Positions 1-64,000 of a stretch of DNA of 64,000 bases are shown in pieces. The position numbers were made by a program, and so were the translations under genes. Numbering within the stretch: the first letter of the stretch is position 1; each line of letters opens with the position of its first letter. This DNA is from Hyphococcus sp. (lineage in GTDB: Bacteria; Pseudomonadota; Alphaproteobacteria; Caulobacterales; Parvularculaceae), in contig JAJFGB010000001.1 in the NCBI GenBank assembly GCA_021776335.1, positions 1 through 64,000 on the forward strand. The letters run 5' to 3'. Below the pieces are notes generated by a model. The model was not told where the DNA came from and searched no databases. It saw only the letters and a list, made by a program, of their open reading frames with translations.

Positions 1-3000
1 TACAATAACGCGTCCCGATGGATAGAACACATCTTTGATGCGCCCATCAGCCAAATAGGTGTATCTCAGGTCGTAGGATTGATTGCCTGACGGCCCGGCA
101 ATGGTTTTCGTTTCTTCAGAGATCCGGCCGTAAATGTCATAAATATAGTCCGTCGTGACGCCGCCATCACTGATCGAGGTCAGCCGTCCAATGCCTTCAT
201 TGCGCGCCGGTATTGTTGAATCATAGCTGTATGTGCGCGTTGCGCCGGGGCTGCCGGTAAAACTCTCGGAGGTGATCCGTCCTGCCGCATCATAGGTGCT
301 GGTCGTGATTTGTCCGCGCGCATCGGTCATTTCGGTCAACAGCCCGCGTTCATCATAGACATATTCTGTGACGCCGCTGTCAGGGCTGTCGGTTTCGATG
401 ATGTCGCCCCAGCCATTGCGGACATAAGTGGTGGAGAGGTTTTCCGCATCTTCGACCTCATCCGTTGCGCCGTCAGAGCGAAGGGTCGTAGCGGTAACTC
501 CGCCATCGGGGTCGGTTTCCGAGATCAATCGGTTGAGCGCATCAAATCCATAAGAGAAGGTTTCGCTGCGCGGATCGGTGACGGCCGTCAGATTATCATT
601 GCGGTCATAATCAAAATCAGCGGTCTGACCCGCCGCGCCGATGGATTTGAGCATCCGCCCAAGCTCGTCATATTGAAAATCATGGCTCATGGCGGCAACG
701 CCATTGGTTTTGATGTCTTCCACCTTGGTGACATTTGATAGGAGGTCATAAGTGAACTCGCGCCGTTCACCATTCGCTTCTTCAATCGCGGTCAGGCGCC
801 TTGCATCGTCATATTCGAAAATCGAAAATGGATGATGCGGGAAATCAATCCGCGTGATTTGATTGACTTCGTCATACTCAATTTCGGTAATGGCGACATT
901 GTAATGGCCGGGATTAACAGTGGTTTTGGTCAGCCGGTTCAGCCCGTCATATTCTAGGGTCGTGACCAGCCCGTTAGCATCCTGAATGCTGGTCGGTTGG
1001 CCGACCGCATTTACGGCGGTGATGTCGGTCCGGTGGCCAAGTTCATTGACCACGGCGGCAAGATTACCCGATGCGTCATATTCATAAGTGACCGTGTCTG
1101 ATGCGCCGGGCAATGGCCCGTCCACTGATGTCAGCCGCGCCGGACGGGCGGTCAGAAACGAGCCTGGGGGCGCTGAGTAGCCAAGCACGGCTTCATCGAA
1201 GGCCGCATCGCATAGCGTACTGCCGACATAGGTGCAGCTGAAGGAAAGTTTAACCTGGCGGGCGCCAACCGGCGCCGCCACTGAAAATGTGCGCGCCGTC
1301 CAGACGGCATAGGTTGACGCCGGTGCTGAATGCGGGGCGCCGATGGGCGCCCCGCCGGCGTCAAGAAATGTCAGCGTGCTGAAACCGGGATTGGCGCCGC
1401 CCTGATAGTTCTTTTGCACCCAGGCAAGGTCAAGGGTGACGCCGTTGACGTCCACTGCGCTGTGAATCTCACTCGGCAGGGCGATGGTCTGTTCGGCCTC
1501 ATAACTGGTCAGGACATTTGTCTGACCGGTTAAAGAGCGGCTCCCATTATAAAGGCTCCATCCGGCGATGGGGGCGCCACTCACGGTCACCCAGTTTGGC
1601 AGGCCGAATGCATTAAAATTTGCATTGGGCACGGATAAATTGTCCGAATCCACAATCAATGGAACCGGATCCGCCGCTGCATAGGCATAGGTCCAGCTTC
1701 GCGCATCGCCATTGGTTGAGTAGGGCAGTGTGTGACTGGTTTGGTCGGTCTGCGTCATGCCGGTCAAAAGACCGTTGGCGTCATAGCTATAGGCTGTTTC
1801 AAGCTCCGGCGTGGTGATCAGGGTCGGCCGCGTTAAGGTGGCGTGCCATGTCGTATCGATGGTGCGCGCTTGCGGTGAGCCCGAGCCTTCAACCCGGCGG
1901 GTCTGCAGATTGCGTGCATTATAGAGATAGGTTGTGACATTGCTCTCGGCATCGGTCATTTGCGATGCATAACCTGCGGCGGTGTTGGTGTAGGTCGAAT
2001 TCGATGCGACGCAATTCGTGCTGGCGACGCCATCGACCGATGTCAGGCGGCGGTGGCTGTTGACGATGTCAAAACCATAGATGGTTTGCTTGCCCAGTGC
2101 ATTGGTGACCGTGCGGTCACCCGTTACATCATCATAGCTGAGTGTCACCCGCTCGGCGCCGCCGCTATGTTCGCTTAGAGTCCCCCGGCCATAGATATCA
2201 TAATCCCAGGTCGCATAACGAATGCCGCGCGCATCACTGATCCCGGTCAGCCCGTAACGGTGATTGGTGTTTTCATAGTGATAGTTGGTTACAAAAACCA
2301 CGCTGGCAGCCGTGGTTTTTGTGAATTTGATCAGCCGTTCTGACCCGATCAGGTCGTGGCCACTGACTGTTTCGCGGTCATATTCATAGTCGAGCGTCAC
2401 ACCGTCTGAGGTTTCAATCCGGGTGACGCTGTTATTGTCATAGGTAAAGAACAGACTGCGGCCCAGTGAATCGACAATCTTTTCGATCCTGTGGCTATCG
2501 CCCGCATAATCATAGGAACGGTGATAGCCGTCCGGCCAGTCGATGGTCTTCAGCCGGATATTGACGTTATTACCTGAGGTTAAATCCTCATAGGTCATCA
2601 CGCGCCCATCGCCGAGTGTCAAAACCCAATGGGGCGTTGGCGTTGCATAAAAATCCAGCTCGGCGTCAAATTGCGCGGCGTTAAATTGATGGTCCGCTGC
2701 GTAATTGCCTTTGACGGGAGAGCCGGTGGAGGTCATTTCCTGAACGATGCCGCCCTCCAGCGACAGGTTCATATAATTCCAATCAAGGAACAGCTTCTGC
2801 CAGATCTCGCTCTCATGATCGAACGACCAGCCGACACCTAAACCGCGTTTGCCTTCACTTGCCTGGCTGCTGCGATAGGTGCGTGAGATTTCAAAGGGTC
2901 GCGGGCCGGGAATGACATAGTCCACAACACGCTCGACCTTGTCGCCGGTAGCGATGTCAATCGGATTGCCTGCGAGGAGCTCGCATTTGTTACACGGTTT

Positions 3001-3411
3001 TTCCGGCGCCGGAACGCACCGTAATCCATGGGCTGCCAGTCCAGCTTCGCATTCAAGGTGGGCGGTGCCGCCCGTGCCCGCGCCGCCATTGGAATTTGAA
3101 AGCCCGCCGGCTGAATTGACGTGCCAGCAGCTGATACGAATTGGGGTTGCGCTGGAACCATTTGGTCCAAGCGGCCCAGTGCCATTTTCGGCGCGCCAGC
3201 TATGCTCACAAGCCGCGTCTCGGGATGTAAATAGGGGATTTGTATGGCCTGACGGCACGACAGGTCGCCAGCCAGAAGTCAGCTGGGCGGCCGCCGGCGT
3301 TGAGAAACTGACGGCGACAAGAAGCACAAGCCCAAGAAGCATTGAAAGCGGAATGCAATTTATGTGGGAAGATATTTTACCAGCAACACCAAAATAATTT
3401 TGAAAGTACAT
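1..3411 (-). CDS. RHS/YD-repeat secreted protein (3' end beyond window)
   Basis: The frame is open from the ATG at 3411 to the left edge (1,137 codons, no stop), so the C-terminal toxin or core region is not visible. GGGGAG lies 5 nt before the ATG. A long-n-region signal peptide ends near AAAQ (residue 43). Around residues 145-180 is the segment GNPIDIATGDKVE followed by a DY..PGPRPFEISRTYRSS stretch, typical of the DUF6531 start of RHS proteins. YD repeats such as YDGLNRLT, FDYDRNDNLTAVTD and YDIYGRISEE follow. Roughly residues 590-750 (positions 1150-1640) are not YD repeats: they look like a beta-sandwich insertion (FSCTYVGSTLCDAAFDEAVL). RHS proteins form cocoon-like shells that carry polymorphic toxins or adhesins; which applies here cannot be told without the C-terminus. 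Confidence 0.93.
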   Translation of the reverse strand, partial: MYFQNYFGVAGKISSHINCIPLSMLLGLVLLVAVSFSTPAAAQLTSGWRPVVPSGHTNPLFTSRDAACEHSWRAENGTGPLGPNGSSATPIRISCWHVNSAGGLSNSNGGAGTGGTAHLECEAGLAAHGLRCVPAPEKPCNKCELLAGNPIDIATGDKVERVVDYVIPGPRPFEISRTYRSSQASEGKRGLGVGWSFDHESEIWQKLFLDWNYMNLSLEGGIVQEMTSTGSPVKGNYAADHQFNAAQFDAELDFYATPTPHWVLTLGDGRVMTYEDLTSGNNVNIRLKTIDWPDGYHRSYDYAGDSHRIEKIVDSLGRSLFFTYDNNSVTRIETSDGVTLDYEYDRETVSGHDLIGSERLIKFTKTTAASVVFVTNYHYENTNHRYGLTGISDARGIRYATWDYDIYGRGTLSEHSGGAERVTLSYDDVTGDRTVTNALGKQTIYGFDIVNSHRRLTSVDGVASTNCVASNSTYTNTAAGYASQMTDAESNVTTYLYNARNLQTRRVEGSGSPQARTIDTTWHATLTRPTLITTPELETAYSYDANGLLTGMTQTDQTSHTLPYSTNGDARSWTYAYAAADPVPLIVDSDNLSVPNANFNAFGLPNWVTVSGAPIAGWSLYNGSRSLTGQTNVLTSYEAEQTIALPSEIHSAVDVNGVTLDLAWVQKNYQGGANPGFSTLTFLDAGGAPIGAPHSAPASTYAVWTARTFSVAAPVGARQVKLSFSCTYVGSTLCDAAFDEAVLGYSAPPGSFLTARPARLTSVDGPLPGASDTVTYEYDASGNLAAVVNELGHRTDITAVNAVGQPTSIQDANGLVTTLEYDGLNRLTKTTVNPGHYNVAITEIEYDEVNQITRIDFPHHPFSIFEYDDARRLTAIEEANGERREFTYDLLSNVTKVEDIKTNGVAAMSHDFQYDELGRMLKSIGAAGQTADFDYDRNDNLTAVTDPRSETFSYGFDALNRLISETDPDGGVTATTLRSDGATDEVEDAENLSTTYVRNGWGDIIETDSPDSGVTEYVYDERGLLTEMTDARGQITTSTYDAAGRITSESFTGSPGATRTYSYDSTIPARNEGIGRLTSISDGGVTTDYIYDIYGRISEETKTIAGPSGNQSYDLRYTYLADGRIKDVFYPSGRVIV

Positions 3412-3720
3412 AAGATCTCCCCAATGAAACCAAAAACACATGGTTAATTTATGGTTAACGCGGCAATATGCGAATGCGTCGTTTCTTGAGTCAAGAAAAC
3501 CAATTCGGAAATTGGCGATTGAGGAAAAAGAAGATCAAATCTGTCGCAGTCATTACTGTCGTTGTTGCAAATACTGAACACAGGCAGCTCCGCCGAAGAC
3601 ATCAATCATTTTATTGATGCAGCTCAATGCGCCTGCAAAAATCTGTCCGCATAAGGGAGGCGGTGACACAGTTGCTGCGAATTCGTTTGGTGGTATCGAA
3701 ACGGCAAGGCGGAATCCGAC
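3412..3720. other. Intergenic region between divergent RHS and flavodoxin-like genes
   Basis: 309 bases with no convincing gene. A short direct repeat ATGGTTAA occurs twice about 12 bases apart near 3440-3458. The promoters of both divergent genes must lie here, but I cannot assign -35/-10 boxes with confidence. Confidence 0.5.
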
Positions 3721-4242
3721 ATGAACGGCGCCATTTTTTTCTCAGGCCAATATGGCAGCACCGCCCAATATGCTGGCTGGATCAGCGACGCGACCGGTTT
3801 GCCGGTGTTTGATGTGAAACATGCAGATGCTGACCCGTCGAAATTCGACTTTCTGATTCTTGGCAGCTCGGTGATCACCTATAATCTGACCATCAGCAAA
3901 TGGGTAAAACGCAATCTCGCCGGCATTCAAAAAAAGCCAATCGTTCTCTTTACCGTTTCCGGCGCCCCGGCCGGGCCAAAGCTTGACGGTTGGGTCGCCG
4001 ACAGCTTGGCCGAGATCCCGATGTCGAAAATGCGCCATGTTGCATTGCGCGGCAGAATGAATCCAAAGACACTCGGCTGGTGGACCCGGATGATTTTGAT
4101 CATGGGCGCCATGAAAAACAGGGATCCCCAAGCCCGGAAAGAAGAATTGGCGGGATTTGATTACATGGACAAATCCGGCATTGAGCCGATTACGAAGATG
4201 GTTCAGCAACTCCAGTCAAATGAGGCGCCGGTTTTTCAGTAG
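3721..4242 (+). CDS. Flavodoxin-domain protein (HemG/flavodoxin_5-like)
   Basis: The protein has 173 residues and no signal peptide. The N-terminus gives beta-1 and the FMN phosphate loop (IFFSGQYGSTAQYAGWI), then the second flavodoxin strand (FDFLILGSSVITYNLT) and a third (KPIVLFTVSGAP). This layout fits the flavodoxin_5 family, which includes the menaquinone-dependent protoporphyrinogen oxidase HemG. The length is close to HemG (about 180). A cytosolic or membrane-associated FMN redox role is inferred; no haem genes adjoin it. The start has only a weak ribosome binding site (GGAAT). Confidence 0.75.
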   Translation: MNGAIFFSGQYGSTAQYAGWISDATGLPVFDVKHADADPSKFDFLILGSSVITYNLTISKWVKRNLAGIQKKPIVLFTVSGAPAGPKLDGWVADSLAEIPMSKMRHVALRGRMNPKTLGWWTRMILIMGAMKNRDPQARKEELAGFDYMDKSGIEPITKMVQQLQSNEAPVFQ

Positions 4243-4251
4243 CTGGTTAGA

Positions 4252-4304
4252 CAATATCTTGACCGCCTTCGCGTGCGCTAATCAATATTTTGACGGCCTT
4301 CGCG
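4252..4304. repeat. Imperfect 22-bp tandem direct repeat
   Basis: Two 22-base copies, 4252-4273 and 4283-4304, differ at two positions and start 31 bases apart. Each has the form CAATAT(C/T)TTGAC(C/G)GCC followed by TTCGCG. They sit between the stop of the flavodoxin-like gene and the stop of the convergent LysR gene. The origin is unknown; a local duplication is the simplest reading. Confidence 0.7.
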
Positions 4305-4323
4305 GTCGGGGAAGGGCAAATGG

Positions 4324-5214
4324 CTACACGGCGCCATTGATGGAGCGCTTTAATTCAGCGATGAATTTGGTCAGCAGATAATTCTCCGGTTCTTTTTTGT
4401 ATAGAACGCGCCACTCTCTATAGAGGCCCCTTTTGCCGAGCCGCACCCGGATCAATCCCCGCATATGTTGTTTGTCCAGCACCCACCCCGCGAGAGAACC
4501 AACACCAATTCCTGCACGGACGAGTTCTAAAATCCCTTCGGTCAACGGCACGCTGGAAATATGGGCTGGCGTTACTTTTGCCGGTGTCAGAAAATCATCG
4601 ATGAGCGGTGATGCATCTGCGGAATATAAAATCAGTTTCTCATTCGCTATTTGGCGCGGCGTTACATAAACGCGATCAGCGAGGCTATGTGTTTCCGGCA
4701 ATACAGCAAATATTTCATCTTTTAGAACAATGGCGCTGGCCAGCCCGGCATTTTTCGGTTCTTCAGTCGTCAGCGCGAGATCAATCTTCCCTTTATTGAG
4801 CGCCGCCAATGGTTTTTGCGTTGCCGCGACAACGATCTCGACATCGAGGCCCGGAAATTCTGATCGAAGATTTTTGATGATCTCGGGCAGCCATTGATAG
4901 GTCGTGTAACATTGCGTGCTGATGCGCAGCACAGACTGTTCAACGCCGCCAATCCTCGCGACGTCTGTCTTTAAGCTGGAGATTTCGTCTTCGATGGTGC
5001 GGGCGGCAGCTAATACGCGTCTGCCCGCCGGCGTCAGATGCAGTTTTCTGCCCTCGCGGGTGAATACGCTTGTATTGAGTTCACGTTCCACGCGCGCCAA
5101 CCGGTAACTCAACGCGGGCTGCGACAGGTTGAGCTTTTCGGCGGCGGCCGTAAGGCTGCCGCATTCCGCAATGGCGACGAGAAAATCGAGTTTTGCCAGA
5201 TCAGAAGATGCCAT
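4324..5214 (-). CDS. LysR-family transcriptional regulator (MetR-like effector domain)
   Basis: The protein has 296 residues, the normal LysR length. The N-terminal winged helix-turn-helix (LDFLVAIAECGSLTAAAEKL, then NLSQPALSYRLARVERELN) covers about residues 8-50, with the usual linker helix next. A two-lobed periplasmic-binding-like effector domain fills the rest. The start of the effector domain (LRISTQCYTTYQWLPEII) resembles MetR, whose corresponding segment reads ECHTCFQWL, but no methionine gene adjoins. It is transcribed divergently from the metallo-hydrolase gene at 5342 across a 127-bp gap, so that gene and its own promoter are the likely targets. Confidence 0.9.
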   Translation of the reverse strand: MASSDLAKLDFLVAIAECGSLTAAAEKLNLSQPALSYRLARVERELNTSVFTREGRKLHLTPAGRRVLAAARTIEDEISSLKTDVARIGGVEQSVLRISTQCYTTYQWLPEIIKNLRSEFPGLDVEIVVAATQKPLAALNKGKIDLALTTEEPKNAGLASAIVLKDEIFAVLPETHSLADRVYVTPRQIANEKLILYSADASPLIDDFLTPAKVTPAHISSVPLTEGILELVRAGIGVGSLAGWVLDKQHMRGLIRVRLGKRGLYREWRVLYKKEPENYLLTKFIAELKRSINGAV

Positions 5215-5215
5215 A

Positions 5216-5233
5216 AAGAATTCTTATAGGAAT
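5216..5233. promoter_or_regulatory. Candidate LysR operator in divergent promoter region
   Basis: A perfect 10-bp palindrome AAGAATTCTT (5216-5225) overlaps an inverted repeat ATTC-N6-GAAT (5220-5233). It lies just upstream of the LysR start and in the gap shared with the metallo-hydrolase gene. LysR boxes are usually short interrupted palindromes of this kind, so autoregulation is plausible. This is inferred from position and symmetry only. Confidence 0.4.
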
Positions 5234-5341
5234 AAAAGAATAAATCAATTGGACTGATGGATGGCAAATTGATAGTGCTCGCTTCTGCCGGCGGCAAGGC
5301 AACACCCGTCGCTGTCGTCATGAACAAGCGGATGGAATCTC

Positions 5342-6166
5342 ATGAAAAGCTTGAACCTCAAATCCAAGATGTTGAGTCTTCTTATTATGTCATTGGCGCT
5401 TTTCGTTGGCGCCGGGGCCGGCCATGCGAACGGGCCGACCGTGGAGCGGCTTACCTGGGCTGGCGTCAAACTGGTTTTGGAAGACACGACGGTTTTCATT
5501 GATGCGGTGGGGACTGATCTTTGGGATGGTAACGCGCCCGAAGGACTGGCGCCGGTGACAACAGATACAAGGCGCAATTATGCGCTGATTACACATGCCC
5601 ATAATGATCATTTTGATGCGGCTGCATTGAAGGCGCTTCTGGGCGAACGCGGCTATGTTATTTGCCATGAGTCGATCGCTGCCTATGTTGCGTCGCGAGG
5701 TCTGCGGGTGATCCCGGCTAAAACCTTTCACCCGGTTGAGCGGGGCGGTTTTTTGTTTACCGCAGTGCCCGCAAATGACGGCTTCGGCAGCGAGCAGGTG
5801 AGTTGGGTGGTTTCAGCCGGCGGAAAGCGAATGTTTCACGGCGGCGACACGCTTTGGCACGGGCAGTTTGAGACAATCGGCGCGCAATTGGGGCCAATTG
5901 ATATTGCATTTTTGCCGATCAACGGCGCAAAGGTCACGCGCGACCCAATGCCGGAAACGCCTGCTGTCTTAACGCCGGTGCAGGCCGTTGATGCTGCGCT
6001 TCTTCTTGGCGCCAAATTGCTGGTCCCGATTCATTTTGGCTGGCGCGATCCCGGGCAATATGAGGAGGTTGATAGGCCGCTTGAGACATTGAAGGCGGTC
6101 GCGGAAAGGCGTGGTCAGGCTGTCAAACATTTATCGCCGGGCGCCGTTCTAACCGGGTTGAATTGA
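5342..6166 (+). CDS. Secreted MBL-fold metallo-hydrolase (UlaG-like)
   Basis: The protein has 274 residues with an N-terminal signal peptide (hydrophobic LSLLIMSLALFVGAGAGHA). It carries the metallo-beta-lactamase metal motif THAHNDHFD (about residue 82), followed by GGDTLWHG and a final PIHFGW. This arrangement fits the UlaG/AttM-like branch of the superfamily with hydrolase activity on unknown substrates, not a classical beta-lactamase. The intergenic spacing to the MOSC gene is 6 bp, so the two are probably co-transcribed. LysR control from 4324-5214 is likely from the divergent layout. Confidence 0.85.
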   Translation: MKSLNLKSKMLSLLIMSLALFVGAGAGHANGPTVERLTWAGVKLVLEDTTVFIDAVGTDLWDGNAPEGLAPVTTDTRRNYALITHAHNDHFDAAALKALLGERGYVICHESIAAYVASRGLRVIPAKTFHPVERGGFLFTAVPANDGFGSEQVSWVVSAGGKRMFHGGDTLWHGQFETIGAQLGPIDIAFLPINGAKVTRDPMPETPAVLTPVQAVDAALLLGAKLLVPIHFGWRDPGQYEEVDRPLETLKAVAERRGQAVKHLSPGAVLTGLN

Positions 6167-6172
6167 AAGCTG

Positions 6173-6823
6173 ATGCTGTCGGAAATCCTGCAGGTTTGTG
6201 TCGGGCGCCCCAGAGAAATCAGCTTCGAAGGAAAGCCGGTCACCACAAGCATATTTAAATCGCCTGTTAATGGAGAGGTTTTCGCCGCTTACTCAAACCT
6301 CGACGGAGACCGTCAGGCGGATTTGACCGTTCATGGCGGGCGCGACAAAGCGATCTATGTCTATTCCCAGGATTATTACGCGCTTTGGGCCAGCGACCTT
6401 AATGTGCCGGTGCTTGAGCCCGCGCAGTTTGGCGAGAACCTTACCGTTAGCGGTTGTCAGGATGCCGACATCATCATTGGGGATCGCTACCGAATGGGAA
6501 GCGCTGAGGTCGTTGTTACGCAACCGCGCATACCGTGCTTTAAACTTGGCGTTCGTTTCAACAACAAGCTGCTGCCAAAGTTGTTTTGGGAAAAGGGGCG
6601 GCTCGGATTTTACCTACGCGTAACAAAAGAGGGCGTGCTGAAAAGCGGCGATGCTATAGAGTTGTTGGAGAGACCAAAACACAACATTTCGGTTTGGGAT
6701 CTGTGGCGAACTGTCATTGAAGAGGACCGTCCCGGCGCAGCCAGAGCGCTAAACGATCTTGCTCATATTGACGATGGCTGGAAGAAACGGCTTAAGATTG
6801 CAGCATCGAAACCCGGGACATGA
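6173..6823 (+). CDS. MOSC domain-containing protein (YiiM-like)
   Basis: The protein has 216 residues. It shows the MOSC core with DLTVHGGRDKAIYVYS, the FGENLTVSG motif and the conserved cysteine in QPRIPCFKLG. The C-terminal helical extension (NISVWDLWRTV) matches the YiiM branch. MOSC proteins handle molybdenum cofactor sulfur transfer; YiiM-type proteins help reduce N-hydroxylated bases and other N-hydroxy compounds. It begins 6 bp after the metallo-hydrolase gene and is probably in the same operon. Confidence 0.88.
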   Translation: MLSEILQVCVGRPREISFEGKPVTTSIFKSPVNGEVFAAYSNLDGDRQADLTVHGGRDKAIYVYSQDYYALWASDLNVPVLEPAQFGENLTVSGCQDADIIIGDRYRMGSAEVVVTQPRIPCFKLGVRFNNKLLPKLFWEKGRLGFYLRVTKEGVLKSGDAIELLERPKHNISVWDLWRTVIEEDRPGAARALNDLAHIDDGWKKRLKIAASKPGT

Positions 6824-6872
6824 AATCTCATGAGGCGGGGATTGGCGCGCTAATACAAAAGCGAGGTTTAAA

Positions 6873-7187
6873 TTGAGCGAAACAAGAGCGACACGCATCC
6901 ATATCGCGGTTGGCGTTTCCGATCTCGAGGCGTCGAAAGAGCATTATTCAAAAATTTTGCGGCACAACCCCACACGCGTGGCGGAAGACCAGATAGACTG
7001 GATTCTTGATGACCCGCACATCAATTTTTCTATTTTTCATAATCCGGACCGCCCCATTGGCATCGAACATATGGGGCTGGATTTTCCACGGTCTGAGTTG
7101 GCGAAAGCAGTCACCGAGTATGGCGGCGAGGATGTTATCATGGATCCGGACAACATTCGGTTCGAATTATTTTCATCGGACAAGTAA
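6873..7187 (+). CDS. VOC-family (glyoxalase-fold) protein, TTG start
   Basis: The protein has 104 residues and reads IAVGVSDLEASKEHYSKIL at the N-terminus and GGEDVIMDPDNIRFELFS at the C-terminus, a single beta-alpha-beta-beta-beta module pair of the vicinal oxygen chelate fold. It is somewhat like the ArsI/CadI subgroup but shorter. The start codon is TTG at 6873, preceded by GCGAGG at 6861-6866. No ATG is available before the conserved strand. The substrate is unknown. Confidence 0.75.
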   Translation: MSETRATRIHIAVGVSDLEASKEHYSKILRHNPTRVAEDQIDWILDDPHINFSIFHNPDRPIGIEHMGLDFPRSELAKAVTEYGGEDVIMDPDNIRFELFSSDK

Positions 7188-7228
7188 GCGGTTCGTAAGT
7201 TCGCGGCGCTTGCCGGCAACCTGCTTCG

Positions 7229-8440
7229 CTACTCAACATCTTCGACAGCGGCAAAAAAACCACCGGAGGCAAATTGCCCGTTGCGCACGCGCACCATGAT
7301 CTGGTTTGTTCCTTTTTTGAGCGCAATGCGGGTGCGGTCGCCTGCATGTTCAGGGTTTTCCGTGAAATCATACCAGGCGTTCCAGGGATATCCCGGTCCT
7401 GAAACATAACCTTGCCGATAAACGAAGCTGTGGAATTTGCCATTCACGAATAAAGAGAGTTCGTCCACGGTGCTGAAATGCAAAATGACGTCCTTGTCTT
7501 CATCCGCGTGGATCAACGTCCGGAAATACCCAATGGACTCTTCTCCAAGATAATGGGTGAGCCTGCCGGTAATGACTGCGCCGCGTCCATCGGTTTCAAA
7601 AGGGCGCCATTGGAGCTGCCCATATTTTTCATCGGCAACGATCTTCTTTGCGTGTGTTGATCGCTCGATAGCCGTCGAGGCGCCTGCGAGCGGCCCGATG
7701 GCTTCCCATTCGGCAACCATTTTATCTTTATAAGAAGGCGGGGCAGGAATTGGCGGGCCGTCATAGGAAAAATCACTGATCGACTGAGCGCGAATATTAT
7801 CAAGCCAAACCGGCGTGCCGGCGATCCGCGGTTTGAAACCGATCAGGCCGCCCTCGCGTTCATAGTGCGGAAAGATCAGCTTGGGCGTATCGACATCGCC
7901 CACATAGAAATGAACAACGGGTCCTTTTACTTCCACCCGGAATTTATGCCACTGACCGGTCTTTACCGCATCGTCGCCGGTGATGTTGGTTCGGTACTCT
8001 TCGTAGAGCAATCGTGATGCATTACCGTCGCGCCACGGATTGACCCGCAAATAACTGCCATCGCCTTTTAGATAGATGCTGCCAAAGTCTGTGCGCTCCG
8101 CTGTGGCGCCGAAATTATAGACGAGACCCAGATAGGCTGATCTTTCGGTTGGGAACCGAAATTCGCCCTCAATGCGGACGGCGCCCCATTGATCGGACCC
8201 CTTGATCAGCGCATAGGCGAGGCCTGCAGGGCTTAGTTCCAAAACTTTCCCATGGGTCTCGTCGCCAGCGTCAACAAGTTGAAAAGCCTGCTCCTCAAAT
8301 AGCTGCCATCGGGAGAGATCGTGTTCGAAATCCTCTTCGAACACGGGGGCATCCATCTGGGCGGCAACGTTGGCTGATAGCGTCGCCCACAGGAACAACG
8401 TGCTCGTACATAATATGAGCGCCCGGATGTGTTTTTGCAT
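7229..8440 (-). CDS. Secreted two-domain beta-sandwich protein (LamG/DUF1080-like plus galactose-binding-like)
   Basis: The protein has 403 residues with a signal peptide ending near ANVAAQ. Residues 35-210 start with a typical LamG/concanavalin-type strand (FEEDFEHDLSRWQL) and end with VWLDNIRAQSI, similar to DUF1080-like sugar-binding modules. After a proline-rich linker (PPIPAPPSY), the C-terminal half has LFVNGKFHSF and GTNQIMVRVRNGQ, a signature of galactose-binding-like jelly-roll domains. A periplasmic or outer-membrane carbohydrate-binding role is inferred. No catalytic residues are recognised. Confidence 0.75.
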   Translation of the reverse strand: MQKHIRALILCTSTLFLWATLSANVAAQMDAPVFEEDFEHDLSRWQLFEEQAFQLVDAGDETHGKVLELSPAGLAYALIKGSDQWGAVRIEGEFRFPTERSAYLGLVYNFGATAERTDFGSIYLKGDGSYLRVNPWRDGNASRLLYEEYRTNITGDDAVKTGQWHKFRVEVKGPVVHFYVGDVDTPKLIFPHYEREGGLIGFKPRIAGTPVWLDNIRAQSISDFSYDGPPIPAPPSYKDKMVAEWEAIGPLAGASTAIERSTHAKKIVADEKYGQLQWRPFETDGRGAVITGRLTHYLGEESIGYFRTLIHADEDKDVILHFSTVDELSLFVNGKFHSFVYRQGYVSGPGYPWNAWYDFTENPEHAGDRTRIALKKGTNQIMVRVRNGQFASGGFFAAVEDVE

Positions 8441-8529
8441 ATCGGCGGAGTCCTTTTCTTTCTTTTATGGGAAGGGCAAAACCGGGCGCATGTATTGGAA
8501 AAAAGGGACTCTCTTGCTTTTCTCGCTGG

Positions 8530-8895
8530 CTATGGCCAGCGATGAGCGCTTTCTTCAAAGTTAGACCGGGCCGGGCGGCAAATGCAAATGCCGTGGCCGG
8601 TGGGCGTTTGCATCACTACCCATCGCTTACCTTCGCGCACGCGCTTTGCCCCGAGGTCCTCCAGTCTTTTGACTTCGGCCTCAATGTCATCGGTTTCGAA
8701 ATCGATATGCACACGCGGCTCATGAGGCGCCTTTTGAATGTTGATCTGAATATCCGTTTTCGGCGCCAACAGGTGGAAATGGTCTTCGTGCTTTTCCGCC
8801 TCATAACCGAGCGCCCGGGACCAGAAGTCAACCGCGCCCGATAGATCATCGGTTTGGCAATCGATGGTGATCTCGCCAATTCTGCTTTTATGCAT
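8530..8895 (-). CDS. VOC-family glyoxalase-like protein
   Basis: The protein has 121 residues. It starts with ITIDCQTDDLSGAVDFWSRALGY and ends with GHGICICRP, the pattern of Glyoxalase_6-type VOC proteins, in which a metal or small organic ligand sits between two modules. The central VHIDFETDDIEAEVKRLEDLGA gives the second module. A 7-bp hairpin (8524-8541) overlaps its stop codon but has no T run. It is unrelated in detail to the VOC gene at 6873. Confidence 0.82.
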   Translation of the reverse strand: MHKSRIGEITIDCQTDDLSGAVDFWSRALGYEAEKHEDHFHLLAPKTDIQINIQKAPHEPRVHIDFETDDIEAEVKRLEDLGAKRVREGKRWVVMQTPTGHGICICRPARSNFEESAHRWP

Positions 8896-8937
8896 GTTGT
8901 TTTCCTGAGCTGCATGGTTTCACGCGTAAACGCTATC

Positions 8938-10122
8938 CTAGCAGCATCTATTATTTTCTTCTGCAAAAATGGGCAGCGCGCGTTCAATCATCTCATCACT
9001 GGCCGTGACCGACACACGCAAATGCCCGGGCATGCCAACAACGCTGCCGGGCAGGCAGAAGACGCCTCTGGTTGCCAATCTCTCCGCAAAAGCGACATCA
9101 TCAGCCATGGGTGTTTTAGGCGTCAGGTAAAATGCGCCTTCGGGCGTGTGGGTTTTATAACCGCAATCGCGAAGGCCGGCGACAAACCGGTCGCGTTTTT
9201 CCTGTAAATGATGCAGGTCGAGCGACAATGATTGTATCGCGCCAAGACTGTGTTGCATCAACGCGCTGCTGACCGCCCAGCCGCAGAGCATCTGGCTTGT
9301 TGAAATCACTTCCCGCATTGCTGCAAGCTCATCCATCTCCGGCGACAGTGCAATATAGCCGATACGCTGGCCCGGGGTGAGCAGTGTTTTGCCATAGGTG
9401 TAGATCACGATTGAGTTTGCGTAAAAATTGGACGGGCTTTCGAATTCACCGCCATCATAAATGATTGTCCTGTACGCTTCATCGGAGATCAGATGGATTG
9501 GACGGCCGAATTTCCTGCTCGAGGCCTGCAGCAGGGCACTCAGCGCTTTCATTTGCTCGGGCGTGTAAATTCTGCCGGTCGGGTTGTTTGGTGAGTTTAC
9601 GATGATCGCGCGTGTTTGCATGGTAATTGCGCGCTCGATGGCGTCAATATCGAGGTTGAAGCTTTCCGGATTGGCTTTCACGCAAACAGCTGTGCCGCCT
9701 GAATTGAGGATCATCCCCTCATAAAAGAACCAGTGCGGGCTGATATAGATGACTTCATCGCCAGCGCCGACCAATGAGTTCAGCGTGACCATCAACGCGC
9801 CGGTGGCGCCGTTTGTGAGAAATATATCTTCGGGATCGAAATGCCGCCCAGTGACGTTGCGCAAGTCAGCTTGAATGACGTCACGGGAATAAGGCTCGTT
9901 TTTCTTATAGGCGAACCAGTTCTTGTCTTTGGGTGTTACGGCCTTCGTCAGCGCGTCAACAAATCCGGCGAGCGGCATGGATTGTGGATTGCCAAGGGCA
10001 AGGTCGCAGTAATCTTCTGGCGCTTGCGCCAGCCATGAATCATATTGCGCTAAAAATCGGGCAGACGGCAATATTCCATTATGCGCCCTTACAAGGCGCG
10101 CCGGGGCGTTTGCGGCTAACAT
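8938..10122 (-). CDS. Pyridoxal-phosphate aminotransferase, class I/II
   Basis: The protein has 394 residues, the family length. Visible fold-type I features are NSPNNPTG (N180), ISDEAYR (D214, Y217) and the PLP lysine K245 in TYGKTLLTPGQRIGY, with the C-terminal arginine in LRVSVTASDEM. It transfers amino groups between an amino acid and a 2-oxo acid in the cytosol; the substrate cannot be assigned. It is divergent from a Crp/Fnr regulator, with a CRP-like palindrome between them, so regulation by that protein is likely. Confidence 0.92.
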   Translation of the reverse strand: MLAANAPARLVRAHNGILPSARFLAQYDSWLAQAPEDYCDLALGNPQSMPLAGFVDALTKAVTPKDKNWFAYKKNEPYSRDVIQADLRNVTGRHFDPEDIFLTNGATGALMVTLNSLVGAGDEVIYISPHWFFYEGMILNSGGTAVCVKANPESFNLDIDAIERAITMQTRAIIVNSPNNPTGRIYTPEQMKALSALLQASSRKFGRPIHLISDEAYRTIIYDGGEFESPSNFYANSIVIYTYGKTLLTPGQRIGYIALSPEMDELAAMREVISTSQMLCGWAVSSALMQHSLGAIQSLSLDLHHLQEKRDRFVAGLRDCGYKTHTPEGAFYLTPKTPMADDVAFAERLATRGVFCLPGSVVGMPGHLRVSVTASDEMIERALPIFAEENNRCC

Positions 10123-10192
10123 GGGATCGTTCTTTCGCGTTACAGAAGCATGATGAGCGTGCGAGAATTAGCATGGGCGCAGTTTTATGTCG

Positions 10193-10206
10193 GTGATTTA
10201 AGTCAC
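10193..10206. promoter_or_regulatory. CRP/FNR-type operator palindrome
   Basis: GTGATTTAAGTCAC is an almost perfect GTGA-N6-TCAC palindrome, the core of Crp/Fnr-family sites, and is followed by AAAG. It lies 70 bp upstream of the aminotransferase start and about 100 bp upstream of the Crp/Fnr gene. The regulator encoded next door is the obvious candidate to bind it, as activator or autoregulator. Confidence 0.6.
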
Positions 10207-10302
10207 AAAGATTTTGCGTGTGGTTTGACTGTTCGCGATGGCCGCGTATGACGGATTGCCGGTATAGTCGGCGAGACGTTCGAGGAGATGGAAGCGCAGC
10301 TT

Positions 10303-10968
10303 ATGCAGCAAGATACAGTCCTGGAGATGTTTCCCTTTGTCGCAAAAATCTCCGATGAGGCGCGGCAGGTTTTTGATCGTAATGTCGTTTATACTGAGCA
10401 TGATAAAAAGAGCCGCTTCATCGAGAAGGGAGAGGACGTCGCCGGCATATGCCTGGTGACGCAAGGCGCGTTGCGCGTTTTTAACATGCATCCTTCTGGC
10501 AAAGAAACGACGCTTTATACCGTGACGTCCGGGCAGTCCTGTTTGCTTGCCGTCAATTGTGTTTTTTCTGGTGTTGCTTATCCGGCATGGGTCAATGTCG
10601 ATCAGGAAAATACGAAAATCATTTCTATTCCCGCTGCCGCTTTCCGAACGCTTTATCAGATGGACGAAACCATACGGGATTTTACCTTCGAGGTTTTATC
10701 TCTTCGTGTTTTCGATCTGATGACGCGCCTTGAGGAAGTGAGCCTTTACGGCCTTGATCGCCGGCTGGCGAGTTATCTTGTGCGCGCCGCTGATGGTGAA
10801 GGCGTCATTAGCGCGACCCATCATGACATCGCTGCGGAATTGGGCACGGCGCGCGAAGTTGTTTCGCGGATACTGCTTGAGCTTAAGAAAAAGGCGCTTG
10901 TGGAAACGAGCCGCGGATCAATTCGCGTTCTGTCCATGAAAAAACTTGCGGGTTATGGCGAAGGCTAA
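10303..10968 (+). CDS. Crp/Fnr-family transcriptional regulator
   Basis: The N-terminal half is a cyclic-nucleotide-binding-like beta-roll (IEKGEDVAGICLVTQGALRVF). The C-terminal winged helix-turn-helix reads THHDIAAELGTAREVVSRILLEL. There is no N-terminal four-cysteine cluster, so it is not an oxygen-sensing FNR; the ligand is unknown. I prefer the ATG at 10303 (GGAAG 8 nt upstream). The ATG at 10288 lies directly against GAGGAG and adds five residues. Its 3' end overlaps the convergent TonB receptor gene by 4 bp. The CRP-like palindrome at 10193 suggests autoregulation. Confidence 0.9.
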   Translation: MQQDTVLEMFPFVAKISDEARQVFDRNVVYTEHDKKSRFIEKGEDVAGICLVTQGALRVFNMHPSGKETTLYTVTSGQSCLLAVNCVFSGVAYPAWVNVDQENTKIISIPAAAFRTLYQMDETIRDFTFEVLSLRVFDLMTRLEEVSLYGLDRRLASYLVRAADGEGVISATHHDIAAELGTAREVVSRILLELKKKALVETSRGSIRVLSMKKLAGYGEG

Positions 10969-13076
10969 AAGTTCGCGCGTATCCGCATATTCAAAAAGAC
11001 GCCCTGACGTTTCCTGCGATCCAGCTGTTGGGCGATAAGGCCGGAGCTGCGGTCGCCGACAAAATTGATGAACCGTCGATCGTCCTCTTCATCCAGAATA
11101 TAGTCCGCGCCGACACGGACGACAAAGCCTTTGAACCGTGTTGTTTCCACGAAGGCGAAGACCTCCGTTAGGGCGGGTTCGATCTGAATTTGATCAAGTC
11201 GATATATTTTTACATCGGCTTTGCGTTCGACCCGAACATTGAGGTTGAGCTTCTGATTGGGAAAGCTGTGGCGATATTCCGCTGTGACTGAATATTGCTC
11301 GCTGTCGCCAAGAGCGCGGATATTGCCGGTGACCGGGTCTGTCACCTGCGAGTCCTCGACCGCTGCCGTCACATCGATGCGCGCGTTCGGCAGACCAAGA
11401 GGGGAGAGCGGGGCGCTCGCCTCCAGGCGTGCGCCATAACGCCGGCCATTGCCGATATTGGCCGGCGCATCAAACTGTCCGCCAAATACCGGGGCGCGAT
11501 CGATGACGTCATCGATCCATTCATGAAAAATAGTGGCGGTAACAACACTGCCATTTGAAAAACGCTGGTCCATGGCGCCTTCAACGCGCCAGCGGGCGCT
11601 TGGCGACAATGTCGGATTGCCGCCGTTTAATTGTCCGCCCTGCGCAAAATCAATAATGCTGAGGAAGTCGGAAAAACTGAGCTGGCCGACCGGCCGCTCC
11701 AGATTAACCCGAAACTGGCGCTGCGGTGATTGATCATACCGAATGCGAAGTTCCGGCTTTAAAAAAGAAAATGATCTTTCGTTCGCGTCGCCGCCGGTGC
11801 GCGAAATTGTTGACCATTCATAACGCAGCCCTGCCTCAAATCCGATCTTCTGGGTCGCTTGACCAATATAAGATGCGTAAAGCTCGCTGCGGCGTTCGCT
11901 GACTTTGGCGTTGGAACCTGGCAGGTCGAGCACCATGGGGCCTGCGCCGTCATCGATTGAAATTTTGAGTTTCTGATCGCGGGAATTGGCCGCGGACTCG
12001 ATTCCGACTTCCAGTTCATTTTGATCGCCCAGGCTTTTTGTGATGACTGCGCGTCCCAGGAATTCTCTATCGGTTCTTTTTAGTCTTGATCGCGTGAGGT
12101 CGCCGCTGGAGCCATTGATGGAAAATGAAGAATCGTTGAACGCATAGGAGCGCGCGAGAAGTGTTGCTTCGGCGCGCCAATCGTCGCCAAATTGCCGATC
12201 AATCACCGGACTGAATTCATATTCCTCCGCCCAGCGCTTCGATTCGCTTATATCGGTTACGCCTTCAACGAATTCGCCTGTCGCTGACGGCGTGAAATTG
12301 ATGAAAGCGCCCGGGCGAATGAAATCAAAACCGCGTGCGCGTGTTTGCACGCGCAACGACGAGCGATCGCCAATGCTCTGTTCCAGATTGATGCTGACGA
12401 TGCCCTCTTCGAACGTCCAGGGATCGGTGAACCGCCGCAAGCTGATCACATCGCCATTGGCGTCGGTGGTCGTTTCCGTTCCGCGCCAGGCGTGATGGTC
12501 GGATGAATAGGCGCCGCTTAAGGTGAGGCTGCGATTGGCGCTGAGGCTTGACTGAACGATCTCGGCATTGGGGCTGAACTTGCCATCATCATAAAGACGC
12601 GTACCCAATTGCAGCGTCCGGGTTCTCGACGCTGTCCCGCGGATGTTGACATTGGCGACCAGCGGTTCCTGTCCGGTTTCGTAACCGGGGACGCCGCCTT
12701 GCACCAGCTCAACGCTTTCAACGTTCTCTGCGGGAATGCGATTTAAGACGTCTTCGAGACTGTCGGACTTACCATTAGGGCGTTTTTGATTGATCAGCAC
12801 ATTGCCAGCCGACCCGGCATAGCCGCGTGTGTTTCGGTCGCTGTTTTTGAATGTGAAGCCCGGAAGCTGGCGAACCATTTCAAGGGCGGTGACGGCATTA
12901 TAGCGCGTGAAGAAATCCGCGGGATAGGCAACGACGCCGCGTATCTGGCGGTCCGGTTCAGTTACGGGTGTTGTTTCGCTGGCGCTGCTCTCCGCAACAT
13001 CCGATTGGGCAACGCCGGGCGATGACAAAAGGCCCAGAACAATACAAACGCCAGTGGCGACGGCAATGGAGCGCAT
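10965..13076 (-). CDS. TonB-dependent outer-membrane receptor
   Basis: The protein has 703 residues with a signal peptide ending SPGVAQ. The plug domain includes ALEMVRQLPGFTFKNS, GSAGNVLINQKRPNGKSDSL and IPAENVESVELVQGG, and a long beta-barrel with many alternating strands follows, ending in VFLNMRIRANF (terminal aromatic). The plug is of the type often seen in receptors of unknown ligand in alphaproteobacteria and sphingomonads. It imports a substrate, such as a metal complex or glycan, across the outer membrane using TonB. No dedicated transporter adjoins. Confidence 0.93.
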   Translation of the reverse strand: MRSIAVATGVCIVLGLLSSPGVAQSDVAESSASETTPVTEPDRQIRGVVAYPADFFTRYNAVTALEMVRQLPGFTFKNSDRNTRGYAGSAGNVLINQKRPNGKSDSLEDVLNRIPAENVESVELVQGGVPGYETGQEPLVANVNIRGTASRTRTLQLGTRLYDDGKFSPNAEIVQSSLSANRSLTLSGAYSSDHHAWRGTETTTDANGDVISLRRFTDPWTFEEGIVSINLEQSIGDRSSLRVQTRARGFDFIRPGAFINFTPSATGEFVEGVTDISESKRWAEEYEFSPVIDRQFGDDWRAEATLLARSYAFNDSSFSINGSSGDLTRSRLKRTDREFLGRAVITKSLGDQNELEVGIESAANSRDQKLKISIDDGAGPMVLDLPGSNAKVSERRSELYASYIGQATQKIGFEAGLRYEWSTISRTGGDANERSFSFLKPELRIRYDQSPQRQFRVNLERPVGQLSFSDFLSIIDFAQGGQLNGGNPTLSPSARWRVEGAMDQRFSNGSVVTATIFHEWIDDVIDRAPVFGGQFDAPANIGNGRRYGARLEASAPLSPLGLPNARIDVTAAVEDSQVTDPVTGNIRALGDSEQYSVTAEYRHSFPNQKLNLNVRVERKADVKIYRLDQIQIEPALTEVFAFVETTRFKGFVVRVGADYILDEEDDRRFINFVGDRSSGLIAQQLDRRKRQGVFLNMRIRANF

Positions 13077-13267
13077 TCAGGCCTCTCTTGAACATGCAGA
13101 AATAACTGCGGAAAGGCTTGGCTGGTCCCTGTCGCGACCGAAAGAGACAGGTGGATGAGCGGTCGGAAAAACCAGGGGAGCGCGACAAACGGCGCGCAGC
13201 ATCAGCAAAATGACGCTATATAGTGGCTGTTTCAGTTATAGCCGTATCAGTTTAGCAAGAGCGAAGC

Positions 13268-14377
13268 ATGCCAGAGAGCGCCGACAAGCAAAGTCATCCA
13301 ATGATAAGGGAAGGGCGGTTTTGGCTCGTGCAGCTTATCGTCTGGTCGGCGTTTGCTGCGCTTGAGATCTCCGGGGCGATTGAATCCCGTCAGGCAGACG
13401 GCATAGAGATCGTACTGAACGACATCGCCTTGAAGGCAATGATTCCGACGTCCCTTGGATTTACAATCACCAGCATTTTTCGGTTCATTCTTCTTCGGGT
13501 GCAGCATTTTGATGAAAAACGGTTCGTCGCTGTTGCAGTCGGCATTTGCCTTGTCGGTTCTGTTGTCTACGCTATCGGCCATTATGAGATGAAATATCTG
13601 CTGGGATTCCACGCGACGTCCCAGCTCTCGGAGTGGCGGAACTGGTTGAGCCATGCGCCTTCGCGTCTGGTTATTCTCGGCGGCTGGACGTCTGTTTATG
13701 TGGCGCTTACATTCATCAGCGAGACCGTTCGAAATCGTAGCCGCATGGGCGAGCTTGAAACCGCGGCCGCCAAAGCGCGATCAGAGATGCTGCGCTATCA
13801 GGTCAATCCGCATCTTTTGTTCAATGCGCTCAACACAGTCTCTGGCCACGTCCTCAACAAAGATACGGCTTCTGCAGATGAAGCGATCCAGAGCCTTTCC
13901 GATTTGCTCAGGTTTAGTTTATCGGACGATGAAGCCACCAGCATCAGTCTTGATCAGGAAATTCATCGCTTGCGCCTTTATCTTGCTGTCGAGCAAACGC
14001 GGTTTGGCGAGACGTTGAAAACAGACTTTTCTATTCCGGATGAATTGCGCGCGGTTGAGTTGCCGCCCTTCCTGCTGCAGCCGCTTGTAGAAAATGCAAT
14101 GAAGCACGGGATTTCAAAGAGCACCGAGGGCGGGTTGATCGAGGTGCGCGCAGAAAAAGCTGGCGAAGATATTCACATTATTGTCCGTGATGAAATATCA
14201 AAAGGCAGTCTCGACATGGAAACCAAGCCTGCGCCAGTTTCCCTCGGCGTCGGGCTGAAGAATGTTACCGAACGCCTCGCGATGTTTTATGGCGATGCAG
14301 CACGCCTGGATATCATTGAGGACACCGACCAGTCATTTGCCGTTCGGGTTGTCTTGCCCGCAGGGATGTCGGCATGA
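13268..14377 (+). CDS. LytS/YehU-type sensor histidine kinase
   Basis: The protein has 369 residues. Four hydrophobic segments lie between about residues 18 and 150. The His_kinase domain then has the phosphoacceptor H182 in YQVNPHLLFNALNT, and the ATPase part has LLQPLVENAMKHGI (N box) and SLGVGLKNVTERLAMFYG (G box). These kinases phosphorylate LytTR response regulators. The stop overlaps the start of the next gene by 4 bp (ATGA), which indicates translational coupling with the cognate regulator at 14374. Confidence 0.93.
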   Translation: MPESADKQSHPMIREGRFWLVQLIVWSAFAALEISGAIESRQADGIEIVLNDIALKAMIPTSLGFTITSIFRFILLRVQHFDEKRFVAVAVGICLVGSVVYAIGHYEMKYLLGFHATSQLSEWRNWLSHAPSRLVILGGWTSVYVALTFISETVRNRSRMGELETAAAKARSEMLRYQVNPHLLFNALNTVSGHVLNKDTASADEAIQSLSDLLRFSLSDDEATSISLDQEIHRLRLYLAVEQTRFGETLKTDFSIPDELRAVELPPFLLQPLVENAMKHGISKSTEGGLIEVRAEKAGEDIHIIVRDEISKGSLDMETKPAPVSLGVGLKNVTERLAMFYGDAARLDIIEDTDQSFAVRVVLPAGMSA

Positions 14378-15195
14378 ACCGGCCAGACGTTACGCATCCC
14401 ATCAAAATCCTCATTGCTGATGATGAACCTGCCGCGCGCCTTGCGCTCACGAAACGGCTTGAGGCGCTGGGGCGTAATACAAAAATCTGCGGCGAGGCAA
14501 AAAATGGCAAGGAAACAGAGCGGCTCATCGCTGCTCTTGCGCCCGATGTGGTCTTTCTGGATATTTCGATGCCGGGTCCAAACGGACTTGATCTCGCCCG
14601 AAAACTCAGTGGCGAGGATGCACCGCTTGTCGTCTTTCTGACCGCTTATGACGACCGCGCCGTTGAAGCCTATGAAACTGACGCCATCGATTATCTCACA
14701 AAGCCGGTATCGCCGGAGCGATTGAACCGAGCGATTGAACGCGTTTATGCGGAGCTTGAAAAAAGAAGGCAGCTCAAGCTTTCAGGTCAGTTACGGGCGA
14801 TCGTTGACCAGTTTGAACCGGGGGCAGCATCGAAAAGTAAAATCATTGATCGCTGTCTCACATTGAATGTCGGTAATGGCGTGATCCGGCTATTGGAATC
14901 GGATATCTGGTGGGTAGAAGCTGCGGGTGAATATGCATGTGTGCATGCAAAGGGTGAAACCCACATCGTTAGAGAAACATTGAAGCGGCTTGAGCAGGAT
15001 TTATTGCCGGAGCATTTTTTTCGCATCCACCGCCAGACCATTGTCAATCTTGATAAGGTTGGCCGCATTGAATCGCGCGACAACCAGGATCATGTCGTTC
15101 GATTGCGCAATGACCGGGAATTTCCCATTAGCCGTCGAAAACTGGCGAGCCTGAAGGCGGCGCTTATCGACAGAGGGACGTCTGAGCAGCATTAG
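14374..15195 (+). CDS. LytTR-family response regulator
   Basis: The protein has 273 residues. The receiver domain covers about 1-125, with the acidic pair in IADDEPA, phosphoacceptor D63 in VVFLDISMPGPNG and K110 in DYLTKP. The C-terminal LytTR DNA-binding domain (about 165-270) has IWWVEAAGEYACVHA and FFRIHRQTIVNL. It is translationally coupled to the histidine kinase just upstream. Its targets are unknown; the TonB receptor divergent from the operon is one candidate. Confidence 0.94.
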   Translation: MNRPDVTHPIKILIADDEPAARLALTKRLEALGRNTKICGEAKNGKETERLIAALAPDVVFLDISMPGPNGLDLARKLSGEDAPLVVFLTAYDDRAVEAYETDAIDYLTKPVSPERLNRAIERVYAELEKRRQLKLSGQLRAIVDQFEPGAASKSKIIDRCLTLNVGNGVIRLLESDIWWVEAAGEYACVHAKGETHIVRETLKRLEQDLLPEHFFRIHRQTIVNLDKVGRIESRDNQDHVVRLRNDREFPISRRKLASLKAALIDRGTSEQH

Positions 15196-15269
15196 CCGGT
15201 GCTGGGTTTTTTTGCCGCGTCGCTGGGCCGCTGTTTTCAAGCCACTGGGCGTGTGCGTTCTCTATGGGC

Positions 15270-16232
15270 TTAACGATGCAGATTTTGACCCAGAATATGG
15301 GTGCTATTGCCAATGACATGGTGGCTTGAGCCGACAATCAACGGGTCCGGCCCCTGGACGACGTGGGTGTCTTTTTGCGTATAAGGCAATGACGCCAGAA
15401 AATGTCGCATGCAGTTAATACGGGCGCGTTTTTTGTCAGAGGATTTAATGATCGTCCACGGTGCGTCCGCGGTGTCGGTATAGAAAAACATCGCCTCTTT
15501 TGCTTCGGTGTAATCTTCCCATTTCTCCAGAGAAGCGCGATCGATCGGCGACAGCTTCCATTGCTTTAAGGGATCATGTTCCCGGGAGCTAAACCGCTTA
15601 TGCTGCTCGTCGCGTGTAACGGAAAACCAATATTTAAAGAGAAGTACATCTGACCGAACCAGCATTCGTTCAAGGTCCGGCACCTGCCTCATAAATTCCA
15701 GATATTGATTTGCGGAGCAAAAATCCATGACGCGTTCAACGCCAGCGCGGTTGTACCACGACCGGTCGAACATAACGATCTCACCTTGTGTCGGGAGGTG
15801 TTTTATATATCGCTGGAAATACCATTGACCAAGCTCTTCCCTGGTCGGTTTTTCCAGCGCAACGACGCGCGCGCCACGTGGATTTAAATGCTCCATAAAG
15901 CGCTTGATCGTGCCGCCTTTGCCCGCTGCATCACGACCCTCGAAGATGACGACGATCTTTTTACCGGTCTCTTTCACCCATTGCTGGACTTTCAAAAGCT
16001 CGACCTGCAGTTCAGCTTTGCGCTTTTCATATACCTTGCGGCTGATTTTTCGGCGGTAGGGATATTCGCCATTTTCAAAAAGCCGTCTGATCTTCTCGGG
16101 GTCGTGGCGCATTTCCGCCAATTGGTGGCGGGTCTCGCCGCCAGCCGCGGCTGGGCTGATCGATTTGGAATTTTTGAACGGTTTATCTTGCAGCGAAGAT
16201 TGTTTTTCATCACTTTTTTCTGTGTCACTCAT
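15270..16232 (-). CDS. ppk2: Polyphosphate kinase 2
   Basis: The protein has 320 residues. The P-loop GRDAAGKGG (99-107) in VVIFEGRDAAGKGGTIKRFM, the segment FDRSWYNRAGVERVM and the lid region FSSREHDPLKQWKLSP are diagnostic of the PPK2 family. These enzymes reversibly transfer phosphate between polyphosphate and nucleotides. Its single PPK2 domain with a roughly 85-residue N-terminal extension fits the class I type that acts on nucleoside diphosphates. It is convergent with the LytTR pair and appears to be a single gene. Confidence 0.95.
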   Translation of the reverse strand: MSDTEKSDEKQSSLQDKPFKNSKSISPAAAGGETRHQLAEMRHDPEKIRRLFENGEYPYRRKISRKVYEKRKAELQVELLKVQQWVKETGKKIVVIFEGRDAAGKGGTIKRFMEHLNPRGARVVALEKPTREELGQWYFQRYIKHLPTQGEIVMFDRSWYNRAGVERVMDFCSANQYLEFMRQVPDLERMLVRSDVLLFKYWFSVTRDEQHKRFSSREHDPLKQWKLSPIDRASLEKWEDYTEAKEAMFFYTDTADAPWTIIKSSDKKRARINCMRHFLASLPYTQKDTHVVQGPDPLIVGSSHHVIGNSTHILGQNLHR

Positions 16233-16831
16233 GACGGCGTCGTCCCCAAATACTGATCAACAAATTCCACCGTTTCCGGTGGAGCAGTGGAAACCGGTAT
16301 CACAACAACGGTAAACCGGCTGTTTATCCGTAGTTCTCAAAATCTCGCGGCAATTGATATGCGTCATACCGAATGGGATTTTTTGGGGGCGACGTAAAGT
16401 CACCCCCCTGCCAGGCAGTTGGGATCAGAGCAGTCTCGCGTCGACAGCAGCGATGTTTTACGGCTCGATTGGAGACCACATGACTTTCGAGGTTAGTGGG
16501 GCTGGTTTGAATGGCTTAATGCGCGGATCACTACTCAATCAGAGATTACAAGGTTGCAATCTGCACACCAGATTAAGCCGCAATGACGGGCCTGCAACCG
16601 GAATTGGTTAATCCGAGCTACTGGTCTCAGGGGCGAAAACCCCGTCAAACAATGTGGTCATGCTCTTTGAAGCAGTTAATCCAATACAGAAAATTGTCAT
16701 AATTGGAATAACGGCGTTCTAACCAAGATTACGAACATCCGTACACGGCAACCAATTTTGTTGCCTCGGATTTTACGCTGCGTATTTACCATAAGGCTCA
16801 ATGAACGAACTTGATGCTTCGGAGAAGAGCA
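16233..16831. other. Long intergenic region upstream of the TGSGDD-repeat gene
   Basis: About 600 bases without a credible gene. A 6-bp hairpin CCACCG-TTTC-CGGTGG (16267-16282) lies just upstream of ppk2. The rest is relatively AT-rich toward 16620-16800. I do not recognise any insertion sequence, RNA or conserved motif in it. Confidence 0.5.
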
Positions 16832-18388
16832 ATGGAACTGAACAGCGCTGTCACGATACTCAACAGATTGGCAACACCCGGAACGGGGTTGCAACGACCG
16901 GAAACGCCATCAACTGAGCGCGCGCCAGAGCAGTCCAGATTTCGACCGCTTGCTGTTCAAAGTCAGCGTTCCCATGAAAGCCATCTGGAACAACTCACCA
17001 AGCGTATCGGTGAAATGGCGAACATGCTGTCGCGGCTTCAGCAGTCATCTCCGGCGTTAAAGGATGCAGGCTCCATTTTGCTTGAGCGCAGCAAGGGCGT
17101 GACCAGCACCTTTGCTTATTCATTCACGCAAAGTGAATCAGGCGCCACAACCGAAATATTTTCGTTCAGCATTCAGTTCAAACCAGCGGGCGAGGGCAGT
17201 TATCGGGAAGCGCCCGCTACGCCAGCGCCGGCGACAGGTGGAGACGCTGTCGCCGCGCCGGCTGTGCCCGCCGAGGCAGCTATTGCCAGCCCGGCAGCCA
17301 CGCCGGTCAGCACATCGCCGATCACAGATCCTGTTGCGGATGCAGCTGCTGCTGTTGCTGCGCTGCAAGACGGCGCCGCGCCAGCTGAAAATGAAGCGCC
17401 TCAGCAGACATTTGACGAGCGCGTCGCGCAACTCATTACTTATTACCGTATCGACATCGCTTTTGCGGCGCCTGGCCAGGAAGCTGCCGCGCCTAAAAAC
17501 GTAGAGACGGGAGAAAACAAGGAAGCGGGTGAAAACAAGGAAGCGCGGGTGTCGGCAGAGGAACGTGAGCGTAACTTTGTTAATATTGACGCTGACCGCG
17601 TGCGCCGTGTTCGTACCGGCAGCGGCGATGACATTGTGACCATCAATGCCGACCGCGCGCGCCGTATAAATACTGGCAGTGGCGATGATGTGCTTGTGAT
17701 CAACGCAGAAAGCGCCGGTCGTATCCGCACTGGTGGCGGCGACGATAGTCTTCTTGTGGATGCAGAACGCGTAAAGCGGGTCAACACCGGATCAGGCGAT
17801 GATCTGGTAGACATCACCGCCGACAGGGTTTCGCGCATTCGCACCGGTGAAGGCGATGACATTGTTAATGTGAACACTGAAGGCGCCCGGCGTATCAGCA
17901 CCGGTTCAGGCGACGATAATCTCGTCGTCAATGCCGATCGCGCCTCGCGGATCGGAACAGGTTCGGGTGATGACGCCCTAACGATCAATGCCGATCGTAT
18001 CAGAGGCGTTAACAGCGGCAGCGGCGATGACACGCTGAATCTCACGGCGGACTCAATCAAATATGTTAATGCCGGCGCTGGCGACGACACAATTACACTC
18101 AATGCTGAAGACGCAGCAATTGCCTTTGGTAAAGGCGGCGGCAACGACGTGATCGATATCGCATCGGTTGGCGCATTGGCGATTAAGATTGATGATGGTT
18201 TGGCGACCTCAGGCGAGGAGATAAATATTGTCAGAGAAGGCGGCGGTGCAACACTGGAATTTGCCTCCGGCGAACGCCTGACGATCAACAACATCGAGAA
18301 CGCGGGTATAGTTTCAGTACGCGTTGGCGATGAAAATATCACGCTTCAACTCAGCGAACCGTCGATAGAACTCGATATAAGCGCGTAG
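16832..18388 (+). CDS. RTX-like beta-solenoid protein with ten 19-residue TGSGDD repeats
   Basis: The start at 16832 is favoured by GGAG 7 nt upstream; a TTG/ATG pair at 16811-16816 would add seven residues. The 518-residue product has no signal peptide. Residues 1-120 contain a helical region (LEQLTKRIGEMANMLSRLQQ) and residues 120-250 are rich in Ala, Pro and Glu. Then come ten tandem 19-residue units of the form xINADRxRRINTGSGDDxL, and a beta-rich C-terminal region of about 75 residues. TGSGDD resembles the calcium-binding GGxGxD of RTX proteins, but with one turn motif per 19 residues in place of one per nine. A calcium-binding solenoid is inferred. No type I secretion genes adjoin. Confidence 0.85.
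   Translation: MELNSAVTILNRLATPGTGLQRPETPSTERAPEQSRFRPLAVQSQRSHESHLEQLTKRIGEMANMLSRLQQSSPALKDAGSILLERSKGVTSTFAYSFTQSESGATTEIFSFSIQFKPAGEGSYREAPATPAPATGGDAVAAPAVPAEAAIASPAATPVSTSPITDPVADAAAAVAALQDGAAPAENEAPQQTFDERVAQLITYYRIDIAFAAPGQEAAAPKNVETGENKEAGENKEARVSAEERERNFVNIDADRVRRVRTGSGDDIVTINADRARRINTGSGDDVLVINAESAGRIRTGGGDDSLLVDAERVKRVNTGSGDDLVDITADRVSRIRTGEGDDIVNVNTEGARRISTGSGDDNLVVNADRASRIGTGSGDDALTINADRIRGVNSGSGDDTLNLTADSIKYVNAGAGDDTITLNAEDAAIAFGKGGGNDVIDIASVGALAIKIDDGLATSGEEINIVREGGGATLEFASGERLTINNIENAGIVSVRVGDENITLQLSEPSIELDISA
17582..18151 (+). repeat. Ten in-frame 57-bp repeats encoding TGSGDD units
   Basis: Ten consecutive 57-base units, each encoding 19 residues with the pattern (N/T)AxRxxRxxTGSGDDxLxI. 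They have diverged in DNA sequence while the positions of Gly-Asp-Asp, Asn/Thr-Ala and Arg stay constant, which implies selection on the protein. The last unit changes to FGKGGGND. Confidence 0.88.
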
Positions 18389-18415
18389 TCTTCCGCAGGA
18401 ACTATGGATAGCCTT

Positions 18416-19390
18416 TCAGTTTGGATTACTCTTTTCGCGTGCAATGCGGTCATCGAGTTTTTGTTCAGCTAACCGCGCATAGGCCTTACAGGCTGAGGGG
18501 TCGATAAACGGATTGCTGCCGGGGCTTTCCTGCAAACGCTTCAATTTTCTACTGAGGTCCATGAAGCCAGGGTGCGGGGTGAGCAATATTGTACATGGCA
18601 GGCCGGATACTGTTTTTATACTAGCGCGGAATCGACCAACCAGGTCCGGATTTTTTGCATCATCTGAAAAGAGAAAACCGGGGGCTGAAACCGCGTTTAA
18701 ACTGTCTGCGTAGACGATATTCTCACATCGACCCGCTTCGCATGCGCGCCATGACCAACTTGCGCTGCCGGGCGTATGGCCCGGCGTGCAGTGTGCCGTC
18801 AGGTGCAACTTGCCAAGCCTGGTTGTTTGACCGTCTGTCACTGCGTGCACATTTACGACAGGTGGAAAGCTTGTAGCTTCCTCGCCAAAACCATATTGTG
18901 GATCGTCAGGTGGTGAGACACCCGCTTCAAGGGTTTGTGCGCCGCGTTCACAGGCCAGAACTCTGGCGCCGCTAACGGTCTGCAACGCGGCAATGCCGCC
19001 CGCGTGATCAAAATGTGCGTGCGAATTTGCAATGACTTTGATGTCTTCTGTCTTGAAGCCCAACGCTTGAATATTGTTGTCGATGAGTGGGGCGGACTGA
19101 GGCAGGGCGCCATCCAGCAGTATGTGACCTGCGTCAGACGTAATCAAAATCGCCGATAGCTCGGTCGTTCCCACATAAAAAGTGTTTCCGAATATGCGGA
19201 AAGGTTCCTGCGGTTGGTTCCAGGACGCGCAGCGATCACAGGATTTCGGCGGGCCCGCATCTATCTGGCTGATCTCATTCACGCCGTGCTTTGAGCAGGC
19301 GTTCAGTATGAAAAGCGCAAAAAACACAGGAAAAATGGCTATGTTAGCATGCATGGAAAAAAAGCGAGTCATCCTGTTGCGGCCGGACAT
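18416..19390 (-). CDS. Subclass B3 metallo-beta-lactamase-like lipoprotein
   Basis: The start at 19390 has GAGGG 9 nt upstream; an earlier in-frame start at 19456 lacks one. The product has 324 residues with a signal peptide and lipobox ILNAC, which would anchor it by lipidated C32. All B3 zinc ligands are present in order: H124, H126, D128 and H129 in NSHAHFDHAGG, H205 in CTPGHTPGS and H273 in LLTPHPGF. The flanking GPPKSC, FGNTFYVGTTELS and SWSW segments also match the B3 subclass. It is probably a periplasmic carbapenem-hydrolysing enzyme, though B3-fold proteins with weak or other activities exist. No regulator of the ampR type adjoins. Confidence 0.85.
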   Translation of the reverse strand: MSGRNRMTRFFSMHANIAIFPVFFALFILNACSKHGVNEISQIDAGPPKSCDRCASWNQPQEPFRIFGNTFYVGTTELSAILITSDAGHILLDGALPQSAPLIDNNIQALGFKTEDIKVIANSHAHFDHAGGIAALQTVSGARVLACERGAQTLEAGVSPPDDPQYGFGEEATSFPPVVNVHAVTDGQTTRLGKLHLTAHCTPGHTPGSASWSWRACEAGRCENIVYADSLNAVSAPGFLFSDDAKNPDLVGRFRASIKTVSGLPCTILLTPHPGFMDLSRKLKRLQESPGSNPFIDPSACKAYARLAEQKLDDRIAREKSNPN

Positions 19391-19442
19391 TGAACATACC
19401 CTCGTACGATGACGTGTCATCGCACTCCCATAACCGGATTCA

Positions 19443-19571
19443 ATAATCCTGACCATATCGTTGACAGCCGATTACAAGCTTGCCTACGCGCTTTATTTTT
19501 ATGATCCGAACGACAACATGCATGAGATCACGACCTATGATCATGAGCATGTAAGGCAGGCGCTGAATTAG
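19443..19571 (+). pseudogene. C-terminal remnant of a VOC-family gene
   Basis: Translating the plus strand between two minus-strand genes gives about 42 codons ending with TAG at 19569. The end reads LAYALYFYDPNDNMHEITTY followed by DHEHVRQALN, the typical last strand and helix of glyoxalase/bleomycin-resistance (VOC) proteins (YFxDPxxxxxEIxT). No start or N-terminal part exists; upstream the frame runs into the convergent metallo-beta-lactamase gene. It marks a truncation junction where the rest of a gene was lost. Confidence 0.65.
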
Positions 19572-19600
19572 GGTGGCGATGATGCGCCGCCCAATGATGC

Positions 19601-20131
19601 CTAAAATCCGTCCGCGGGGTCTTCAGTAAAGGGTCGTTTCTCAAATCGTATACGGCGTTCTCGCGTTTTTCCGTTGGCGAAAGTTTCAATGCTTAACTGG
19701 TCATATCCGTCTGCACTAATGTTTTCCCAATGCGCGGAGACCGTCACTGTTTCGCCATTGGGGCCTTTGTAGGTTTCGTCTGGAAAGATGATCTTTCCCG
19801 CATCGGGGTTCGCTGCGCCGGTACTGACGCCGCCAAGGGAATTCCAATAGACGAAAGAGACGGTTTCAGCTTCGCCATTCCAGGAATAGATGGTCTCGCC
19901 GCGATATAGAGAGGGGCCGCCATTGACGGCGTGACGATCGCGGATATGGGCGCCGTCGTAAACCGCCTCGAAGCAATGAATGTCAGTCTGCTTACCGCCG
20001 GGAAAATCCCCTGCCCAGCACGACCCTATCAAAAACGCCAATGGTTCAAGTTCAGCCCGAACATTACCCGCATCGTCAGCCTGCGCTGTCGTTGCAACCA
20101 GCATGGCGAGGCCCGTTATCAAGTGGCGCAT
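19601..20131 (-). CDS. Periplasmic DUF1579-like protein
   Basis: The protein has 176 residues with a signal peptide ending TTAQA. The body begins LEPLAFLIGSCWAGDFPGG and contains YSWNGEAETVSFVYWNSLGG, the pattern of lipocalin-like proteins grouped with DUF1579. The function is unknown; the fold suggests binding of a small hydrophobic ligand. It lies 12 bp after the DUF1761 gene (same strand) and is probably in one operon with it. Related domains recur at 22685, 23596 (remnant), 23767 and 36899. Confidence 0.7.
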   Translation of the reverse strand: MRHLITGLAMLVATTAQADDAGNVRAELEPLAFLIGSCWAGDFPGGKQTDIHCFEAVYDGAHIRDRHAVNGGPSLYRGETIYSWNGEAETVSFVYWNSLGGVSTGAANPDAGKIIFPDETYKGPNGETVTVSAHWENISADGYDQLSIETFANGKTRERRIRFEKRPFTEDPADGF

Positions 20132-20143
20132 TTGTCTTTCTCC

Positions 20144-20539
20144 TTACATCAATCCAAAGATAATGCCGTAGAGCGTATATTGAGCGATGTGATAACCGCC
20201 ATTGATAAGATACAGCTTTGCCGGACGTCCTTCGAACAGATAACTGATCCAGAGACTTCCAGCAGCCCATGTCAGGCCCGCAGAGAATCCGACGCCGGCG
20301 GCAAAGGCAAAATCAGGCGACGGTCCCAGAAACATGTGAAAGACAGCGGCGCCCGCAACCATAAGCAGGAATGATCCGCCATAGATCAACGCGGGGCTGC
20401 CCGCTTTGTCTTTTCCCGGCACAGCAACCAGATGTCGCCAGGGTTTTTCGAATAAGAGCGGCGAATACCATAAGCCGCCAAGCATCATGGCGCTGACAGA
20501 CGCGGCTAAAACCGCGAGCCAGTTAAATCCAGCTTCCAT
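20144..20539 (-). CDS. DUF1761 membrane protein
   Basis: The protein has 131 residues with four predicted membrane helices (for example WLAVLAASVSAMMLGGLWYS and LIYGGSFLLMVAGAAVFHMF). The WYSPLLFEKPW segment after the first helix is typical of DUF1761. It is the first gene of a two-gene unit with the DUF1579-like gene, 12 bp apart. The function is unknown. Confidence 0.85.
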   Translation of the reverse strand: MEAGFNWLAVLAASVSAMMLGGLWYSPLLFEKPWRHLVAVPGKDKAGSPALIYGGSFLLMVAGAAVFHMFLGPSPDFAFAAGVGFSAGLTWAAGSLWISYLFEGRPAKLYLINGGYHIAQYTLYGIIFGLM

Positions 20540-20630
20540 AAAACAACCCCTTGGCGGCAGGTCACAATCTATTCGGCGAGGCTATGTGATTTGCAGCATC
20601 GATGATTGGAAAAATGTTACCTGAAGCGCG

Positions 20631-21515
20631 TTAGCCCCCGCCCGGCGCCTCGGCATAGGAAACACTTTCGCCATCGGGCCCGCGGTTTTTCAAAAATGCT
20701 TCGGGCGCCTCGCCGGCAAATTGATTGAAATCCCGCACGAGATGGGCGTGATCAAAATAACCCCTGTCGAGTGCGATGCCGACCCAGGTTTCTTGCGCCG
20801 GCGCATCAAGCCGGTCCATCACCATTCGAAATCGCGCCAGGCGTGCATAGGTTTTTGGCGAAAGACCAACGGCGTGTTTATAGAGCGCATTCAAATGTTT
20901 GCGGCTGACGCTGAGTTCCGCGCATAGCTGATCGATGCGCAGATTACCGCCCATTGCGAGTGTGCGGTCCATCGCCCAAAGCACGGTTGGTGATGGATGC
21001 TTTCCGTGATTTCTTGCCTGGCGCCGCAAAAAATCGGAAAGTATTGCGAAACGGTTTTGCGTATTTGATGTTTCGCCCATTTGCGTACGCGCAGACCGCA
21101 CAGCGGGACCAGCGAAGTCTTCCGCCTCTACGACGCGATTGGTAATGTCGCTGGCATCCATGCCGAAAATGCCCGCGACCCCTTCAGGCTTCAGACGCGC
21201 GCCGATAAAATGCGTATTAAAGTCGCCACTGCCGTGAGCCGGCGCCGCAAAGAGCGGCGTATCGTGAATGCCGGAAAGCCACGCATCCACATAGGTGGGC
21301 GGAGCGAGGTCCGTCGGATGTTGCAATACATTTTGCGGCGGCCCGAGATTGATCATGAAGTCCGCCAGGCCGCGCGGGATCAGTTTTTCATAACCATAAC
21401 CGGCAACGCCCTCGATCTCCCAAAACTCTGCCACAAAAGGCGCGAGATCAGCGGGCGGCGTTGCGCTTGCAAGCCGCCATTCGCCAAAGGGTGTTTGAAA
21501 GGTAATTTCTTCCAT
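20631..21515 (-). CDS. AraC-family regulator (DUF6597-type N-terminus)
   Basis: The protein has 294 residues. The N-terminal part (LAPFVAEFWEIEG, LIPRGLADFMINLG) is a cupin-like sensor often annotated DUF6597. The C-terminal AraC double helix-turn-helix starts at LRIDQLCAELSVSRKHLNAL and includes WVGIALDRGYFDHAHLVRDFN. The target is unknown; the DUF1761/DUF1579 genes on the same strand, 92 bp downstream, are candidates. Confidence 0.9.
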   Translation of the reverse strand: MEEITFQTPFGEWRLASATPPADLAPFVAEFWEIEGVAGYGYEKLIPRGLADFMINLGPPQNVLQHPTDLAPPTYVDAWLSGIHDTPLFAAPAHGSGDFNTHFIGARLKPEGVAGIFGMDASDITNRVVEAEDFAGPAVRSARTQMGETSNTQNRFAILSDFLRRQARNHGKHPSPTVLWAMDRTLAMGGNLRIDQLCAELSVSRKHLNALYKHAVGLSPKTYARLARFRMVMDRLDAPAQETWVGIALDRGYFDHAHLVRDFNQFAGEAPEAFLKNRGPDGESVSYAEAPGGG

Positions 21516-21613
21516 TGATCACAGCCTATGATGGTCACGCTCAATGGACAATGATGCGGATGATATAAAGTGGCGACGTCGAAAGGCGATGCGCAATGTA
21601 ATCGCGTTGACTG

Positions 21614-22513
21614 TCAAGTTCCGCGCGCCATCGACGGCGTAAACCCATGATGCTTGCTAAATGCGCGGCTAAAGGCTGAGCGGTCGCGAAAACCAACAAG
21701 CGCCGCAATGTCGGATGCTCGCATTTTCGTTTCCCGGAGAAGGCGTAGGGCCGATTCCATTCTGGCCGCGGTAAGATATTGCATTGGCGTGAGGCGCGTT
21801 AATGTCTTGAATACACGAATGAGATGGAACGGTGACAGGCACGCCGCTTGGGCAATCACATCAAGATCAAGATCAGCATCGCCATAGGATTGCAACATAA
21901 ATTGCTGCGCGCGATCAATGCGGCGGGCGAGTTCTTTTTTTGTGGCGGGTTTTGCTGCATCGATTTGGCGGGATGCTGATGCGGCGCTATGTTCCGCGTC
22001 AATGAGTTTGTCATAAAGAAGCGATAGCTGTTCGACATACCATGCCTTATCGTTGAAACCTGATCGGCAATGTGCTGCGACGTCGTTCATCAGCGCTTCG
22101 GTGGACGCATCAGGGCGGAGCATGCGGGTGGAAAGCGGCCATCTGTTTTCTAGATCATCATCCAGAACAGGCGTGGCAGCGGCGCTCGTCATCCAGCGGG
22201 GGAAGGTGATCATGTTTGAATAAAATGGCATGTCGCGGCCCGCCGCATAATTATAGCGCGTGCCGGCAGCAAGGGTCAGCGCACCGGACGGATTGATGGA
22301 AAACTTCTTTCCGTTTTCCAGACGATAGAGCTCTTCGCCGCCAGCTGACCAGGTGATCGCGGGGCAGGCCCAATCCTCATCGAATGCGTCGGATGCTTCG
22401 TAGCGCTCGCCATGCATGAGAGTAGAGTGAACAAGTCCCTCACGGGACATGCGCTGATAAAACGCTGCCAGATTATGATCCGCGCCAGGCGGTGTTTCGT
22501 TCAGGAGGATCAC
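21614..22513 (-). CDS. AraC-family regulator
   Basis: The protein has 299 residues. The N-terminal sensor is unrecognised (YNYAAGRDMPFYSNMITFPRW). The C-terminal AraC domain covers about the last 105 residues: LDLDVIAQAACLSPFHLIRV, FKTLTRLTPMQYLTAARMES and IAALVGFRDRSAFSRAFSKH. It is not similar to its neighbour AraC in the sensor part. It is divergent from the TPR/DUF1579 gene at 22685 across 171 bp, which makes that operon a likely target. Confidence 0.9.
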   Translation of the reverse strand: MILLNETPPGADHNLAAFYQRMSREGLVHSTLMHGERYEASDAFDEDWACPAITWSAGGEELYRLENGKKFSINPSGALTLAAGTRYNYAAGRDMPFYSNMITFPRWMTSAAATPVLDDDLENRWPLSTRMLRPDASTEALMNDVAAHCRSGFNDKAWYVEQLSLLYDKLIDAEHSAASASRQIDAAKPATKKELARRIDRAQQFMLQSYGDADLDLDVIAQAACLSPFHLIRVFKTLTRLTPMQYLTAARMESALRLLRETKMRASDIAALVGFRDRSAFSRAFSKHHGFTPSMARGT

Positions 22514-22684
22514 AAGGCGTCCACTTTGTTGCCGAGATTGCTAATTTTGCCCGTTGCCGGCTTCTTACGATTTCCAACGCTTAAAAACACGCTATTTTCA
22601 CGCTCTAAACACCTCACGTCAATTCGCCTTTCGGCGTGTTGTCGTGCGGGACACGCCCTTTATCGATCAATCGAGTGAGCCATC

Positions 22685-23599
22685 ATGCAGAAATCACTAA
22701 AATACCGAGCTTTTCTGGCAGCGGGCGCATTCGCGCTAAGCGCCTTTATTTCGCCGGTGCTGGCCGATGAGCAGGAAGACGCGGACGCATTATTTGCAGC
22801 GGAGGAATGGACCGGCGCGGCGGATGCCTATGAAGCGCTGCTTCAGGTCAATCCCGAAAACGCCAATAACTGGTTCAACCTTGCTCATGCGTTCCATCAA
22901 CAGGAAGACTATGTTGAGGCGCGCGATGCATACCGCAAAGCGATTGATGCCGGCTATCAACCGGCGACGCGCGCACGGTTGCGTCTCGCGCGTATCCTGA
23001 TGACGCTTGGCGATCGGGAAAAAGCGCTGCGGGAACTGGAAGAGATCGCAAAGGTCGGTGGGCCCAGCGGAAGATATGTTCAGACGGTCGCGGAATTTGC
23101 GCCGCTGGTTGAAGAGCCGCGCTTTATCGCGGTTGTAAAAGCGCTGACGGCGTGCACCGATAATGAGTATCGTCACTTTGATTTCTGGCTCGGCGAATGG
23201 GACGTGACATCGGCTGGCAGCACGCAACCGACCGCAAGCAGCAAGATTTCTTCAAAGCAAGATGGCTGTGTTGTTCTGGAAGAATATAGTGTCGGCGCCG
23301 CCTTTACCGGCATGAGCATTAATTTCTACGATGGAGTCAAAGAGACCTGGCACCAGACATGGATGTCGAATGCTGGCGGCTCTGTTTATCTTGAGGGGGC
23401 GCTCAATGAAGACGGCGCCATGGTGCTGACCGACCGAGATTTGCCGATCAGCAAGATCACCGAAACCATCAATCGCGTCACCTGGACTGCAAATGATGGT
23501 GGCAGCGTGCGTCAATTCTGGGAAAGCTCCACTGACAATGGCGAGACATGGTCGGTTGCGTTTGACGGCCTCTACACAAAAAAAGCGGATGCTGAATGA
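22685..23599 (+). CDS. Secreted TPR protein with DUF1579-like domain
   Basis: The protein has 304 residues with a signal peptide ending SPVLA. Residues 27-135 form three TPR units (WTGAADAYEALLQVNPENAN, NWFNLAHAFHQQEDYVEARD). After C156 comes the lipocalin-like domain opening YRHFDFWLGEWDVTSAG, the DUF1579-like signature. The fusion of a protein-interaction repeat and a ligand-binding barrel suggests a periplasmic binding role; the ligand is unknown. The stop overlaps by 4 bp the ATG of a broken gene of the same family at 23596. Confidence 0.8.
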   Translation: MQKSLKYRAFLAAGAFALSAFISPVLADEQEDADALFAAEEWTGAADAYEALLQVNPENANNWFNLAHAFHQQEDYVEARDAYRKAIDAGYQPATRARLRLARILMTLGDREKALRELEEIAKVGGPSGRYVQTVAEFAPLVEEPRFIAVVKALTACTDNEYRHFDFWLGEWDVTSAGSTQPTASSKISSKQDGCVVLEEYSVGAAFTGMSINFYDGVKETWHQTWMSNAGGSVYLEGALNEDGAMVLTDRDLPISKITETINRVTWTANDGGSVRQFWESSTDNGETWSVAFDGLYTKKADAE

Positions 23600-23770
23600 C
23601 GCCAATGGCTCAAAAGGAAAACAGTAAAGCATCATCAAGTGAGCGCGATTTCGACTTCCTGATCGGCACGCTGGGAACGGGCGCTCTCGGATGACAATGA
23701 GAAAACCTGGGAAGTGAATTCCATCATGGAATTCACCAGGGCTTATTTGATGAATAGGAGCGGGCGATGA
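23596..23770 (+). pseudogene. Internally deleted DUF1579-like gene
   Basis: The ATG at 23596 opens a frame of 32 codons with SSSERDFDFLIGTLGTGALG and a stop at 23692. In the next frame, from 23690, the sequence DDNEKTWEVNSIMEFTR continues to 23768. RDFDFLIGTW at the N-terminus and WEVN(W)IMEFTR at the C-terminus are the two ends of short DUF1579-like proteins of about 150 residues. The middle (around 100 codons) is missing and the ends are out of frame. The remnant sits between two intact members of the family with 4-bp overlaps on both sides, so it was once part of the operon. Confidence 0.7.
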
Positions 23771-24942
23771 AACGAATAGCATCAATCTTTTTTGCTGCGT
23801 TGACAGCAATTTCCTGCAATGCGCAAACGCAACCGACGTCAGACGACGATGAATTCACATGGGCTGACGCGCTTGGCGCGGAAATCACCGATGAATGGCG
23901 CGGTGAGAAACATCGCGCGTTCGATTTCTGGATTGGCGAATGGGAAATGAACTGGCGCGCGCCGGTAGCGGGCGCGTTCGAGCATGAGGTCGAAGGCAGC
24001 TGGACCCATGAGCGCGTCTTTCCCATCCTTGGCGGCAAGGCGATTGTCGAGCTTGGTTGGGAACGTGACACGCCCGACGAGCCAAGCCAGCGTGGTTTTT
24101 CCATTCGTTATTATGATACGGAAAAAGAACATTGGGTGATGGCGCAAAACTGGCCCAATGCGACAAATCAGGGCGGCGCCTTCCTTGATCAGCTTGTCGG
24201 CCGCGAGCATCTCGGTCGGCTCACCATGTATTCGGCGACGCGCCGGCCAAAAGGTGATGGCACTTTTGCAGACGAACATCGCCGCTATAATTTCGCGGAT
24301 ATCAGACCGGGTAAAACTATTCGCTGGGATGGATCTAACACGCCTGACAAAGGTGTTACCTGGCACACATGGTATGTCGTCGACTCTCACCGCCGCCGCG
24401 ATCTTGACCCTCACGGCGCTGCGGGGACAGCGTTCCCTGGCGTTCATCAGGAGGTGTTGTGCACAGATGAACCCCATGGCGCCTATGACAACCTTCAAGG
24501 TGTTTGGCAGGGAACAGCGACCGACGCCGACGGCGCCATATCGATGGTTCGGATGTCTGCCGGAAAGCTCCTCGACGGTTGCGGCGTCGCGACGGTGCTC
24601 GAAACCGACGCTGTGCGAACCTTTAGGGCATTCGGTTATCACCCGCGTCTTGAACAATGGGTGGTCTATCATCTCGATGACCGGCCGGGCACAGCCCATG
24701 CCTATTTTGTCTCCAAATCTGCTGGAGAAGGCGCTAGTTTTGAAGAATCTGCGCTGGCCAGCATTCAGGACGAAACAACGCCTTTTGTTGTTGAGGAAAG
24801 CTTTGACACCAGCGCCGCTTTGCGCCGAACGTCATGGACAGCGATGAGCGATAGTGAAATCGTCTTTCAGGAAGAAACCCGTGAAAGCCCGCAAAGCGAA
24901 TGGTTTGTCGCTGCGGATTACCGCCTGACGCGTAACGAATAA
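23767..24942 (+). CDS. Lipoprotein with two DUF1579-like domains
   Basis: The protein has 391 residues. A signal peptide with lipobox AISC suggests lipidation at C18. The first domain begins HRAFDFWIGEWEMNWRAP and the second begins about residue 238 (YDNLQGVWQGTATDADGAIS). Each is about 150 residues with alternating strands typical of the lipocalin-like DUF1579 group. It is the last gene of the operon 22685-24942. An envelope-bound binding protein is inferred; the ligand is unknown. Confidence 0.75.
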   Translation: MKRIASIFFAALTAISCNAQTQPTSDDDEFTWADALGAEITDEWRGEKHRAFDFWIGEWEMNWRAPVAGAFEHEVEGSWTHERVFPILGGKAIVELGWERDTPDEPSQRGFSIRYYDTEKEHWVMAQNWPNATNQGGAFLDQLVGREHLGRLTMYSATRRPKGDGTFADEHRRYNFADIRPGKTIRWDGSNTPDKGVTWHTWYVVDSHRRRDLDPHGAAGTAFPGVHQEVLCTDEPHGAYDNLQGVWQGTATDADGAISMVRMSAGKLLDGCGVATVLETDAVRTFRAFGYHPRLEQWVVYHLDDRPGTAHAYFVSKSAGEGASFEESALASIQDETTPFVVEESFDTSAALRRTSWTAMSDSEIVFQEETRESPQSEWFVAADYRLTRNE

Positions 24943-25075
24943 CCCGATAATCAGGTGTGGCGCCGCAGTATTTCATTCTCCGTTAACCCTTGCAGCTGAC
25001 AAAGTTGTGTTCATGGCAGCAAGCGAGGAGCTGTGCGTCGCACGGGTTCTGGCATTTAATCCAAGGGCTGAACAA

Positions 25076-25837
25076 ATGGATTTCGGAAAATTGAACGGGA
25101 AGTTTCGGGAGCTGTCGGCGAACCAGTTGATCTCGGTTGCCGTAGTGTTTTTGGTTATCATTGGCGGCGGTTTTATTTACTTGTCGGTGCTTGAGAAGGA
25201 AGAGCTGCAATATCCTTCGAAAATGGAAATTGCATCCCGGCCGGGCGCGGCCGTTCTGGTTCCGTTTAACAGAAAACTGACGGGCGACGAAACCAACTTC
25301 GCAAATGCTGTTTATGGAGATATGCATACCGATCCCAATGAGCTGCCGGGCGGCATCTCTATTCTCCGCTCAGGCGTTTATTTCCGAAGCAGCGGCGCTG
25401 TTGGGGATGTATTGATATGGACGCCGCCTGAAACATCGGGCGGCATGCGTTTTTCATTATCAGCGTCGGCCGATGCTGATGGCGCCGGCCCTGGCGGCCA
25501 GCAGTTGCAATCTGAAAGTATCAAAGTCGGGTTTCGAATGGTGGGCGAGCCGGTGTTAGCGGATGAACCAAATTTTGCTGGAAGCTGGTCCGATGACGAG
25601 GAGCAGTGGAGATTTGCTCCTGATGGCGCGAAGCAGCTCACAATCATCAAAAATGGCGAGAGCAGCGCGATCGATTATAATCTTTATCCCGATCAGGACG
25701 GTCGTTGGTTTCTGTTGGAAATCGATGCTGTTCAGCCGCGTCTATACTGGCTGGAAACCGAGGGCGATCGTTTGACAATCTCGCTGCCGGGCCCCGATTT
25801 TCAAGCAATGGCCGAATTGCATCGCGGCACGGGATAA
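25076..25837 (+). CDS. Membrane-anchored protein of unknown function
   Basis: The ATG at 25076 has AAGGG about 9 nt upstream; a GTG at 25007 would add 23 residues without a good ribosome binding site. The protein has 253 residues. One membrane helix lies near residues 18-40 (LISVAVVFLVIIGGGFIYLS), and a periplasmic beta-rich region follows, ending RLTISLPGPDFQAMAELHRG. I do not recognise the family. A broken copy of exactly this C-terminal motif is found at 31901-31993, which shows that a paralogue once existed nearby. Confidence 0.7.
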   Translation: MDFGKLNGKFRELSANQLISVAVVFLVIIGGGFIYLSVLEKEELQYPSKMEIASRPGAAVLVPFNRKLTGDETNFANAVYGDMHTDPNELPGGISILRSGVYFRSSGAVGDVLIWTPPETSGGMRFSLSASADADGAGPGGQQLQSESIKVGFRMVGEPVLADEPNFAGSWSDDEEQWRFAPDGAKQLTIIKNGESSAIDYNLYPDQDGRWFLLEIDAVQPRLYWLETEGDRLTISLPGPDFQAMAELHRGTG

Positions 25838-25965
25838 AATGAAAACCCTGGTGTCGTTGAAATAACACTGGCGTTTGTCTTTGTTCTTGTCGACGCCGCT
25901 GTCATATGGCTGTGTCGGCTCTGCTGATCGGATATTGGGCCGGGTTTTTAACTTCCGATCAGGTG

Positions 25966-27879
25966 TCAGGCTGCCAGGTTCAACCGTTCCAGGATTTCGG
26001 CAAATCGCGGGTCGTCGCGCATTGAATCGTAAAGCGGATTGATCTTAAGAAAGAGAACCCCGCGGGCGCCGTCCTCAATGCCTTTTTCAAGCCACGAAAA
26101 TGCTTTGTCTCTATCGCCGAGATTGCCGTAAATCTGGGCGATCAACGGCGCCGGTACATATCCCTCGCGGGTTTCCAGCGCGCTCAGGATTGCGCGTGCG
26201 TCTTTTTCGCGGCCGGCCCGCGCATAGGCGACTGCAAGATCGGATTGCATCAGCGGTGCATGGTTCATAAGCTCATCGCCTCTCGAAAATGAAGCGATCG
26301 CCGCATCGGTATTTCCCATCATTAATTGCACGCGGCCATGCACGCGGTAGGCATCGGCAAAATTCTCGTCCAGTTTGATGACAGCTTCGGCTTCGTGCAA
26401 CGCGTCTTCAAATTTCCGAGCATTGAAAAGCGCCCAGGCAAGGTTGTTTTTTGTGCCGATGTCGATATCGCCGTCATCAATTCGCTTGCTCAAAATACCA
26501 ATTGCTGCGTCATGATTGCCGACGATCGAGTTGGTTAGCGCGTATCCCAGTGTCGGGTATCCGGATATTTCATAGGCGCGTTGGTAAGCGGTGAGGGCGC
26601 CGCGCCAATCGCGATCACTCCATGTAAGCACGTCGCCATAGACAGCAAGCGCTTCGGCCCGGGTTACCGGTTTTGGCGATGATATTCCCTGCACCAGCGA
26701 CGCTTTGACTTTCGGTATCGCTTCGGCAGGGGTCATCCACCCATAAAGTGTGCCGGCAAAATAATAGGCGCGGCCCATGGCAACATGCGCTTCGGCAAAT
26801 TTTGGGTCAGCATCAACAGCGGCGCGAAATTCCGCAACCGCACGGCGATTACCGTCGATTGTCCATTGGCGCATATGATGATTGCCGATGAGAAAATGAT
26901 TATATGCCTCAAGATTATTTGTGGGCAGCTTGGCGACGAGGTTCCGTTCACTATCGCTGAGCTTGTCAACCAGCGCATCGGCAATATTCAGCGCAATATC
27001 CTGCTGGATGGCGAGTATGTCGTCAGCTGAGCGATCATAGGTTGACGACCACAAGTGACGACCGTCCGCGGCGGATATGAGCTGTGCAGTGACGCGCAAT
27101 TGATCATTCTCGCGGCGCACACTGCCTTCCAGCACATTGGCGACCTTGAGGCGATTTGAAATTTCTTCGATGGATGCATTTTCGCGGCCCAGCCGGAACG
27201 AATCCGTGCGCGCTGCGACTTTCAAAGAGTCGATTTGCGCCAATGCATTGAGGATTTCTTCGGAGAGGCCATCGGAGAAATAGTCATTGGCGCTGTCGGA
27301 ACTCATATTCACGAATGGAAGGACGGCGATCGACTGTGGCTCAATTGTTGAGATGTCGCTCAAGCCGGCCGCTTTGTCAGGCTGATTGGCGCGATCAAGA
27401 ATGATCAAACCTGACAACAGGACTGTGGCGGCAATTGCGCCGGCGATCGCGCCTCGGCGTAAATTTCCACCGCCTGTTTTCTGCGGCGGTTTTTTTGCCG
27501 TCGCTGGCGGCGTCGGCGGCTGGGCGTTGCTGTCCTCCCGCTCAACCAGCGCATCGAGGCGGTAGCCTTGTTTGGGGACTGTCTGGATGAGACGATGTTC
27601 AGGATTGCTGTCACCGAGCGCGTTGCGCAACAGCGATATTGCATTGCTCAGTGATTGGTCGGCGCCTGGGGCGCCGCTCCACACGTCGTCGATAATATCC
27701 TGACGCCGCACCGTCTCGCCCTGACGACGCGCCAGTGAAATTAACACAGCCATGACGCGTGGTTCGATTTCGGTATGGGTTTCAGTTGTTTCGATGCGTC
27801 TTGCAGCTGGATCGATGTGCCTGCCGGCGAGACCAAATACCCGGTCCCAATCCGCAGCCCATAAACGGACATTCGACAT
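25966..27879 (-). CDS. Membrane-bound winged-helix (CadC-type) regulator with TolB-like and TPR domains
   Basis: The start at 27879 has GGGAG 6-7 nt upstream and fits the family N-terminus; the frame stays open to 27945. The protein has 637 residues. Residues 1-110 are an OmpR/PhoB-type winged helix (VMAVLISLARRQGETVRRQD, then ALGDSNPEHRLIQTVPKQGYRL). A membrane helix lies near 150-170. A TolB-like domain (QSIAVLPFVNMSSDSANDYF) comes next and then TPR repeats to the end. CadC-like one-component regulators bind DNA from the membrane. The domain set is common in alphaproteobacteria and often annotated adenylate-cyclase-like. The target is unknown. Confidence 0.9.
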   Translation of the reverse strand: MSNVRLWAADWDRVFGLAGRHIDPAARRIETTETHTEIEPRVMAVLISLARRQGETVRRQDIIDDVWSGAPGADQSLSNAISLLRNALGDSNPEHRLIQTVPKQGYRLDALVEREDSNAQPPTPPATAKKPPQKTGGGNLRRGAIAGAIAATVLLSGLIILDRANQPDKAAGLSDISTIEPQSIAVLPFVNMSSDSANDYFSDGLSEEILNALAQIDSLKVAARTDSFRLGRENASIEEISNRLKVANVLEGSVRRENDQLRVTAQLISAADGRHLWSSTYDRSADDILAIQQDIALNIADALVDKLSDSERNLVAKLPTNNLEAYNHFLIGNHHMRQWTIDGNRRAVAEFRAAVDADPKFAEAHVAMGRAYYFAGTLYGWMTPAEAIPKVKASLVQGISSPKPVTRAEALAVYGDVLTWSDRDWRGALTAYQRAYEISGYPTLGYALTNSIVGNHDAAIGILSKRIDDGDIDIGTKNNLAWALFNARKFEDALHEAEAVIKLDENFADAYRVHGRVQLMMGNTDAAIASFSRGDELMNHAPLMQSDLAVAYARAGREKDARAILSALETREGYVPAPLIAQIYGNLGDRDKAFSWLEKGIEDGARGVLFLKINPLYDSMRDDPRFAEILERLNLAA

Positions 27880-28252
27880 GGTAATCTCCCGAAGCGACTG
27901 TGCCAGTACTATTGCTGCGCCGCAAACGATTCGCGCGGCGATCATTTTACGATGACGCTAATGTGAGCGCCAAATGAAACAGGCAAATTTCCGGCGCAAG
28001 GCGTTGGAAATTCCATTCTTCAGCTATTCTTAAACTTTCCTCCGGGGAAATTACGTTTTCTTTCAAGATTTTAGGGCCGCATCGCCAATAGCGTGATCGG
28101 CGATGGGGATGCGCCATCCGCCGCCTTCACCCACCGGCTGGAGACAGTTTGAAACGCGTGAGGGCGGCGATCAACCAACGTCGCGAACCGACGGCGGTTC
28201 GTCCTGTGGCGGCCATCAACGGCCGAAAGCTGCAAAATCGAAGGATTAAATC
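27880..28252. other. Intergenic region with a 7-bp hairpin
   Basis: 373 bases between divergent genes. A perfect hairpin CGAACCG-ACGG-CGGTTCG lies at 28184-28201, about 50 bp upstream of the gene at 28253. It has no T run, so an operator or mRNA leader structure is more likely than a terminator. Otherwise I see nothing recognisable. Confidence 0.5.
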
Positions 28253-28849
28253 ATGACCAAATCGACCAGAATATTCGCCGTCATCGGCGCCGTAAGTCTA
28301 ATGATTTGTCTCAGCGCTGTAGTGGCGCCGGTCCATGCGGAACGGGATGTGGAACAAGTTACAGTTGAGCTCACCTATCTCGGGACCGATCTCAAGAAGC
28401 GCGAAAAAGAATACTCCAGGCGCATGAATTTCGCCATTCATGACATCGTCATTAAAGATTTTGAGGACATGCAGGATGATGCTTTCAAAGCATTGAAAAC
28501 GGCAAAAAAAGAATGGGGTGACGATCATATCAACACACAGATGGCTACGGCGACGGCGCAATTGGCAAAAGCAAATGCTATCTTGTTTTTTGGTGGTGGC
28601 ACTCGAACCGAAGCACTAGAGTTGGTCAAACAGGCCCAGATATTTGCGGCCCTGAATCAGGAATTTCCCGGCAGTTACTATATCAATATTCTGGCTGACC
28701 TTTCGATTGGGCGTCTGGCGCAATCTCATGGTGAGAATAAACTGGCGGTAGAATATTTCGACAAGGCGCTCGCGGCGATGAAGCAATCGCCAGGATTATC
28801 CAATGTTTTCTGGGTGCAGAGTGAGCGCGACTATCTTCTTGTTCCGTAA
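28253..28849 (+). CDS. Periplasmic tandem-paralogue protein, copy 1
   Basis: The protein has 198 residues with a signal peptide ending APVHA. The body is helical (VTVELTYLGTDLKKREKEYS, KEWGDDHINTQMATATAQLA) and the last third looks TPR-like (NKLAVEYFDKALAAMKQSPG). I do not recognise a named family. It is clearly paralogous to the next gene, sharing the pattern KEWGDDH.xTQMA.A.AxLA.AN and FPGSY.I.IL. The function is unknown. Confidence 0.75.
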   Translation: MTKSTRIFAVIGAVSLMICLSAVVAPVHAERDVEQVTVELTYLGTDLKKREKEYSRRMNFAIHDIVIKDFEDMQDDAFKALKTAKKEWGDDHINTQMATATAQLAKANAILFFGGGTRTEALELVKQAQIFAALNQEFPGSYYINILADLSIGRLAQSHGENKLAVEYFDKALAAMKQSPGLSNVFWVQSERDYLLVP

Positions 28850-28883
28850 GCGTCATGTATTCTCAAAACGAAAAGGATCAATT

Positions 28884-29483
28884 GTGGCCCGGCTAAAGTC
28901 GAAAACTGTAATGACTGTTGCGCGAACCAGCGCGTTCAGCCTGTTGATTGCCTTGGGGGCGTCGCAATCTGCTGCTATGGTGGAACAGGAAAAGAGCGAC
29001 GTTCCCCATGAATTAGCGTTTCTCAATGTCGATTTATCAAAACAGGGTGAGGAATTTTCCAGGCAGATGGACCTCGCTATTTGGGGTATCGTTACGAGGA
29101 AGGTTGAGGACGCGCCAAAGGAAGCGCGTGAGGCGTTGGACATCGCGCAAAAAGAATGGGGCGACGACCATCTTTACACGCAGATGGCGGCGGCAATACT
29201 GAAACTTGCTGAGGCTAATGAGAGTCAATTGCTCGGCGGCGCCCATCTTTCTAAAGCTTCACGAAAGATAGATGAGGCGCGCGCCTTTGTCCGCGCCAAT
29301 CGAGAATTTGCCGGCAGTTATCATATCGACATCCTGGCGAATATTTCGCAGGCGCGCGTCTATTTCAGTTTCGGCGTCAACGACCTGGCGAAAGATCATT
29401 ACCAGAAGGCGCTCTACGCAATGGAACAGGCGCCGGGGATGGCCGGTTACTCGGAAATTGAACTGGAAAAGGATCGGCTATGA
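28884..29483 (+). CDS. Periplasmic tandem-paralogue protein, copy 2 (GTG start)
   Basis: The GTG start at 28884 is chosen because AAGG lies 7 nt upstream and it gives a 199-residue protein with a signal peptide (SLLIALGASQSAAM) matching the length of copy 1. An upstream ATG at 28803 would run back into the previous gene. The shared pattern KEWGDDHLYTQMAAAILKLA and AGSYHIDILANISQAR shows tandem duplication. Sequence divergence is large, so the duplication is old. A third, truncated copy follows at 29513. Confidence 0.75.
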   Translation: MARLKSKTVMTVARTSAFSLLIALGASQSAAMVEQEKSDVPHELAFLNVDLSKQGEEFSRQMDLAIWGIVTRKVEDAPKEAREALDIAQKEWGDDHLYTQMAAAILKLAEANESQLLGGAHLSKASRKIDEARAFVRANREFAGSYHIDILANISQARVYFSFGVNDLAKDHYQKALYAMEQAPGMAGYSEIELEKDRL

Positions 29484-29512
29484 GCATTCAGCTGCATTAG
29501 GAAAATTTCGAC

Positions 29513-29620
29513 ATGAAAAAACCAAGTCAAAGATATGCGGCCTGTACCGCAGCGGTGGCAGAAGGACTGGGATTATCCAACGACTTCGGCGTGAGAATGG
29601 AACGCGATTTCTCGATGTAA
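29513..29620 (+). pseudogene. Truncated third copy of the tandem periplasmic family
   Basis: A 35-codon frame from ATG 29513 (AGGAAAA upstream) ends GLGLSNDFGVRMERDFSM. The 28253 protein ends PGLSNVFWVQSERDYLLVP, so this is the same C-terminal segment with nearly everything before it missing. It lies right after copy 2 on the same strand. It could be translated as a very short peptide, but a deletion remnant is the simpler reading. Confidence 0.55.
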
Positions 29621-29660
29621 GCGTTGAATGTCGCAGTTTCCGATCAGTAAGGAGGTACGC

Positions 29661-31163
29661 GTGATCGCAGCACTTAGAGTAATTTTCTCGCCTTTTGTTT
29701 TAGTTTTCTTGACTGCAACCCTAACCGTTGGCGCTAGCGCCCAGATGCAGTCAAAATCACCGGCGCTGATTGAGGCTGAACAAGTTGCGCGTACCGGCGA
29801 TACCGTTCGCGCGGTGAAAATATTGACGGATGCGGGAGAGGTGGGCGACTTCGAAGCACAGGTCGTTCTTGGAATGACCTATACTGGCCACGGGGCGCCG
29901 CTGGCGCCCGCAGATATTGGGGAAGCGTATTTCTGGATGCAAAAAGCTGCTGCGCAAAAACCGAAAGCGGCGGCGATAAATCTCGATCAGCATTTGTTGG
30001 CCGTTGGCGGTGCATTGCGCGAGGGGAAAATAGCGCCCTCGGTTGCGGATAACCACTATGCTGAGGCGCTGAAATGGTTTGAGCTGGCCCTATCGCCTAA
30101 CAGGCAGGCAGCGCTGGTTGCCATCGGGGAGCTTTATGAAAAGGGCGGGCATGGCATCACGCGGGATTTTGGCGCCGCAGATGAGTATTTTGAACGCGCC
30201 TACAAAGTAGCGCCAAATTCGGAATTTGCCTTTCAGGTGGGTTCTCTGCGCGCCCAATTTGATAGTGCCGGGCGCAACGACGAAGTTGCGGCGCTATGGC
30301 TTGAAAGAGCCGCCGATGATTATGTCGATGCCGAGCTCTGGCTCGCAAAATATTATGTACGCCTGAGAAAATTGCGCGTTGCGACTTATTGGATTGACCG
30401 GTTTCATCTTCGACAGAATGTCAGTGATGAGCATTCTCAGACCTTCGATGAATTACTGAAGAAATATTATCAAGCGATGCTGCCACCGGCGCCATCCGGT
30501 TGGTTGTTGGGGGCGAAGATATTTCACGAGACGAGTGCCGAGCCCGCAGCGCCGAGCGCCGGTTCAGTTAACGAATTCCGATATAAGATAAAATTTGGCG
30601 GTGTCTATCTTCGGCCCGATCCGGAAGCGCCGGACACGGGAGTCCAGAGAGTAGATCTGATGGTGTTTTTGAACCACCCGGATCGAGCCGCGAAAGCAAA
30701 AGAATACCTAGGCCATGTGCGCGATGAATTAGATGCGCGAGAAAAAAACAAGAAGTCTATGCGGATAAAAGAGCTCTCTGAAACACCAGAGTGGCAAATT
30801 CTCACTGGAACAAATTCGAAGAACAATAGCGGCAAACGAGCTGCAAACGAGCTGGATTTTATCTATCATCATGAGAGCCTTTCCGCATCGCTCCGAATAG
30901 GTGGATACGATGCCTATGTTGATAGACAGGGCGCGCCGGAGGCAACTCCGTCTTCTGGGGCGAGCTACCTCATGCAAATACCGATTAATACGCACATTGT
31001 TGTCAGTGCCAGTACGCCGGAATTCGCTGGTGAAGGATATGACCAGGGTGCTTTGCGTTTAATGGAAATTCTTGGAGGTGCGAATTTTCAACAAATCATC
31101 GAAATCTCTGACGGCCATGGGCATTACAAAAAAGACGCCAACGGAAAGATCTATAAGCCATGA
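29661..31163 (+). CDS. Secreted Sel1/TPR-like protein with C-terminal beta domain
   Basis: The GTG at 29661 follows a near-consensus AAGGAGGT 4 nt upstream, which makes it much better than the ATG at 29628. The 500-residue product has a signal peptide ending GASAQ. Residues 25-270 have Sel1-like helical repeats (AYFWMQKAAAQKPKAAAINL, ALVAIGELYEKGGHGITRDF). The last 200 residues are beta-rich (FGGVYLRPDPEAPDTGVQRV) and unrecognised. Sel1 proteins usually act as scaffolds. It is in line with the tandem periplasmic genes upstream and may be part of their operon. Confidence 0.75.
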   Translation: MIAALRVIFSPFVLVFLTATLTVGASAQMQSKSPALIEAEQVARTGDTVRAVKILTDAGEVGDFEAQVVLGMTYTGHGAPLAPADIGEAYFWMQKAAAQKPKAAAINLDQHLLAVGGALREGKIAPSVADNHYAEALKWFELALSPNRQAALVAIGELYEKGGHGITRDFGAADEYFERAYKVAPNSEFAFQVGSLRAQFDSAGRNDEVAALWLERAADDYVDAELWLAKYYVRLRKLRVATYWIDRFHLRQNVSDEHSQTFDELLKKYYQAMLPPAPSGWLLGAKIFHETSAEPAAPSAGSVNEFRYKIKFGGVYLRPDPEAPDTGVQRVDLMVFLNHPDRAAKAKEYLGHVRDELDAREKNKKSMRIKELSETPEWQILTGTNSKNNSGKRAANELDFIYHHESLSASLRIGGYDAYVDRQGAPEATPSSGASYLMQIPINTHIVVSASTPEFAGEGYDQGALRLMEILGGANFQQIIEISDGHGHYKKDANGKIYKP

Positions 31164-31176
31164 AAGGGAGAATTAT

Positions 31177-31254
31177 CATGCAACAAAGGCCGTCGATCTC
31201 TCCAGCGATGAAAAAAGTAAGGCATTCTATCGTGACACGCTTGCTGCGGCCTAG
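31177..31254 (+). pseudogene. Possible gene-tail remnant
   Basis: A frame ending with TAG at 31252 reads HATKAVDLSSDEKSKAFYRD followed by TLAAA. The composition (acidic/helical, ending DTLAAA) looks like the C-terminus of a real protein, and it has no start of its own. The family is not identified. It is listed because three other clear remnants lie within 12 kb; chance coding appearance cannot be excluded. Confidence 0.25.
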
Positions 31255-31302
31255 GCGGCGAATGAACGGGTGCGATATTGACGGCTATGGGAAACTGCCA
31301 AG

Positions 31303-31926
31303 ATGAAAACACACATTATAGAGCGCGGTAAATGCACGGAGCACAGTGCCAGAGCACTCATGTTTCTGCTCGGCTTTTTTCTATCACCGCAGAGCCTTGC
31401 GACGGACATCCATCCAGAATGGTCAAATGATCATATTGCGGCGCTTTTTCCGGCGCCGATGGATGGGTGGTCAGTGGGCGAGCTGACGTTGGAGGAGAGC
31501 GATACCGTTACGTCAGGCTTTGAAAGTTTTGTAACCGGTGTATCGGGCGTGCAAATGGGCGTCAGTACTCGGGTGCTGGCGACCCGGAGCTATGCAATGC
31601 AGGAACGAACAATTATCATTATTGTGGATAGCTCGGATATTGAAATGGCGGCCACTATAGACGCAATCACTGCTGCACACAGCGCCGATGATGCATCGCA
31701 ACCAGCGCCCGAAGAGGTTGGCGTGAAACCAATCAGCCGCCAGGGGTATTTTGGTTTTTCCGCACAAGAGGGCGACAGAGCCGGGTTGATGTTCAAAGTC
31801 GGCTCCGCCGGGATTGTTGCGATGGAATGCGACTATAATGGCTGTGCTGAGGATTTGGCCGTCATGACGGAGCGTCTCGACCTGGTTGAGTTTGCAGGGT
31901 TTGCGGATTTCGATCACCGGCGATAG
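31303..31926 (+). CDS. Secreted protein of unknown function
   Basis: The protein has 207 residues with a rather long n-region and a hydrophobic stretch (ALMFLLGFFLSPQSLA) acting as signal peptide. The mature part begins HPEWSNDHIAALFPAPMDGW and has a beta-rich region with TRSYAMQERTIIIIVDSSDI. No family is recognised. Its last codons and stop (31924-31926) overlap in another frame the remnant of a paralogue of the 25076 gene, so the 3' end may have been re-made by a deletion. Confidence 0.65.
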   Translation: MKTHIIERGKCTEHSARALMFLLGFFLSPQSLATDIHPEWSNDHIAALFPAPMDGWSVGELTLEESDTVTSGFESFVTGVSGVQMGVSTRVLATRSYAMQERTIIIIVDSSDIEMAATIDAITAAHSADDASQPAPEEVGVKPISRQGYFGFSAQEGDRAGLMFKVGSAGIVAMECDYNGCAEDLAVMTERLDLVEFAGFADFDHRR

Positions 31927-31993
31927 CCAGCGCCTGACTGTCTCGTTGCCGGGCCCGGGTTTCCAAACAATGGCCGAATTGCAGCGCGGCTAA
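31901..31993 (+). pseudogene. C-terminal remnant of a paralogue of the 25076 gene
   Basis: In the frame ending with TAA at 31991 the sequence reads GDSQRLTVSLPGPGFQTMAE and then LQRG. The intact protein at 25076-25837 ends GDRLTISLPGPDFQAMAELH and then RGTG. The match covers over 20 residues with conservative changes, far too good for chance. The rest of the gene is absent; its N-terminal side is replaced by the gene at 31303. Confidence 0.75.
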
Positions 31994-32075
31994 GCGCAAC
32001 AGATATTTCTGGCGCTTTACCTTCAATGGCTGACCATGCTTTAGGGTGGTGGGTCGCTGAAGGAAGCTGTATCTC

Positions 32076-32561
32076 ATGACACCAACGCCGGAGATAAACT
32101 GGCCAGAAAAATACCGCCCGGAAAACTGCGCTGTTCATGTTGCAAATGAGCTGGCGATGGATGTTGCGCCCGAGGCGGTTTGGAATTGCCTTATCCAGGC
32201 GTCCCGGTGGCCGGAATGGTATATCAATGCTGCTAATGTCGTTGTCCGGGATGCACCCGATGGGAAGCTAAGTGATGGCGCAGATTTTCGCTGGAAAACA
32301 TTCGGCGTCACGATCGAAACCAAAGTCAAAGAATTTTTGCCCCGTGAGCGCATCGCCTGGAGTGCAAAGGCGTTTGGCCTTGATGTTTATCACGCCTGGT
32401 TGATCATCCCGACGCCAAACGGCTGCACCGTCATTACTGAAGAAACGCAGCATGGCTTTCTGGCGCGTCTCGGCCAGTTTTTTATGCCCGGCCGCATGCA
32501 TAAGTTTCACCAGATATGGCTGGAAAGTCTGTTTGATCGCGCCAAAGAGGCTGGTCGCTGA
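32076..32561 (+). CDS. SRPBCC-family (START-like) protein
   Basis: The protein has 161 residues with no signal peptide. It follows the helix-grip pattern: MDVAPEAVWNCLIQASRWPE at the N-terminus, DFRWKTFGVTIETKVKEFLP and ERIAWSAK in the middle, and a long C-terminal helix (MHKFHQIWLESLFDRAKEA). Such proteins bind hydrophobic ligands. The specific role is unknown. It precedes the VOC/WYL pair on the same strand but is separated from them by a hairpin and 120 bp. Confidence 0.85.
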   Translation: MTPTPEINWPEKYRPENCAVHVANELAMDVAPEAVWNCLIQASRWPEWYINAANVVVRDAPDGKLSDGADFRWKTFGVTIETKVKEFLPRERIAWSAKAFGLDVYHAWLIIPTPNGCTVITEETQHGFLARLGQFFMPGRMHKFHQIWLESLFDRAKEAGR

Positions 32562-32610
32562 GGCAGCGGCAGGACTTAGCAATCTCAATTAATCGATATT
32601 TTTCCAAACA

Positions 32611-32634
32611 CTCCTGACAGAATGCTGTCAGGAG
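32611..32634. promoter_or_regulatory. Perfect 10-bp inverted repeat upstream of VOC-WYL operon
   Basis: CTCCTGACAG-AATG-CTGTCAGGAG is a perfect 10-bp stem with a 4-base loop, 48 bp before the VOC start. Neither strand has a T run after it, so it is unlikely to be a Rho-independent terminator. Its position makes it a candidate operator for the WYL regulator encoded by the second gene. It could also be a terminator-like end for the SRPBCC gene. Confidence 0.55.
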
Positions 32635-32681
32635 GGGTATGTCATAGAGGTCTTGGTCTTACATTTATTGAGGAGCAAGCA

Positions 32682-33050
32682 ATGACTGATCAATACCCCA
32701 ACCGCCTTGTCTGGGCGGAAATTCCCGTGACCGATTTGAACCGCGCCAAGAAATTTTATCAAACTGTCCTGCAAGAGCCCCTGACAGATATGGATATGGG
32801 GCCAGACCCCATGGCGATGCTGCCTAATGCCGGCGGCGGGGCGGCAGGCCATCTCTATCCCGGCAAGCCCGCAGCAAAAGGCGAGGGGATCACCGCTCAT
32901 CTGGCAACAACCAGCGCACTTAAAGACGCGATGGCCCGCGTCAAAGAGGGCGGCGGCGAGGTCGTCTCTGAGGTGATTACAATTCCGGCGGGATCATTCT
33001 TTTACGCCATCGACACCGAAGGAAATTCCCTCGGTATTTTTAAGGTCTAA
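32682..33050 (+). CDS. VOC-family protein (glyoxalase/bleomycin-resistance fold)
   Basis: The ATG at 32682 has GAGGAG about 6 nt upstream and is preferred over one at 32622 inside the hairpin region. The protein has 122 residues: WAEIPVTDLNRAKKFYQTVL at the start, then GITAHLATTSALKDAMARVK and FFYAIDTEGNSLGIFKV at the end, the two modules of a VOC protein. The substrate is unknown. It ends 3 bp before the WYL regulator gene, so they form one operon. Confidence 0.88.
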   Translation: MTDQYPNRLVWAEIPVTDLNRAKKFYQTVLQEPLTDMDMGPDPMAMLPNAGGGAAGHLYPGKPAAKGEGITAHLATTSALKDAMARVKEGGGEVVSEVITIPAGSFFYAIDTEGNSLGIFKV

Positions 33051-33053
33051 CCT

Positions 33054-33749
33054 ATGCGCCGAGCCGACCGCCTGTTTCAAATTGTTCAATATCTAAGAGG
33101 CGGTCGGCTTGTCACAGCCGCCATGCTGGCGGAGCGTCTGGAAGTTTCTGAGCGGACAATTTATCGTGACATCGTTGACCTTCAATCCACGGGAACGCCG
33201 ATCGATGGCGAAGCCGGCGTTGGGTATGTTCTGCGCAGCGGCTTCGATTTGCCACCGCTGATGTTTACCCGTGATGAAATTGTCGCGCTTGTGGCTGGCG
33301 CCCGCATGGTCAAAGCCTGGGGCGGCGTCACCATGGCGCGCGCTGCGGTGGAAGCGCTGGTAAAGATCGAGGCCGTGTTGCCCGAAGGCGAACGTGCGCG
33401 TGTCGCGGATACAAAAGTCTTTGCACCGCCTATGGATATGCCGGAACGCTTAAGAAAACTGATTGATGTTACCGAAGGCGCCATCGATGCGCGCGAAGTC
33501 TTGTCATTTGCCTATAAGGACGAAAAAAGCGCTGCAACCACCCGAGATGTGCATCCCCTGGGCCTGTGGTTTTGGGGCAAAGTGTGGACGCTGATCGCCT
33601 GGTGTGAATTACGCGATGATTTCCGCATGTTCCGCCTCGACCGAATGGAAGAACTTACTCTTGCTGGTCGACGCTATAAGCCGGCGCCCGAGCGCTCCCT
33701 GGCGGAATGCTTACGCCAGTATGAAGCGCGCCATGGGGAGCAGCATTAG
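33054..33749 (+). CDS. YafY-type HTH/WYL transcriptional regulator
   Basis: The protein has 231 residues. The N-terminal winged helix (HTH_11) reads MRRADRLFQIVQYLRGGRLV, then AERLEVSERTIYRDIVDLQ. The C-terminal WYL domain includes VLSFAYKDEKSAATTRDVHP, LGLWFWGKVWTLIAWCELRD and FRMFRLDRM, the typical ligand-sensing face. It is 3 bp downstream of a VOC gene, a common pairing. The palindrome at 32611 is a plausible binding site. Confidence 0.93.
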   Translation: MRRADRLFQIVQYLRGGRLVTAAMLAERLEVSERTIYRDIVDLQSTGTPIDGEAGVGYVLRSGFDLPPLMFTRDEIVALVAGARMVKAWGGVTMARAAVEALVKIEAVLPEGERARVADTKVFAPPMDMPERLRKLIDVTEGAIDAREVLSFAYKDEKSAATTRDVHPLGLWFWGKVWTLIAWCELRDDFRMFRLDRMEELTLAGRRYKPAPERSLAECLRQYEARHGEQH

Positions 33750-33902
33750 GTCGAGCTGTCTTTGTTGTGTTCGATTGCGCTGAAAATGGGACGATTGGCG
33801 GTTTTTGCGCCATGAGCGGTGTTGTATTCTGGCTGAATAGCGCCAGAAATTGGCGGATGGTTTGCATCCGATTGTCCCACACACCTTACCGAGCTGCGCT
33901 GA

Positions 33903-34793
33903 ATGACTGAGCGACCAAAATCGGGTGTGGGCGCATTGTTGTCCGGCATCGACGGCCCGTCGGCGCGAAATGGCGATGATGCTGGTGACGCGCGATGGCG
34001 GTCAATTTTCTGGCTTTATGCCGCGATCATCCCGGGGACGCTTTATGCGTTCGATGCAATCAAGATCACACTATATCATGTGGCGCGCGCGCCCAATGTG
34101 AACCTCATCACGCAATTGGCGGTTTTGCTGTTGTTCTATGGTCTGTGGGTTTTGGCGCCCCGGCTTTCCTGGCTCGCGGCCGCGCGGCTAACCACCGTGG
34201 AGAACATAAAATGGGAAAAAATTATATTGCGCCTAGCCGGGCTGGGCCTGTTGCTGTCGGCGGCGCATTTGTTTTTGCTGACGATATTGCTCCTCGCTAT
34301 GCATGCGCAGGCGGCGTGGGCCTGGGAGCCCATTCATATACTTCACGCATTTGGTGAAACCTGGCTCGGTTATGCGGGATTGTGGCTGATCGCCTATGGG
34401 ATTGCATCAGCCGCCGTTTTGTTCGTCTTGAATGGCAGGCGACCGCGCGCGGCGCTGCTCACCCGATACGAAGTGCGCGAAAACGGCAAAATGCTGTCGA
34501 TCCCTATTGATGATATCTATTGGGTGAAGGCGTCCGGAAACTATGCGGAGCTGCATACGACGCGCGGGGTCACGCTGGTGCGTAAAACCCTGTCGCAGAT
34601 TGACAGGGAGTTTGGTTCCGGCGGGTTTTTCAGATCGCATCGCGGCGCCATCGTTAATGGCCGCCATGTGCTCGCGATCAAACCAGAGAGCGATGGCAGC
34701 GGATTTATTGTCCAGCTTGCCAATGACGAAGCCGCGCCGCTCAGTCGGCGCAAACTGTCCGCACTGCGGGAAATGCTTAAATCCCTGGCCTAG
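33903..34793 (+). CDS. Membrane LytTR-domain regulator
   Basis: The protein has 296 residues. About four membrane helices lie between residues 38 and 180 (for example LITQLAVLLLFYGLWVLAPR and LGLLLSAAHLFLLTILLLAM). A LytTR DNA-binding domain follows (DDIYWVKASGNYAELHTTRG, GGFFRSHRGAIVNGRHVLAI). This is the one-component membrane type without a receiver domain, so it probably senses a membrane or envelope signal. The target is unknown. Confidence 0.9.
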   Translation: MTERPKSGVGALLSGIDGPSARNGDDAGDARWRSIFWLYAAIIPGTLYAFDAIKITLYHVARAPNVNLITQLAVLLLFYGLWVLAPRLSWLAAARLTTVENIKWEKIILRLAGLGLLLSAAHLFLLTILLLAMHAQAAWAWEPIHILHAFGETWLGYAGLWLIAYGIASAAVLFVLNGRRPRAALLTRYEVRENGKMLSIPIDDIYWVKASGNYAELHTTRGVTLVRKTLSQIDREFGSGGFFRSHRGAIVNGRHVLAIKPESDGSGFIVQLANDEAAPLSRRKLSALREMLKSLA

Positions 34794-35028
34794 ATTTGGA
34801 TATCAACCATGCAGCGCGATAGGCGCGTCATCCGTTTGACCGCATTTCAAAACCATTGATCTCGCAATTAGCGCCGTTCGCCCCCCACCTTTTAGGGGGC
34901 ATGGACCACCGCCATCACCATTTATCGACCGATGGTCACATTGTCATTGCGCAATCCGCCGTGTGCAGGAAAGTCGCGAAGACGGCGCAGCGATTTTTCG
35001 GCTGCTTTCAAACAAGGATCGCTCCCTG

Positions 35029-35838
35029 ATGACGAAACGCACATACCGGCGGCTGTTTTTCAATTTCATGCCTGCATTTGCGTTGGCTCTTGGGGCCAGT
35101 GGCGCCGACCTCGCGACGGAGGCCAGCGCTCAGCCAGCGTCAGCGTCGTCGGATGCTATTGAAACAATCCTGCCCGGCGATGAACGGCTAAGAACGCCTG
35201 AGTTCGAGCCTTACGAAGTTGAATATGGCAGCGCCTTCGGTCGTTTCTACAACCAGGTGCGCAAATTTAGGGGTGAGGGCGGTGACAAAATCAGCGTTCT
35301 CAACATTATCGAGATGCCGAACGGCGTCATTGTCGATCATCGTACGATTGACGCCAAAACATTGCGCATTGAAACGTTCAACAGTCCGTATTTCGCCTGG
35401 GGCCCCGAATTTGTTTTCATGCGGGCGACGGAAAAAAAATATGATCTTGTTCGCGTGCCGATCAGTGGCGGTGAGCCGATCTATGCAACGGGCGATCTTG
35501 ATCATAATGGCTATTTCGACAGTCTTGGATTTTCGCCCACTTTTGCGGCTCTGCCGCAACTAGACACTGGCGCAAAATTTCAACTGCCAAAAGATCAGCC
35601 GCGCAAGGGCGGCACAGTCGACGTGGTGCTGTCGTCCTTTGAAGTCATTGGCGTTGAGCGTCTGGAGCTAGCCTCCGGTGTCAGTTGTGATTGCACCGTG
35701 ATCCAGGAAACCTCACAGGGCGGGGCAATCCATAAATACTGGATTAGCGACCAGGCGCCGTTTTTAATTCAGCGTCACCGTGACGTTGGCGGAAAGCGAG
35801 ATTTTGTATCGGCCGTGATCAGCTTCACCCCATTATAG
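35029..35838 (+). CDS. Secreted protein of unknown function
   Basis: The ATG at 35029 (AAGGA about 10 nt upstream) gives 269 residues with a signal peptide of the form RLFFNFMPAFALALGASGAD. A longer frame opens at 34963, but its extra residues do not look like a signal. The body is beta-rich (GSAFGRFYNQVRKFRGEGGD, ERLELASGVSCDCTVIQETS), with one CDC motif near residue 222. I do not recognise the family. An envelope protein of unknown role. Confidence 0.65.
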   Translation: MTKRTYRRLFFNFMPAFALALGASGADLATEASAQPASASSDAIETILPGDERLRTPEFEPYEVEYGSAFGRFYNQVRKFRGEGGDKISVLNIIEMPNGVIVDHRTIDAKTLRIETFNSPYFAWGPEFVFMRATEKKYDLVRVPISGGEPIYATGDLDHNGYFDSLGFSPTFAALPQLDTGAKFQLPKDQPRKGGTVDVVLSSFEVIGVERLELASGVSCDCTVIQETSQGGAIHKYWISDQAPFLIQRHRDVGGKRDFVSAVISFTPL

Positions 35839-35917
35839 AGGCCGCGTCTAAAGCCCCAAAATATTCTGCTCTGCATCGCAAGCCGCGCCAGATCGGCCAA
35901 CAAACAGGAATACAGCC

Positions 35918-36859
35918 ATGAGAGATAAAATTCAACGGCGCCATCCTTCGGCAATATTGCGCCGTTTCGTGTGTGGTCTCATTGCCATCTTGTTTTCTCT
36001 ATCGGCGCCTACGCTGGCGCAGGGTGATGCGTCTGCAGAAACCAAAGTGGTGAGCGCGCCGACGGCGCCAGCCGCTTCTGTTGCAGAAAGGTCAATGCTG
36101 CCATCCAGTCTTGTTTATTATTTACATGCGCAAAACTACCTTCAACCCGACTGGAAACAGGGCGGCATCGCAGCGCCGCTTTTGCCTTTTGCACGCATAG
36201 AAGGCTTGGATGAGCACGAGCGTTTCTATCTGGCCCAACTCAACTTTATGGCGTTTAAAGGTGATAAGGCCTACGAGCTGTTTGCTGAATTTACTGATCG
36301 GGATGATTGGTATGGCTGGATGGCGCGCATGCGTCACGCGATTATGGATGCGCGTTTTTTTGAAAATTTCGAAAGGCTGGAGCAAGGCGTAAAAAACGAG
36401 CGCAGGAGCTTCCGGTTTAAGCCGGAATTTTCAGATATGCCCGGCTTTGGCGAGCGTTCTTTGTGCGCCCATTGGGCTGAAACAGGCGAACATGATCGCG
36501 CCGTTAAATTAGCACTTGAGACAATGGCGCAGACGCCAAAGGACGCGCCCTATGGAACGCTCAGCGTTGTGGAGGCGTGCTACCCTTCATTCAAACAAAC
36601 CGACCGCGAAGCAGAGGCATTTGCGTTGGCGCAAGCCATTGTCGACGATCTCACAGCAGCGCTGGAACTGAGAAAGCCGGATCAACACCCCGCCTATGAT
36701 GCAACGCTCTATGACAATGTCATCGATGACTGGTGGTATCACCGCTCCGTGCAGGCGCCCTACAACTATCAAAACCACAATTACGAACAAATGATCGACC
36801 GGGTTGAGAACTTCCTCGCTTGTCAGCGGGACAAAGTTTCCGATGCCTGTCCAGCCTGA
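35918..36859 (+). CDS. Secreted helical protein of unknown function
   Basis: The protein has 313 residues with a signal peptide ending APTLAQ. The mature part is helical with aromatic-rich stretches (LVYYLHAQNYLQPDW, VIDDWWYHRSVQAPYNYQNH) and a TPR-like section (GEHDRAVKLALETMAQTPKD). No family is recognised. It is on the same strand as the genes at 35029 and 36899, with gaps of 79 and 39 bp, so all three may be co-transcribed. Confidence 0.65.
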   Translation: MRDKIQRRHPSAILRRFVCGLIAILFSLSAPTLAQGDASAETKVVSAPTAPAASVAERSMLPSSLVYYLHAQNYLQPDWKQGGIAAPLLPFARIEGLDEHERFYLAQLNFMAFKGDKAYELFAEFTDRDDWYGWMARMRHAIMDARFFENFERLEQGVKNERRSFRFKPEFSDMPGFGERSLCAHWAETGEHDRAVKLALETMAQTPKDAPYGTLSVVEACYPSFKQTDREAEAFALAQAIVDDLTAALELRKPDQHPAYDATLYDNVIDDWWYHRSVQAPYNYQNHNYEQMIDRVENFLACQRDKVSDACPA

Positions 36860-36898
36860 GAAGCAGCAATATCCGGAAGGTGGCGCGCGCAGGCGTCG

Positions 36899-37483
36899 GT
36901 GATGCATATGAAGATAATCTCTCTGTTTTCTGTCGTGACAGTTTTATGCATGTCGCCATGCTTTACCGCCTCGGCTGAAAGGGCGCCGCGCATTGAGGAC
37001 TTTGAGATCCTGACCGGCCCGCTCATGGAAAATTTCAACCTGCTTGAAGGCGTTTGGGCGGTTGAAAGTCATAGCCTTGAAAACCGTATGGCAGATGAGG
37101 AAGTCTGGCTGGAAAACCATATGGAAACGACCTATCGCATTTTGCTTGATGGGCTGGTCGCTATTAATGACACTTATGGAACGTTTAACGATCGTCCCAT
37201 GCACGGCATCATGATGCGCGCCTATGATCCGGATAAAAATGAATGGCAGTTTCACTGGATGAGCAAAGGCTATCCGCATTTGACAGAGCAGGTGCGGGGG
37301 AAGTTTGAAAATGGCGTCGGCGTCTTTTACGGGACGGAAGTCAATCAGGGTCGCAGATTTCGCATGCGGTTCCGCTGGAAGATGATTTCAGATGAACACG
37401 CCTTTTGGGAACAGGCCTATGAAGACCCGGAAACCGGCGTCTGGCAGGTGAATTGGACACTGGATCTGCGGCGGACGGACTAG
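36899..37483 (+). CDS. Periplasmic DUF1579-like protein
   Basis: The protein has up to 194 residues; GTG at 36899 and ATGs at 36902 and 36908 are all possible starts. A signal peptide ends near TASA. The body starts NFNLLEGVWAVESHSLENR and has MRAYDPDKNEWQFHWMSKG and YEDPETGVWQVNWTLDLRR, the pattern of DUF1579-like lipocalin proteins with a final tryptophan-rich strand. It is an intact relative of the cluster at 19.6-25 kb. The ligand is unknown. Confidence 0.75.
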   Translation: MMHMKIISLFSVVTVLCMSPCFTASAERAPRIEDFEILTGPLMENFNLLEGVWAVESHSLENRMADEEVWLENHMETTYRILLDGLVAINDTYGTFNDRPMHGIMMRAYDPDKNEWQFHWMSKGYPHLTEQVRGKFENGVGVFYGTEVNQGRRFRMRFRWKMISDEHAFWEQAYEDPETGVWQVNWTLDLRRTD

Positions 37484-37516
37484 GCTGTCAGCGGAGGCGG
37501 GTCATCCAAACCAGCA

Positions 37517-39091
37517 TCACTTTGGCGATGAATCATCGCCGGTCGCGCCATTGCGATCAACGAGATCGATGATATTGGGCGAAAGGCGGATTTTTTTGCG
37601 CAAAGCTTCGCGGCCAACCCGTAAATGTTTTGCCCAAAGGGCGATACTCGATGGGTTTAGCTGGACGACTTTCAGTAATTCATCGTCGGAGATATCGTCT
37701 ATTTTGCGCACTTTGCTGGACTTGGACATAAGCTCGTAGAGCGCTGTGCGCGAGATGTTCAATTTCTTTGCTGCGTCTTTGATGACCCAATCGGCGCCAT
37801 CCAATGCGCCAACAAGTTCTTCATCGCTAATAGTCGTTGCAGCGCGATATTTCGGTTTGCTGATTTTCTGGCCAACCAGTTTTTCTTGATCGGGCGTTGA
37901 GGTGGAGGCATTCAACTTTTCAAAGGCAACGGGCTGCCCGAGAATTATTTTCTGTACCGCGTTGCGCAGCTCACGCACATTGCCGGGCCAGGAATGCAAG
38001 GCCATTCGGTGAATGGCGCTGAGTGATAGCTCGTGGCTGTCTGTTGTCGCGTCGCCATACATGCCTTGCTCAAGGAAGCTTTTGATCAAGAGGCCGATGT
38101 CGATGCGCCGCGTTCGAAGCGGCGGCATGTCAATGGCAAAACTCTCAAGGCGTCTCAAGAGCGGTTGATTAAAGGAGGGTTCGTTTTCTTTGAGGTCCAG
38201 CGACCGGTCCGTCGCAGCGATGATGCGCACATCGATCTTGCGTATTTTATCGTCGCCAACGCGCCGTATTTCACCGGCTTCAAGCGCACGCAATAACATG
38301 GGTTGTACATCGCGGGGCATATCGCCGATTTCATCCATGAATAAGATGCCGCCGTCGGCTTGTTCAAAAAGGCCTTTTTTATCGTGTGATGCGCCGGTAA
38401 AGGCGCCGCGTTTGACGCCAAATAATTCGGCGGCTGCGAGGGATGGGGACAGGGTCGCCATATTGACGGCGAGGAGAGGTTTTTTCGTGCGGTTGCTGGC
38501 CCGATGAATAGCTTGCGCCACCAGTTCTTTACCAGTGCCGGTTTCACCGCGAATAAGCACCGGAATATTGACATCAGCGACACGGCGAATGGCGTCCCGT
38601 GTCAACGCCATGTTCCGGCTAACGCCCGTCAGGCCGTATTCTTCCGGCGCTGTCGTATTTTGTCTGGCTTGTGTGTCGCATATACACAATATGGCGCTGT
38701 TTCCCAGCGCGATGATGATCTCCTCACCAAGCTCATCCAATGCCGCAACCGTTCGTTCTTTGACGATGCGCCCGTTGACGGAAACGCTCATGCTGCTGGC
38801 AGGCGGTGTAAACGCAAATTGCTGCGGCGCCACGCGTTCAATGATGATTGGCGAACGCGAGATATGTTGATCGAGAAGCGTAGTTTCGACGCTGTCGCCG
38901 AGCTTCTTAAATGATGGCGACAAGCGACAAACAGCGGCTTTGCCTGCTTTATCAAAGCGTAATGGCGTAACAGCGCCGATCAATCTGGCATCCTTGTGCC
39001 ACATGACGCCGAGACTCAGTACGCTGGCGTTTGCGATGACATTTCGCGCGCTGGCGCCAAGTGAATCTGCAAGCGTATCAAGTTCACTCAT
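37517..39091 (-). CDS. Sigma-54-dependent activator with FHA-like N-terminus
   Basis: The start at 39091 is the best fit (AAGGA about 11 nt upstream); an in-frame ATG at 39181 would add 30 residues. The product has 524 residues. Residues 1-140 are beta-rich with HISRSPIIIERV and MSVSVNGRIVKERTVAALDE, an FHA-like pattern that would bind phosphothreonine. The AAA+ domain has Walker A GETGTGKE (182-189), GAFTGA (229-234) and Walker B GGILFMDEIGD (247-257), so it should contact sigma-54. Two helix-turn-helix-like segments end the protein (AAKKLNISRTALYELM and LWAKHLRVGREALRKKI). It is divergent from a Ser/Thr kinase, and a sigma-54 promoter lies at 42244. VasH-type activators play this role in T6SS loci. 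Confidence 0.92.
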   Translation of the reverse strand: MSELDTLADSLGASARNVIANASVLSLGVMWHKDARLIGAVTPLRFDKAGKAAVCRLSPSFKKLGDSVETTLLDQHISRSPIIIERVAPQQFAFTPPASSMSVSVNGRIVKERTVAALDELGEEIIIALGNSAILCICDTQARQNTTAPEEYGLTGVSRNMALTRDAIRRVADVNIPVLIRGETGTGKELVAQAIHRASNRTKKPLLAVNMATLSPSLAAAELFGVKRGAFTGASHDKKGLFEQADGGILFMDEIGDMPRDVQPMLLRALEAGEIRRVGDDKIRKIDVRIIAATDRSLDLKENEPSFNQPLLRRLESFAIDMPPLRTRRIDIGLLIKSFLEQGMYGDATTDSHELSLSAIHRMALHSWPGNVRELRNAVQKIILGQPVAFEKLNASTSTPDQEKLVGQKISKPKYRAATTISDEELVGALDGADWVIKDAAKKLNISRTALYELMSKSSKVRKIDDISDDELLKVVQLNPSSIALWAKHLRVGREALRKKIRLSPNIIDLVDRNGATGDDSSPK

Positions 39092-39265
39092 CGGGGCATT
39101 TTCCTTTGAACAAAAAATATTGCGCGTTTTATTTATGGAGAATGGACATTGCTCGACGATGGTCCGCACTATATAGGTCAATAAGGGGTTTGGGGCGGCA
39201 TTGCAAAATGTCTGGTCGTGCGGACGTGACCATTTTTATTTGAGCTGGCAATTGAGCGAGAAACT

Positions 39266-41440
39266 ATGACGGCGCTCGTTGAGCATATCGGCAAGTATTT
39301 GCTGGCCGGTGAGATTGGGGCCGGCGCTCATGGGAAAGTTGTCAAAGCACGCGATACCGTACTGGACCGTATCGTTGCGTTAAAGTCACTGAAATCAAGC
39401 GACACGCCTGAGGCTGACCGCAAGGTAATTTTACGCGAAGCGAAAACTCTAGCGCAGCTTCGACATCCCAATATTGTAACGCTCTATGAGTTGGTGGAGC
39501 AAAATGACGAGACTTATCTCGTTATGGAATATGTTGATGGCGCGCCGCTGTCGGAGCGCTTGAAAGACGGAGCACTGCCGTTGAACGACGCGCTCGCCAT
39601 CGCCGGCGCGTTGATGGATGGGTTATCGCTCGTTCATGGTCATGACATTACCCATGGCGATATCAAACCGGGTAACATTGTTCTCGACAAAACCGATGTG
39701 CCGCGACTGATCGATTTTGGTCTGGCGACAATGTCAGGCCGCGATGATGTGCTGGCGACGGTTTCAGCGGGCGGCGCTACGGTGACGTCGCTGGCGGGGA
39801 CGCTGCCTTATCTCGCGCCCGAAGTGATCATGGGGCAACCGGCTGATGCGCGCGCCGATATTTTTTCTCTGGGCGCCGTTCTTTATGAAATGCTTGCGGG
39901 GCGCCGCGCATTTAGCGCTGACAGCCAGGGCGCCACTTTACAGCGTGTACTGAATGATGAGCCGCCGCCGCTGCGTGATATCCGTCCGGAAATTCCGGTG
40001 GTGGTTGAAGCGCTTGTCGTGCGCATGCTCGAAAAAGACGTAGGCCAGCGGTTTCAGACCATGGCCAGAGCCAGTGCGGCGCTGGCGGCTGCGCGGGGCG
40101 ATAGCAGCTGGGCGGCAGGGCTCAAATTACGGCTGCGGCAAGTCCAGCGCCTGCTGCAGCGCCGTCGCGCAGCGCCGCAATGGGCAAAAATTGTGGTGGC
40201 CGCAGCAGCTTTTGGCGTTATTGCCTGGGCCGGTATGGTTGTCACAAATGATGTAGCGCCGCCAATTAGCGTGCGGATGGAACAGGGGATCGATCTCGTC
40301 CGGCATTTTGAAAAGAAAGACGCCGTCAAAGACGCGCAAGACCTATTCGGGCGCATTCTGTCCGACGATCCTGACCACGCGGCGGCGTCCGCCGGGCTCT
40401 CGCTCGCCTTGATCCGCGAATATACCAGCATGGAAACCGACCCCGCGACCTTGCGCCGGGCGACAGCCTATGCGGAAGCGTCGCTAAAGGCAGACCCGCA
40501 TCTGGCGCTCGCCAATATCGCGGCTGCATGGGCGGCCGAATTCAACAGTGACTTTGTCCGCGCCCATGAACTTTATGATGCTGCGGAAGTTTTGGACACA
40601 GGCAATCCGCTTACGCTTGAAGGCCGTGCGCGTGCGTTAAAGAAACAGGGCGATTATGACGGCGCGATGGCAGTGCTGGAAAAGGCAATTGAAATGCATC
40701 CGGATGAGGCAATATTTTATGGAGGATTGGGAGAGGTCTGTTCACGAAAAGGCGAATATGAAAAGGCCGAACAAGCGTTTCGAAAAAGCATCGCACTCGT
40801 GCCTGACAATCCAATTGCTTATGCCAGCCTCAGTCACGAGCTACACATGCAGGGGAAAACTGCCGAAGCCATTTCCGTTGTGCAGGATGGTCTGAAGATT
40901 GAGAGAAATGCGAAACTCTATAACAATCTTGGCGCTTATTTGTTTTTCCAGGGCCGATACGGACAAGCCGCCCAGGCATTCGAACGGACGCTGGAGCTAG
41001 AAGGCAATACCCATTACTATTTTTATTGGGCAAATCTTGCAGATGCTTATCGTTGGACGCCAGGCAAGGAGTCGGATGCAGCGCTTGCCTATCGCCGCGC
41101 TATCCAATTGCTGCAGAGCGATTTATCCAGACGCCCCAATCATCCAGCGCTGAACAGCCGCAACGCGCTCTATCACGCAAAGCTTGGCGATAAAGAAACG
41201 GCGCGGCGCTCGCTTGATGTGGTGCTCGCCAGAGCAGAACTGCCGCCAATCCAACTATACCGCGCGACCGTAACGTTAGAAATTCTCAACGACCGAACGG
41301 CAGCCCTCGACATGCTCGAGCGCACCATTGATGCCGGCTACGCTTTTAATGAAATCGCCAATGATCCGGAGCTCTCGGTTCTCCGTCAGGACCCGGCCTG
41401 GCAACAACTTCTAGCGCGTAAGGAAATCATCCATGGCTAA
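39266..41440 (+). CDS. Membrane Ser/Thr protein kinase with TPR domain (HGD variant)
   Basis: The protein has 724 residues. The Hanks-type kinase domain (about 8-280) has the glycine loop GEIGAGAHGKV, K40, E58, the catalytic loop HGDIKPGNI (D132, N137) and DFG at 150-152. The usual HRD is HGD, so it is a non-RD kinase that may not need activation-loop phosphorylation. A membrane helix lies near 313-330 (VVVAAAAFGVIAWAGMVV). The C-terminal part has many TPR units (AKLYNNLGAYLFFQGRYGQA). Its phosphorylated products are likely read by the FHA-like domain of the divergent sigma-54 activator. The stop overlaps the next gene by 8 bp. Confidence 0.92.
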   Translation: MTALVEHIGKYLLAGEIGAGAHGKVVKARDTVLDRIVALKSLKSSDTPEADRKVILREAKTLAQLRHPNIVTLYELVEQNDETYLVMEYVDGAPLSERLKDGALPLNDALAIAGALMDGLSLVHGHDITHGDIKPGNIVLDKTDVPRLIDFGLATMSGRDDVLATVSAGGATVTSLAGTLPYLAPEVIMGQPADARADIFSLGAVLYEMLAGRRAFSADSQGATLQRVLNDEPPPLRDIRPEIPVVVEALVVRMLEKDVGQRFQTMARASAALAAARGDSSWAAGLKLRLRQVQRLLQRRRAAPQWAKIVVAAAAFGVIAWAGMVVTNDVAPPISVRMEQGIDLVRHFEKKDAVKDAQDLFGRILSDDPDHAAASAGLSLALIREYTSMETDPATLRRATAYAEASLKADPHLALANIAAAWAAEFNSDFVRAHELYDAAEVLDTGNPLTLEGRARALKKQGDYDGAMAVLEKAIEMHPDEAIFYGGLGEVCSRKGEYEKAEQAFRKSIALVPDNPIAYASLSHELHMQGKTAEAISVVQDGLKIERNAKLYNNLGAYLFFQGRYGQAAQAFERTLELEGNTHYYFYWANLADAYRWTPGKESDAALAYRRAIQLLQSDLSRRPNHPALNSRNALYHAKLGDKETARRSLDVVLARAELPPIQLYRATVTLEILNDRTAALDMLERTIDAGYAFNEIANDPELSVLRQDPAWQQLLARKEIIHG

Positions 41441-41966
41441 TCAAAAATATACCCTCGATCTGATGTTCGATGTGGATCAGGTGACGAAAGCCCTGCATTA
41501 TCATTTTAATGGGCCAAAGGGCTCTCCTTTTCACGGACAAGGGCGTCTTGCGGGCACCTTTAATTTCGACGTCGGTGATGAGGTGCATGTGAGAGTGATC
41601 GCAACGGCGGCAAAAAAAGACTTGGACAAGGTGCAATTTGCCATCACTGACCTGACGCTCGCGTCGATCCCAACTTTACAGCCTGAAAAATATTATTTGT
41701 CGCTTTTTGATCGGCACCGGGCCTGTGTGCAGGTTCGCGATTGGGGCATCCCCAAGCGTGCTAAAAAAGAAAATAACACGCTGATCACGATCAAGGCACT
41801 GCACCCCTTGCGGGTATACGCGCCTAATGGCCAATGGGAATTGTCTGGCTATTTGTCGGTTCTGATCGAAAGACCCGACAAGCATGGCAAGCTGAAAAAG
41901 TTCTCGCGTCTGTTTTATTTTGACCCCGAGAGTAGCTCGGGAACTGGCGGAGACATTGAGGATTAG
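41433..41966 (+). CDS. Unknown protein coupled to the kinase gene
   Basis: The protein has 177 residues with no signal peptide. It is beta-rich: YTLDLMFDVDQVTKALHYHF, RLAGTFNFDVGDEVHVRVIA and SRLFYFDPESSSGTG at the acidic C-terminus. I do not recognise the family; a jelly-roll or inclusion-body-like protein is possible. The start overlaps the kinase stop by 8 bp, so the two are translationally coupled and the protein may be a kinase substrate or partner. The operon across the gap, starting at 42298, is separated by a new promoter. Confidence 0.75.
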   Translation: MANQKYTLDLMFDVDQVTKALHYHFNGPKGSPFHGQGRLAGTFNFDVGDEVHVRVIATAAKKDLDKVQFAITDLTLASIPTLQPEKYYLSLFDRHRACVQVRDWGIPKRAKKENNTLITIKALHPLRVYAPNGQWELSGYLSVLIERPDKHGKLKKFSRLFYFDPESSSGTGGDIED

Positions 41967-42045
41967 GCGCCTTGGAAATCACAAGACAGTCGGTTCGTTG
42001 AACATCCACATCGCTCTCGGCTTCTGAAGCGTCGGTCACCCGGCG

Positions 42046-42086
42046 TGTCGGACGTGTCGCAGTGTCGGCGTCCGGCACGTCCGACA
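42046..42086. promoter_or_regulatory. Candidate upstream activating sequence (11-bp inverted repeat)
   Basis: TGTCGGACGTG (42046-42056) and its exact complement CACGTCCGACA (42076-42086) are separated by 19 bases that contain a further GTGTCGG. The element is about 190 bp upstream of the sigma-54 promoter at 42244, the usual distance for an enhancer of a sigma-54 activator. It lies in the gap 41967-42297, which contains no gene. It could instead act as a transcription terminator for the 41433 gene, but no T run follows. Confidence 0.55.
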
Positions 42087-42243
42087 GCCGCGCGGTCATT
42101 TGCGCCCTTGGCGGTGGCGCGATCTCGTTTTCTAAAGCCCGCCGCCGATAATTATCCCTGCACATACTATTGAATTGATTTTGCTCGGCAATTCCGCCCT
42201 GTGGAAAACTTGCCGCGATAACAACTTACTAAATGGTTAATTC

Positions 42244-42259
42244 TGGCACGCGCCCTGCA
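42244..42259 (+). promoter_or_regulatory. Sigma-54 (RpoN) promoter
   Basis: TGGCACGCGCCCTGCA matches the -24/-12 consensus TGGCACG-N4-TTGCW except for one base, with the invariant GG (42245-42246) and GC (42257-42258) spaced by exactly 10. It is intergenic, reads toward the gene at 42298 and would start transcription near 42270. The encoded sigma-54 activator (37517-39091) and the upstream inverted repeat complete the expected control circuit. Confidence 0.75.
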
Positions 42260-42297
42260 AAGCAGATCTCCACGAGACGCGATTGGAGAGCAACGCA

Positions 42298-42486
42298 ATG
42301 GTTCTGCTTACGGACGATATAATCCAACAGACGAGAGACGGGACAACCTCTCTCTATTCTCATGCAGGATTAAACGCTTGCGGCGCTCCATCGCCTGGCG
42401 CCTTTCCCGGCACATTACGCGTCTTTGCAAAGCTGCGAAATGCAGAAAACCACTATTCACCAACCAAAGGAACGTACAATGACTGA
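42298..42486 (+). CDS. Small 62-residue protein, first gene of the sigma-54 operon
   Basis: The ATG at 42298 has GGAGAG 7 nt upstream and lies about 28 bases after the predicted sigma-54 start site. The product is MVLLTDDIIQQTRDGTTSLY, then SHAGLNACGAPSPGAFPGTL and so on. The stop (42484-42486) overlaps the next start by 8 bp, as expected for coupled genes. It has one cysteine and a Gly/Pro-rich middle. It is unrecognised; a small structural or leader peptide is possible. I cannot exclude that it is a chance frame in the 5' leader. Confidence 0.5.
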   Translation: MVLLTDDIIQQTRDGTTSLYSHAGLNACGAPSPGAFPGTLRVFAKLRNAENHYSPTKGTYND

Positions 42487-43015
42487 TACATTCGAGGCGC
42501 AATTGAAGGCGTTCGGCCTGCCGGATTCATCAAAAATCGCACAAGTCGTGGAATTCGGTGATGATGAAATTGTCACCATTGGCGACGATACATCTGGTTG
42601 TCCGTTTACGGTCAAAACCTTGACGACAAAATCGCTCGATCAAATGAAAGAATGGATCGGGAACTCCGATGAGACCGTGGCGCAAGAGGGGATCGAACTT
42701 GTTAGTGCATCGGACATAAAAAATCTCCACCCCAACGCTCCCGAAGATCTCGCTGCCGCGGCGCGCCAATATGTTTATGGGCGCAGTGCCGATGTCGCGC
42801 ATTTGAAAGAGAGCATCGAAGACATTCTTGGTCCGTTTGAGCTTCAAGTTTTATCTGGAGGCAAAATTATCATCAAAGCGGGACAAACGCTTAAATATGA
42901 GGGCACGAAACCCAAGAAGGTATTGGCCCAAGAGCTCGTCTTTGAAGGTCCCGGCGCAAACATCGAATCCTTCGTGAACCTCACAATGAAAATCACTTCG
43001 GTCGAAGTGAAATAA
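42479..43015 (+). CDS. Unknown protein of the glycine-rich/LamG operon
   Basis: The ATG at 42479 has AAAGGAA 6 nt upstream; a longer frame opens at 42425 without a ribosome binding site. The 178-residue protein has no signal peptide. The last 60 residues read like a beta-solenoid (LQVLSGGKIIIKAGQTLKYE, LVFEGPGANIESFVNLTMKI), a type of stacked strand seen in right-handed beta helices. The N-terminal half is alpha/beta and unrecognised. It begins the run of tightly spaced genes and ends 17 bp before the first glycine-rich gene. Confidence 0.75.
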   Translation: MTDTFEAQLKAFGLPDSSKIAQVVEFGDDEIVTIGDDTSGCPFTVKTLTTKSLDQMKEWIGNSDETVAQEGIELVSASDIKNLHPNAPEDLAAAARQYVYGRSADVAHLKESIEDILGPFELQVLSGGKIIIKAGQTLKYEGTKPKKVLAQELVFEGPGANIESFVNLTMKITSVEVK

Positions 43016-43032
43016 TAATAGGGATACTGAAC

Positions 43033-43665
43033 ATGACAAATGCTGCACCGAAAAAACAGATGAATATTGGCGGATCACCTGGTCCAAACTCGCCGCCGTC
43101 CGGCGCGGGCGGAGCAGGGGGCACAGGGTCTGGCGGCCACGCCCAGGTAACCGATTGGGCAGGGAGTGTGACAAAAAAAGCCGCGAACGGCGGCACTGGC
43201 GGCCCAGGAAAACCGGGAATACCAGGGCAGTCCGGCGGCGACGGATCAGCCGCCAGCGACACAACCCTCGATCTCGGCGCAATTATCGGGACTCTTGAAT
43301 TGGTTGTGGGCGGCGGCCCAGGCGGTTCTGGCGGCGCAGGCGGTCCCGGCGGCGCCGGCGGCGTGGGCGGTCCTAAGAACGGTGGCCCCCGTCAAGGCGA
43401 TGGCGGTCCGGGCGGCCCGGGCGGCCCCGGCGGCGCCGGCGGCAATGGCGGCGATGGATCGACTGTGATCATCACAACCACGACCCCGCAATCTGTCAGC
43501 GCGGTCACTAATCAATCTGTTGGCGGTCCTGGCGGCGCCGCTGGCGCCGGTGGCAGAGGCGGCGCCGGAAACAAAGTCGGCGCAACCGGACCGGGCGGCA
43601 CTGCTGGCGCGCCTGGCGCGCCCGGCAGCAAAGGAAAGATTACAATAAAAACGCCGGGCCATTGA
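43033..43665 (+). CDS. Glycine-rich collagen/polyglycine-like protein 1
   Basis: The protein has 210 residues, roughly half of them glycine, without a signal peptide. An N-terminal GxPG-type block (GGTGGPGKPGIPGQSGGDG) is followed by a beta segment (TTLDLGAIIGTLELVVGGG), a long GG-x-GG run (GGPGGAGGVGG, GGPGGPGGPGGAGG), a second beta segment (STVIITTTTPQSVSAVTNQS) and more GGxGG repeats, ending GSKGKITIKTPGH. GGxGG runs can form polyglycine-II helix bundles as in phage S16 tail adhesins. It is paralogous to the next gene, so an assembled surface fibre is inferred. Confidence 0.85.
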   Translation: MTNAAPKKQMNIGGSPGPNSPPSGAGGAGGTGSGGHAQVTDWAGSVTKKAANGGTGGPGKPGIPGQSGGDGSAASDTTLDLGAIIGTLELVVGGGPGGSGGAGGPGGAGGVGGPKNGGPRQGDGGPGGPGGPGGAGGNGGDGSTVIITTTTPQSVSAVTNQSVGGPGGAAGAGGRGGAGNKVGATGPGGTAGAPGAPGSKGKITIKTPGH

Positions 43666-43706
43666 TCGCTCGTTCCCTTTTTCAATTACTTTTTATGGAG
43701 AGAAAG

Positions 43707-44363
43707 ATGCCATCCGTACGAGGACAAAACGACTACAATATCAACATTACCGGCAAACCGGGCGACCCGGGAAATGATGGTCCGTCGGGGCCACCCGGGC
43801 CAGCGGGCGCCGATGGATATGTCGACAAAAAGGACTGGAACACCAAGGTCGATATGCCTCCGGGAGGGGGCCATGACGGCAAGCCCGGAAAACCGGGAAA
43901 TGCCGGTACGCCAGGCATGCCTTCCCGGGATGCAACCTTGAATTTTGGCGATATCCAAGGCGCCTTCTCACTACGCGTTAGTGGCGGCGCCGGTGGGACT
44001 GGCGGCGCCGGCGGTTCTGGCGGCGACGGCGGCGTCGGCGGCAATGCGCTAAACACCGCGACAGGAAAGGCGGCGATCGGCGGCAAGGGCGGCAATGGCG
44101 GAAACGCAGCGGTCGGCGGCAATGGCGGGCCTGGCGGCGCCGGCTCCACGGTAACGCTGCACATTCCAAAAGCTGCAGACTTTACCGGGCTGCCTTCAAC
44201 CAGCATCGGCGGCGCGGGAGGTCAAGGTGGCGCCGGCGGCGCGGGCGGCGGCGGCGGTTCTGGCGACCCGGCCGGCGCCCCTGGATCAGCAGGTAGCGGC
44301 GCAAAAGCAGGCGCGCCTGGAAGACCAGGATCCAAGAGCACCATTACCGTTATTCGACAATAG
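43707..44363 (+). CDS. Glycine-rich collagen/polyglycine-like protein 2
   Basis: The ATG at 43707 follows GGAG by 6 nt; a TTG at 43662 overlaps the previous gene but adds an unlikely N-terminus. The 218-residue protein has the same order of parts as protein 1: GKPGDPGNDGPSGPPGPAG, then ATLNFGDIQGAFSLRVSGGA, a GGxGG run, STVTLHIPKAADFTGL, a second GGxGG run and a C-terminal GAPGRPGSKSTITVIRQ. GPPGPAG triplets make this one more collagen-like. No signal peptide is present. It is probably co-assembled with protein 1. Confidence 0.85.
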   Translation: MPSVRGQNDYNINITGKPGDPGNDGPSGPPGPAGADGYVDKKDWNTKVDMPPGGGHDGKPGKPGNAGTPGMPSRDATLNFGDIQGAFSLRVSGGAGGTGGAGGSGGDGGVGGNALNTATGKAAIGGKGGNGGNAAVGGNGGPGGAGSTVTLHIPKAADFTGLPSTSIGGAGGQGGAGGAGGGGGSGDPAGAPGSAGSGAKAGAPGRPGSKSTITVIRQ

Positions 44364-44433
44364 CCCCCGCGTTTTTCTTCTATCAACGTCCAGCATTGCG
44401 GAACGCATAGCGCGCCGTCTACGGAGGATAATC

Positions 44434-47400
44434 ATGACCGACAAAACTGCATTTTCAATAAGCTTCGATGGTTCAACTGCCTATGCACAAGCGCCTGGCG
44501 TTGCGGCATACGACTTTGGCGTTGGCGATTTCACAATTGAGGCTTGGGTGCGCACTAAGACCGGCGGTCCCGTGGCGGCGCAGATGGGCGCAGACACGAA
44601 AACCGGCGCCGGTTGGGGGCTATTTGTCCTCGATGATGGTCGTGTGCAACTCACAACATTTGACAATGGCAGCACGATGATCGCAACAACGAAAGCGCCG
44701 CCAGCGACATTCGATGGAAGTTGGCATCATCTAGCAGGTGTTCGTGTCGGACTTGATATGATGATCCTGTTTGACGGCGTACCGCAACTACTCAGCATCG
44801 ACATAAACGGCGCGCCACCAATTGATGTCAGTGGAAACCTTCCATTGACCATCGGTGCGACAGCATTGATTGGATCACAAACAAAGCGACAGTATTTCGC
44901 CGGAGATGTCGATGAAGTGCGGCTATGGAATACCGCATTGGAAACATGGCAAATTGACCAAAATATCTACCATATTGTCACGATCAACAGAAAAAATCTT
45001 GTTGCTCAATATGGTTTCGATAAAAAGACCGGCATTGATACCTCCGGTAAAGGGAACGATCTAACCTTTCACGGAAGCGTACTTTTTGCAGATCCAGCTT
45101 TCTATTTTGTACCTGAGGGCCAACCCTTTATGGCTGTTCAAGTGCGATTGATGGAAGATTACCATTACGACAAAAAAACGCCGTCGAAAAAACCAACACC
45201 GGTAAAGGCAATTCGTGTCGCCTTGTCGCCGAGGAAATCAAATGGGCAAAAACGCGCCGCATCGCTCACCCTGACGACAGACATTGATACATCAATATAC
45301 GCTGCTGGAGCGCAATATCCCATTGGGCCAAAAACACCGGTGACATTGAAGACAAACGCAGATAATCAACTAAATACCTCGATATTTCTTGATTCAGACA
45401 GCCTTGTCGCGCCGGTCTTAAAAGTCCATGCGGATTTTATGGGTCAAGACGAACGGATTGTCGTGCCGCTTGATCGGCAAATTCACTACGACCTATCGAA
45501 AGTGACCGGGCCAGCGTTACAGGACCCGGCTGATCCCCTGTTGGCGCCGGCTGATTTTTCACCGACACAGGCCCAGGCGGTTGCCGATACTGTCAGCAAT
45601 GTGATGTCTGCTGCCGTGCAGCATGATATGCAGCCGTCAGACCCGGTTATTCGCTCAAAAGGCGCGCCCATCAGCGTCAAAGCACTGAGCACGCGTCGAG
45701 CAATCAATCGCAACGTAACAACAGGTCGACCCGAGCGGGAAAATTACCTTCCCGTTGAGATGGAAAATCCGTTGCTGGTCCCCACAAGTGACTTACTGCG
45801 GTGTCATTATATGGCACAAAACGCGGCTGTTGAACGTGTTGTCATTCCAACTTTTATGGATACCCCGCATTTTAAATTCGATGTGAAGAACAAGACCTTT
45901 ACACCGGTCACGCAGCTGGAGGCGGAAGCGGAAGCAAGCAGACGTCGATTGTCCTCAAATTTTACTTCCATCAGCGCGCCTAAGATGGCTGACGGTGAAA
46001 TCTTGACGAAGGCTTTAAGCGCAGCGTCGTTGTGGGATAAATTCGTATCAGGATTACTTGATGTTACAGACTGGCTTGTATCAATCGGGAAATCTATCCT
46101 CGATGGGATAAGGGTCGTCATTTCCTACGTTGAGGACGGAATCACAAAGTTTTTCGACTTTGTGGTCGCTACAGTAACAGAGGCTGCCGAGTTTGTCGTC
46201 GGCATGTTTCGGGCTATCGGGGTCGCACTACAAAAAGTCATCGATTATCTCTCCGCCCTTTTTAACGTGGCTGACATCTTGCGGACACACCGTGTCGTTT
46301 ACAAATTTATGCAGGAAACCGGGCAATTTGGCCTTGCTTGTGTGACGGATCTTAAATCTTCCGCCGATGCTATGTTCGACAACGCCAAGAGTTCAGTCGA
46401 TACTTATTTTGATGACGCGATTGCCAAATTTGGCAAATCCAGTGTCACGGATCAAAGCCAAAGCAGCACACTTGATCAGCCAGCATCATTGCAATCAGAT
46501 TATGTGAATCAGCACGTGGCTGAAACAGATATGGCGCAGCCGTTTACGATCAGCAATGTGCCGCCACAAGCGAAGATGGATACATCTATCGCGGCAATCA
46601 CGGCAGGCTCCGGTCCAAACCTGGACACGCTAATTTCGGACAATCAAGCGGGTATAACGGACTTTATTGATAGTGCGGAAACGTCGCTGGATGAGGCGTT
46701 GGCGACAATCCTGGAACTTCTCAAAGCGTCTCTTGATATGGCCATAGACCTTGCGAAAGCCGTTGTCGATGCGGTTCTGGATATGTTGATTGCGGGCTAC
46801 CAGATGGTGCTCGATATGATTGATTCACGGATTAATATACCAATCATTACCTGGTTTTATGAAGAAGTGATCTGTGCCGGTGACGGGTCAAAATTGACGA
46901 TCCTCAACCTGCTGGCATTAGCGGGCGCGCTTCCGGTAACGGTTTTGAGTAAACTCTTCCACGGGGAAGCGCCATTTACCGAAGCGTTTGAAAAGAAGTT
47001 CCAAACCATGAGCTGGCAAGATTATGGATTTTATCATCTGCCCAGTAATCTGTTTGGCGCTGCAGCGCAGGAAAATTATAGGCCGCGTGTAAACGACGTA
47101 TTGGACACTGCTCAACCTGGGTGGGTCATGCCTCTGAGCTGGGCGCAAGGTTTTGTATTCAGCGCTTCGGTCGCGGTCTGGTTCGGCGGCGTGATGGCGA
47201 GTGATACCGCGAATGTGTCGGTGCTTGAGAATGGTTTCAACACCTGGTTGATGTTGCCAATTGTAGGGGCGCAGTTTCTGGCCCAAATAGCATCCTATCC
47301 AATTTATATGTCATACAACGCAGGCACGCCGCCATCGCTCGAGGTGTCTATTTGGGCGCTGCAATGGTTGCCGTTTGCTATGGATGTCGTTGATTTGGTG

Positions 47401-47784
47401 TTGGCAAAAACCAAGCCCGCAGGCGCCGGCTTTAAAACCTATATCGACACCGTGCAAAATGGCGTCATTGGCGTGTGGGGCGTCATCCATGTGCTGCTCT
47501 TCATTGCGTTACTTATCTGGGAGACAATAGAAAATTCGAAAGACCCAACTAAGAGCGCTTCCGAGAAAATATGGGATGAAGCGGATATCGGCGCCAAGGG
47601 CGGCAGTAACATCGCCAGCACAATTCCGGAAATCGTCGGCTTTGCACGGTATGGCATGGCGAATCCAGAGGTGAAGGCCGCCGTCGTCGCCGCGGATTTC
47701 GCCGCGATGGTTGTCGTGCCGCTTGTCACGACCGGGCGTACAATTGGAGCGATTGTGAGACATGCAACAATTTCTCCTCGATAA
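44434..47784 (+). CDS. Large LamG-domain protein with hydrophobic C-terminus
   Basis: The ATG at 44434 has GGAGG 6-7 nt upstream; a longer frame opens at 44227 inside the previous gene. The product has 1,116 residues and no signal peptide. Residues 1-200 are a LamG/concanavalin-like domain (FTIEAWVRTKTGGPVAAQMG, GDVDEVRLWNTALETWQID). The middle (480-820) has amphipathic helices (VVISYVEDGITKFFDFVVAT, GVALQKVIDYLSALFNVADI) and a long low-complexity helical part. From about residue 820 to the end there are five or six hydrophobic helices (LPIVGAQFLAQIASYPIYMS, WGVIHVLLFIALLIWETI). A lectin-guided membrane-inserting protein is inferred; the exact family is not recognised. Confidence 0.8.
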   Translation: MTDKTAFSISFDGSTAYAQAPGVAAYDFGVGDFTIEAWVRTKTGGPVAAQMGADTKTGAGWGLFVLDDGRVQLTTFDNGSTMIATTKAPPATFDGSWHHLAGVRVGLDMMILFDGVPQLLSIDINGAPPIDVSGNLPLTIGATALIGSQTKRQYFAGDVDEVRLWNTALETWQIDQNIYHIVTINRKNLVAQYGFDKKTGIDTSGKGNDLTFHGSVLFADPAFYFVPEGQPFMAVQVRLMEDYHYDKKTPSKKPTPVKAIRVALSPRKSNGQKRAASLTLTTDIDTSIYAAGAQYPIGPKTPVTLKTNADNQLNTSIFLDSDSLVAPVLKVHADFMGQDERIVVPLDRQIHYDLSKVTGPALQDPADPLLAPADFSPTQAQAVADTVSNVMSAAVQHDMQPSDPVIRSKGAPISVKALSTRRAINRNVTTGRPERENYLPVEMENPLLVPTSDLLRCHYMAQNAAVERVVIPTFMDTPHFKFDVKNKTFTPVTQLEAEAEASRRRLSSNFTSISAPKMADGEILTKALSAASLWDKFVSGLLDVTDWLVSIGKSILDGIRVVISYVEDGITKFFDFVVATVTEAAEFVVGMFRAIGVALQKVIDYLSALFNVADILRTHRVVYKFMQETGQFGLACVTDLKSSADAMFDNAKSSVDTYFDDAIAKFGKSSVTDQSQSSTLDQPASLQSDYVNQHVAETDMAQPFTISNVPPQAKMDTSIAAITAGSGPNLDTLISDNQAGITDFIDSAETSLDEALATILELLKASLDMAIDLAKAVVDAVLDMLIAGYQMVLDMIDSRINIPIITWFYEEVICAGDGSKLTILNLLALAGALPVTVLSKLFHGEAPFTEAFEKKFQTMSWQDYGFYHLPSNLFGAAAQENYRPRVNDVLDTAQPGWVMPLSWAQGFVFSASVAVWFGGVMASDTANVSVLENGFNTWLMLPIVGAQFLAQIASYPIYMSYNAGTPPSLEVSIWALQWLPFAMDVVDLVLAKTKPAGAGFKTYIDTVQNGVIGVWGVIHVLLFIALLIWETIENSKDPTKSASEKIWDEADIGAKGGSNIASTIPEIVGFARYGMANPEVKAAVVAADFAAMVVVPLVTTGRTIGAIVRHATISPR

Positions 47785-48826
47785 CAAAGCAACCTCTGTT
47801 TGCGGCGCTGCTTCGTATATCGAATCATCACGCATCTTTGCTCGAACAGCTGAGACATGGGCGGGCGGCGATAATGGCCAGGTGGTCACTCTCTTAAACG
47901 ACCACTTGGCGCCGTGTGTGGGCGGCTGCGAAGAAGATAGGGCAGCGCGCTCTGGATTAAACTACGATGAAACGCCGCTACAACTATGCTTAGCCTTGCG
48001 GCCGTCAGGATATAAATGGCGTGCGCTTATTGATCCAGGCGTTGCCATTTGTGCGCCGAGCACCCGATTTAGCGAATCAAAACGGATATTGGAACGGTCT
48101 CTTCGACAGGCAGGCGCCGCCGCGTTCCAGAGTGATTTTGATCAGCTGATTGCACTTCAGGGACCAAATAATGAGCTTTCGGTCACGGCGTTTGACTATG
48201 GCGTATTTTGGATTGGCGCTGAGATTAACGGTCGCGGACGATCAATCTATATTGACGCTAGCGTCGGCGCGCCCGATGCCTATTGGGCGCGAGCATTAAA
48301 GACACTCCTGTCGCTTTCTGCATCCGCCGGCGAAATCACGCGCATCGTCAATATACTCTCTGATCACACTATACCGATGTCGGTGGGAATGGAGGTGCGC
48401 GGGCATAGCCGTCGGTTGAAGGTGCATACCCGCCTGGTTCGCCGCCCGCCGCCCCATATTATGGGCCAGATAATGCCCATGCTATCCGATCCCGACGTTG
48501 CCGCTGCTGTTGCTGTTCTCATGGAAAATGGGAATGCGCTCAGCCTGCATGGGTTTGTTCTTGAGGCGGCATTTGACGCTGAAACCGGAATACTTTGCGA
48601 TGCTAAAATCGATATCGCCGCGCCAGAAGTTTGTCACCAAAGATGTTGGTTGAAACGTGTTCAAAGAGTTGCTGAAATTCTCGGCGTCACGTGGCCTGAA
48701 GAAATAACAGAACGAATATCTGGCAGTTCGCGTCTCGCTTATATCGGGATTGGGAAAGACACAAATGCGCAATCAAGGCTAAATCTGTATTTCACGCCAG
48801 GCACATCTTATGCACGACATTTATGA
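47762..48826 (+). CDS. Unknown 354-residue protein, possibly ABBA-type prenyltransferase-like
   Basis: The gene overlaps the LamG gene by 23 bp and the next gene by 17 bp, so it is part of the operon. No signal peptide is present. I see an alpha/beta pattern with basic strand-like segments (SRRLKVHTRLVRRPP) and a C-terminal pair GSSRLAYIGIGKDTNAQSRL and NLYFTPG. Short basic strands of this kind occur in ABBA-fold aromatic prenyltransferases, and the next gene is terpene-cyclase-like. This likeness is weak and from memory; treat it as a hypothesis only. Confidence 0.6.
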   Translation: MQQFLLDNKATSVCGAASYIESSRIFARTAETWAGGDNGQVVTLLNDHLAPCVGGCEEDRAARSGLNYDETPLQLCLALRPSGYKWRALIDPGVAICAPSTRFSESKRILERSLRQAGAAAFQSDFDQLIALQGPNNELSVTAFDYGVFWIGAEINGRGRSIYIDASVGAPDAYWARALKTLLSLSASAGEITRIVNILSDHTIPMSVGMEVRGHSRRLKVHTRLVRRPPPHIMGQIMPMLSDPDVAAAVAVLMENGNALSLHGFVLEAAFDAETGILCDAKIDIAAPEVCHQRCWLKRVQRVAEILGVTWPEEITERISGSSRLAYIGIGKDTNAQSRLNLYFTPGTSYARHL

Positions 48827-49775
48827 AAATCTAGGACGCGCATGCCGCGCCCTCCAAAACGCGATGACGCCGGCACAATGTTGGAAAGATTATATGTTGC
48901 CGGTTGGCGAGTCGGATGAATGGGTGACGGCATTTGTTGGCGTTGCCCTCGCTGAAGCGGGCGCCGCGTTGGGAAAAGGAGAATTTATTGAAACGGCTGA
49001 AACCGCTTTTTCCGCGTTAATCGATAATCGATCCCGGTCGGCTGGATTTGGTTTTAACGCTTTCGTTGAAGCTGATGCCGACAGTACAGCAACCGTCCTC
49101 TTGCTTGCGTCATTGCTCAAGCAAAGCGTTCCTGCCGACGACATTGCATTTTTGCAAAGCCATCAGCGAAATGACGGTGGTTTTGCAACATTTCAGGAAG
49201 AAAATGGTTGGGGCCAGTCACATGCGTGCGTAACGCCGGTCGCTGCATTGGCGTTGTTGCGTTTCGGCGCTGATGTGCCAATGGGTCAATTATCTCGCTA
49301 TGGTGATGATATTCGAAACATCGATGGAACATGGCCGGCATATTGGTGGCCGGGGCCATTATACGCCACGGCAGCCTGGTTGCGGCTCGCTCAGGATGCG
49401 CCGCAGCTCAGTATGACTGGTTCAAAGCAACTCACTTCCATCAGTATTCCGACACTGATGGATTTGGCGTTGGCGGTTGAAATAGCGTATCGGTTGCAGC
49501 AACCGAAAAGAAAAGAACTGTTAGATAAGCTAATCGAAAACCAGCAACCTTCAGGATTGTGGCCGGCCAGCAAGTGTCTCCGGGTAACCGATGAAAATTG
49601 CAAAGACCACGATAGTGCCCATGGCGAAATCTATGCCGATCACAATTGCCTTATGACAACCGCGATGGCTGTAAGATCAATCGCCTATATTGTTGGCTCA
49701 AATGAACTTTGTGCGGATGCGGCTTGCACACCCAATCACGTTTCAGCCGGCTGGCGGCAAATCGACGCCTATTGA
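48810..49775 (+). CDS. Alpha/alpha-barrel terpene-cyclase-like protein
   Basis: The protein has 321 residues. It has the repeats of the prenyltransferase/squalene-oxidase superfamily: FLQSHQRNDGGFATF, YGDDIRNIDGTWPAYWWPGP and IENQQPSGLWPASKCLRV. The sequence DADSTA (89-94) resembles the DxDDTA acid motif of class II terpene cyclases, with the central proton-donor Asp kept and the last Asp changed to Ser. It is about half the length of squalene-hopene cyclases, so it has one barrel. Both terpenoid chemistry and a non-catalytic binding role are possible. It is the last gene of the sigma-54 operon. Confidence 0.75.
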   Translation: MHDIYENLGRACRALQNAMTPAQCWKDYMLPVGESDEWVTAFVGVALAEAGAALGKGEFIETAETAFSALIDNRSRSAGFGFNAFVEADADSTATVLLLASLLKQSVPADDIAFLQSHQRNDGGFATFQEENGWGQSHACVTPVAALALLRFGADVPMGQLSRYGDDIRNIDGTWPAYWWPGPLYATAAWLRLAQDAPQLSMTGSKQLTSISIPTLMDLALAVEIAYRLQQPKRKELLDKLIENQQPSGLWPASKCLRVTDENCKDHDSAHGEIYADHNCLMTTAMAVRSIAYIVGSNELCADAACTPNHVSAGWRQIDAY

Positions 49776-50211
49776 GATTCGGGGCGGGGATCGGCGCTGT
49801 CGGACGCATTCGCGCCCGGTGCGCTTTTCACTTTTTTCAAAATGAAGAAGCTGAAAAATTTGACAATGCCGAGCGCCTGCCTTGCCGGTTTGGTGTGTTC
49901 TTCCAATTCATCGGCGACCATTGCGCCGACTTTTGGCGGGTTTCACGAGCGCCGGAAGATCCGAGCCAGATTATCGTTAATGTGAGCCTGCCATCGTGAT
50001 GGCGCGGCCAACATCCCACGACGTTGCGGGATCGTAATATTGCAACTTTAAGCTGAGACGCCCGGCGCATTTGGCTATGTGCGCTTGAGCGCAGTGTTGC
50101 CGGGCGCATCTCATAAAAATTTAGGCGTTTTGTTTACGCACGGTTTGCACCCCATCTGGATAATGAAAAATTCAGGCTAATTGTCTTCATCAACAGGGTT
50201 CACAGGAAAGA
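49776..50211. other. Intergenic region after the sigma-54 operon
   Basis: 436 bases without a convincing gene. Its main feature is the nested inverted repeat at 50055-50112, described separately. No sigma-54 promoter (GG-N10-GC) is seen upstream of the FHA gene, so that module probably has its own vegetative promoter. Confidence 0.5.
50055..50112. repeat. 58-bp nested inverted-repeat element
   Basis: Outer arms GAGA (50055-50058) and TCTC (50109-50112), main arms GCCCGGC (50060-50066) and GCCGGGC (50099-50105), and an inner hairpin TGCGCT-TG-AGCGCA (50080-50093) give a long cruciform or RNA structure. It lacks a T run, although an AT-rich stretch follows on the plus strand. It may be a terminator-like end for the operon, a repetitive element or a structured RNA leader of the FHA gene 100 bp downstream. 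Confidence 0.5.
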
Positions 50212-51321
50212 ATGCTTCCGACACTCAAATTATTGAGGCGCGCTGATGATGGCGACGCGCTGGTGGAACGGCCGTTCGATAAAGAACTGTTAACCGTCGG
50301 CCGCGGCAGTGACCGCGATATCTGCATTGATGATCCGTCACGGGTTGTATCCAAAAACCATTGTGAAATTTTTCGCCGCGGCAATGCGATCTTGCTGCGT
50401 GACACGAGCTTTAATGGCGTTTGCATTAATGATTCGGACGACCGTATTCCGCGCGGGGATACGGTCTTGATCGCGAGCGGCGATCGCCTGTCAATTGGCG
50501 ATTTTATATTGCAGGTCGGCGCTCAAAACGAGAATTCGCCGGGCAAAAAGGGCGTGGCAGGCGGCAATGAAAATGCTGATCGATTTGAGGCGCCATTGCT
50601 GTCGGACGAGCCGGCGCATGATCAAACGATCACAGTGCCGACGGATTGGGATGGCGCCGCCTCTGGTGATAAGTCGGGAAAAAAGACAAAGCCGAAAACA
50701 TCGACGCCGCAATCTTCGAAAGTTTCCGATGAGAAACTATTGGAGGCGTTCTTTGACGGTGCAGAGCTTGATTCGGCCGCCCTGAAAGATGATGACCCTG
50801 AAAAGATTCTGTATGCCGTTGGTGTGATCTACAAACAGACGGTACTTAGTCTGTCCGACATCTTGAACGACAGACAATATTTAAAAAATGAGTTCAACCT
50901 TGAGCGGACGATGATGGGGGCGCACAATAACAGCCCGCTGAAATTCTCGGGTGCTCAAGCGGCGGCAATTGCTCTTTTACAGACGCCAAAAGACGGCTTC
51001 CTCGGCGGGCAGGATGCTATTCAGGAAGCCGGCCGCGATATCAAGAAGCATCAACTCGCGTTGATCGCGGCCATGCGTGAAACCATGAAATCGATGGCCG
51101 ACGCGCTCGACCCTTCGCCGATCCTGGCGCAAGTGAAAGAAAATAAAGCAGGCAAATCAGCAAAAGAGGGTGCGGCGCAAATCGCCGAGGCCTGGAACGA
51201 GTATGAGCGTCAATATGGGGAGATCATGGAGGGCGCTTCGACAGATCGAAACAGCAATTTAAACAAGCAGTTTAGAAAAGCATACGAAACTCATATGGCG
51301 ATGCTCGACAGTTTGTTGTGA
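50212..51321 (+). CDS. TagH-like type VI-associated FHA protein
   Basis: The protein has 369 residues. The N-terminal FHA domain (1-100) has LTVGRGSDRDICIDDPSRVV, SKNHCEIFRR and LLRDTSFNGVCIND, the phosphothreonine-binding loops. After a charged linker, the C-terminal domain (about 175-369) reads LLEAFFDGAELDSAAL, NEFNLERTMMGAHNNSPLKF and KKHQLALIAAMRETMKSMAD, the T6SS FHA C-terminal (TagH) domain. In Pseudomonas aeruginosa the TagH/Fha protein is the phospho-target of the kinase PpkA and triggers T6SS assembly. Here the kinase and phosphatase are adjacent but the secretion apparatus is not. Confidence 0.88.
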   Translation: MLPTLKLLRRADDGDALVERPFDKELLTVGRGSDRDICIDDPSRVVSKNHCEIFRRGNAILLRDTSFNGVCINDSDDRIPRGDTVLIASGDRLSIGDFILQVGAQNENSPGKKGVAGGNENADRFEAPLLSDEPAHDQTITVPTDWDGAASGDKSGKKTKPKTSTPQSSKVSDEKLLEAFFDGAELDSAALKDDDPEKILYAVGVIYKQTVLSLSDILNDRQYLKNEFNLERTMMGAHNNSPLKFSGAQAAAIALLQTPKDGFLGGQDAIQEAGRDIKKHQLALIAAMRETMKSMADALDPSPILAQVKENKAGKSAKEGAAQIAEAWNEYERQYGEIMEGASTDRNSNLNKQFRKAYETHMAMLDSLL

Positions 51322-51420
51322 AAATGAATTCCAATTCCGGAGCGGCGTAAGGCCATGTGATCGAGTGATCACCGACAGCGAGCCAGGGTCATCACGCAGG
51401 GGGCAAACAAGATCGGACGC

Positions 51421-52212
51421 ATGACGGACATTGAGGCCAAACGCCAAATGCCGCGCGCGCTTCGTCCGCAAGCCTCTTTCCGTTCAGTTGCGCGCACACA
51501 TGCAGGCGCGGTCCGCAGCGCCAACGAAGATGCCTATGCGCTAAGGGATGATCTGGGTCTCTGGGCAATTGCCGACGGTGTTGGCGGGCATGACTCAGGC
51601 GAAGTCGCGAGCAACTTGCTGGCTGAAGAAATGCGGGCGATTTGTGCGGCGCCCGGTATCGGCGGATTGCGCGAGCAGGTCGAAAATGCAATTCGCCGCG
51701 CACACATCACAATGACCAAAAATACCGTGGATGGCGCCCGAAAGACCATGGGGAGCACCATCTCGGCGCTATTGGGCGGGAAAAATTGCATTGAGTGTAT
51801 TTGGGCCGGCGACAGCCGCATTTATCGCCATCGCGATGATTGCCTGACGCGGCTCACCCATGATCACAGCATTGTTCAGCGGATGATAGACGAAGGCTCT
51901 TTGGATGAAGAGGGCGCGCGGCGCCATCCGCAAAGAAATATGATCACGAGGGCCGTTGGCATCCAACAGGAGTTGCAATTGGATGTTCGGTCCGTAGAGC
52001 ACAGCAGCGGTGACAAATATTTGTTATGTACGGACGGGCTCTACGACATGTTGACGGACGCCGAGCTGTGCAACGTCATTTCGTGCGGATCAATTGACGA
52101 AACAGCAGATTTGTTGCTGGCAACGGCACTGGCGCGGGGCGCCAGCGATAATGTCACGCTTGTTCTGGTTGAAGCAGTTGCTGATAGCGAGACCTATTGC
52201 AATGGCAAATAG
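51421..52212 (+). CDS. PP2C-type Ser/Thr protein phosphatase
   Basis: The protein has 263 residues. The metal-binding motifs are all present: RSANEDAYAL, WAIADGVGGHDSGE, WAGDSRIYRH, LCTDGLYDML and GASDNVTLVLVE. It removes phosphate from Ser/Thr, here most likely from the FHA protein or substrates of the two kinases. It is the counterpart of PppA/Stp1 in T6SS phosphorylation pathways. It lies 99 bp after the FHA gene and its end overlaps the LysM gene. Confidence 0.94.
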   Translation: MTDIEAKRQMPRALRPQASFRSVARTHAGAVRSANEDAYALRDDLGLWAIADGVGGHDSGEVASNLLAEEMRAICAAPGIGGLREQVENAIRRAHITMTKNTVDGARKTMGSTISALLGGKNCIECIWAGDSRIYRHRDDCLTRLTHDHSIVQRMIDEGSLDEEGARRHPQRNMITRAVGIQQELQLDVRSVEHSSGDKYLLCTDGLYDMLTDAELCNVISCGSIDETADLLLATALARGASDNVTLVLVEAVADSETYCNGK

Positions 52213-53113
52213 TGAAAACACATACCGCTCCGCTGTGCGCCGTCATGGCTTTGGGCAAACTCGCGGCCGGCGCCTTCGAACGTGGGCGCTCATTATGGTG
52301 TCGCCCATCATTGTGTCATGCGTATCGTATCGGGGTGATAGCCAAAGCGCGAATAATGGCAGCGTGATTGAAATCTGTAAGCCCGACGCCAAGGTTAGGG
52401 TGCGGGACCGGCTAGACAATGCAATTGCCCTGTTGAGCCGCAATGATTTCTGTCACGCCCGCGCTGAGATCGTTGATTATATCGGTCACAATCATCGCAG
52501 CGGCGCCGCCATAACCCTGTTATTCGCGACAGAGACGGATCCGCAGGCATATTGGGGTGAGGAATCATTCGAATACACAGTGAAGCGCGGGGACTCTCTT
52601 ACCGTTCTTTCCGAACGATATCTGGGTGATATGCTGCTTTTTCCCATGCTCGGGCGGTACAATGAGGTAAGCGCGAACGGGTTGCGGGCACAGTCGCGTA
52701 TCCGGATCCCCAATGGGCCGAAGGCGACATCACAAATGTGCGTCGCGGCGCCAAAAACTGTCGAGCTGGTCCCGCCCACGGATAAAGAGATCCGAAAAGC
52801 ATCACAGCTGGTCGCCAAAGGCGACGAACTCAATACTGCCGGTGATTATGTTGGCGCCTATGATGCTTATGCTGAGGCGACAACAATCAACGGGCAGTCA
52901 ATAGATGCCCATATGCGTTTGTTTGAAGTGTCGGGAACGGCCGCTGATGTTTATCACCGAAAGGCCATTCAGGCGATCCTGGATCAAAAGCCTCAACAGG
53001 CAATCACACATTGGAACCGAGTGCTGGAGATAATCCCGAGCCACCCGCACGCGCCCACAGGGCTTCGTCGCGCTCAGGATATTGTCAGCAAGATCGCGAA
53101 GCTTGAGCAATAG
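52202..53113 (+). CDS. LysM-TPR lipoprotein
   Basis: The ATG at 52202 overlaps the PP2C gene by 11 bp; a longer frame at 52094 lies wholly inside that gene. The 303-residue protein has a long n-region, a hydrophobic core and lipobox IVSC (about residue 40), so it is probably lipidated. A LysM-like segment near 120-165 (FEYTVKRGDSLTVLSERYLG) would contact peptidoglycan. The C-terminal part has TPR units (LNTAGDYVGAYDAYAEATTI). It probably senses or anchors the module at the cell wall. Confidence 0.85.
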   Translation: MANSENTYRSAVRRHGFGQTRGRRLRTWALIMVSPIIVSCVSYRGDSQSANNGSVIEICKPDAKVRVRDRLDNAIALLSRNDFCHARAEIVDYIGHNHRSGAAITLLFATETDPQAYWGEESFEYTVKRGDSLTVLSERYLGDMLLFPMLGRYNEVSANGLRAQSRIRIPNGPKATSQMCVAAPKTVELVPPTDKEIRKASQLVAKGDELNTAGDYVGAYDAYAEATTINGQSIDAHMRLFEVSGTAADVYHRKAIQAILDQKPQQAITHWNRVLEIIPSHPHAPTGLRRAQDIVSKIAKLEQ

Positions 53114-53200
53114 GGCGCGCCAGGATTTGCAGGAGGGGTGCGCCGATCAGCCGGTGTATCCATTCCAGTAATCTGCTTCAACAATTAGCCATGACAGAAT

Positions 53201-55078
53201 TTAGCTGGCAGCCCGGCGCGGGGTTTTGCCATTTGCCTTTTTGGCCACCGGTTTGTTTGCTCTCTTCGAGGATGCCGATCCGCTCGGTGTTTTGTCTTCG
53301 ACCGCGGATACACAGGCAGTATCGTCTGCATCTTTAATGTTGGGGTGCGCAGGCGAGGGGCCAAGAGGTTCAGATGCATCTGGTTCAGACGCAAAAGGCA
53401 ACGTGGCGCTGGCATCCTTGACACCTGCCGCTGACGCAGAGATTTGCGTGTCAGTTTCCGCAAAAATTGCCGTCTCGCTGATGTCCGGGCGAACATCGGG
53501 AACATGCTGCGGGCGGATCGCAACGATCTGCTCGGCGAGGGCGTTAAATGCATCATATAATTCGCCCACCTGATCGTTTCGCTTATGCGATATTCTCTCC
53601 GTCAGGCTGCCCATGGAAAGCCCCTTCAGGGCGGCCTGAACCTTTAGAATTGGATTTGAGACAACACCGATGAGGAAATAGGCTGAACACGAAACCAGAA
53701 CGATCGTGATGAGTGCAACGATGGAAAGCATGTAGAGAGAGATTGTCAGGGCGCTTTCCAGATTGCTTCTTGAAAGACCAAGTTCAATTGTGCCAACCCG
53801 TGTCTCTGCGTACTCAATTGGCGCTACAAACTTGAAGATGCTTTGATTATCGAATTCGTCTTCATGAACGACATTCATGCGATCATCGTCTGGGCCAAAC
53901 GATGGCAGCGTGGAAAGCGGCAGGCCGACCCACCCACTGGCGTTAGAGGCGATGATGGCGCCGTCTCGGTCAGCCACATGAAGATAAACGAATGATTGTT
54001 CCTGGGTAATCGACTTAATGGTGACGTCTATGCGTCCAATGTCGCCCGTAACGATGGGCTCGGCGATTTCAGAAGCCGCCAGTTTTGTCATGGAGGCGCC
54101 GGCGTCGATGGCGAGATCCGTCAAAACTTCCGATTGGTGACCGTGGAGATAAAGGCCAAAAGTAATTGTCACCGCAGCTGCAAGCAGCGCCATATTCGCG
54201 GTTAGTCTGTTGCGGATGGATCTTGGCGATCTTTCACGCGCCGTGCGTTCAAATTCCGCGAGCGCCTGCATTTGTTCGAGGAGGTCCGCCTTAAGCGCCG
54301 CGCCGGATTGATATCTCTTTTCAGGTTCCCGCGTGAGCAGTTTTTGAATGATCGATTGAACCCCTTGGGGCACATTGGCGCAAAAATCCTTGATCGGCCT
54401 TGGTTTTGATTGCGTGATATCGACCATCAATTGCCCGATTGTCGCCGCTTGAAACGGTTTTTCGCCGGTCACCATCAGGTAAAGAACGGCGCCCAGCGAA
54501 AACAGGTCAGACCGGCCGTCAACGGGCAAACCAATCACCTGCTCGGGGCTCATATATTGGGGTGTGCCAAGCATGGCGCCCGCACGCGTGTCTTCAAGAT
54601 CGTCGCTGCTGTCGAGGCGTGCGATGCCGAAATCAGCAATCTTGACCGTCTCGCTGTTTTTCAGGACCAGGAGATTGGACGGCTTGATGTCGCGATGGAC
54701 CACGCCGACAGAATGCGCGTAGTCAAGCGCGTCAGCAATTTGCGCGCCGATCGACAAAGTTGCGCGCAGTGAAAAAGGCCCGCTTTGCGCAATCACATCA
54801 TCCAGCGGGTCGCCGTCAACATATTCCATAATGATATATGGATTGGCGTCGCTCTGTCCGACATCATAGATCGTGACAATATTGGGATGAGAAAGGACGC
54901 CGGCGGCTTTCGATTCCTGAAGGAAGCGGGCGACATATTCCTGATCGGCTAAATGTTTTTGCTTTAGCCGTTTTATCGCCAATGTGCGTTTGATTTCGGG
55001 ATCGAACGCCAGGAAGACGTCAGCGGCGGCGCCGCTGCCAAGCTGCTGCTTAATCTGGTATCGGCCGACCTGCTTCAC
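53201..55078 (-). CDS. Transmembrane Ser/Thr protein kinase with periplasmic sensor and HAMP
   Basis: The protein has 625 residues. The kinase domain (about 7-265) has the loop LGSGAAADVF, K36, HRDIKPSN (128-135) and DFG (149-151). A first membrane helix (about 293-312) leads to a periplasmic sensor region, then a second helix (TISLYMLSIVALITIVLVSC) and a HAMP domain (VVSNPILKVQAALKGLSMGS). The tail is rich in Ala, Pro and Lys. It is convergent with the LysM gene and separated by 87 bp. In T6SS loci the analogous PpkA also carries a periplasmic sensor; a role as input of the FHA/PP2C module is inferred. Confidence 0.92.
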   Translation of the reverse strand: MKQVGRYQIKQQLGSGAAADVFLAFDPEIKRTLAIKRLKQKHLADQEYVARFLQESKAAGVLSHPNIVTIYDVGQSDANPYIIMEYVDGDPLDDVIAQSGPFSLRATLSIGAQIADALDYAHSVGVVHRDIKPSNLLVLKNSETVKIADFGIARLDSSDDLEDTRAGAMLGTPQYMSPEQVIGLPVDGRSDLFSLGAVLYLMVTGEKPFQAATIGQLMVDITQSKPRPIKDFCANVPQGVQSIIQKLLTREPEKRYQSGAALKADLLEQMQALAEFERTARERSPRSIRNRLTANMALLAAAVTITFGLYLHGHQSEVLTDLAIDAGASMTKLAASEIAEPIVTGDIGRIDVTIKSITQEQSFVYLHVADRDGAIIASNASGWVGLPLSTLPSFGPDDDRMNVVHEDEFDNQSIFKFVAPIEYAETRVGTIELGLSRSNLESALTISLYMLSIVALITIVLVSCSAYFLIGVVSNPILKVQAALKGLSMGSLTERISHKRNDQVGELYDAFNALAEQIVAIRPQHVPDVRPDISETAIFAETDTQISASAAGVKDASATLPFASEPDASEPLGPSPAHPNIKDADDTACVSAVEDKTPSGSASSKRANKPVAKKANGKTPRRAAS

Positions 55079-55256
55079 TTCGATATCCCGAGATTTCCGA
55101 TGCGTTAATCTCTGATTAACGGAAAATATTATCTTCGAGACCGATTAATAAATGCGTGACAGATTGCGTTAAACGCCTGTGTGTATGTGGAATTTTCGAG
55201 CGATCATCTGCGTTTCATGCGGGTGAAAATCCGCTTACAGGCGTGATTAAGCGCGG

Positions 55257-55898
55257 TCACCGCTGCTTCTTAAAATATTCCGTCAGCAGCGCAGCGTAGG
55301 GCGCGCGGTCACCGGCGATATAGGGCGCGATCTGGATCATCGTGGAATAGACGCCGTCATTGATAATCGTGCGGGATGATTGCGCTGGCGCGGTGAGGTC
55401 GCGATATTGCAGCCAGAAGGTGAGATGCGCGGCGAGGCGGGTCGCGAGGGCATCCTGTTCGCCGGGACCGAATGTAATGAGGCCGCCTTTTTCAAGGGCG
55501 GTAAGGATGGCATCCACCGTGTCTTGTTTGAGTTTTAAAAGACGCGCGAAACGCGGCCGCAAATTCGGACAGCGCTCGAGAACGGAGGCGAGGCCGTAAT
55601 AGAAAAACCGGAAGTCGTTGATTTCCTCAAACAGGATATAGACAAAAATCCAGTTATCTTCGATGTCGAGCGGACGCTTGATCGGCGCGGATAAAACCTG
55701 GCGCATCTCTTCTTCGAAATCATCGAACAACGCCTCGATGATCACTTCTTTGCCCCTGAAATGATAATAGAGATTGCCGGGGCTGATCCCCATCACCGCC
55801 GCGATATCAACGGTTGAAACTTGTGCTTCGCCCTCCTGGTTAAACAGCGCCAGGGAAGTCTGGAGAATGCGGTCGCGGGTTTTGACTTTGCCAGCCAT
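55257..55898 (-). CDS. phaD: TetR-family regulator of the PHA cluster
   Basis: The protein has 213 residues. The N-terminus KTRDRILQTSLALFNQEGEA, followed by VSTVDIAAVMGISPGNLYYH and FRGKE, closely matches PhaD of pseudomonads. The C-terminal ligand-binding half contains FYYGLASVLERCPNLRPRF. PhaD activates expression of mcl-PHA genes in response to acyl-CoA. The gene is the last of five on the minus strand (phasin, phaC, phaZ, phaI-like, phaD), 9 bp after the phasin gene. Confidence 0.9.
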   Translation of the reverse strand: MAGKVKTRDRILQTSLALFNQEGEAQVSTVDIAAVMGISPGNLYYHFRGKEVIIEALFDDFEEEMRQVLSAPIKRPLDIEDNWIFVYILFEEINDFRFFYYGLASVLERCPNLRPRFARLLKLKQDTVDAILTALEKGGLITFGPGEQDALATRLAAHLTFWLQYRDLTAPAQSSRTIINDGVYSTMIQIAPYIAGDRAPYAALLTEYFKKQR

Positions 55899-55907
55899 TG
55901 CGGCGCG

Positions 55908-56303
55908 TTATTCTTCGTTCTTTTTAGCGGGCTTTTTCTTTGGCGACTTCCTGGTCTGGCTTAAAAGTGCGTCGAGCTTTTCATCGATGGCGTCAAGGCG
56001 CGCTTCGATAGCGTCGAGGCGGTCCGTATCGACGCCGTCGTCAAGTTTCAAACGTGCGCGCATTTGCTTGATGCGATCGTCAATTGAAAAAGACGGCGCG
56101 GAAACACGTTTTGCCAGCTCGCGGCCATGGGTCTCGACCGTGTCTTCGATTTCTTCGCCTTTGGCGACGAGTTCATCAAACACGCGCGACGTGTCGCCCC
56201 CCATTTTGGCGAGAGATTCCTGCGCGTCTGTAAACGCTTTGCCATAGGCGCCGATGCCGGCGAGCCAGATTTTGCGGGCGGTGTCTGTTGGTGCTTTCGT
56301 CAA
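55908..56303 (-). CDS. phaI: PHA granule-associated phasin (PhaI/PhaF type)
   Basis: The protein has 131 residues. The signature ARKIWLAGIGAYGKAF near the N-terminus is that of PhaI/PhaF phasins. A central helix (VFDELVAKGEEIEDTVETHG) and a coiled coil (DRLDAIEARLDAIDEKLDAL) follow, and the tail is lysine-rich (KSPKKKPAKK), like a short PhaF histone-like tail. Phasins coat PHA granules, and the basic tail may also bind DNA. It lies 29 bp after phaZ. Confidence 0.9.
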   Translation of the reverse strand: MTKAPTDTARKIWLAGIGAYGKAFTDAQESLAKMGGDTSRVFDELVAKGEEIEDTVETHGRELAKRVSAPSFSIDDRIKQMRARLKLDDGVDTDRLDAIEARLDAIDEKLDALLSQTRKSPKKKPAKKNEE

Positions 56304-56332
56304 AGGTATTTTCTCCTGAATTCTGGAATTCG

Positions 56333-57190
56333 TCAGGCAGGCTGCATCGCGATAGCGTCGGCTTCCTGTACTTCCTCATCTGCATCGAGAAAGCCGGTCA
56401 TCACCGGCATGATTTCATCGGCGCGGGACAAGAGGAACAAATGACCGCCATCTTCAACCACATGGATTTCAGCATTGGGAATCATGAATTTCAACATATA
56501 GGCGTTAGCGATTGGCACGATCTTGTCTTTGTCGCCAGCGAGGATCAACGTTTTGTGCTTGAGGAAGGGCAGGAAGGGCAGTGCCGTCCACCCCATCATC
56601 GCTGTTAATTGTCCAAGATAGCCTCTGATGGTCGGCGGCTTCATATGTTCCGCAAACATATGAGCGCCGCCGGGTTCGTCTCCGTAAAGTGTTTCAAAGT
56701 GCTGGGTCAGATATTCCTGATTGGTGTAGCGCATGGGATGCGCCATTTTTGACAGCGCTTTGATATCGCCCGGCACCATAATCACGCCCGGTGATGTCGC
56801 CGCAAGAATAAGCCGGTTGGCGACGCTTTGATATTGAAACGTAAATTGCTGGGCTGCGCCGCCGCCCCAGGAAACACCCATGACATCGACCTTGTCGATG
56901 CCGTTGCGCTTCAAAATCTCCCGTGCCGCGTAAGCAACCCACCACGGACGATAAGGCGCGAGGGGGCGCGGCGAGCCGCCAATGCCCGGAAGGTCAAACG
57001 TCACGACATCGCGGTCACGTAAAAGGTCGCCAAGCGGCTGGGCGATCTCAAGATTGGCGCCGACGCCGTTAAAAAACAGCAGCGGCGTTTTTTTGACGGG
57101 CGCTGTTGAACGCCAGATCGCGGTCCGGAGTTTTTGCAGGCCGATTTTCTCGAAACCGATCTCCGGCAGATGATGTTTTTCGTCAGTCAC
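56333..57190 (-). CDS. phaZ: Intracellular PHA depolymerase
   Basis: The GTG at 57190 (GGAAG 4 nt upstream) is favoured; an ATG at 57253 adds 21 residues of unlikely sequence. The protein has about 285 residues with the alpha/beta-hydrolase fold: LLFFNGVGANLEIAQPL, the nucleophile elbow GVSWGGGAAQQF and EDGGHLFLL with the catalytic His. PhaZ degrades stored medium-chain polyhydroxyalkanoate in the cytosol. It follows phaC, as in pseudomonads. Confidence 0.9.
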   Translation of the reverse strand: MTDEKHHLPEIGFEKIGLQKLRTAIWRSTAPVKKTPLLFFNGVGANLEIAQPLGDLLRDRDVVTFDLPGIGGSPRPLAPYRPWWVAYAAREILKRNGIDKVDVMGVSWGGGAAQQFTFQYQSVANRLILAATSPGVIMVPGDIKALSKMAHPMRYTNQEYLTQHFETLYGDEPGGAHMFAEHMKPPTIRGYLGQLTAMMGWTALPFLPFLKHKTLILAGDKDKIVPIANAYMLKFMIPNAEIHVVEDGGHLFLLSRADEIMPVMTGFLDADEEVQEADAIAMQPA

Positions 57191-57274
57191 GCTACTTCCA
57201 GTTCTAAGTATTATTGTTTGGTCGCGTTTTCGAACCGCAACACCGGTATCCACTTTTGCTGAAAACGCTCTGCG

Positions 57275-58954
57275 TCATCCAAACACATATTCACCCGGCG
57301 CCTTTGAAATTGGCGTGAAACTTTTATTGCCAAGATTCTTCGGCGCAGGCTTTTTCTCGCCGGCGCGCTCACCAAGCCATTCGGTCCAGCGCGGCCACCA
57401 CGAGCCTGACACTTGTTTCGCGCCCTCGAGCCATTCATCGGCATCTGCTGGTAAATCATCATTGGAAAAGTAGTTGGATTTTGGATTGCCCGGCGGGTTC
57501 AACAGCGCCTGAATGTGGCCGCTGTTAGAGAGATAAAATTCCGTCTTGCCGCCAAACAAATGCACATTGCGATAGCACGCGCGCCAGGGTGTGATGTGGT
57601 CAGTGACCGCCGCGACCATAAAGCTGTCCTGTTTGACTTTCGTCAGGTCGAGCTTGTGGTCCATGAAATCCACATTGCCCGGTTCGGCAAAGCGCTTGTC
57701 GCCATAGATATCCATATAGTCGGAATGCAACTGCGCCGGCAGGTTTGTCGAGTCATTATTCCAGTACAAAATGTCAAAGGGCGGGGGGCTGTTGCCCATC
57801 AAATAATTATTGACCACATAATTCCAGATGAGGTCGTTGGGCCGGAGCCAGGCAAAGGAACGCAATAGTTCATCGCCGGAAAGAATGCCTTTTTTTCGTG
57901 TGTGGCGGCGCGAGGCTTCGATCGCTTCGTCGGTGACGAAAAGTCCGACTTCGCTGTCTTCCTTGCGCCCATCGAGAACGCAGACCTGCAAGGTAAAGCT
58001 GTTGACGATATCATTTTTGCTGGCTGCCAGCTCGCTTAGATAAGAGGCGGTGGTGATGCCGCCGGAACAGGCGCCGGAGACATTGAGCTTTTTCTGTTTG
58101 GTGATTTTCAGAACCGCTTCGGAAGCTTCGACCAGCGAGGCGACGTAATGAGCAAGGCCCCAATGGGCGTGTTCTTTTTGCGGATTGCGCCAGCTGACGG
58201 CGAACACCTGAAAACCCTGAGCGAGCATGAAACGCACGATGCTTTTGTCGGGGCTTAAATCATTGGCGTAAAATTTATTGATCTGCGGCGGCACCACCAT
58301 CAACGGAATTTCATAAACCTCTTCCGTCGTTGGTTTATACTGGATGATTTCCAGCATGTCATTTTTGAACACAACCGCGCCCGGTGTGTTGGCGAGGTTT
58401 TCACCGACTTTGAACGGGCGCCCGTCAACCTGACTTGGCATGCCCTTATTGTGGCGAATGTCATTATAAGCGTTTTTGAGACCGTTGATCAGCGACATGC
58501 CGCCGGTTTCATAGATGCGCTTGATCGCCGCCGGATTGCCAAGCAGCGAGTTCGTTGGGGCGAGACTGTCGCCGACAATGTCGAGCACAAAACGCGCGCG
58601 CGTCTTGTCTGCATCGCTAACGCCGGAATCTTCGACCCAGCCATTCAGGCCTTTGCGCATGGCGAGATATGATTGCAGGCCGTATTTATAAAGAGGATTA
58701 TATTTCCAGGTGGGGTCTTGAAAGCGGCGATCCTTTTTATCAGGCGCCAGCTCTGAATCGCCGGTGACAATTTCAAACAGATCCTTGCCGTAATTGCCGA
58801 GATGTTTTGCCAGCGGCGCCGGCTGGCGCGCGGCATGACCCAACACCACTCCAAGGGACTTGATCAGGTCGGCTCGGCGCACGCCGATAATCGGGTTCAA
58901 GGCCGTAGGCGTATCCGCGGCGCGATCGCCAAGTTTGTCCGTATTTTTGGCCAT
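57275..58954 (-). CDS. phaC: Class II (medium-chain-length) PHA synthase
   Basis: The protein has 559 residues, the length of Pseudomonas PhaC1. The lipase-like box GACSGG has the catalytic C296; D452 (AAVTDHITPW) and H480 (SNSGHIQALLNPP) complete the triad, at the same numbering I recall for Pseudomonas PhaC1. The absence of a partner phaE/phaR gene and the presence of phaZ and phaD support class II. It polymerises (R)-3-hydroxyacyl-CoA of about 6-14 carbons. The source of monomers (phaG/phaJ) is not in the window. Confidence 0.95.
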   Translation of the reverse strand: MAKNTDKLGDRAADTPTALNPIIGVRRADLIKSLGVVLGHAARQPAPLAKHLGNYGKDLFEIVTGDSELAPDKKDRRFQDPTWKYNPLYKYGLQSYLAMRKGLNGWVEDSGVSDADKTRARFVLDIVGDSLAPTNSLLGNPAAIKRIYETGGMSLINGLKNAYNDIRHNKGMPSQVDGRPFKVGENLANTPGAVVFKNDMLEIIQYKPTTEEVYEIPLMVVPPQINKFYANDLSPDKSIVRFMLAQGFQVFAVSWRNPQKEHAHWGLAHYVASLVEASEAVLKITKQKKLNVSGACSGGITTASYLSELAASKNDIVNSFTLQVCVLDGRKEDSEVGLFVTDEAIEASRRHTRKKGILSGDELLRSFAWLRPNDLIWNYVVNNYLMGNSPPPFDILYWNNDSTNLPAQLHSDYMDIYGDKRFAEPGNVDFMDHKLDLTKVKQDSFMVAAVTDHITPWRACYRNVHLFGGKTEFYLSNSGHIQALLNPPGNPKSNYFSNDDLPADADEWLEGAKQVSGSWWPRWTEWLGERAGEKKPAPKNLGNKSFTPISKAPGEYVFG

Positions 58955-59099
58955 GCCCGCCTCCCAAGACGTTGATTGTTCTAGCTTTACCCCAGTTTAG
59001 TATTGGTTCTTTTCGCACCCTTGGCAAATCACCATGCTGCAGGCGCGTCAGGCTTATGCTGCACCGCAAAAATATCGCCGAAAGCCTTAATTTTGGGTC

Positions 59100-59131
59100 A
59101 AAAAAAGCGGGGCGTTTTTGCAACGCCCCGC
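59100..59131 (-). terminator. Rho-independent terminator of the phasin gene
   Basis: Read on the minus strand, a perfect 10-bp stem (GCGGGGCGTT / AACGCCCCGC) with a 5-base loop is followed directly by seven T. It is 28 bp after the phasin stop at 59160 and separates that gene from phaC, so phaC needs its own promoter or read-through. Confidence 0.9.
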
Positions 59132-59159
59132 CGGATACGCAACTGAGTTTTGATGGTGA

Positions 59160-59567
59160 TTAGGCGGCTTTTTCGGCCGTCTTGCTTGTCCGCTTTGTAG
59201 CAGGTTTTTTCGTCAGTGCAGCGACTTTTTTGTTGAGCGCTTCAATTTCAGCTTCCAGATCATCAACGCGGCTCGATTTTGCGACAAATTCCGGGAAGAA
59301 TTTGCGAATACCGGCAAAGTTGTCACCGTAAAAACTATTCGCGCGAGTGCGCACGTCTTCAGCAGCATCCTGAGCGTTTGCTTCGACCTTTTCGCCTTTG
59401 ACGATCAGCTCTTCAAAAATGCCAGCGGTCTTTTCTGTCAGCGGCTTCACGCGCTCATAGGCGGCGCCATAAAGGCCGAGATAGGCAAGCCAGCCATTGC
59501 GCAGAGCGTCGGCAGGCGTCAGCTGTGTTGTTTCAATCGTTTCGGTCGTTTGTGTAGTCTTCGCCAT
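59160..59567 (-). CDS. PHA granule-associated phasin 2
   Basis: The ATG at 59567 is preceded by GGAG; a longer frame to 59708 is rejected. The 135-residue protein has ADALRNGWLAYLGLYGAAYE, matching the W-L-A-x-x-G-x-Y core of the phasin family, then a helix and a coiled coil (VDDLEAEIEALNKKVAALTK) and a lysine-rich tail. It is the most upstream gene of the PHA cluster and has its own terminator at 59100, so it can be expressed at a higher level than the enzymes. Confidence 0.88.
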   Translation of the reverse strand: MAKTTQTTETIETTQLTPADALRNGWLAYLGLYGAAYERVKPLTEKTAGIFEELIVKGEKVEANAQDAAEDVRTRANSFYGDNFAGIRKFFPEFVAKSSRVDDLEAEIEALNKKVAALTKKPATKRTSKTAEKAA

Positions 59568-59750
59568 GGGGTGGCTCCTTTTATATCTCGTTAGGGGCGG
59601 TCGAGCAGGGGTCCTTGGGGGGCGTCGCTCTTGGCCCAATTCCTTGTTTGTGAGGTAAAGATAGGGAGCGAAATTAGAATGCTCACCCAAATTTTTGCAG
59701 CGCAGCAAAAAAAGAGAGAAAGCTAGTAAAATCAGCTATTTATGTGTTTT

Positions 59751-59783
59751 GAGGTCATCGTCGGGCTTGTCCCGACGATCTCA
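59751..59783. repeat. REP-like palindromic element (CTTGT loop)
   Basis: ATCGTCGGG and CCCGACGAT form a perfect 9-bp palindrome around CTTGT (59757-59779), the style of extragenic repeats scattered in many alphaproteobacteria. A second, degenerate palindrome (CTCGGCATAAAACCGGGC) lies near 59840-59857, so the whole may be a two-unit element. It occupies the 369-bp gap 59568-59936, where I see no gene. Confidence 0.6.
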
Positions 59784-59936
59784 AGCTGCGTTCAGCGACC
59801 ACCAAACAGATCGCGAGTTTTCCACCTGTTTCCCGAGATGCTCGGCATAAAACCGGGCATGGCGGCGAAGGCGGTAGATGGAGCACCCGGCGATACGACG
59901 TTTACTCAACCGCAGGACCGCCTCAAAGCCGGGCCG

Positions 59937-60608
59937 TTACCAATCGAGTTCAATTGTATCGATGATCCCGGATGTCGCCTCTTTACCCTCATCAGACATG
60001 TAGGTCTGAACAACCGTGACGATGAAGTTTTCGTATTTGGCCGCATAATATGATTGTTTGGCTGATATCCCGACTATTTCCATGGTCAGGTCCATCTGGT
60101 CAAATTCAACGCCGCCAATCATGCGGGTTTTATACCCTTCTTCGAATACAAAAGTCGGATTGCCTTGCGCCATTATTTTCTTGGCATGGAAAAAGTAGTC
60201 TTTGCCGCGTTTCACACCAGGTGCGGCGCTAATATTTTCTGCCATTCCCATGACGTTGGGGTTCTCATCGACCGGGGCGCCGCTTTCATATTGCAGGATC
60301 GCAAAAAGATTATAGGAGTTTTTCTCGCTTGCTTCGATCATGGCGCGGAGATCATCTTGACCGGCCGTTACCACGTCGGTCCCTGTATCAACAAGATTGT
60401 TCAGTTGATCAAAATCCATAGTGTGCCAGCCTTCCGGCGGCGTGACGGTAATCCCGAATTTCGAACTCCTAAGCTTGCGGTCATCACCCTGAGCCGCGAA
60501 ACTCACGGCTTTTTCCTCGGCTACTTTTTCCTCGCTCTTTCCGCAGCTCGCCGCAAAAAGAATTGCCGAAAGGCCGATCAGTACACGCTTAAGTTTATCT
60601 GTCTTCAT
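59937..60608 (-). CDS. Lipoprotein of unknown function
   Basis: The ATG at 60608 (GGGGA about 5 nt upstream) gives 223 residues with a clear signal and lipobox FAASC; a longer frame to 60935 is rejected. The mature part reads FGITVTPPEGWHTMDFDQLN, then IEASEKNSYNLFAILQYESG and SYYAAKYENFIVTVVQTYMS, which recalls PsbP/Mog1-like folds. The function is unknown. It is separated from its neighbours by over 200 bp on both sides. Confidence 0.75.
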   Translation of the reverse strand: MKTDKLKRVLIGLSAILFAASCGKSEEKVAEEKAVSFAAQGDDRKLRSSKFGITVTPPEGWHTMDFDQLNNLVDTGTDVVTAGQDDLRAMIEASEKNSYNLFAILQYESGAPVDENPNVMGMAENISAAPGVKRGKDYFFHAKKIMAQGNPTFVFEEGYKTRMIGGVEFDQMDLTMEIVGISAKQSYYAAKYENFIVTVVQTYMSDEGKEATSGIIDTIELDW

Positions 60609-60810
60609 GATTTCCCCGCCTTGTGTCTCGCCGCTATCAGGAGCGACATTGCGCGCGCAACAAGTAACAGTACTTGCAAATATTAGAAACCCACCGGGTA
60701 ATATGATGCCAGAATCCGGAAAAAAAAGCTTGATTTTGCGCTGGAGATGTTTTCCTGGCGTTTGCAGCAGGGTGTGGAGCCCAGGGGTAAGATGCGCCGG
60801 CGCGCCTTGA

Positions 60811-61266
60811 TCAATCTTCGTCCAGCAACACGCCGGGGCGAGAGGCAAAGGCTTTAAGGATGATTTTCCATTCGCCATTGCTTTTATAAAGCGTGAAATA
60901 GTCGACATAGGAACCTCTGCCCGCACGCTCGACATTAAATTTCACGACCGCGAGAACGCCATCGATAATGTCGAGGGATTCAATCCGGTAGGGCATGCCA
61001 TAGCCGGGATTGGCTTTACCGCGTTCGAGCGCTTCGCCAAATGTCATGGACTGGATCGCGTCACCGTCTTCATCGCTGCCGCGCCAGACAATGTGACCAT
61101 GATCCAATGCAAAGATTTTGCGCAGGCGCTCGACATCGCCGGTGCGCCAGCCCGTTATGTATTCCGCAACCACATGACGGATCGCCGCGTCGTCATCAAT
61201 CGTATCATCCGCATAGGCGTTGAATGGGATGAACAACAAGACACAAGCCAGTGCGAATTTTTTCAT
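60811..61266 (-). CDS. Secreted NTF2-like protein (lumazine-binding-like/SnoaL)
   Basis: The ATG at 61266 has AAGGA 7 nt upstream. The product has 151 residues with a signal peptide ending PFNAYA. The body DAAIRHVVAEYITGWRTGDV, then LRKIFALDHGHIVWRG and YFTLYKSNGEWKIILKAFAS is typical of the NTF2-like family with a putative lumazine-binding fold. A small-molecule binding or hydrolytic role in the periplasm is inferred; the substrate is unknown. Confidence 0.82.
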   Translation of the reverse strand: MKKFALACVLLFIPFNAYADDTIDDDAAIRHVVAEYITGWRTGDVERLRKIFALDHGHIVWRGSDEDGDAIQSMTFGEALERGKANPGYGMPYRIESLDIIDGVLAVVKFNVERAGRGSYVDYFTLYKSNGEWKIILKAFASRPGVLLDED

Positions 61267-61400
61267 GATCACGTCCTTCAGTTCACGGCTTAATGACGCC
61301 CTGCATGGAGCGTGCTGTCATCTCGTCACCCCAGCGCCCGGCTTAATGTGTCTTTTCAGTCTCGGGGTTTTTTGCGTGCCCTGAAGACCGCGCCTGCGCG

Positions 61401-61988
61401 TTATTGCGTCAGTTGCATCAACAACGCCAGCGCCTCACTTTCCGTTTCGGTCAGTTCCATCGGTGCGCAGCGCGGATCGGTTTTTTGTAAGGCCAGGATC
61501 ATGTCATTATTGAGCGGGATTGGATCGCAGCCATGATCAAGCCCGCAGATCATATCCCATTCCGGGCGCGCCTGGGCGTGGCATTCAAGACAGTTGCCGC
61601 CAAAACGATTGACCGCATCTTCAACCCCGCGCACGCGAATGGAGGTTCCTTCTGCTGACACGTCGAGTTCAAAAAACTCCCAGTCATTGCTCGACGCATT
61701 AAAACCCGCTTCGCGCTTGACCATGGCTTCGCCCGGGACCAGCTGAACGACGGAACCGGGCGGGTAGACAGCGCCGGTCTCGGATTCTGCTGCTGCCACC
61801 GTCGCCTCGACGTCTCCAAAAAAATTACCCACAAAAAAGCGCTGCACGGGCGTCAGGTCGCGGATGCATTGAAAGCTGTCCGCATCAATTGCTTTAGTTG
61901 CGGACTGCTGGGTGTTGTCTCCCGAGCAACCGGCGAGCATGGCTGATGCCAGGAGTGTAATGAAGACGAGTTTTTTGGGAAACGACAC
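61401..61988 (-). CDS. Haem c-binding lipoprotein
   Basis: The protein has 195 residues. Signal and lipobox LAGC give a lipid anchor. One haem-c attachment site CLECH lies in FGGNCLECHAQARPEW, followed by MICGLDHGCDP. The N-terminal region (YPPGSVVQLVPGEAMVKREA) resembles cytochrome P460-like folds, where haem c is bound by CxxCH late in the sequence. It lies 39 bp after the dioxygenase gene on the same strand, so co-transcription is likely. A redox role in the periplasm is inferred. Confidence 0.8.
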   Translation of the reverse strand: MSFPKKLVFITLLASAMLAGCSGDNTQQSATKAIDADSFQCIRDLTPVQRFFVGNFFGDVEATVAAAESETGAVYPPGSVVQLVPGEAMVKREAGFNASSNDWEFFELDVSAEGTSIRVRGVEDAVNRFGGNCLECHAQARPEWDMICGLDHGCDPIPLNNDMILALQKTDPRCAPMELTETESEALALLMQLTQ

Positions 61989-62027
61989 GGGATTTCTCCA
62001 TGTTTGTTGCGCGGTGTGAATTGCGTC

Positions 62028-62675
62028 TCAGACTTTCGCCAGGACGACATTGAATTGAAACGGCGCCGATTCACTTTCGCGCGTTGCGATGAGGGTTGTC
62101 TGCAAGGCTTGAGGCAACTCATTGAGGAGATGATCCACGTCATTCAGTGGCTCATTTTCAAAATACATTTGCGTCGTGATCTCGCGGTAGCCACGGCGGG
62201 ATACTTTGAAATGAATGTGAGGCGGTCGCGTCCAGTTCTTGCTCGCGGGATACGCACCCGGCCTTACGGTTTTAAACCGGTAGCGGCCTTCGGCATCTGA
62301 CTTGAGAATGGCCCAGCCCTGAAAGTGCGGATCAAGCGGTGCGGGATTTGGGTCCCGTTCATGCGCATAGCGACCGGCGGCGTTAGCCTGCCAGATATCG
62401 ACCACGGCATCGGCAACAGGCGCGCCGGCGTCATCTAAAACCCTGCCTTCAACGATAACAACTTCACCCATCGCCGCAACATCATTGTCTCCTATCTGGG
62501 TCAGGTCAAAATCTTTGTCCGCCTGGTCAACGATTGGATAGAAGGGGCCTTCTGTGTGCGGCGGTGTAACAGTCGCCGCCGCCAGGCTTTTGGAAGCTGT
62601 TCCCAGCGTGATGCCTGTTCCGACGACTGCCGTCGCGCCGAGTACATCGCGGCGGGAGATTGTTTTTTTTATCAT
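62028..62675 (-). CDS. Tat-exported intradiol ring-cleavage dioxygenase
   Basis: The protein has 215 residues. A Tat signal SRRDVLGATAVVGTG leads the protein. The catalytic domain starts TEGPFYPIV and has VVDIWQANAAGRYAHERDPN (tyrosine ligand) and NWTRPPHIHFKVSRRGYREI (two His ligands), as in catechol/protocatechuate 3,4-dioxygenases, which bind Fe(III) by two Tyr and two His. Export to the periplasm is unusual for the classical enzymes but known for this subgroup. The substrate is unknown. The haem-c lipoprotein follows. Confidence 0.88.
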   Translation of the reverse strand: MIKKTISRRDVLGATAVVGTGITLGTASKSLAAATVTPPHTEGPFYPIVDQADKDFDLTQIGDNDVAAMGEVVIVEGRVLDDAGAPVADAVVDIWQANAAGRYAHERDPNPAPLDPHFQGWAILKSDAEGRYRFKTVRPGAYPASKNWTRPPHIHFKVSRRGYREITTQMYFENEPLNDVDHLLNELPQALQTTLIATRESESAPFQFNVVLAKV

Positions 62676-62731
62676 GAGTGATGCCTCTGTTTCTTTTGTT
62701 TAATCATACTCGATGAGCGGTGATGTGCGCT

Positions 62732-64000
62732 TCACACCAATGTTCGCCGTAACGCATCTTCCCAACCGCTAATGTTTTGCGTGCGCGTCTTTTCCGCCAT
62801 GGCCGGTTGGAAGCGCGCATCAAGGCGCCAGCGCTCCGCGATCTCGTCGGTCGATCCAAAAATGCCCGCCTGCAGCCCCGCAAGATAAGCCGCGCCCAGC
62901 GCAGTTGTTTCCAAGACGCGTGGCCGTTCGATGGGCAAGTCCAGAATGTCGGCGAGAAACTGCATCACCCAGTCATTGGCGACCATGCCGCCATCAACAT
63001 TCAGGGTTTTCGGCGTCACGCCGTCCTTTGCCATGGCGGTCATCAAATCTGCGGTTTGATAAACCACCGCCTCAAGAGCGGCGCGGACAAGATGCGCGCG
63101 TCCGGCGCCGCGGGTGAGGCCATGGATGGCGCCGCGCGCGTCCGGCGCCCAATGGGGCGCGCCAAGCCCGGTAAAGGCGGGGACAAGATAAACACCGTGA
63201 TTGTTGTCGATCGATTCCGCCAGCGCCGCGGTTTCGCTTGCGTCTTTCACAATGCCCAATTCATCGCGCAGCCATTGAATGGCGGCGCCCGCAATAAAGA
63301 TCGAGCCTTCCAGCGCGTAGGAGGTTTTTCCATCAAGGCGATAAGCGATGGTGGTGAGGAGTTTGTTGTCCGACGCGAGCGCTTTGTCGCCCGTGTGGGC
63401 AAGAACAAAACAGCCGGTGCCATAGGTGCTTTTGATGTCGCCCGCGTTGAAGCACGCCTGACCGATCGCTGCTGCCTGTTGATCGCCGGCAACGCCGGAT
63501 ATGGGAACAGAGCGGCCAAAAATTTCAGGGTCCGTCATGCCGAACCCGGCGGCGCAATCAAGCACCTCCGGCAAACAGGCCGGCGGCACTCGGAAATGAT
63601 CCGTCAACGCCGTGTCCCATGCGTTCTCATGAATATTATAAAGCGAGGTGCGGCTGGCGTTGGTCGCATCGGTCACATGAGATGTGCCGCCTGTGAGGCG
63701 CCAGATCAAAAAACTGTCCACAGTGCCAAAGCAAATCTCACCTGTTTCGGCCCGCGCCCGCGCGCCCTCAACATGATCCAGGATCCACGCGGCTTTCGAT
63801 GCGGAAAAATATGGGTCGAGCAGCAATCCTGTGCGGGCGGCAATGTCTTTTTCATGACCGGCGTCGCGCAGAGCCTGACAGATTTCAGCTGTGCGTCGGT
63901 CCTGCCAGACGATAGCGTTATGCAGCGGCTTGCCCGTGGCGCGATCCCACAAGATCGTCGTTTCTCGCTGATTGGTAATGCCGATGGCGGCGATCTCGCC
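62732..64000 (-). CDS. glpK: Glycerol kinase (5' end beyond window)
   Basis: The frame is open to the right edge (423 codons); about 75 N-terminal residues are missing. At the edge it reads [20 protein letters not shown], followed by [12 protein letters not shown], the FGGY kinase N-terminal motif of Glp[32 protein letters not shown] and [20 protein letters not shown] complete the ATPase fold. It phosphorylates glycerol to sn-glycerol 3-phosphate in the cytosol. It is 56 bp upstream of the dioxygenase gene on the same strand. Confidence 0.96.

What the first reader, a model, noticed from the sequence alone, without database searches (positions are those of the whole stretch)
37517..55078. Phospho-regulated sigma-54 locus that joins T6SS-type control genes to glycine-rich and LamG proteins
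Seen: a sigma-54 activator, two Ser/Thr kinases, a TagH-type FHA protein, a PP2C phosphatase and a LysM lipoprotein flank an operon of two glycine-rich proteins, a LamG protein and a cyclase-like protein. Known: kinase-FHA-PP2C sets plus VasH-like activators control type VI secretion. Here no TssB, TssC, TssK, Hcp, VgrG or ClpV gene is visible between the control genes. Inference: the control module has been recruited to another surface or secretion system made of the operon proteins, none of which has a signal peptide.
Basis: partly seen in the sequence, partly recalled or inferred. Interest (0 to 1): 0.9.

Follow-up and report, generated by a model that had tools for sequence, protein, structure and literature searches.

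The report
Kinase-controlled operon with exchangeable cargo
A set of signalling genes normally seen beside a bacterial injection weapon sits here in a genome in which none of three core parts of that weapon was found, next to an operon with its own predicted switch, whose contents are quite different in the one related genome found to carry the same set.

Summary
The genes at 37517-55078 are real, including a true TagH-type FHA protein (205.5 bits; cut-off 120.25). One of those 28 (a Marinicaulis MAG) carries the same control genes at 50-73% identity but other cargo, with a patatin phospholipase. Before each cargo operon lies a sigma-54-type -24/-12 site, the best of each stretch scanned, and an inverted repeat, TGTCSGACRTG...CAYGTCSGACA, seen once per genome at the spacings tested. 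The quartet TagH/PP2C/LysM/HAMP-kinase recurs in three TssC-less and TssM-less genomes of a second family, in genome G642 and on a Sphingobium megaplasmid (TssC untested in the last two). Best reading: an envelope-sensing phospho-relay detached from the T6SS, beside a dedicated sigma-54 switch for exchangeable, possibly toxin-like cargo. That the operon builds a surface or secretion machine is not supported. Unshown: that the quartet signals to the activator (main rival: two separate modules), and what the cargo does. New variant of a known kind.

The parts
37517..39091 (-). sigma-54 activator: about 160-aa N-terminal domain of unknown fold, AAA+ with GETGTGKE and GAFTGA, HTH_8
   Evidence: 67% identical in G017; start at ATG 39091 inferred (ORF runs to 39181)
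39266..41440 (+). Ser/Thr kinase (HGDIKP, DFG) with one transmembrane-like segment and TPR repeats, divergent from the activator
   Evidence: 71% identical in G017
41433..41966 (+). 177-aa beta-rich protein ('p3'); weak fold match to PixA and to a MakC/MakD entry; two copies in G017
   Evidence: no significant Pfam match
42046..42086 (.). inverted repeat TGTCGGACGTG-N19-CACGTCCGACA, proposed activator-binding site
   Evidence: counterpart at G017:C59:23563-23591
42244..42259 (+). sigma-54-type -24/-12 site TGGCACGCGCCCTGCA, best score in the 64-kb window
   Evidence: counterpart TGGCACGCTCCTTGCG at L013:3490-3505 -
42298..42486 (+). 62-aa small ORF overlapping the start of the next gene (possible)
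42479..43015 (+). cargo 1, unknown protein ('p4')
   Evidence: only a weak BslB hydrophobin match, E 0.038
43033..43665 (+). cargo 2, glycine-rich protein (35% Gly)
43707..44363 (+). cargo 3, glycine-rich protein (30% Gly over the ORF from 43662; ATG start inferred)
44434..47784 (+). cargo 4, LamG-like domain + middle part + C-terminal hydrophobic segments
47762..48826 (+). cargo 5, unknown 354-aa protein ('p8'), matched in 1 of 60 genomes searched (its own)
48810..49775 (+). cargo 6, possible alpha-alpha-toroid (prenyltransferase/cyclase-like) protein, weak
50212..51321 (+). TagH-type FHA protein
51421..52212 (+). PP2C phosphatase
52202..53113 (+). LysM/TPR protein, lipoprotein-like by reading
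53201..55078 (-). Ser/Thr kinase (HRDIKP, DFG) with HAMP; the part between is probably a periplasmic sensor (inferred)
   Evidence: its f44 homologue has a cache match

Best explanation
A T6SS-independent threonine-phosphorylation relay that drives one dedicated sigma-54 operon of exchangeable cargo. Shown here by sequence: (1) the TagH-type FHA protein, PP2C, LysM/TPR protein and HAMP-kinase form a recurrent quartet, also in genomes without TssC; (2) a sigma-54 activator with ATPase and GAFTGA motifs, divergent from a TPR-kinase, lies beside an operon preceded by a -24/-12 site and an inverted repeat found at one place in the genome; (3) this control part is kept at 50-73% identity in a second genome while the operon behind it is replaced. 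Inferred: the LysM protein and the outer part of the HAMP-kinase sense cell-wall state; the kinases phosphorylate targets read by TagH's FHA domain and reset by PP2C; this releases the activator, which binds the inverted repeat and opens the sigma-54 promoter; the cargo is a burst-expressed effector or toxin-like set. Its route out of the cell, if any, is unknown; lysis or another system is possible.
For: No TssC, TssL or TssM; TssC 0 of 28 in the genus. Control genes conserved in G017 (activator 67%, TPR-kinase 71%, TagH 60%, PP2C 66%, LysM 50%, HAMP-kinase 73%) with no cargo homologue in its 36 kb fetched. Both blocks lie within about 18 kb in both genomes although their order differs. The best sigma-54-type sites of the 64-kb window and of the 18-kb G017 stretch lie in the gap before the cargo, on its strand; these gaps are 0.4% and 0.5% of the positions scanned. 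Full inverted repeat at one place in each genome, there. Quartet in three f44 genomes without TssC/TssM, in G642 and on a Sphingobium plasmid. Catalytic motifs present. LamG family: differing N-termini, hydrophobic C-terminal part. p3 fold matches include PixA and a MakC/MakD entry; MakC/MakD are cytosolic accessories of a tripartite-toxin operon (PMC11484084 abstract).
Confidence: 0.47

Rival explanations
1. Two separate modules that happen to be neighbours: the TagH/PP2C/LysM/HAMP-kinase quartet is an envelope relay of its own, and the sigma-54 activator, TPR-kinase, p3 and cargo are an independent inducible unit.
For: Quartet without an activator homologue in the stretches fetched of f44, G642 and Sphingobium; PP2C, HAMP-kinase and LysM without recognised TagH in G740 and G745; blocks separated by six genes in G017, where the TagH block sits between two genes that are neighbours in the window, as if it moves as a unit.
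Against: Both blocks are close together in both genomes that have them despite a changed order; TagH over cut-off is in only 2 of 28 genus genomes, these two.
Confidence: 0.33
2. The operon builds a surface structure or non-T6SS secretion apparatus.
For: Collagen-like glycine-rich proteins (PF01391 E 0.0016, below cut-off) and a LamG domain; weak match of p4 to the surface hydrophobin BslB (E 0.038); hydrophobic C-terminal part of the LamG protein.
Against: Operon replaced behind a like promoter in G017; no translocase, pilin or channel family match; no N-terminal hydrophobic segment in the cargo by a simple scan.
Confidence: 0.12
3. A relic: regulatory leftovers of a T6SS lost from the lineage.
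For: TagH belongs to the T6SS family; TssL remains beside TagH in f44; the PP2C also matches one T6SS stretch well (L054, 43% over 240 residues).
Against: Kinase, phosphatase, FHA and activator motifs present; the same LysM and full-length HAMP-kinase partners recur and were not matched in the T6SS stretches compared; promoter and inverted repeat kept with other cargo.
Confidence: 0.04
4. A phage-like or other contractile injection system elsewhere in the genome delivers the cargo under this control.
Against: PixA-type chains rank higher; no tail gene seen in the operon.
Confidence: 0.04

Closest known systems
Threonine phosphorylation pathway of the T6SS (PpkA-Fha-PppA, with TagQRST in Pseudomonas aeruginosa)
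   Same: Ser/Thr kinase, FHA protein with T6SS C-terminal domain, PP2C phosphatase, envelope input (PMC10482370 passages)
   Different: No TssC, TssL or TssM in the genome; LysM/TPR protein and HAMP-type kinase; beside a non-T6SS operon
VasH-RpoN control of T6SS genes
   Same: sigma-54 activator controlling a gene cluster (PMC10482370 passages)
   Different: Here the predicted target is one operon of non-T6SS genes with its own inverted repeat
Vibrio cholerae TagH acting on hemolysin HlyA
   Same: A TagH protein with an output other than the T6SS (PMC8993066 abstract)
   Different: There the T6SS is present and TagH represses; here none of the three core parts searched was found and the sign is unknown
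Mak operon (MakC/MakD accessories, MakABE toxin)
   Same: Small cytosolic beta-rich proteins encoded beside larger, possibly membrane-active ones (PMC11484084 abstract)
   Different: Only a weak fold likeness of p3; likeness of the cargo to MakA, MakB or MakE was not tested directly
Stand-alone TagH quartets of f44, G642 and Sphingobium sp. TomTYG65
   Same: Homologous TagH, PP2C, LysM and HAMP-kinase, no other T6SS gene matched near by except TssL in f44
   Different: f44 keeps TssL beside TagH; no sigma-54 activator homologue or like cargo in the stretches fetched

Membership tests
Type VI secretion system | Sheath protein TssC in the genome | tested here: not met
   PF05943: 0 matches, E. 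coli control rings; 0 of 28 in the genus
Type VI secretion system | Membrane complex TssL and TssM in the genome | tested here: not met
   PF09850 and PF06761: 0 in G000 and G017; present in T6SS-bearing G381 and G124
Type VI secretion system | TssB, TssK, Hcp, VgrG, ClpV genome-wide | not tested
TagH (TIGR03354) | Score over curated cut-off | tested here: met
   205.5 bits, cut-off 120.25
TagH (TIGR03354) | FHA phosphopeptide-binding signature (GR, SxxH, NG; recalled) | tested here: met
   GR30-31, S47-K-N-H50, N68-G69; G30, S47, H50, N68 and G69 are invariant in 9 aligned TagH, R31 is not
PpkA-Fha-PppA relay | Kinase, FHA protein and PP2C encoded together with catalytic motifs | tested here: met
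PpkA-Fha-PppA relay | Kinase phosphorylates FHA or TssL protein and PP2C reverses it | not testable with these tools
   needs biochemistry
sigma-54 activators (bEBP) | AAA+ with Walker motifs and GAFTGA, HTH | tested here: met
sigma-54 activators with FHA input domain | N-terminal FHA domain | tested here: inconclusive
   no Pfam FHA match, profile comparison negative, model pLDDT 33
PixA/AidA inclusion-body family (PF12306) | Pfam match | tested here: not met
   PF12306 not among matches at E up to 10 for the 3 p3 proteins; HMMER's filters drop most matches above 0.1
PixA/AidA inclusion-body family (PF12306) | Fold | tested here: inconclusive
Pore-forming toxins | Membrane permeabilisation | not testable with these tools
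   only hydrophobic C-terminal segments seen

The most novel reading that the evidence does not exclude
The TagH-PP2C-LysM-HAMP-kinase quartet is a general, T6SS-independent cell-wall-stress relay of Pseudomonadota, from which the T6SS relay was drawn or which was drawn from it, and in Marinicaulis it is wired to a plug-in sigma-54 cassette: one activator, one operator-promoter and a cargo slot into which different toxin-like operons are swapped.
Probability: 0.35. Interest if true: 0.75.

Novelty: new variant of a known kind. Interest (0 to 1): 0.62.

Why it matters
TagH genes are commonly read as a sign of a T6SS (recalled); here 4 of the 18 class genomes with a TagH over the cut-off (3 of 17 without the own genome) lack TssC. 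A module found apart from the weapon lets one ask what TagH, kinase and phosphatase do by themselves, which is hard where they are tied to an injection machine. The swap of cargo behind a kept promoter would be a natural plug-in system, and gives a short list of unknown proteins (LamG family, p3, the 416-aa protein) worth testing.

Tried and rejected
Complete T6SS elsewhere in the genome: rejected for TssC, TssL and TssM only. Wide recurrence of the whole locus: not found; p8 in 1 of 60 genomes, its own; p3 in 1 of 385 class genomes, its own, and 1 further locus in a pattern-based scan of GTDB genomes, the Marinicaulis MAG. Plasmid searches with p8, p3, the G017 416-aa protein, p4 and the activator N-terminus: no match. 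Cyclase-like protein: 2 plasmid records, neither with other cargo homologues. G017 patatin: the nearest plasmid match (54%) has no other G017 cargo homologue beside it, in Burkholderia cenocepacia. LamG relatives: the Undibacterium, Stanieria and Kovacikia pB stretches hold no other window cargo (p8 also compared; the Kovacikia pA stretch was not compared); a 25-residue match (E 0.002, one-locus database) between the G017 126-aa protein and the gene after the Undibacterium LamG gene is unexplained. TagH plasmid search: 57 records, 25 shown, one (Sphingobium) followed up. FHA domain on the activator: not shown. Foldseek for p3: no E <= 0.001. PADLOC (10 proteins given): both kinases match PD-T4-6 and other kinase models, PP2C matches PDC-M21C (50.2 bits), the cargo given nothing. 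PHROGs at E <= 0.001: only the LamG protein, three families over residues 8-200 and one tape-measure family over 514-747. PDB sequence searches: none for p3 (E <= 1), the activator N-terminus (E <= 10) or the 416-aa protein (E <= 1); one weak match (E 0.073) for the LamG alignment. sigma-70-type and terminator scans: at chance. My first reading missed genes because of a greedy ORF choice: in G642 I saw only LysM and in G627 nothing. One search, with all ORFs, shows the quartet in G642 and a kinase, PP2C, LysM and a short FHA-like match in G627. This adds a stand-alone quartet, so I lowered the best explanation from 0.50 to 0.47 and raised the two-module rival from 0.30 to 0.33. TagH trees: G411's third copy and below-cut-off proteins were left out of all three; G357 (branch 5.0) was dropped from the second and third, Sphingobium added in the second and G642 in the third. 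One clade of quartet TagH was neither shown nor rejected (p-AU 0.554, 0.475, 0.451), and T6SS-bearing G381 falls among them. One search hid rows of L001-L004, L009, L017 and L018 (own genome or G017). Literature: the listings showed no paper on a T6SS-less TagH module; the library holds open-licence papers only.
Full report
WHAT IS THERE. The window is contig 1, bases 1-64000, of a 4,178,611-base genome in 11 contigs, 99.53% complete. Open frames match the finding. Family matches: sigma-54 activator (195.5 bits), TPR-kinase (Pkinase 177.9), TagH (TIGR03354 205.5 bits, cut-off 120.25), PP2C (47.5), HAMP-kinase (187) and LamG domain (66.4). LysM (17.6 bits) and the cyclase likeness (E about 0.02) fall below their cut-offs. 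p3, p4 and p8 have no significant family; p4 has a weak BslB hydrophobin match (E 0.038). Motifs of both kinases, the phosphatase, the FHA domain and the AAA+ activator (GETGTGKE, GAFTGA) are present (motif meanings recalled).

NO T6SS CORE. TssC (PF05943): 0 matches in the own genome and 0 of 28 in the genus, 17 of them at least 90% complete with at most 5% contamination. TssL/DotU: 0 in G000 and G017. TssM (PF06761): 0 in G000, G017 and three f44 genomes. T6SS-bearing G381 and G124 ring for both TssL and TssM. TagH: one gene in the own genome. Proteins of three 20-kb T6SS stretches (L051, L052, L054) match in the whole window only the TagH and PP2C genes; as a control the L051 and L054 proteins match 12 ORFs of L052, some of them overlapping. 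TssB, TssK, Hcp, VgrG and ClpV were not searched genome-wide.

THE SAME CONTROL GENES WITH OTHER CARGO. Over the cut-off, TagH is in 2 of 28 genus genomes, the own and G017; 6 of 28 have some match at E <= 0.001, the other four below the cut-off. G017 encodes the activator (67% identity), TPR-kinase (71%), p3 (64%, plus a second copy at 33%), TagH (60%), PP2C (66%), LysM protein (50%) and HAMP-kinase (73%). Behind p3 it has, instead of the window's six cargo genes, a 416-aa protein, a 126-aa protein and a patatin (82.8 bits). No window cargo gene has a homologue (E <= 1e-3) in the 36 kb of G017 fetched, and p8 none in its whole genome; the other cargo genes were not searched in its whole genome. 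Six ordinary genes (VOC-like, WYL/HTH-like and LytTR-like by reading; DUF3108 below cut-off; TPR by reading; DUF1579) lie left of the activator in both genomes, at 70-90% identity. The TagH block lies right of the cargo in the window; in G017 it sits left of these six, between two genes (77% and 82% identical) that are neighbours at 32076-33050 in the window. So the two blocks have changed order yet lie within about 18 kb in both. p8 was matched in 1 of 60 genomes, its own; p3 in 1 of 385 class genomes, its own; the pattern-based GTDB scan added only the Marinicaulis MAG.

THE SWITCH. With a weight table for -24/-12 sites written from memory, the best score in both strands of the 64-kb window is TGGCACGCGCCCTGCA at 42244-42259, and the best in the 18-kb G017 stretch L013 is TGGCACGCTCCTTGCG at 3490-3505, each in the gap before the cargo and on its strand. 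A score as high arises somewhere in 76 of 200 simulated 64-kb sequences, but in 5 of 200 for L013; the gaps are 0.4% and 0.5% of the positions scanned. Plain pattern counts do not exceed chance, so position and conservation carry the argument. Upstream lies an inverted repeat, TGTCGGACGTG-N19-CACGTCCGACA in the window and TGTCCGACATG-N7-CATGTCGGACA in G017. The half-site with up to one mismatch is found 9 times in the window (expected 3.7; 1 of 100 shuffles as high) and 3 times in L013 (17 of 200 shuffles as high), exact only at these repeats. The relaxed pattern TGTCNGACN{6,34}GTCNGACA occurs at two places in each genome, 0 for the reversed control pattern. The second place lacks the full half-sites in each genome; the one in G000 reads as repeat-rich coding sequence, the one in G017 was not examined. 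So, at these spacings, each genome has one full site, before the cargo.

THE QUARTET ELSEWHERE. Of 385 class genomes, 18 have TagH over the cut-off. Of these, 14 have TssC and 4 do not: the own genome and G098, G225, G397, all of family f44 (which examined 21 genomes: these 18, G017 without TssC, and two below-cut-off genomes with TssC). The f44 loci hold PP2C, a TssL-like DotU, TagH, a LysM/TPR protein and a HAMP-kinase, with a TPR lipoprotein and a deacetylase (L048 by Pfam; L049 and L050 by BLAST and reading; DotU in all three). The window's HAMP-kinase aligns to theirs over 530-611 residues at 37-41%. In the T6SS stretches held (20 kb for four genomes, short loci for the rest) the HAMP-kinase matches only by its kinase domain and the LysM protein not at all, but the PP2C matches T6SS-bearing G189 (L054) as well as the f44 ones (43% over 240 residues). 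On Sphingobium sp. TomTYG65 plasmid pTomTYG65a, LysM, HAMP-kinase, TagH and PP2C stand in one run after an EAL gene. Of 398 phylum genomes, 5 matched the LysM alignment including the own. G642, same class, has PP2C, TagH (31% over 324), HAMP-kinase (39% over 540) and LysM in one run, L066:5985-10368. G627, another class, has HAMP-kinase, PP2C, LysM and a short FHA-like match. G740 and G745, another class, have PP2C, HAMP-kinase, LysM, deacetylase and TPR lipoprotein beside ATP-synthase genes (by reading) without a TagH match in 20 kb. No activator homologue lies in the stretches of f44, G642, G627, G740, G745 or Sphingobium. The T6SS proteins compared match in these stretches only TagH or FHA, PP2C and, in f44, DotU and one antisense ORF. 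TssC was not searched in G642, G627, G740, G745 or Sphingobium. TagH trees place the quartet proteins near each other, with T6SS-bearing G381 among them; a single clade is neither shown nor rejected.

HOW IT PROBABLY WORKS. Known: in T6SS bacteria the kinase PpkA phosphorylates Fha or TssL, PppA reverses Fha phosphorylation, and VasH with sigma-54 drives T6SS genes (PMC10482370, passages). V. cholerae TagH also controls a hemolysin, with a key role for its phosphopeptide-binding sites (PMC8993066, abstract). Here the same kinds of parts stand without the three machine parts tested. I infer: the LysM protein and outer kinase region sense the wall; TagH and PP2C shape the phospho-signal; the activator, perhaps through the divergent TPR-kinase, turns on one sigma-54 operon. 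The step from quartet to activator is the weakest; two independent modules side by side is the main rival, and became a little stronger with G642.

VERDICT. A real, recurrent control module without the T6SS core parts tested, linked in two genomes to a dedicated sigma-54 switch with exchanged cargo. New variant of a known kind.

Noticed in passing
L048, L049, L050 (G098, G225, G397): TssL/DotU-like protein beside TagH in genomes without TssC and TssM: a T6SS membrane part kept apart from the machine.
   Followed up: partly
L066:5985-10368 (G642): PP2C, TagH, HAMP-kinase and LysM in one run, TagH nearest to that of Sphingobium; TssC not searched in this genome.
   Followed up: partly
L065:6669-11008 (G627): HAMP-kinase, PP2C, LysM and a short FHA-like match in a genome of another class.
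   Followed up: partly
L063:4188-10763 and L064:9333-15293: PP2C, HAMP-kinase, polysaccharide deacetylase, TPR lipoprotein and LysM protein next to ATP-synthase genes (by reading) in two genomes of another class, without recognised TagH.
   Followed up: partly
L011, L012, L015, L016: Large proteins on Undibacterium and cyanobacterial plasmids share the C-terminal half of the LamG protein; N-termini differ.
   Followed up: partly
window 42298-42486: A 62-aa ORF with a purine-rich leader overlaps the start of the first cargo gene.
   Followed up: partly
L013:3613-4134 and 4209-4751: G017 has two p3-type genes (one diverged, 33% to the window's) directly before its cargo.
   Followed up: partly
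L073:8001-9011: A patatin on a 3.2-Mb Burkholderia cenocepacia replicon is 54% identical to the G017 cargo patatin; the other plasmid matches shown are at 30-35%.
   Followed up: partly
window 32076-33050 and G017 contig C59: Two genes that are neighbours here flank the TagH block in G017, so the block sits at different places in the two genomes; the sites in other genus members were not examined.
   Followed up: partly
window 55908-59708: By reading, PHA-synthase-like and phasin-like genes follow the locus; not scanned.
   Followed up: no
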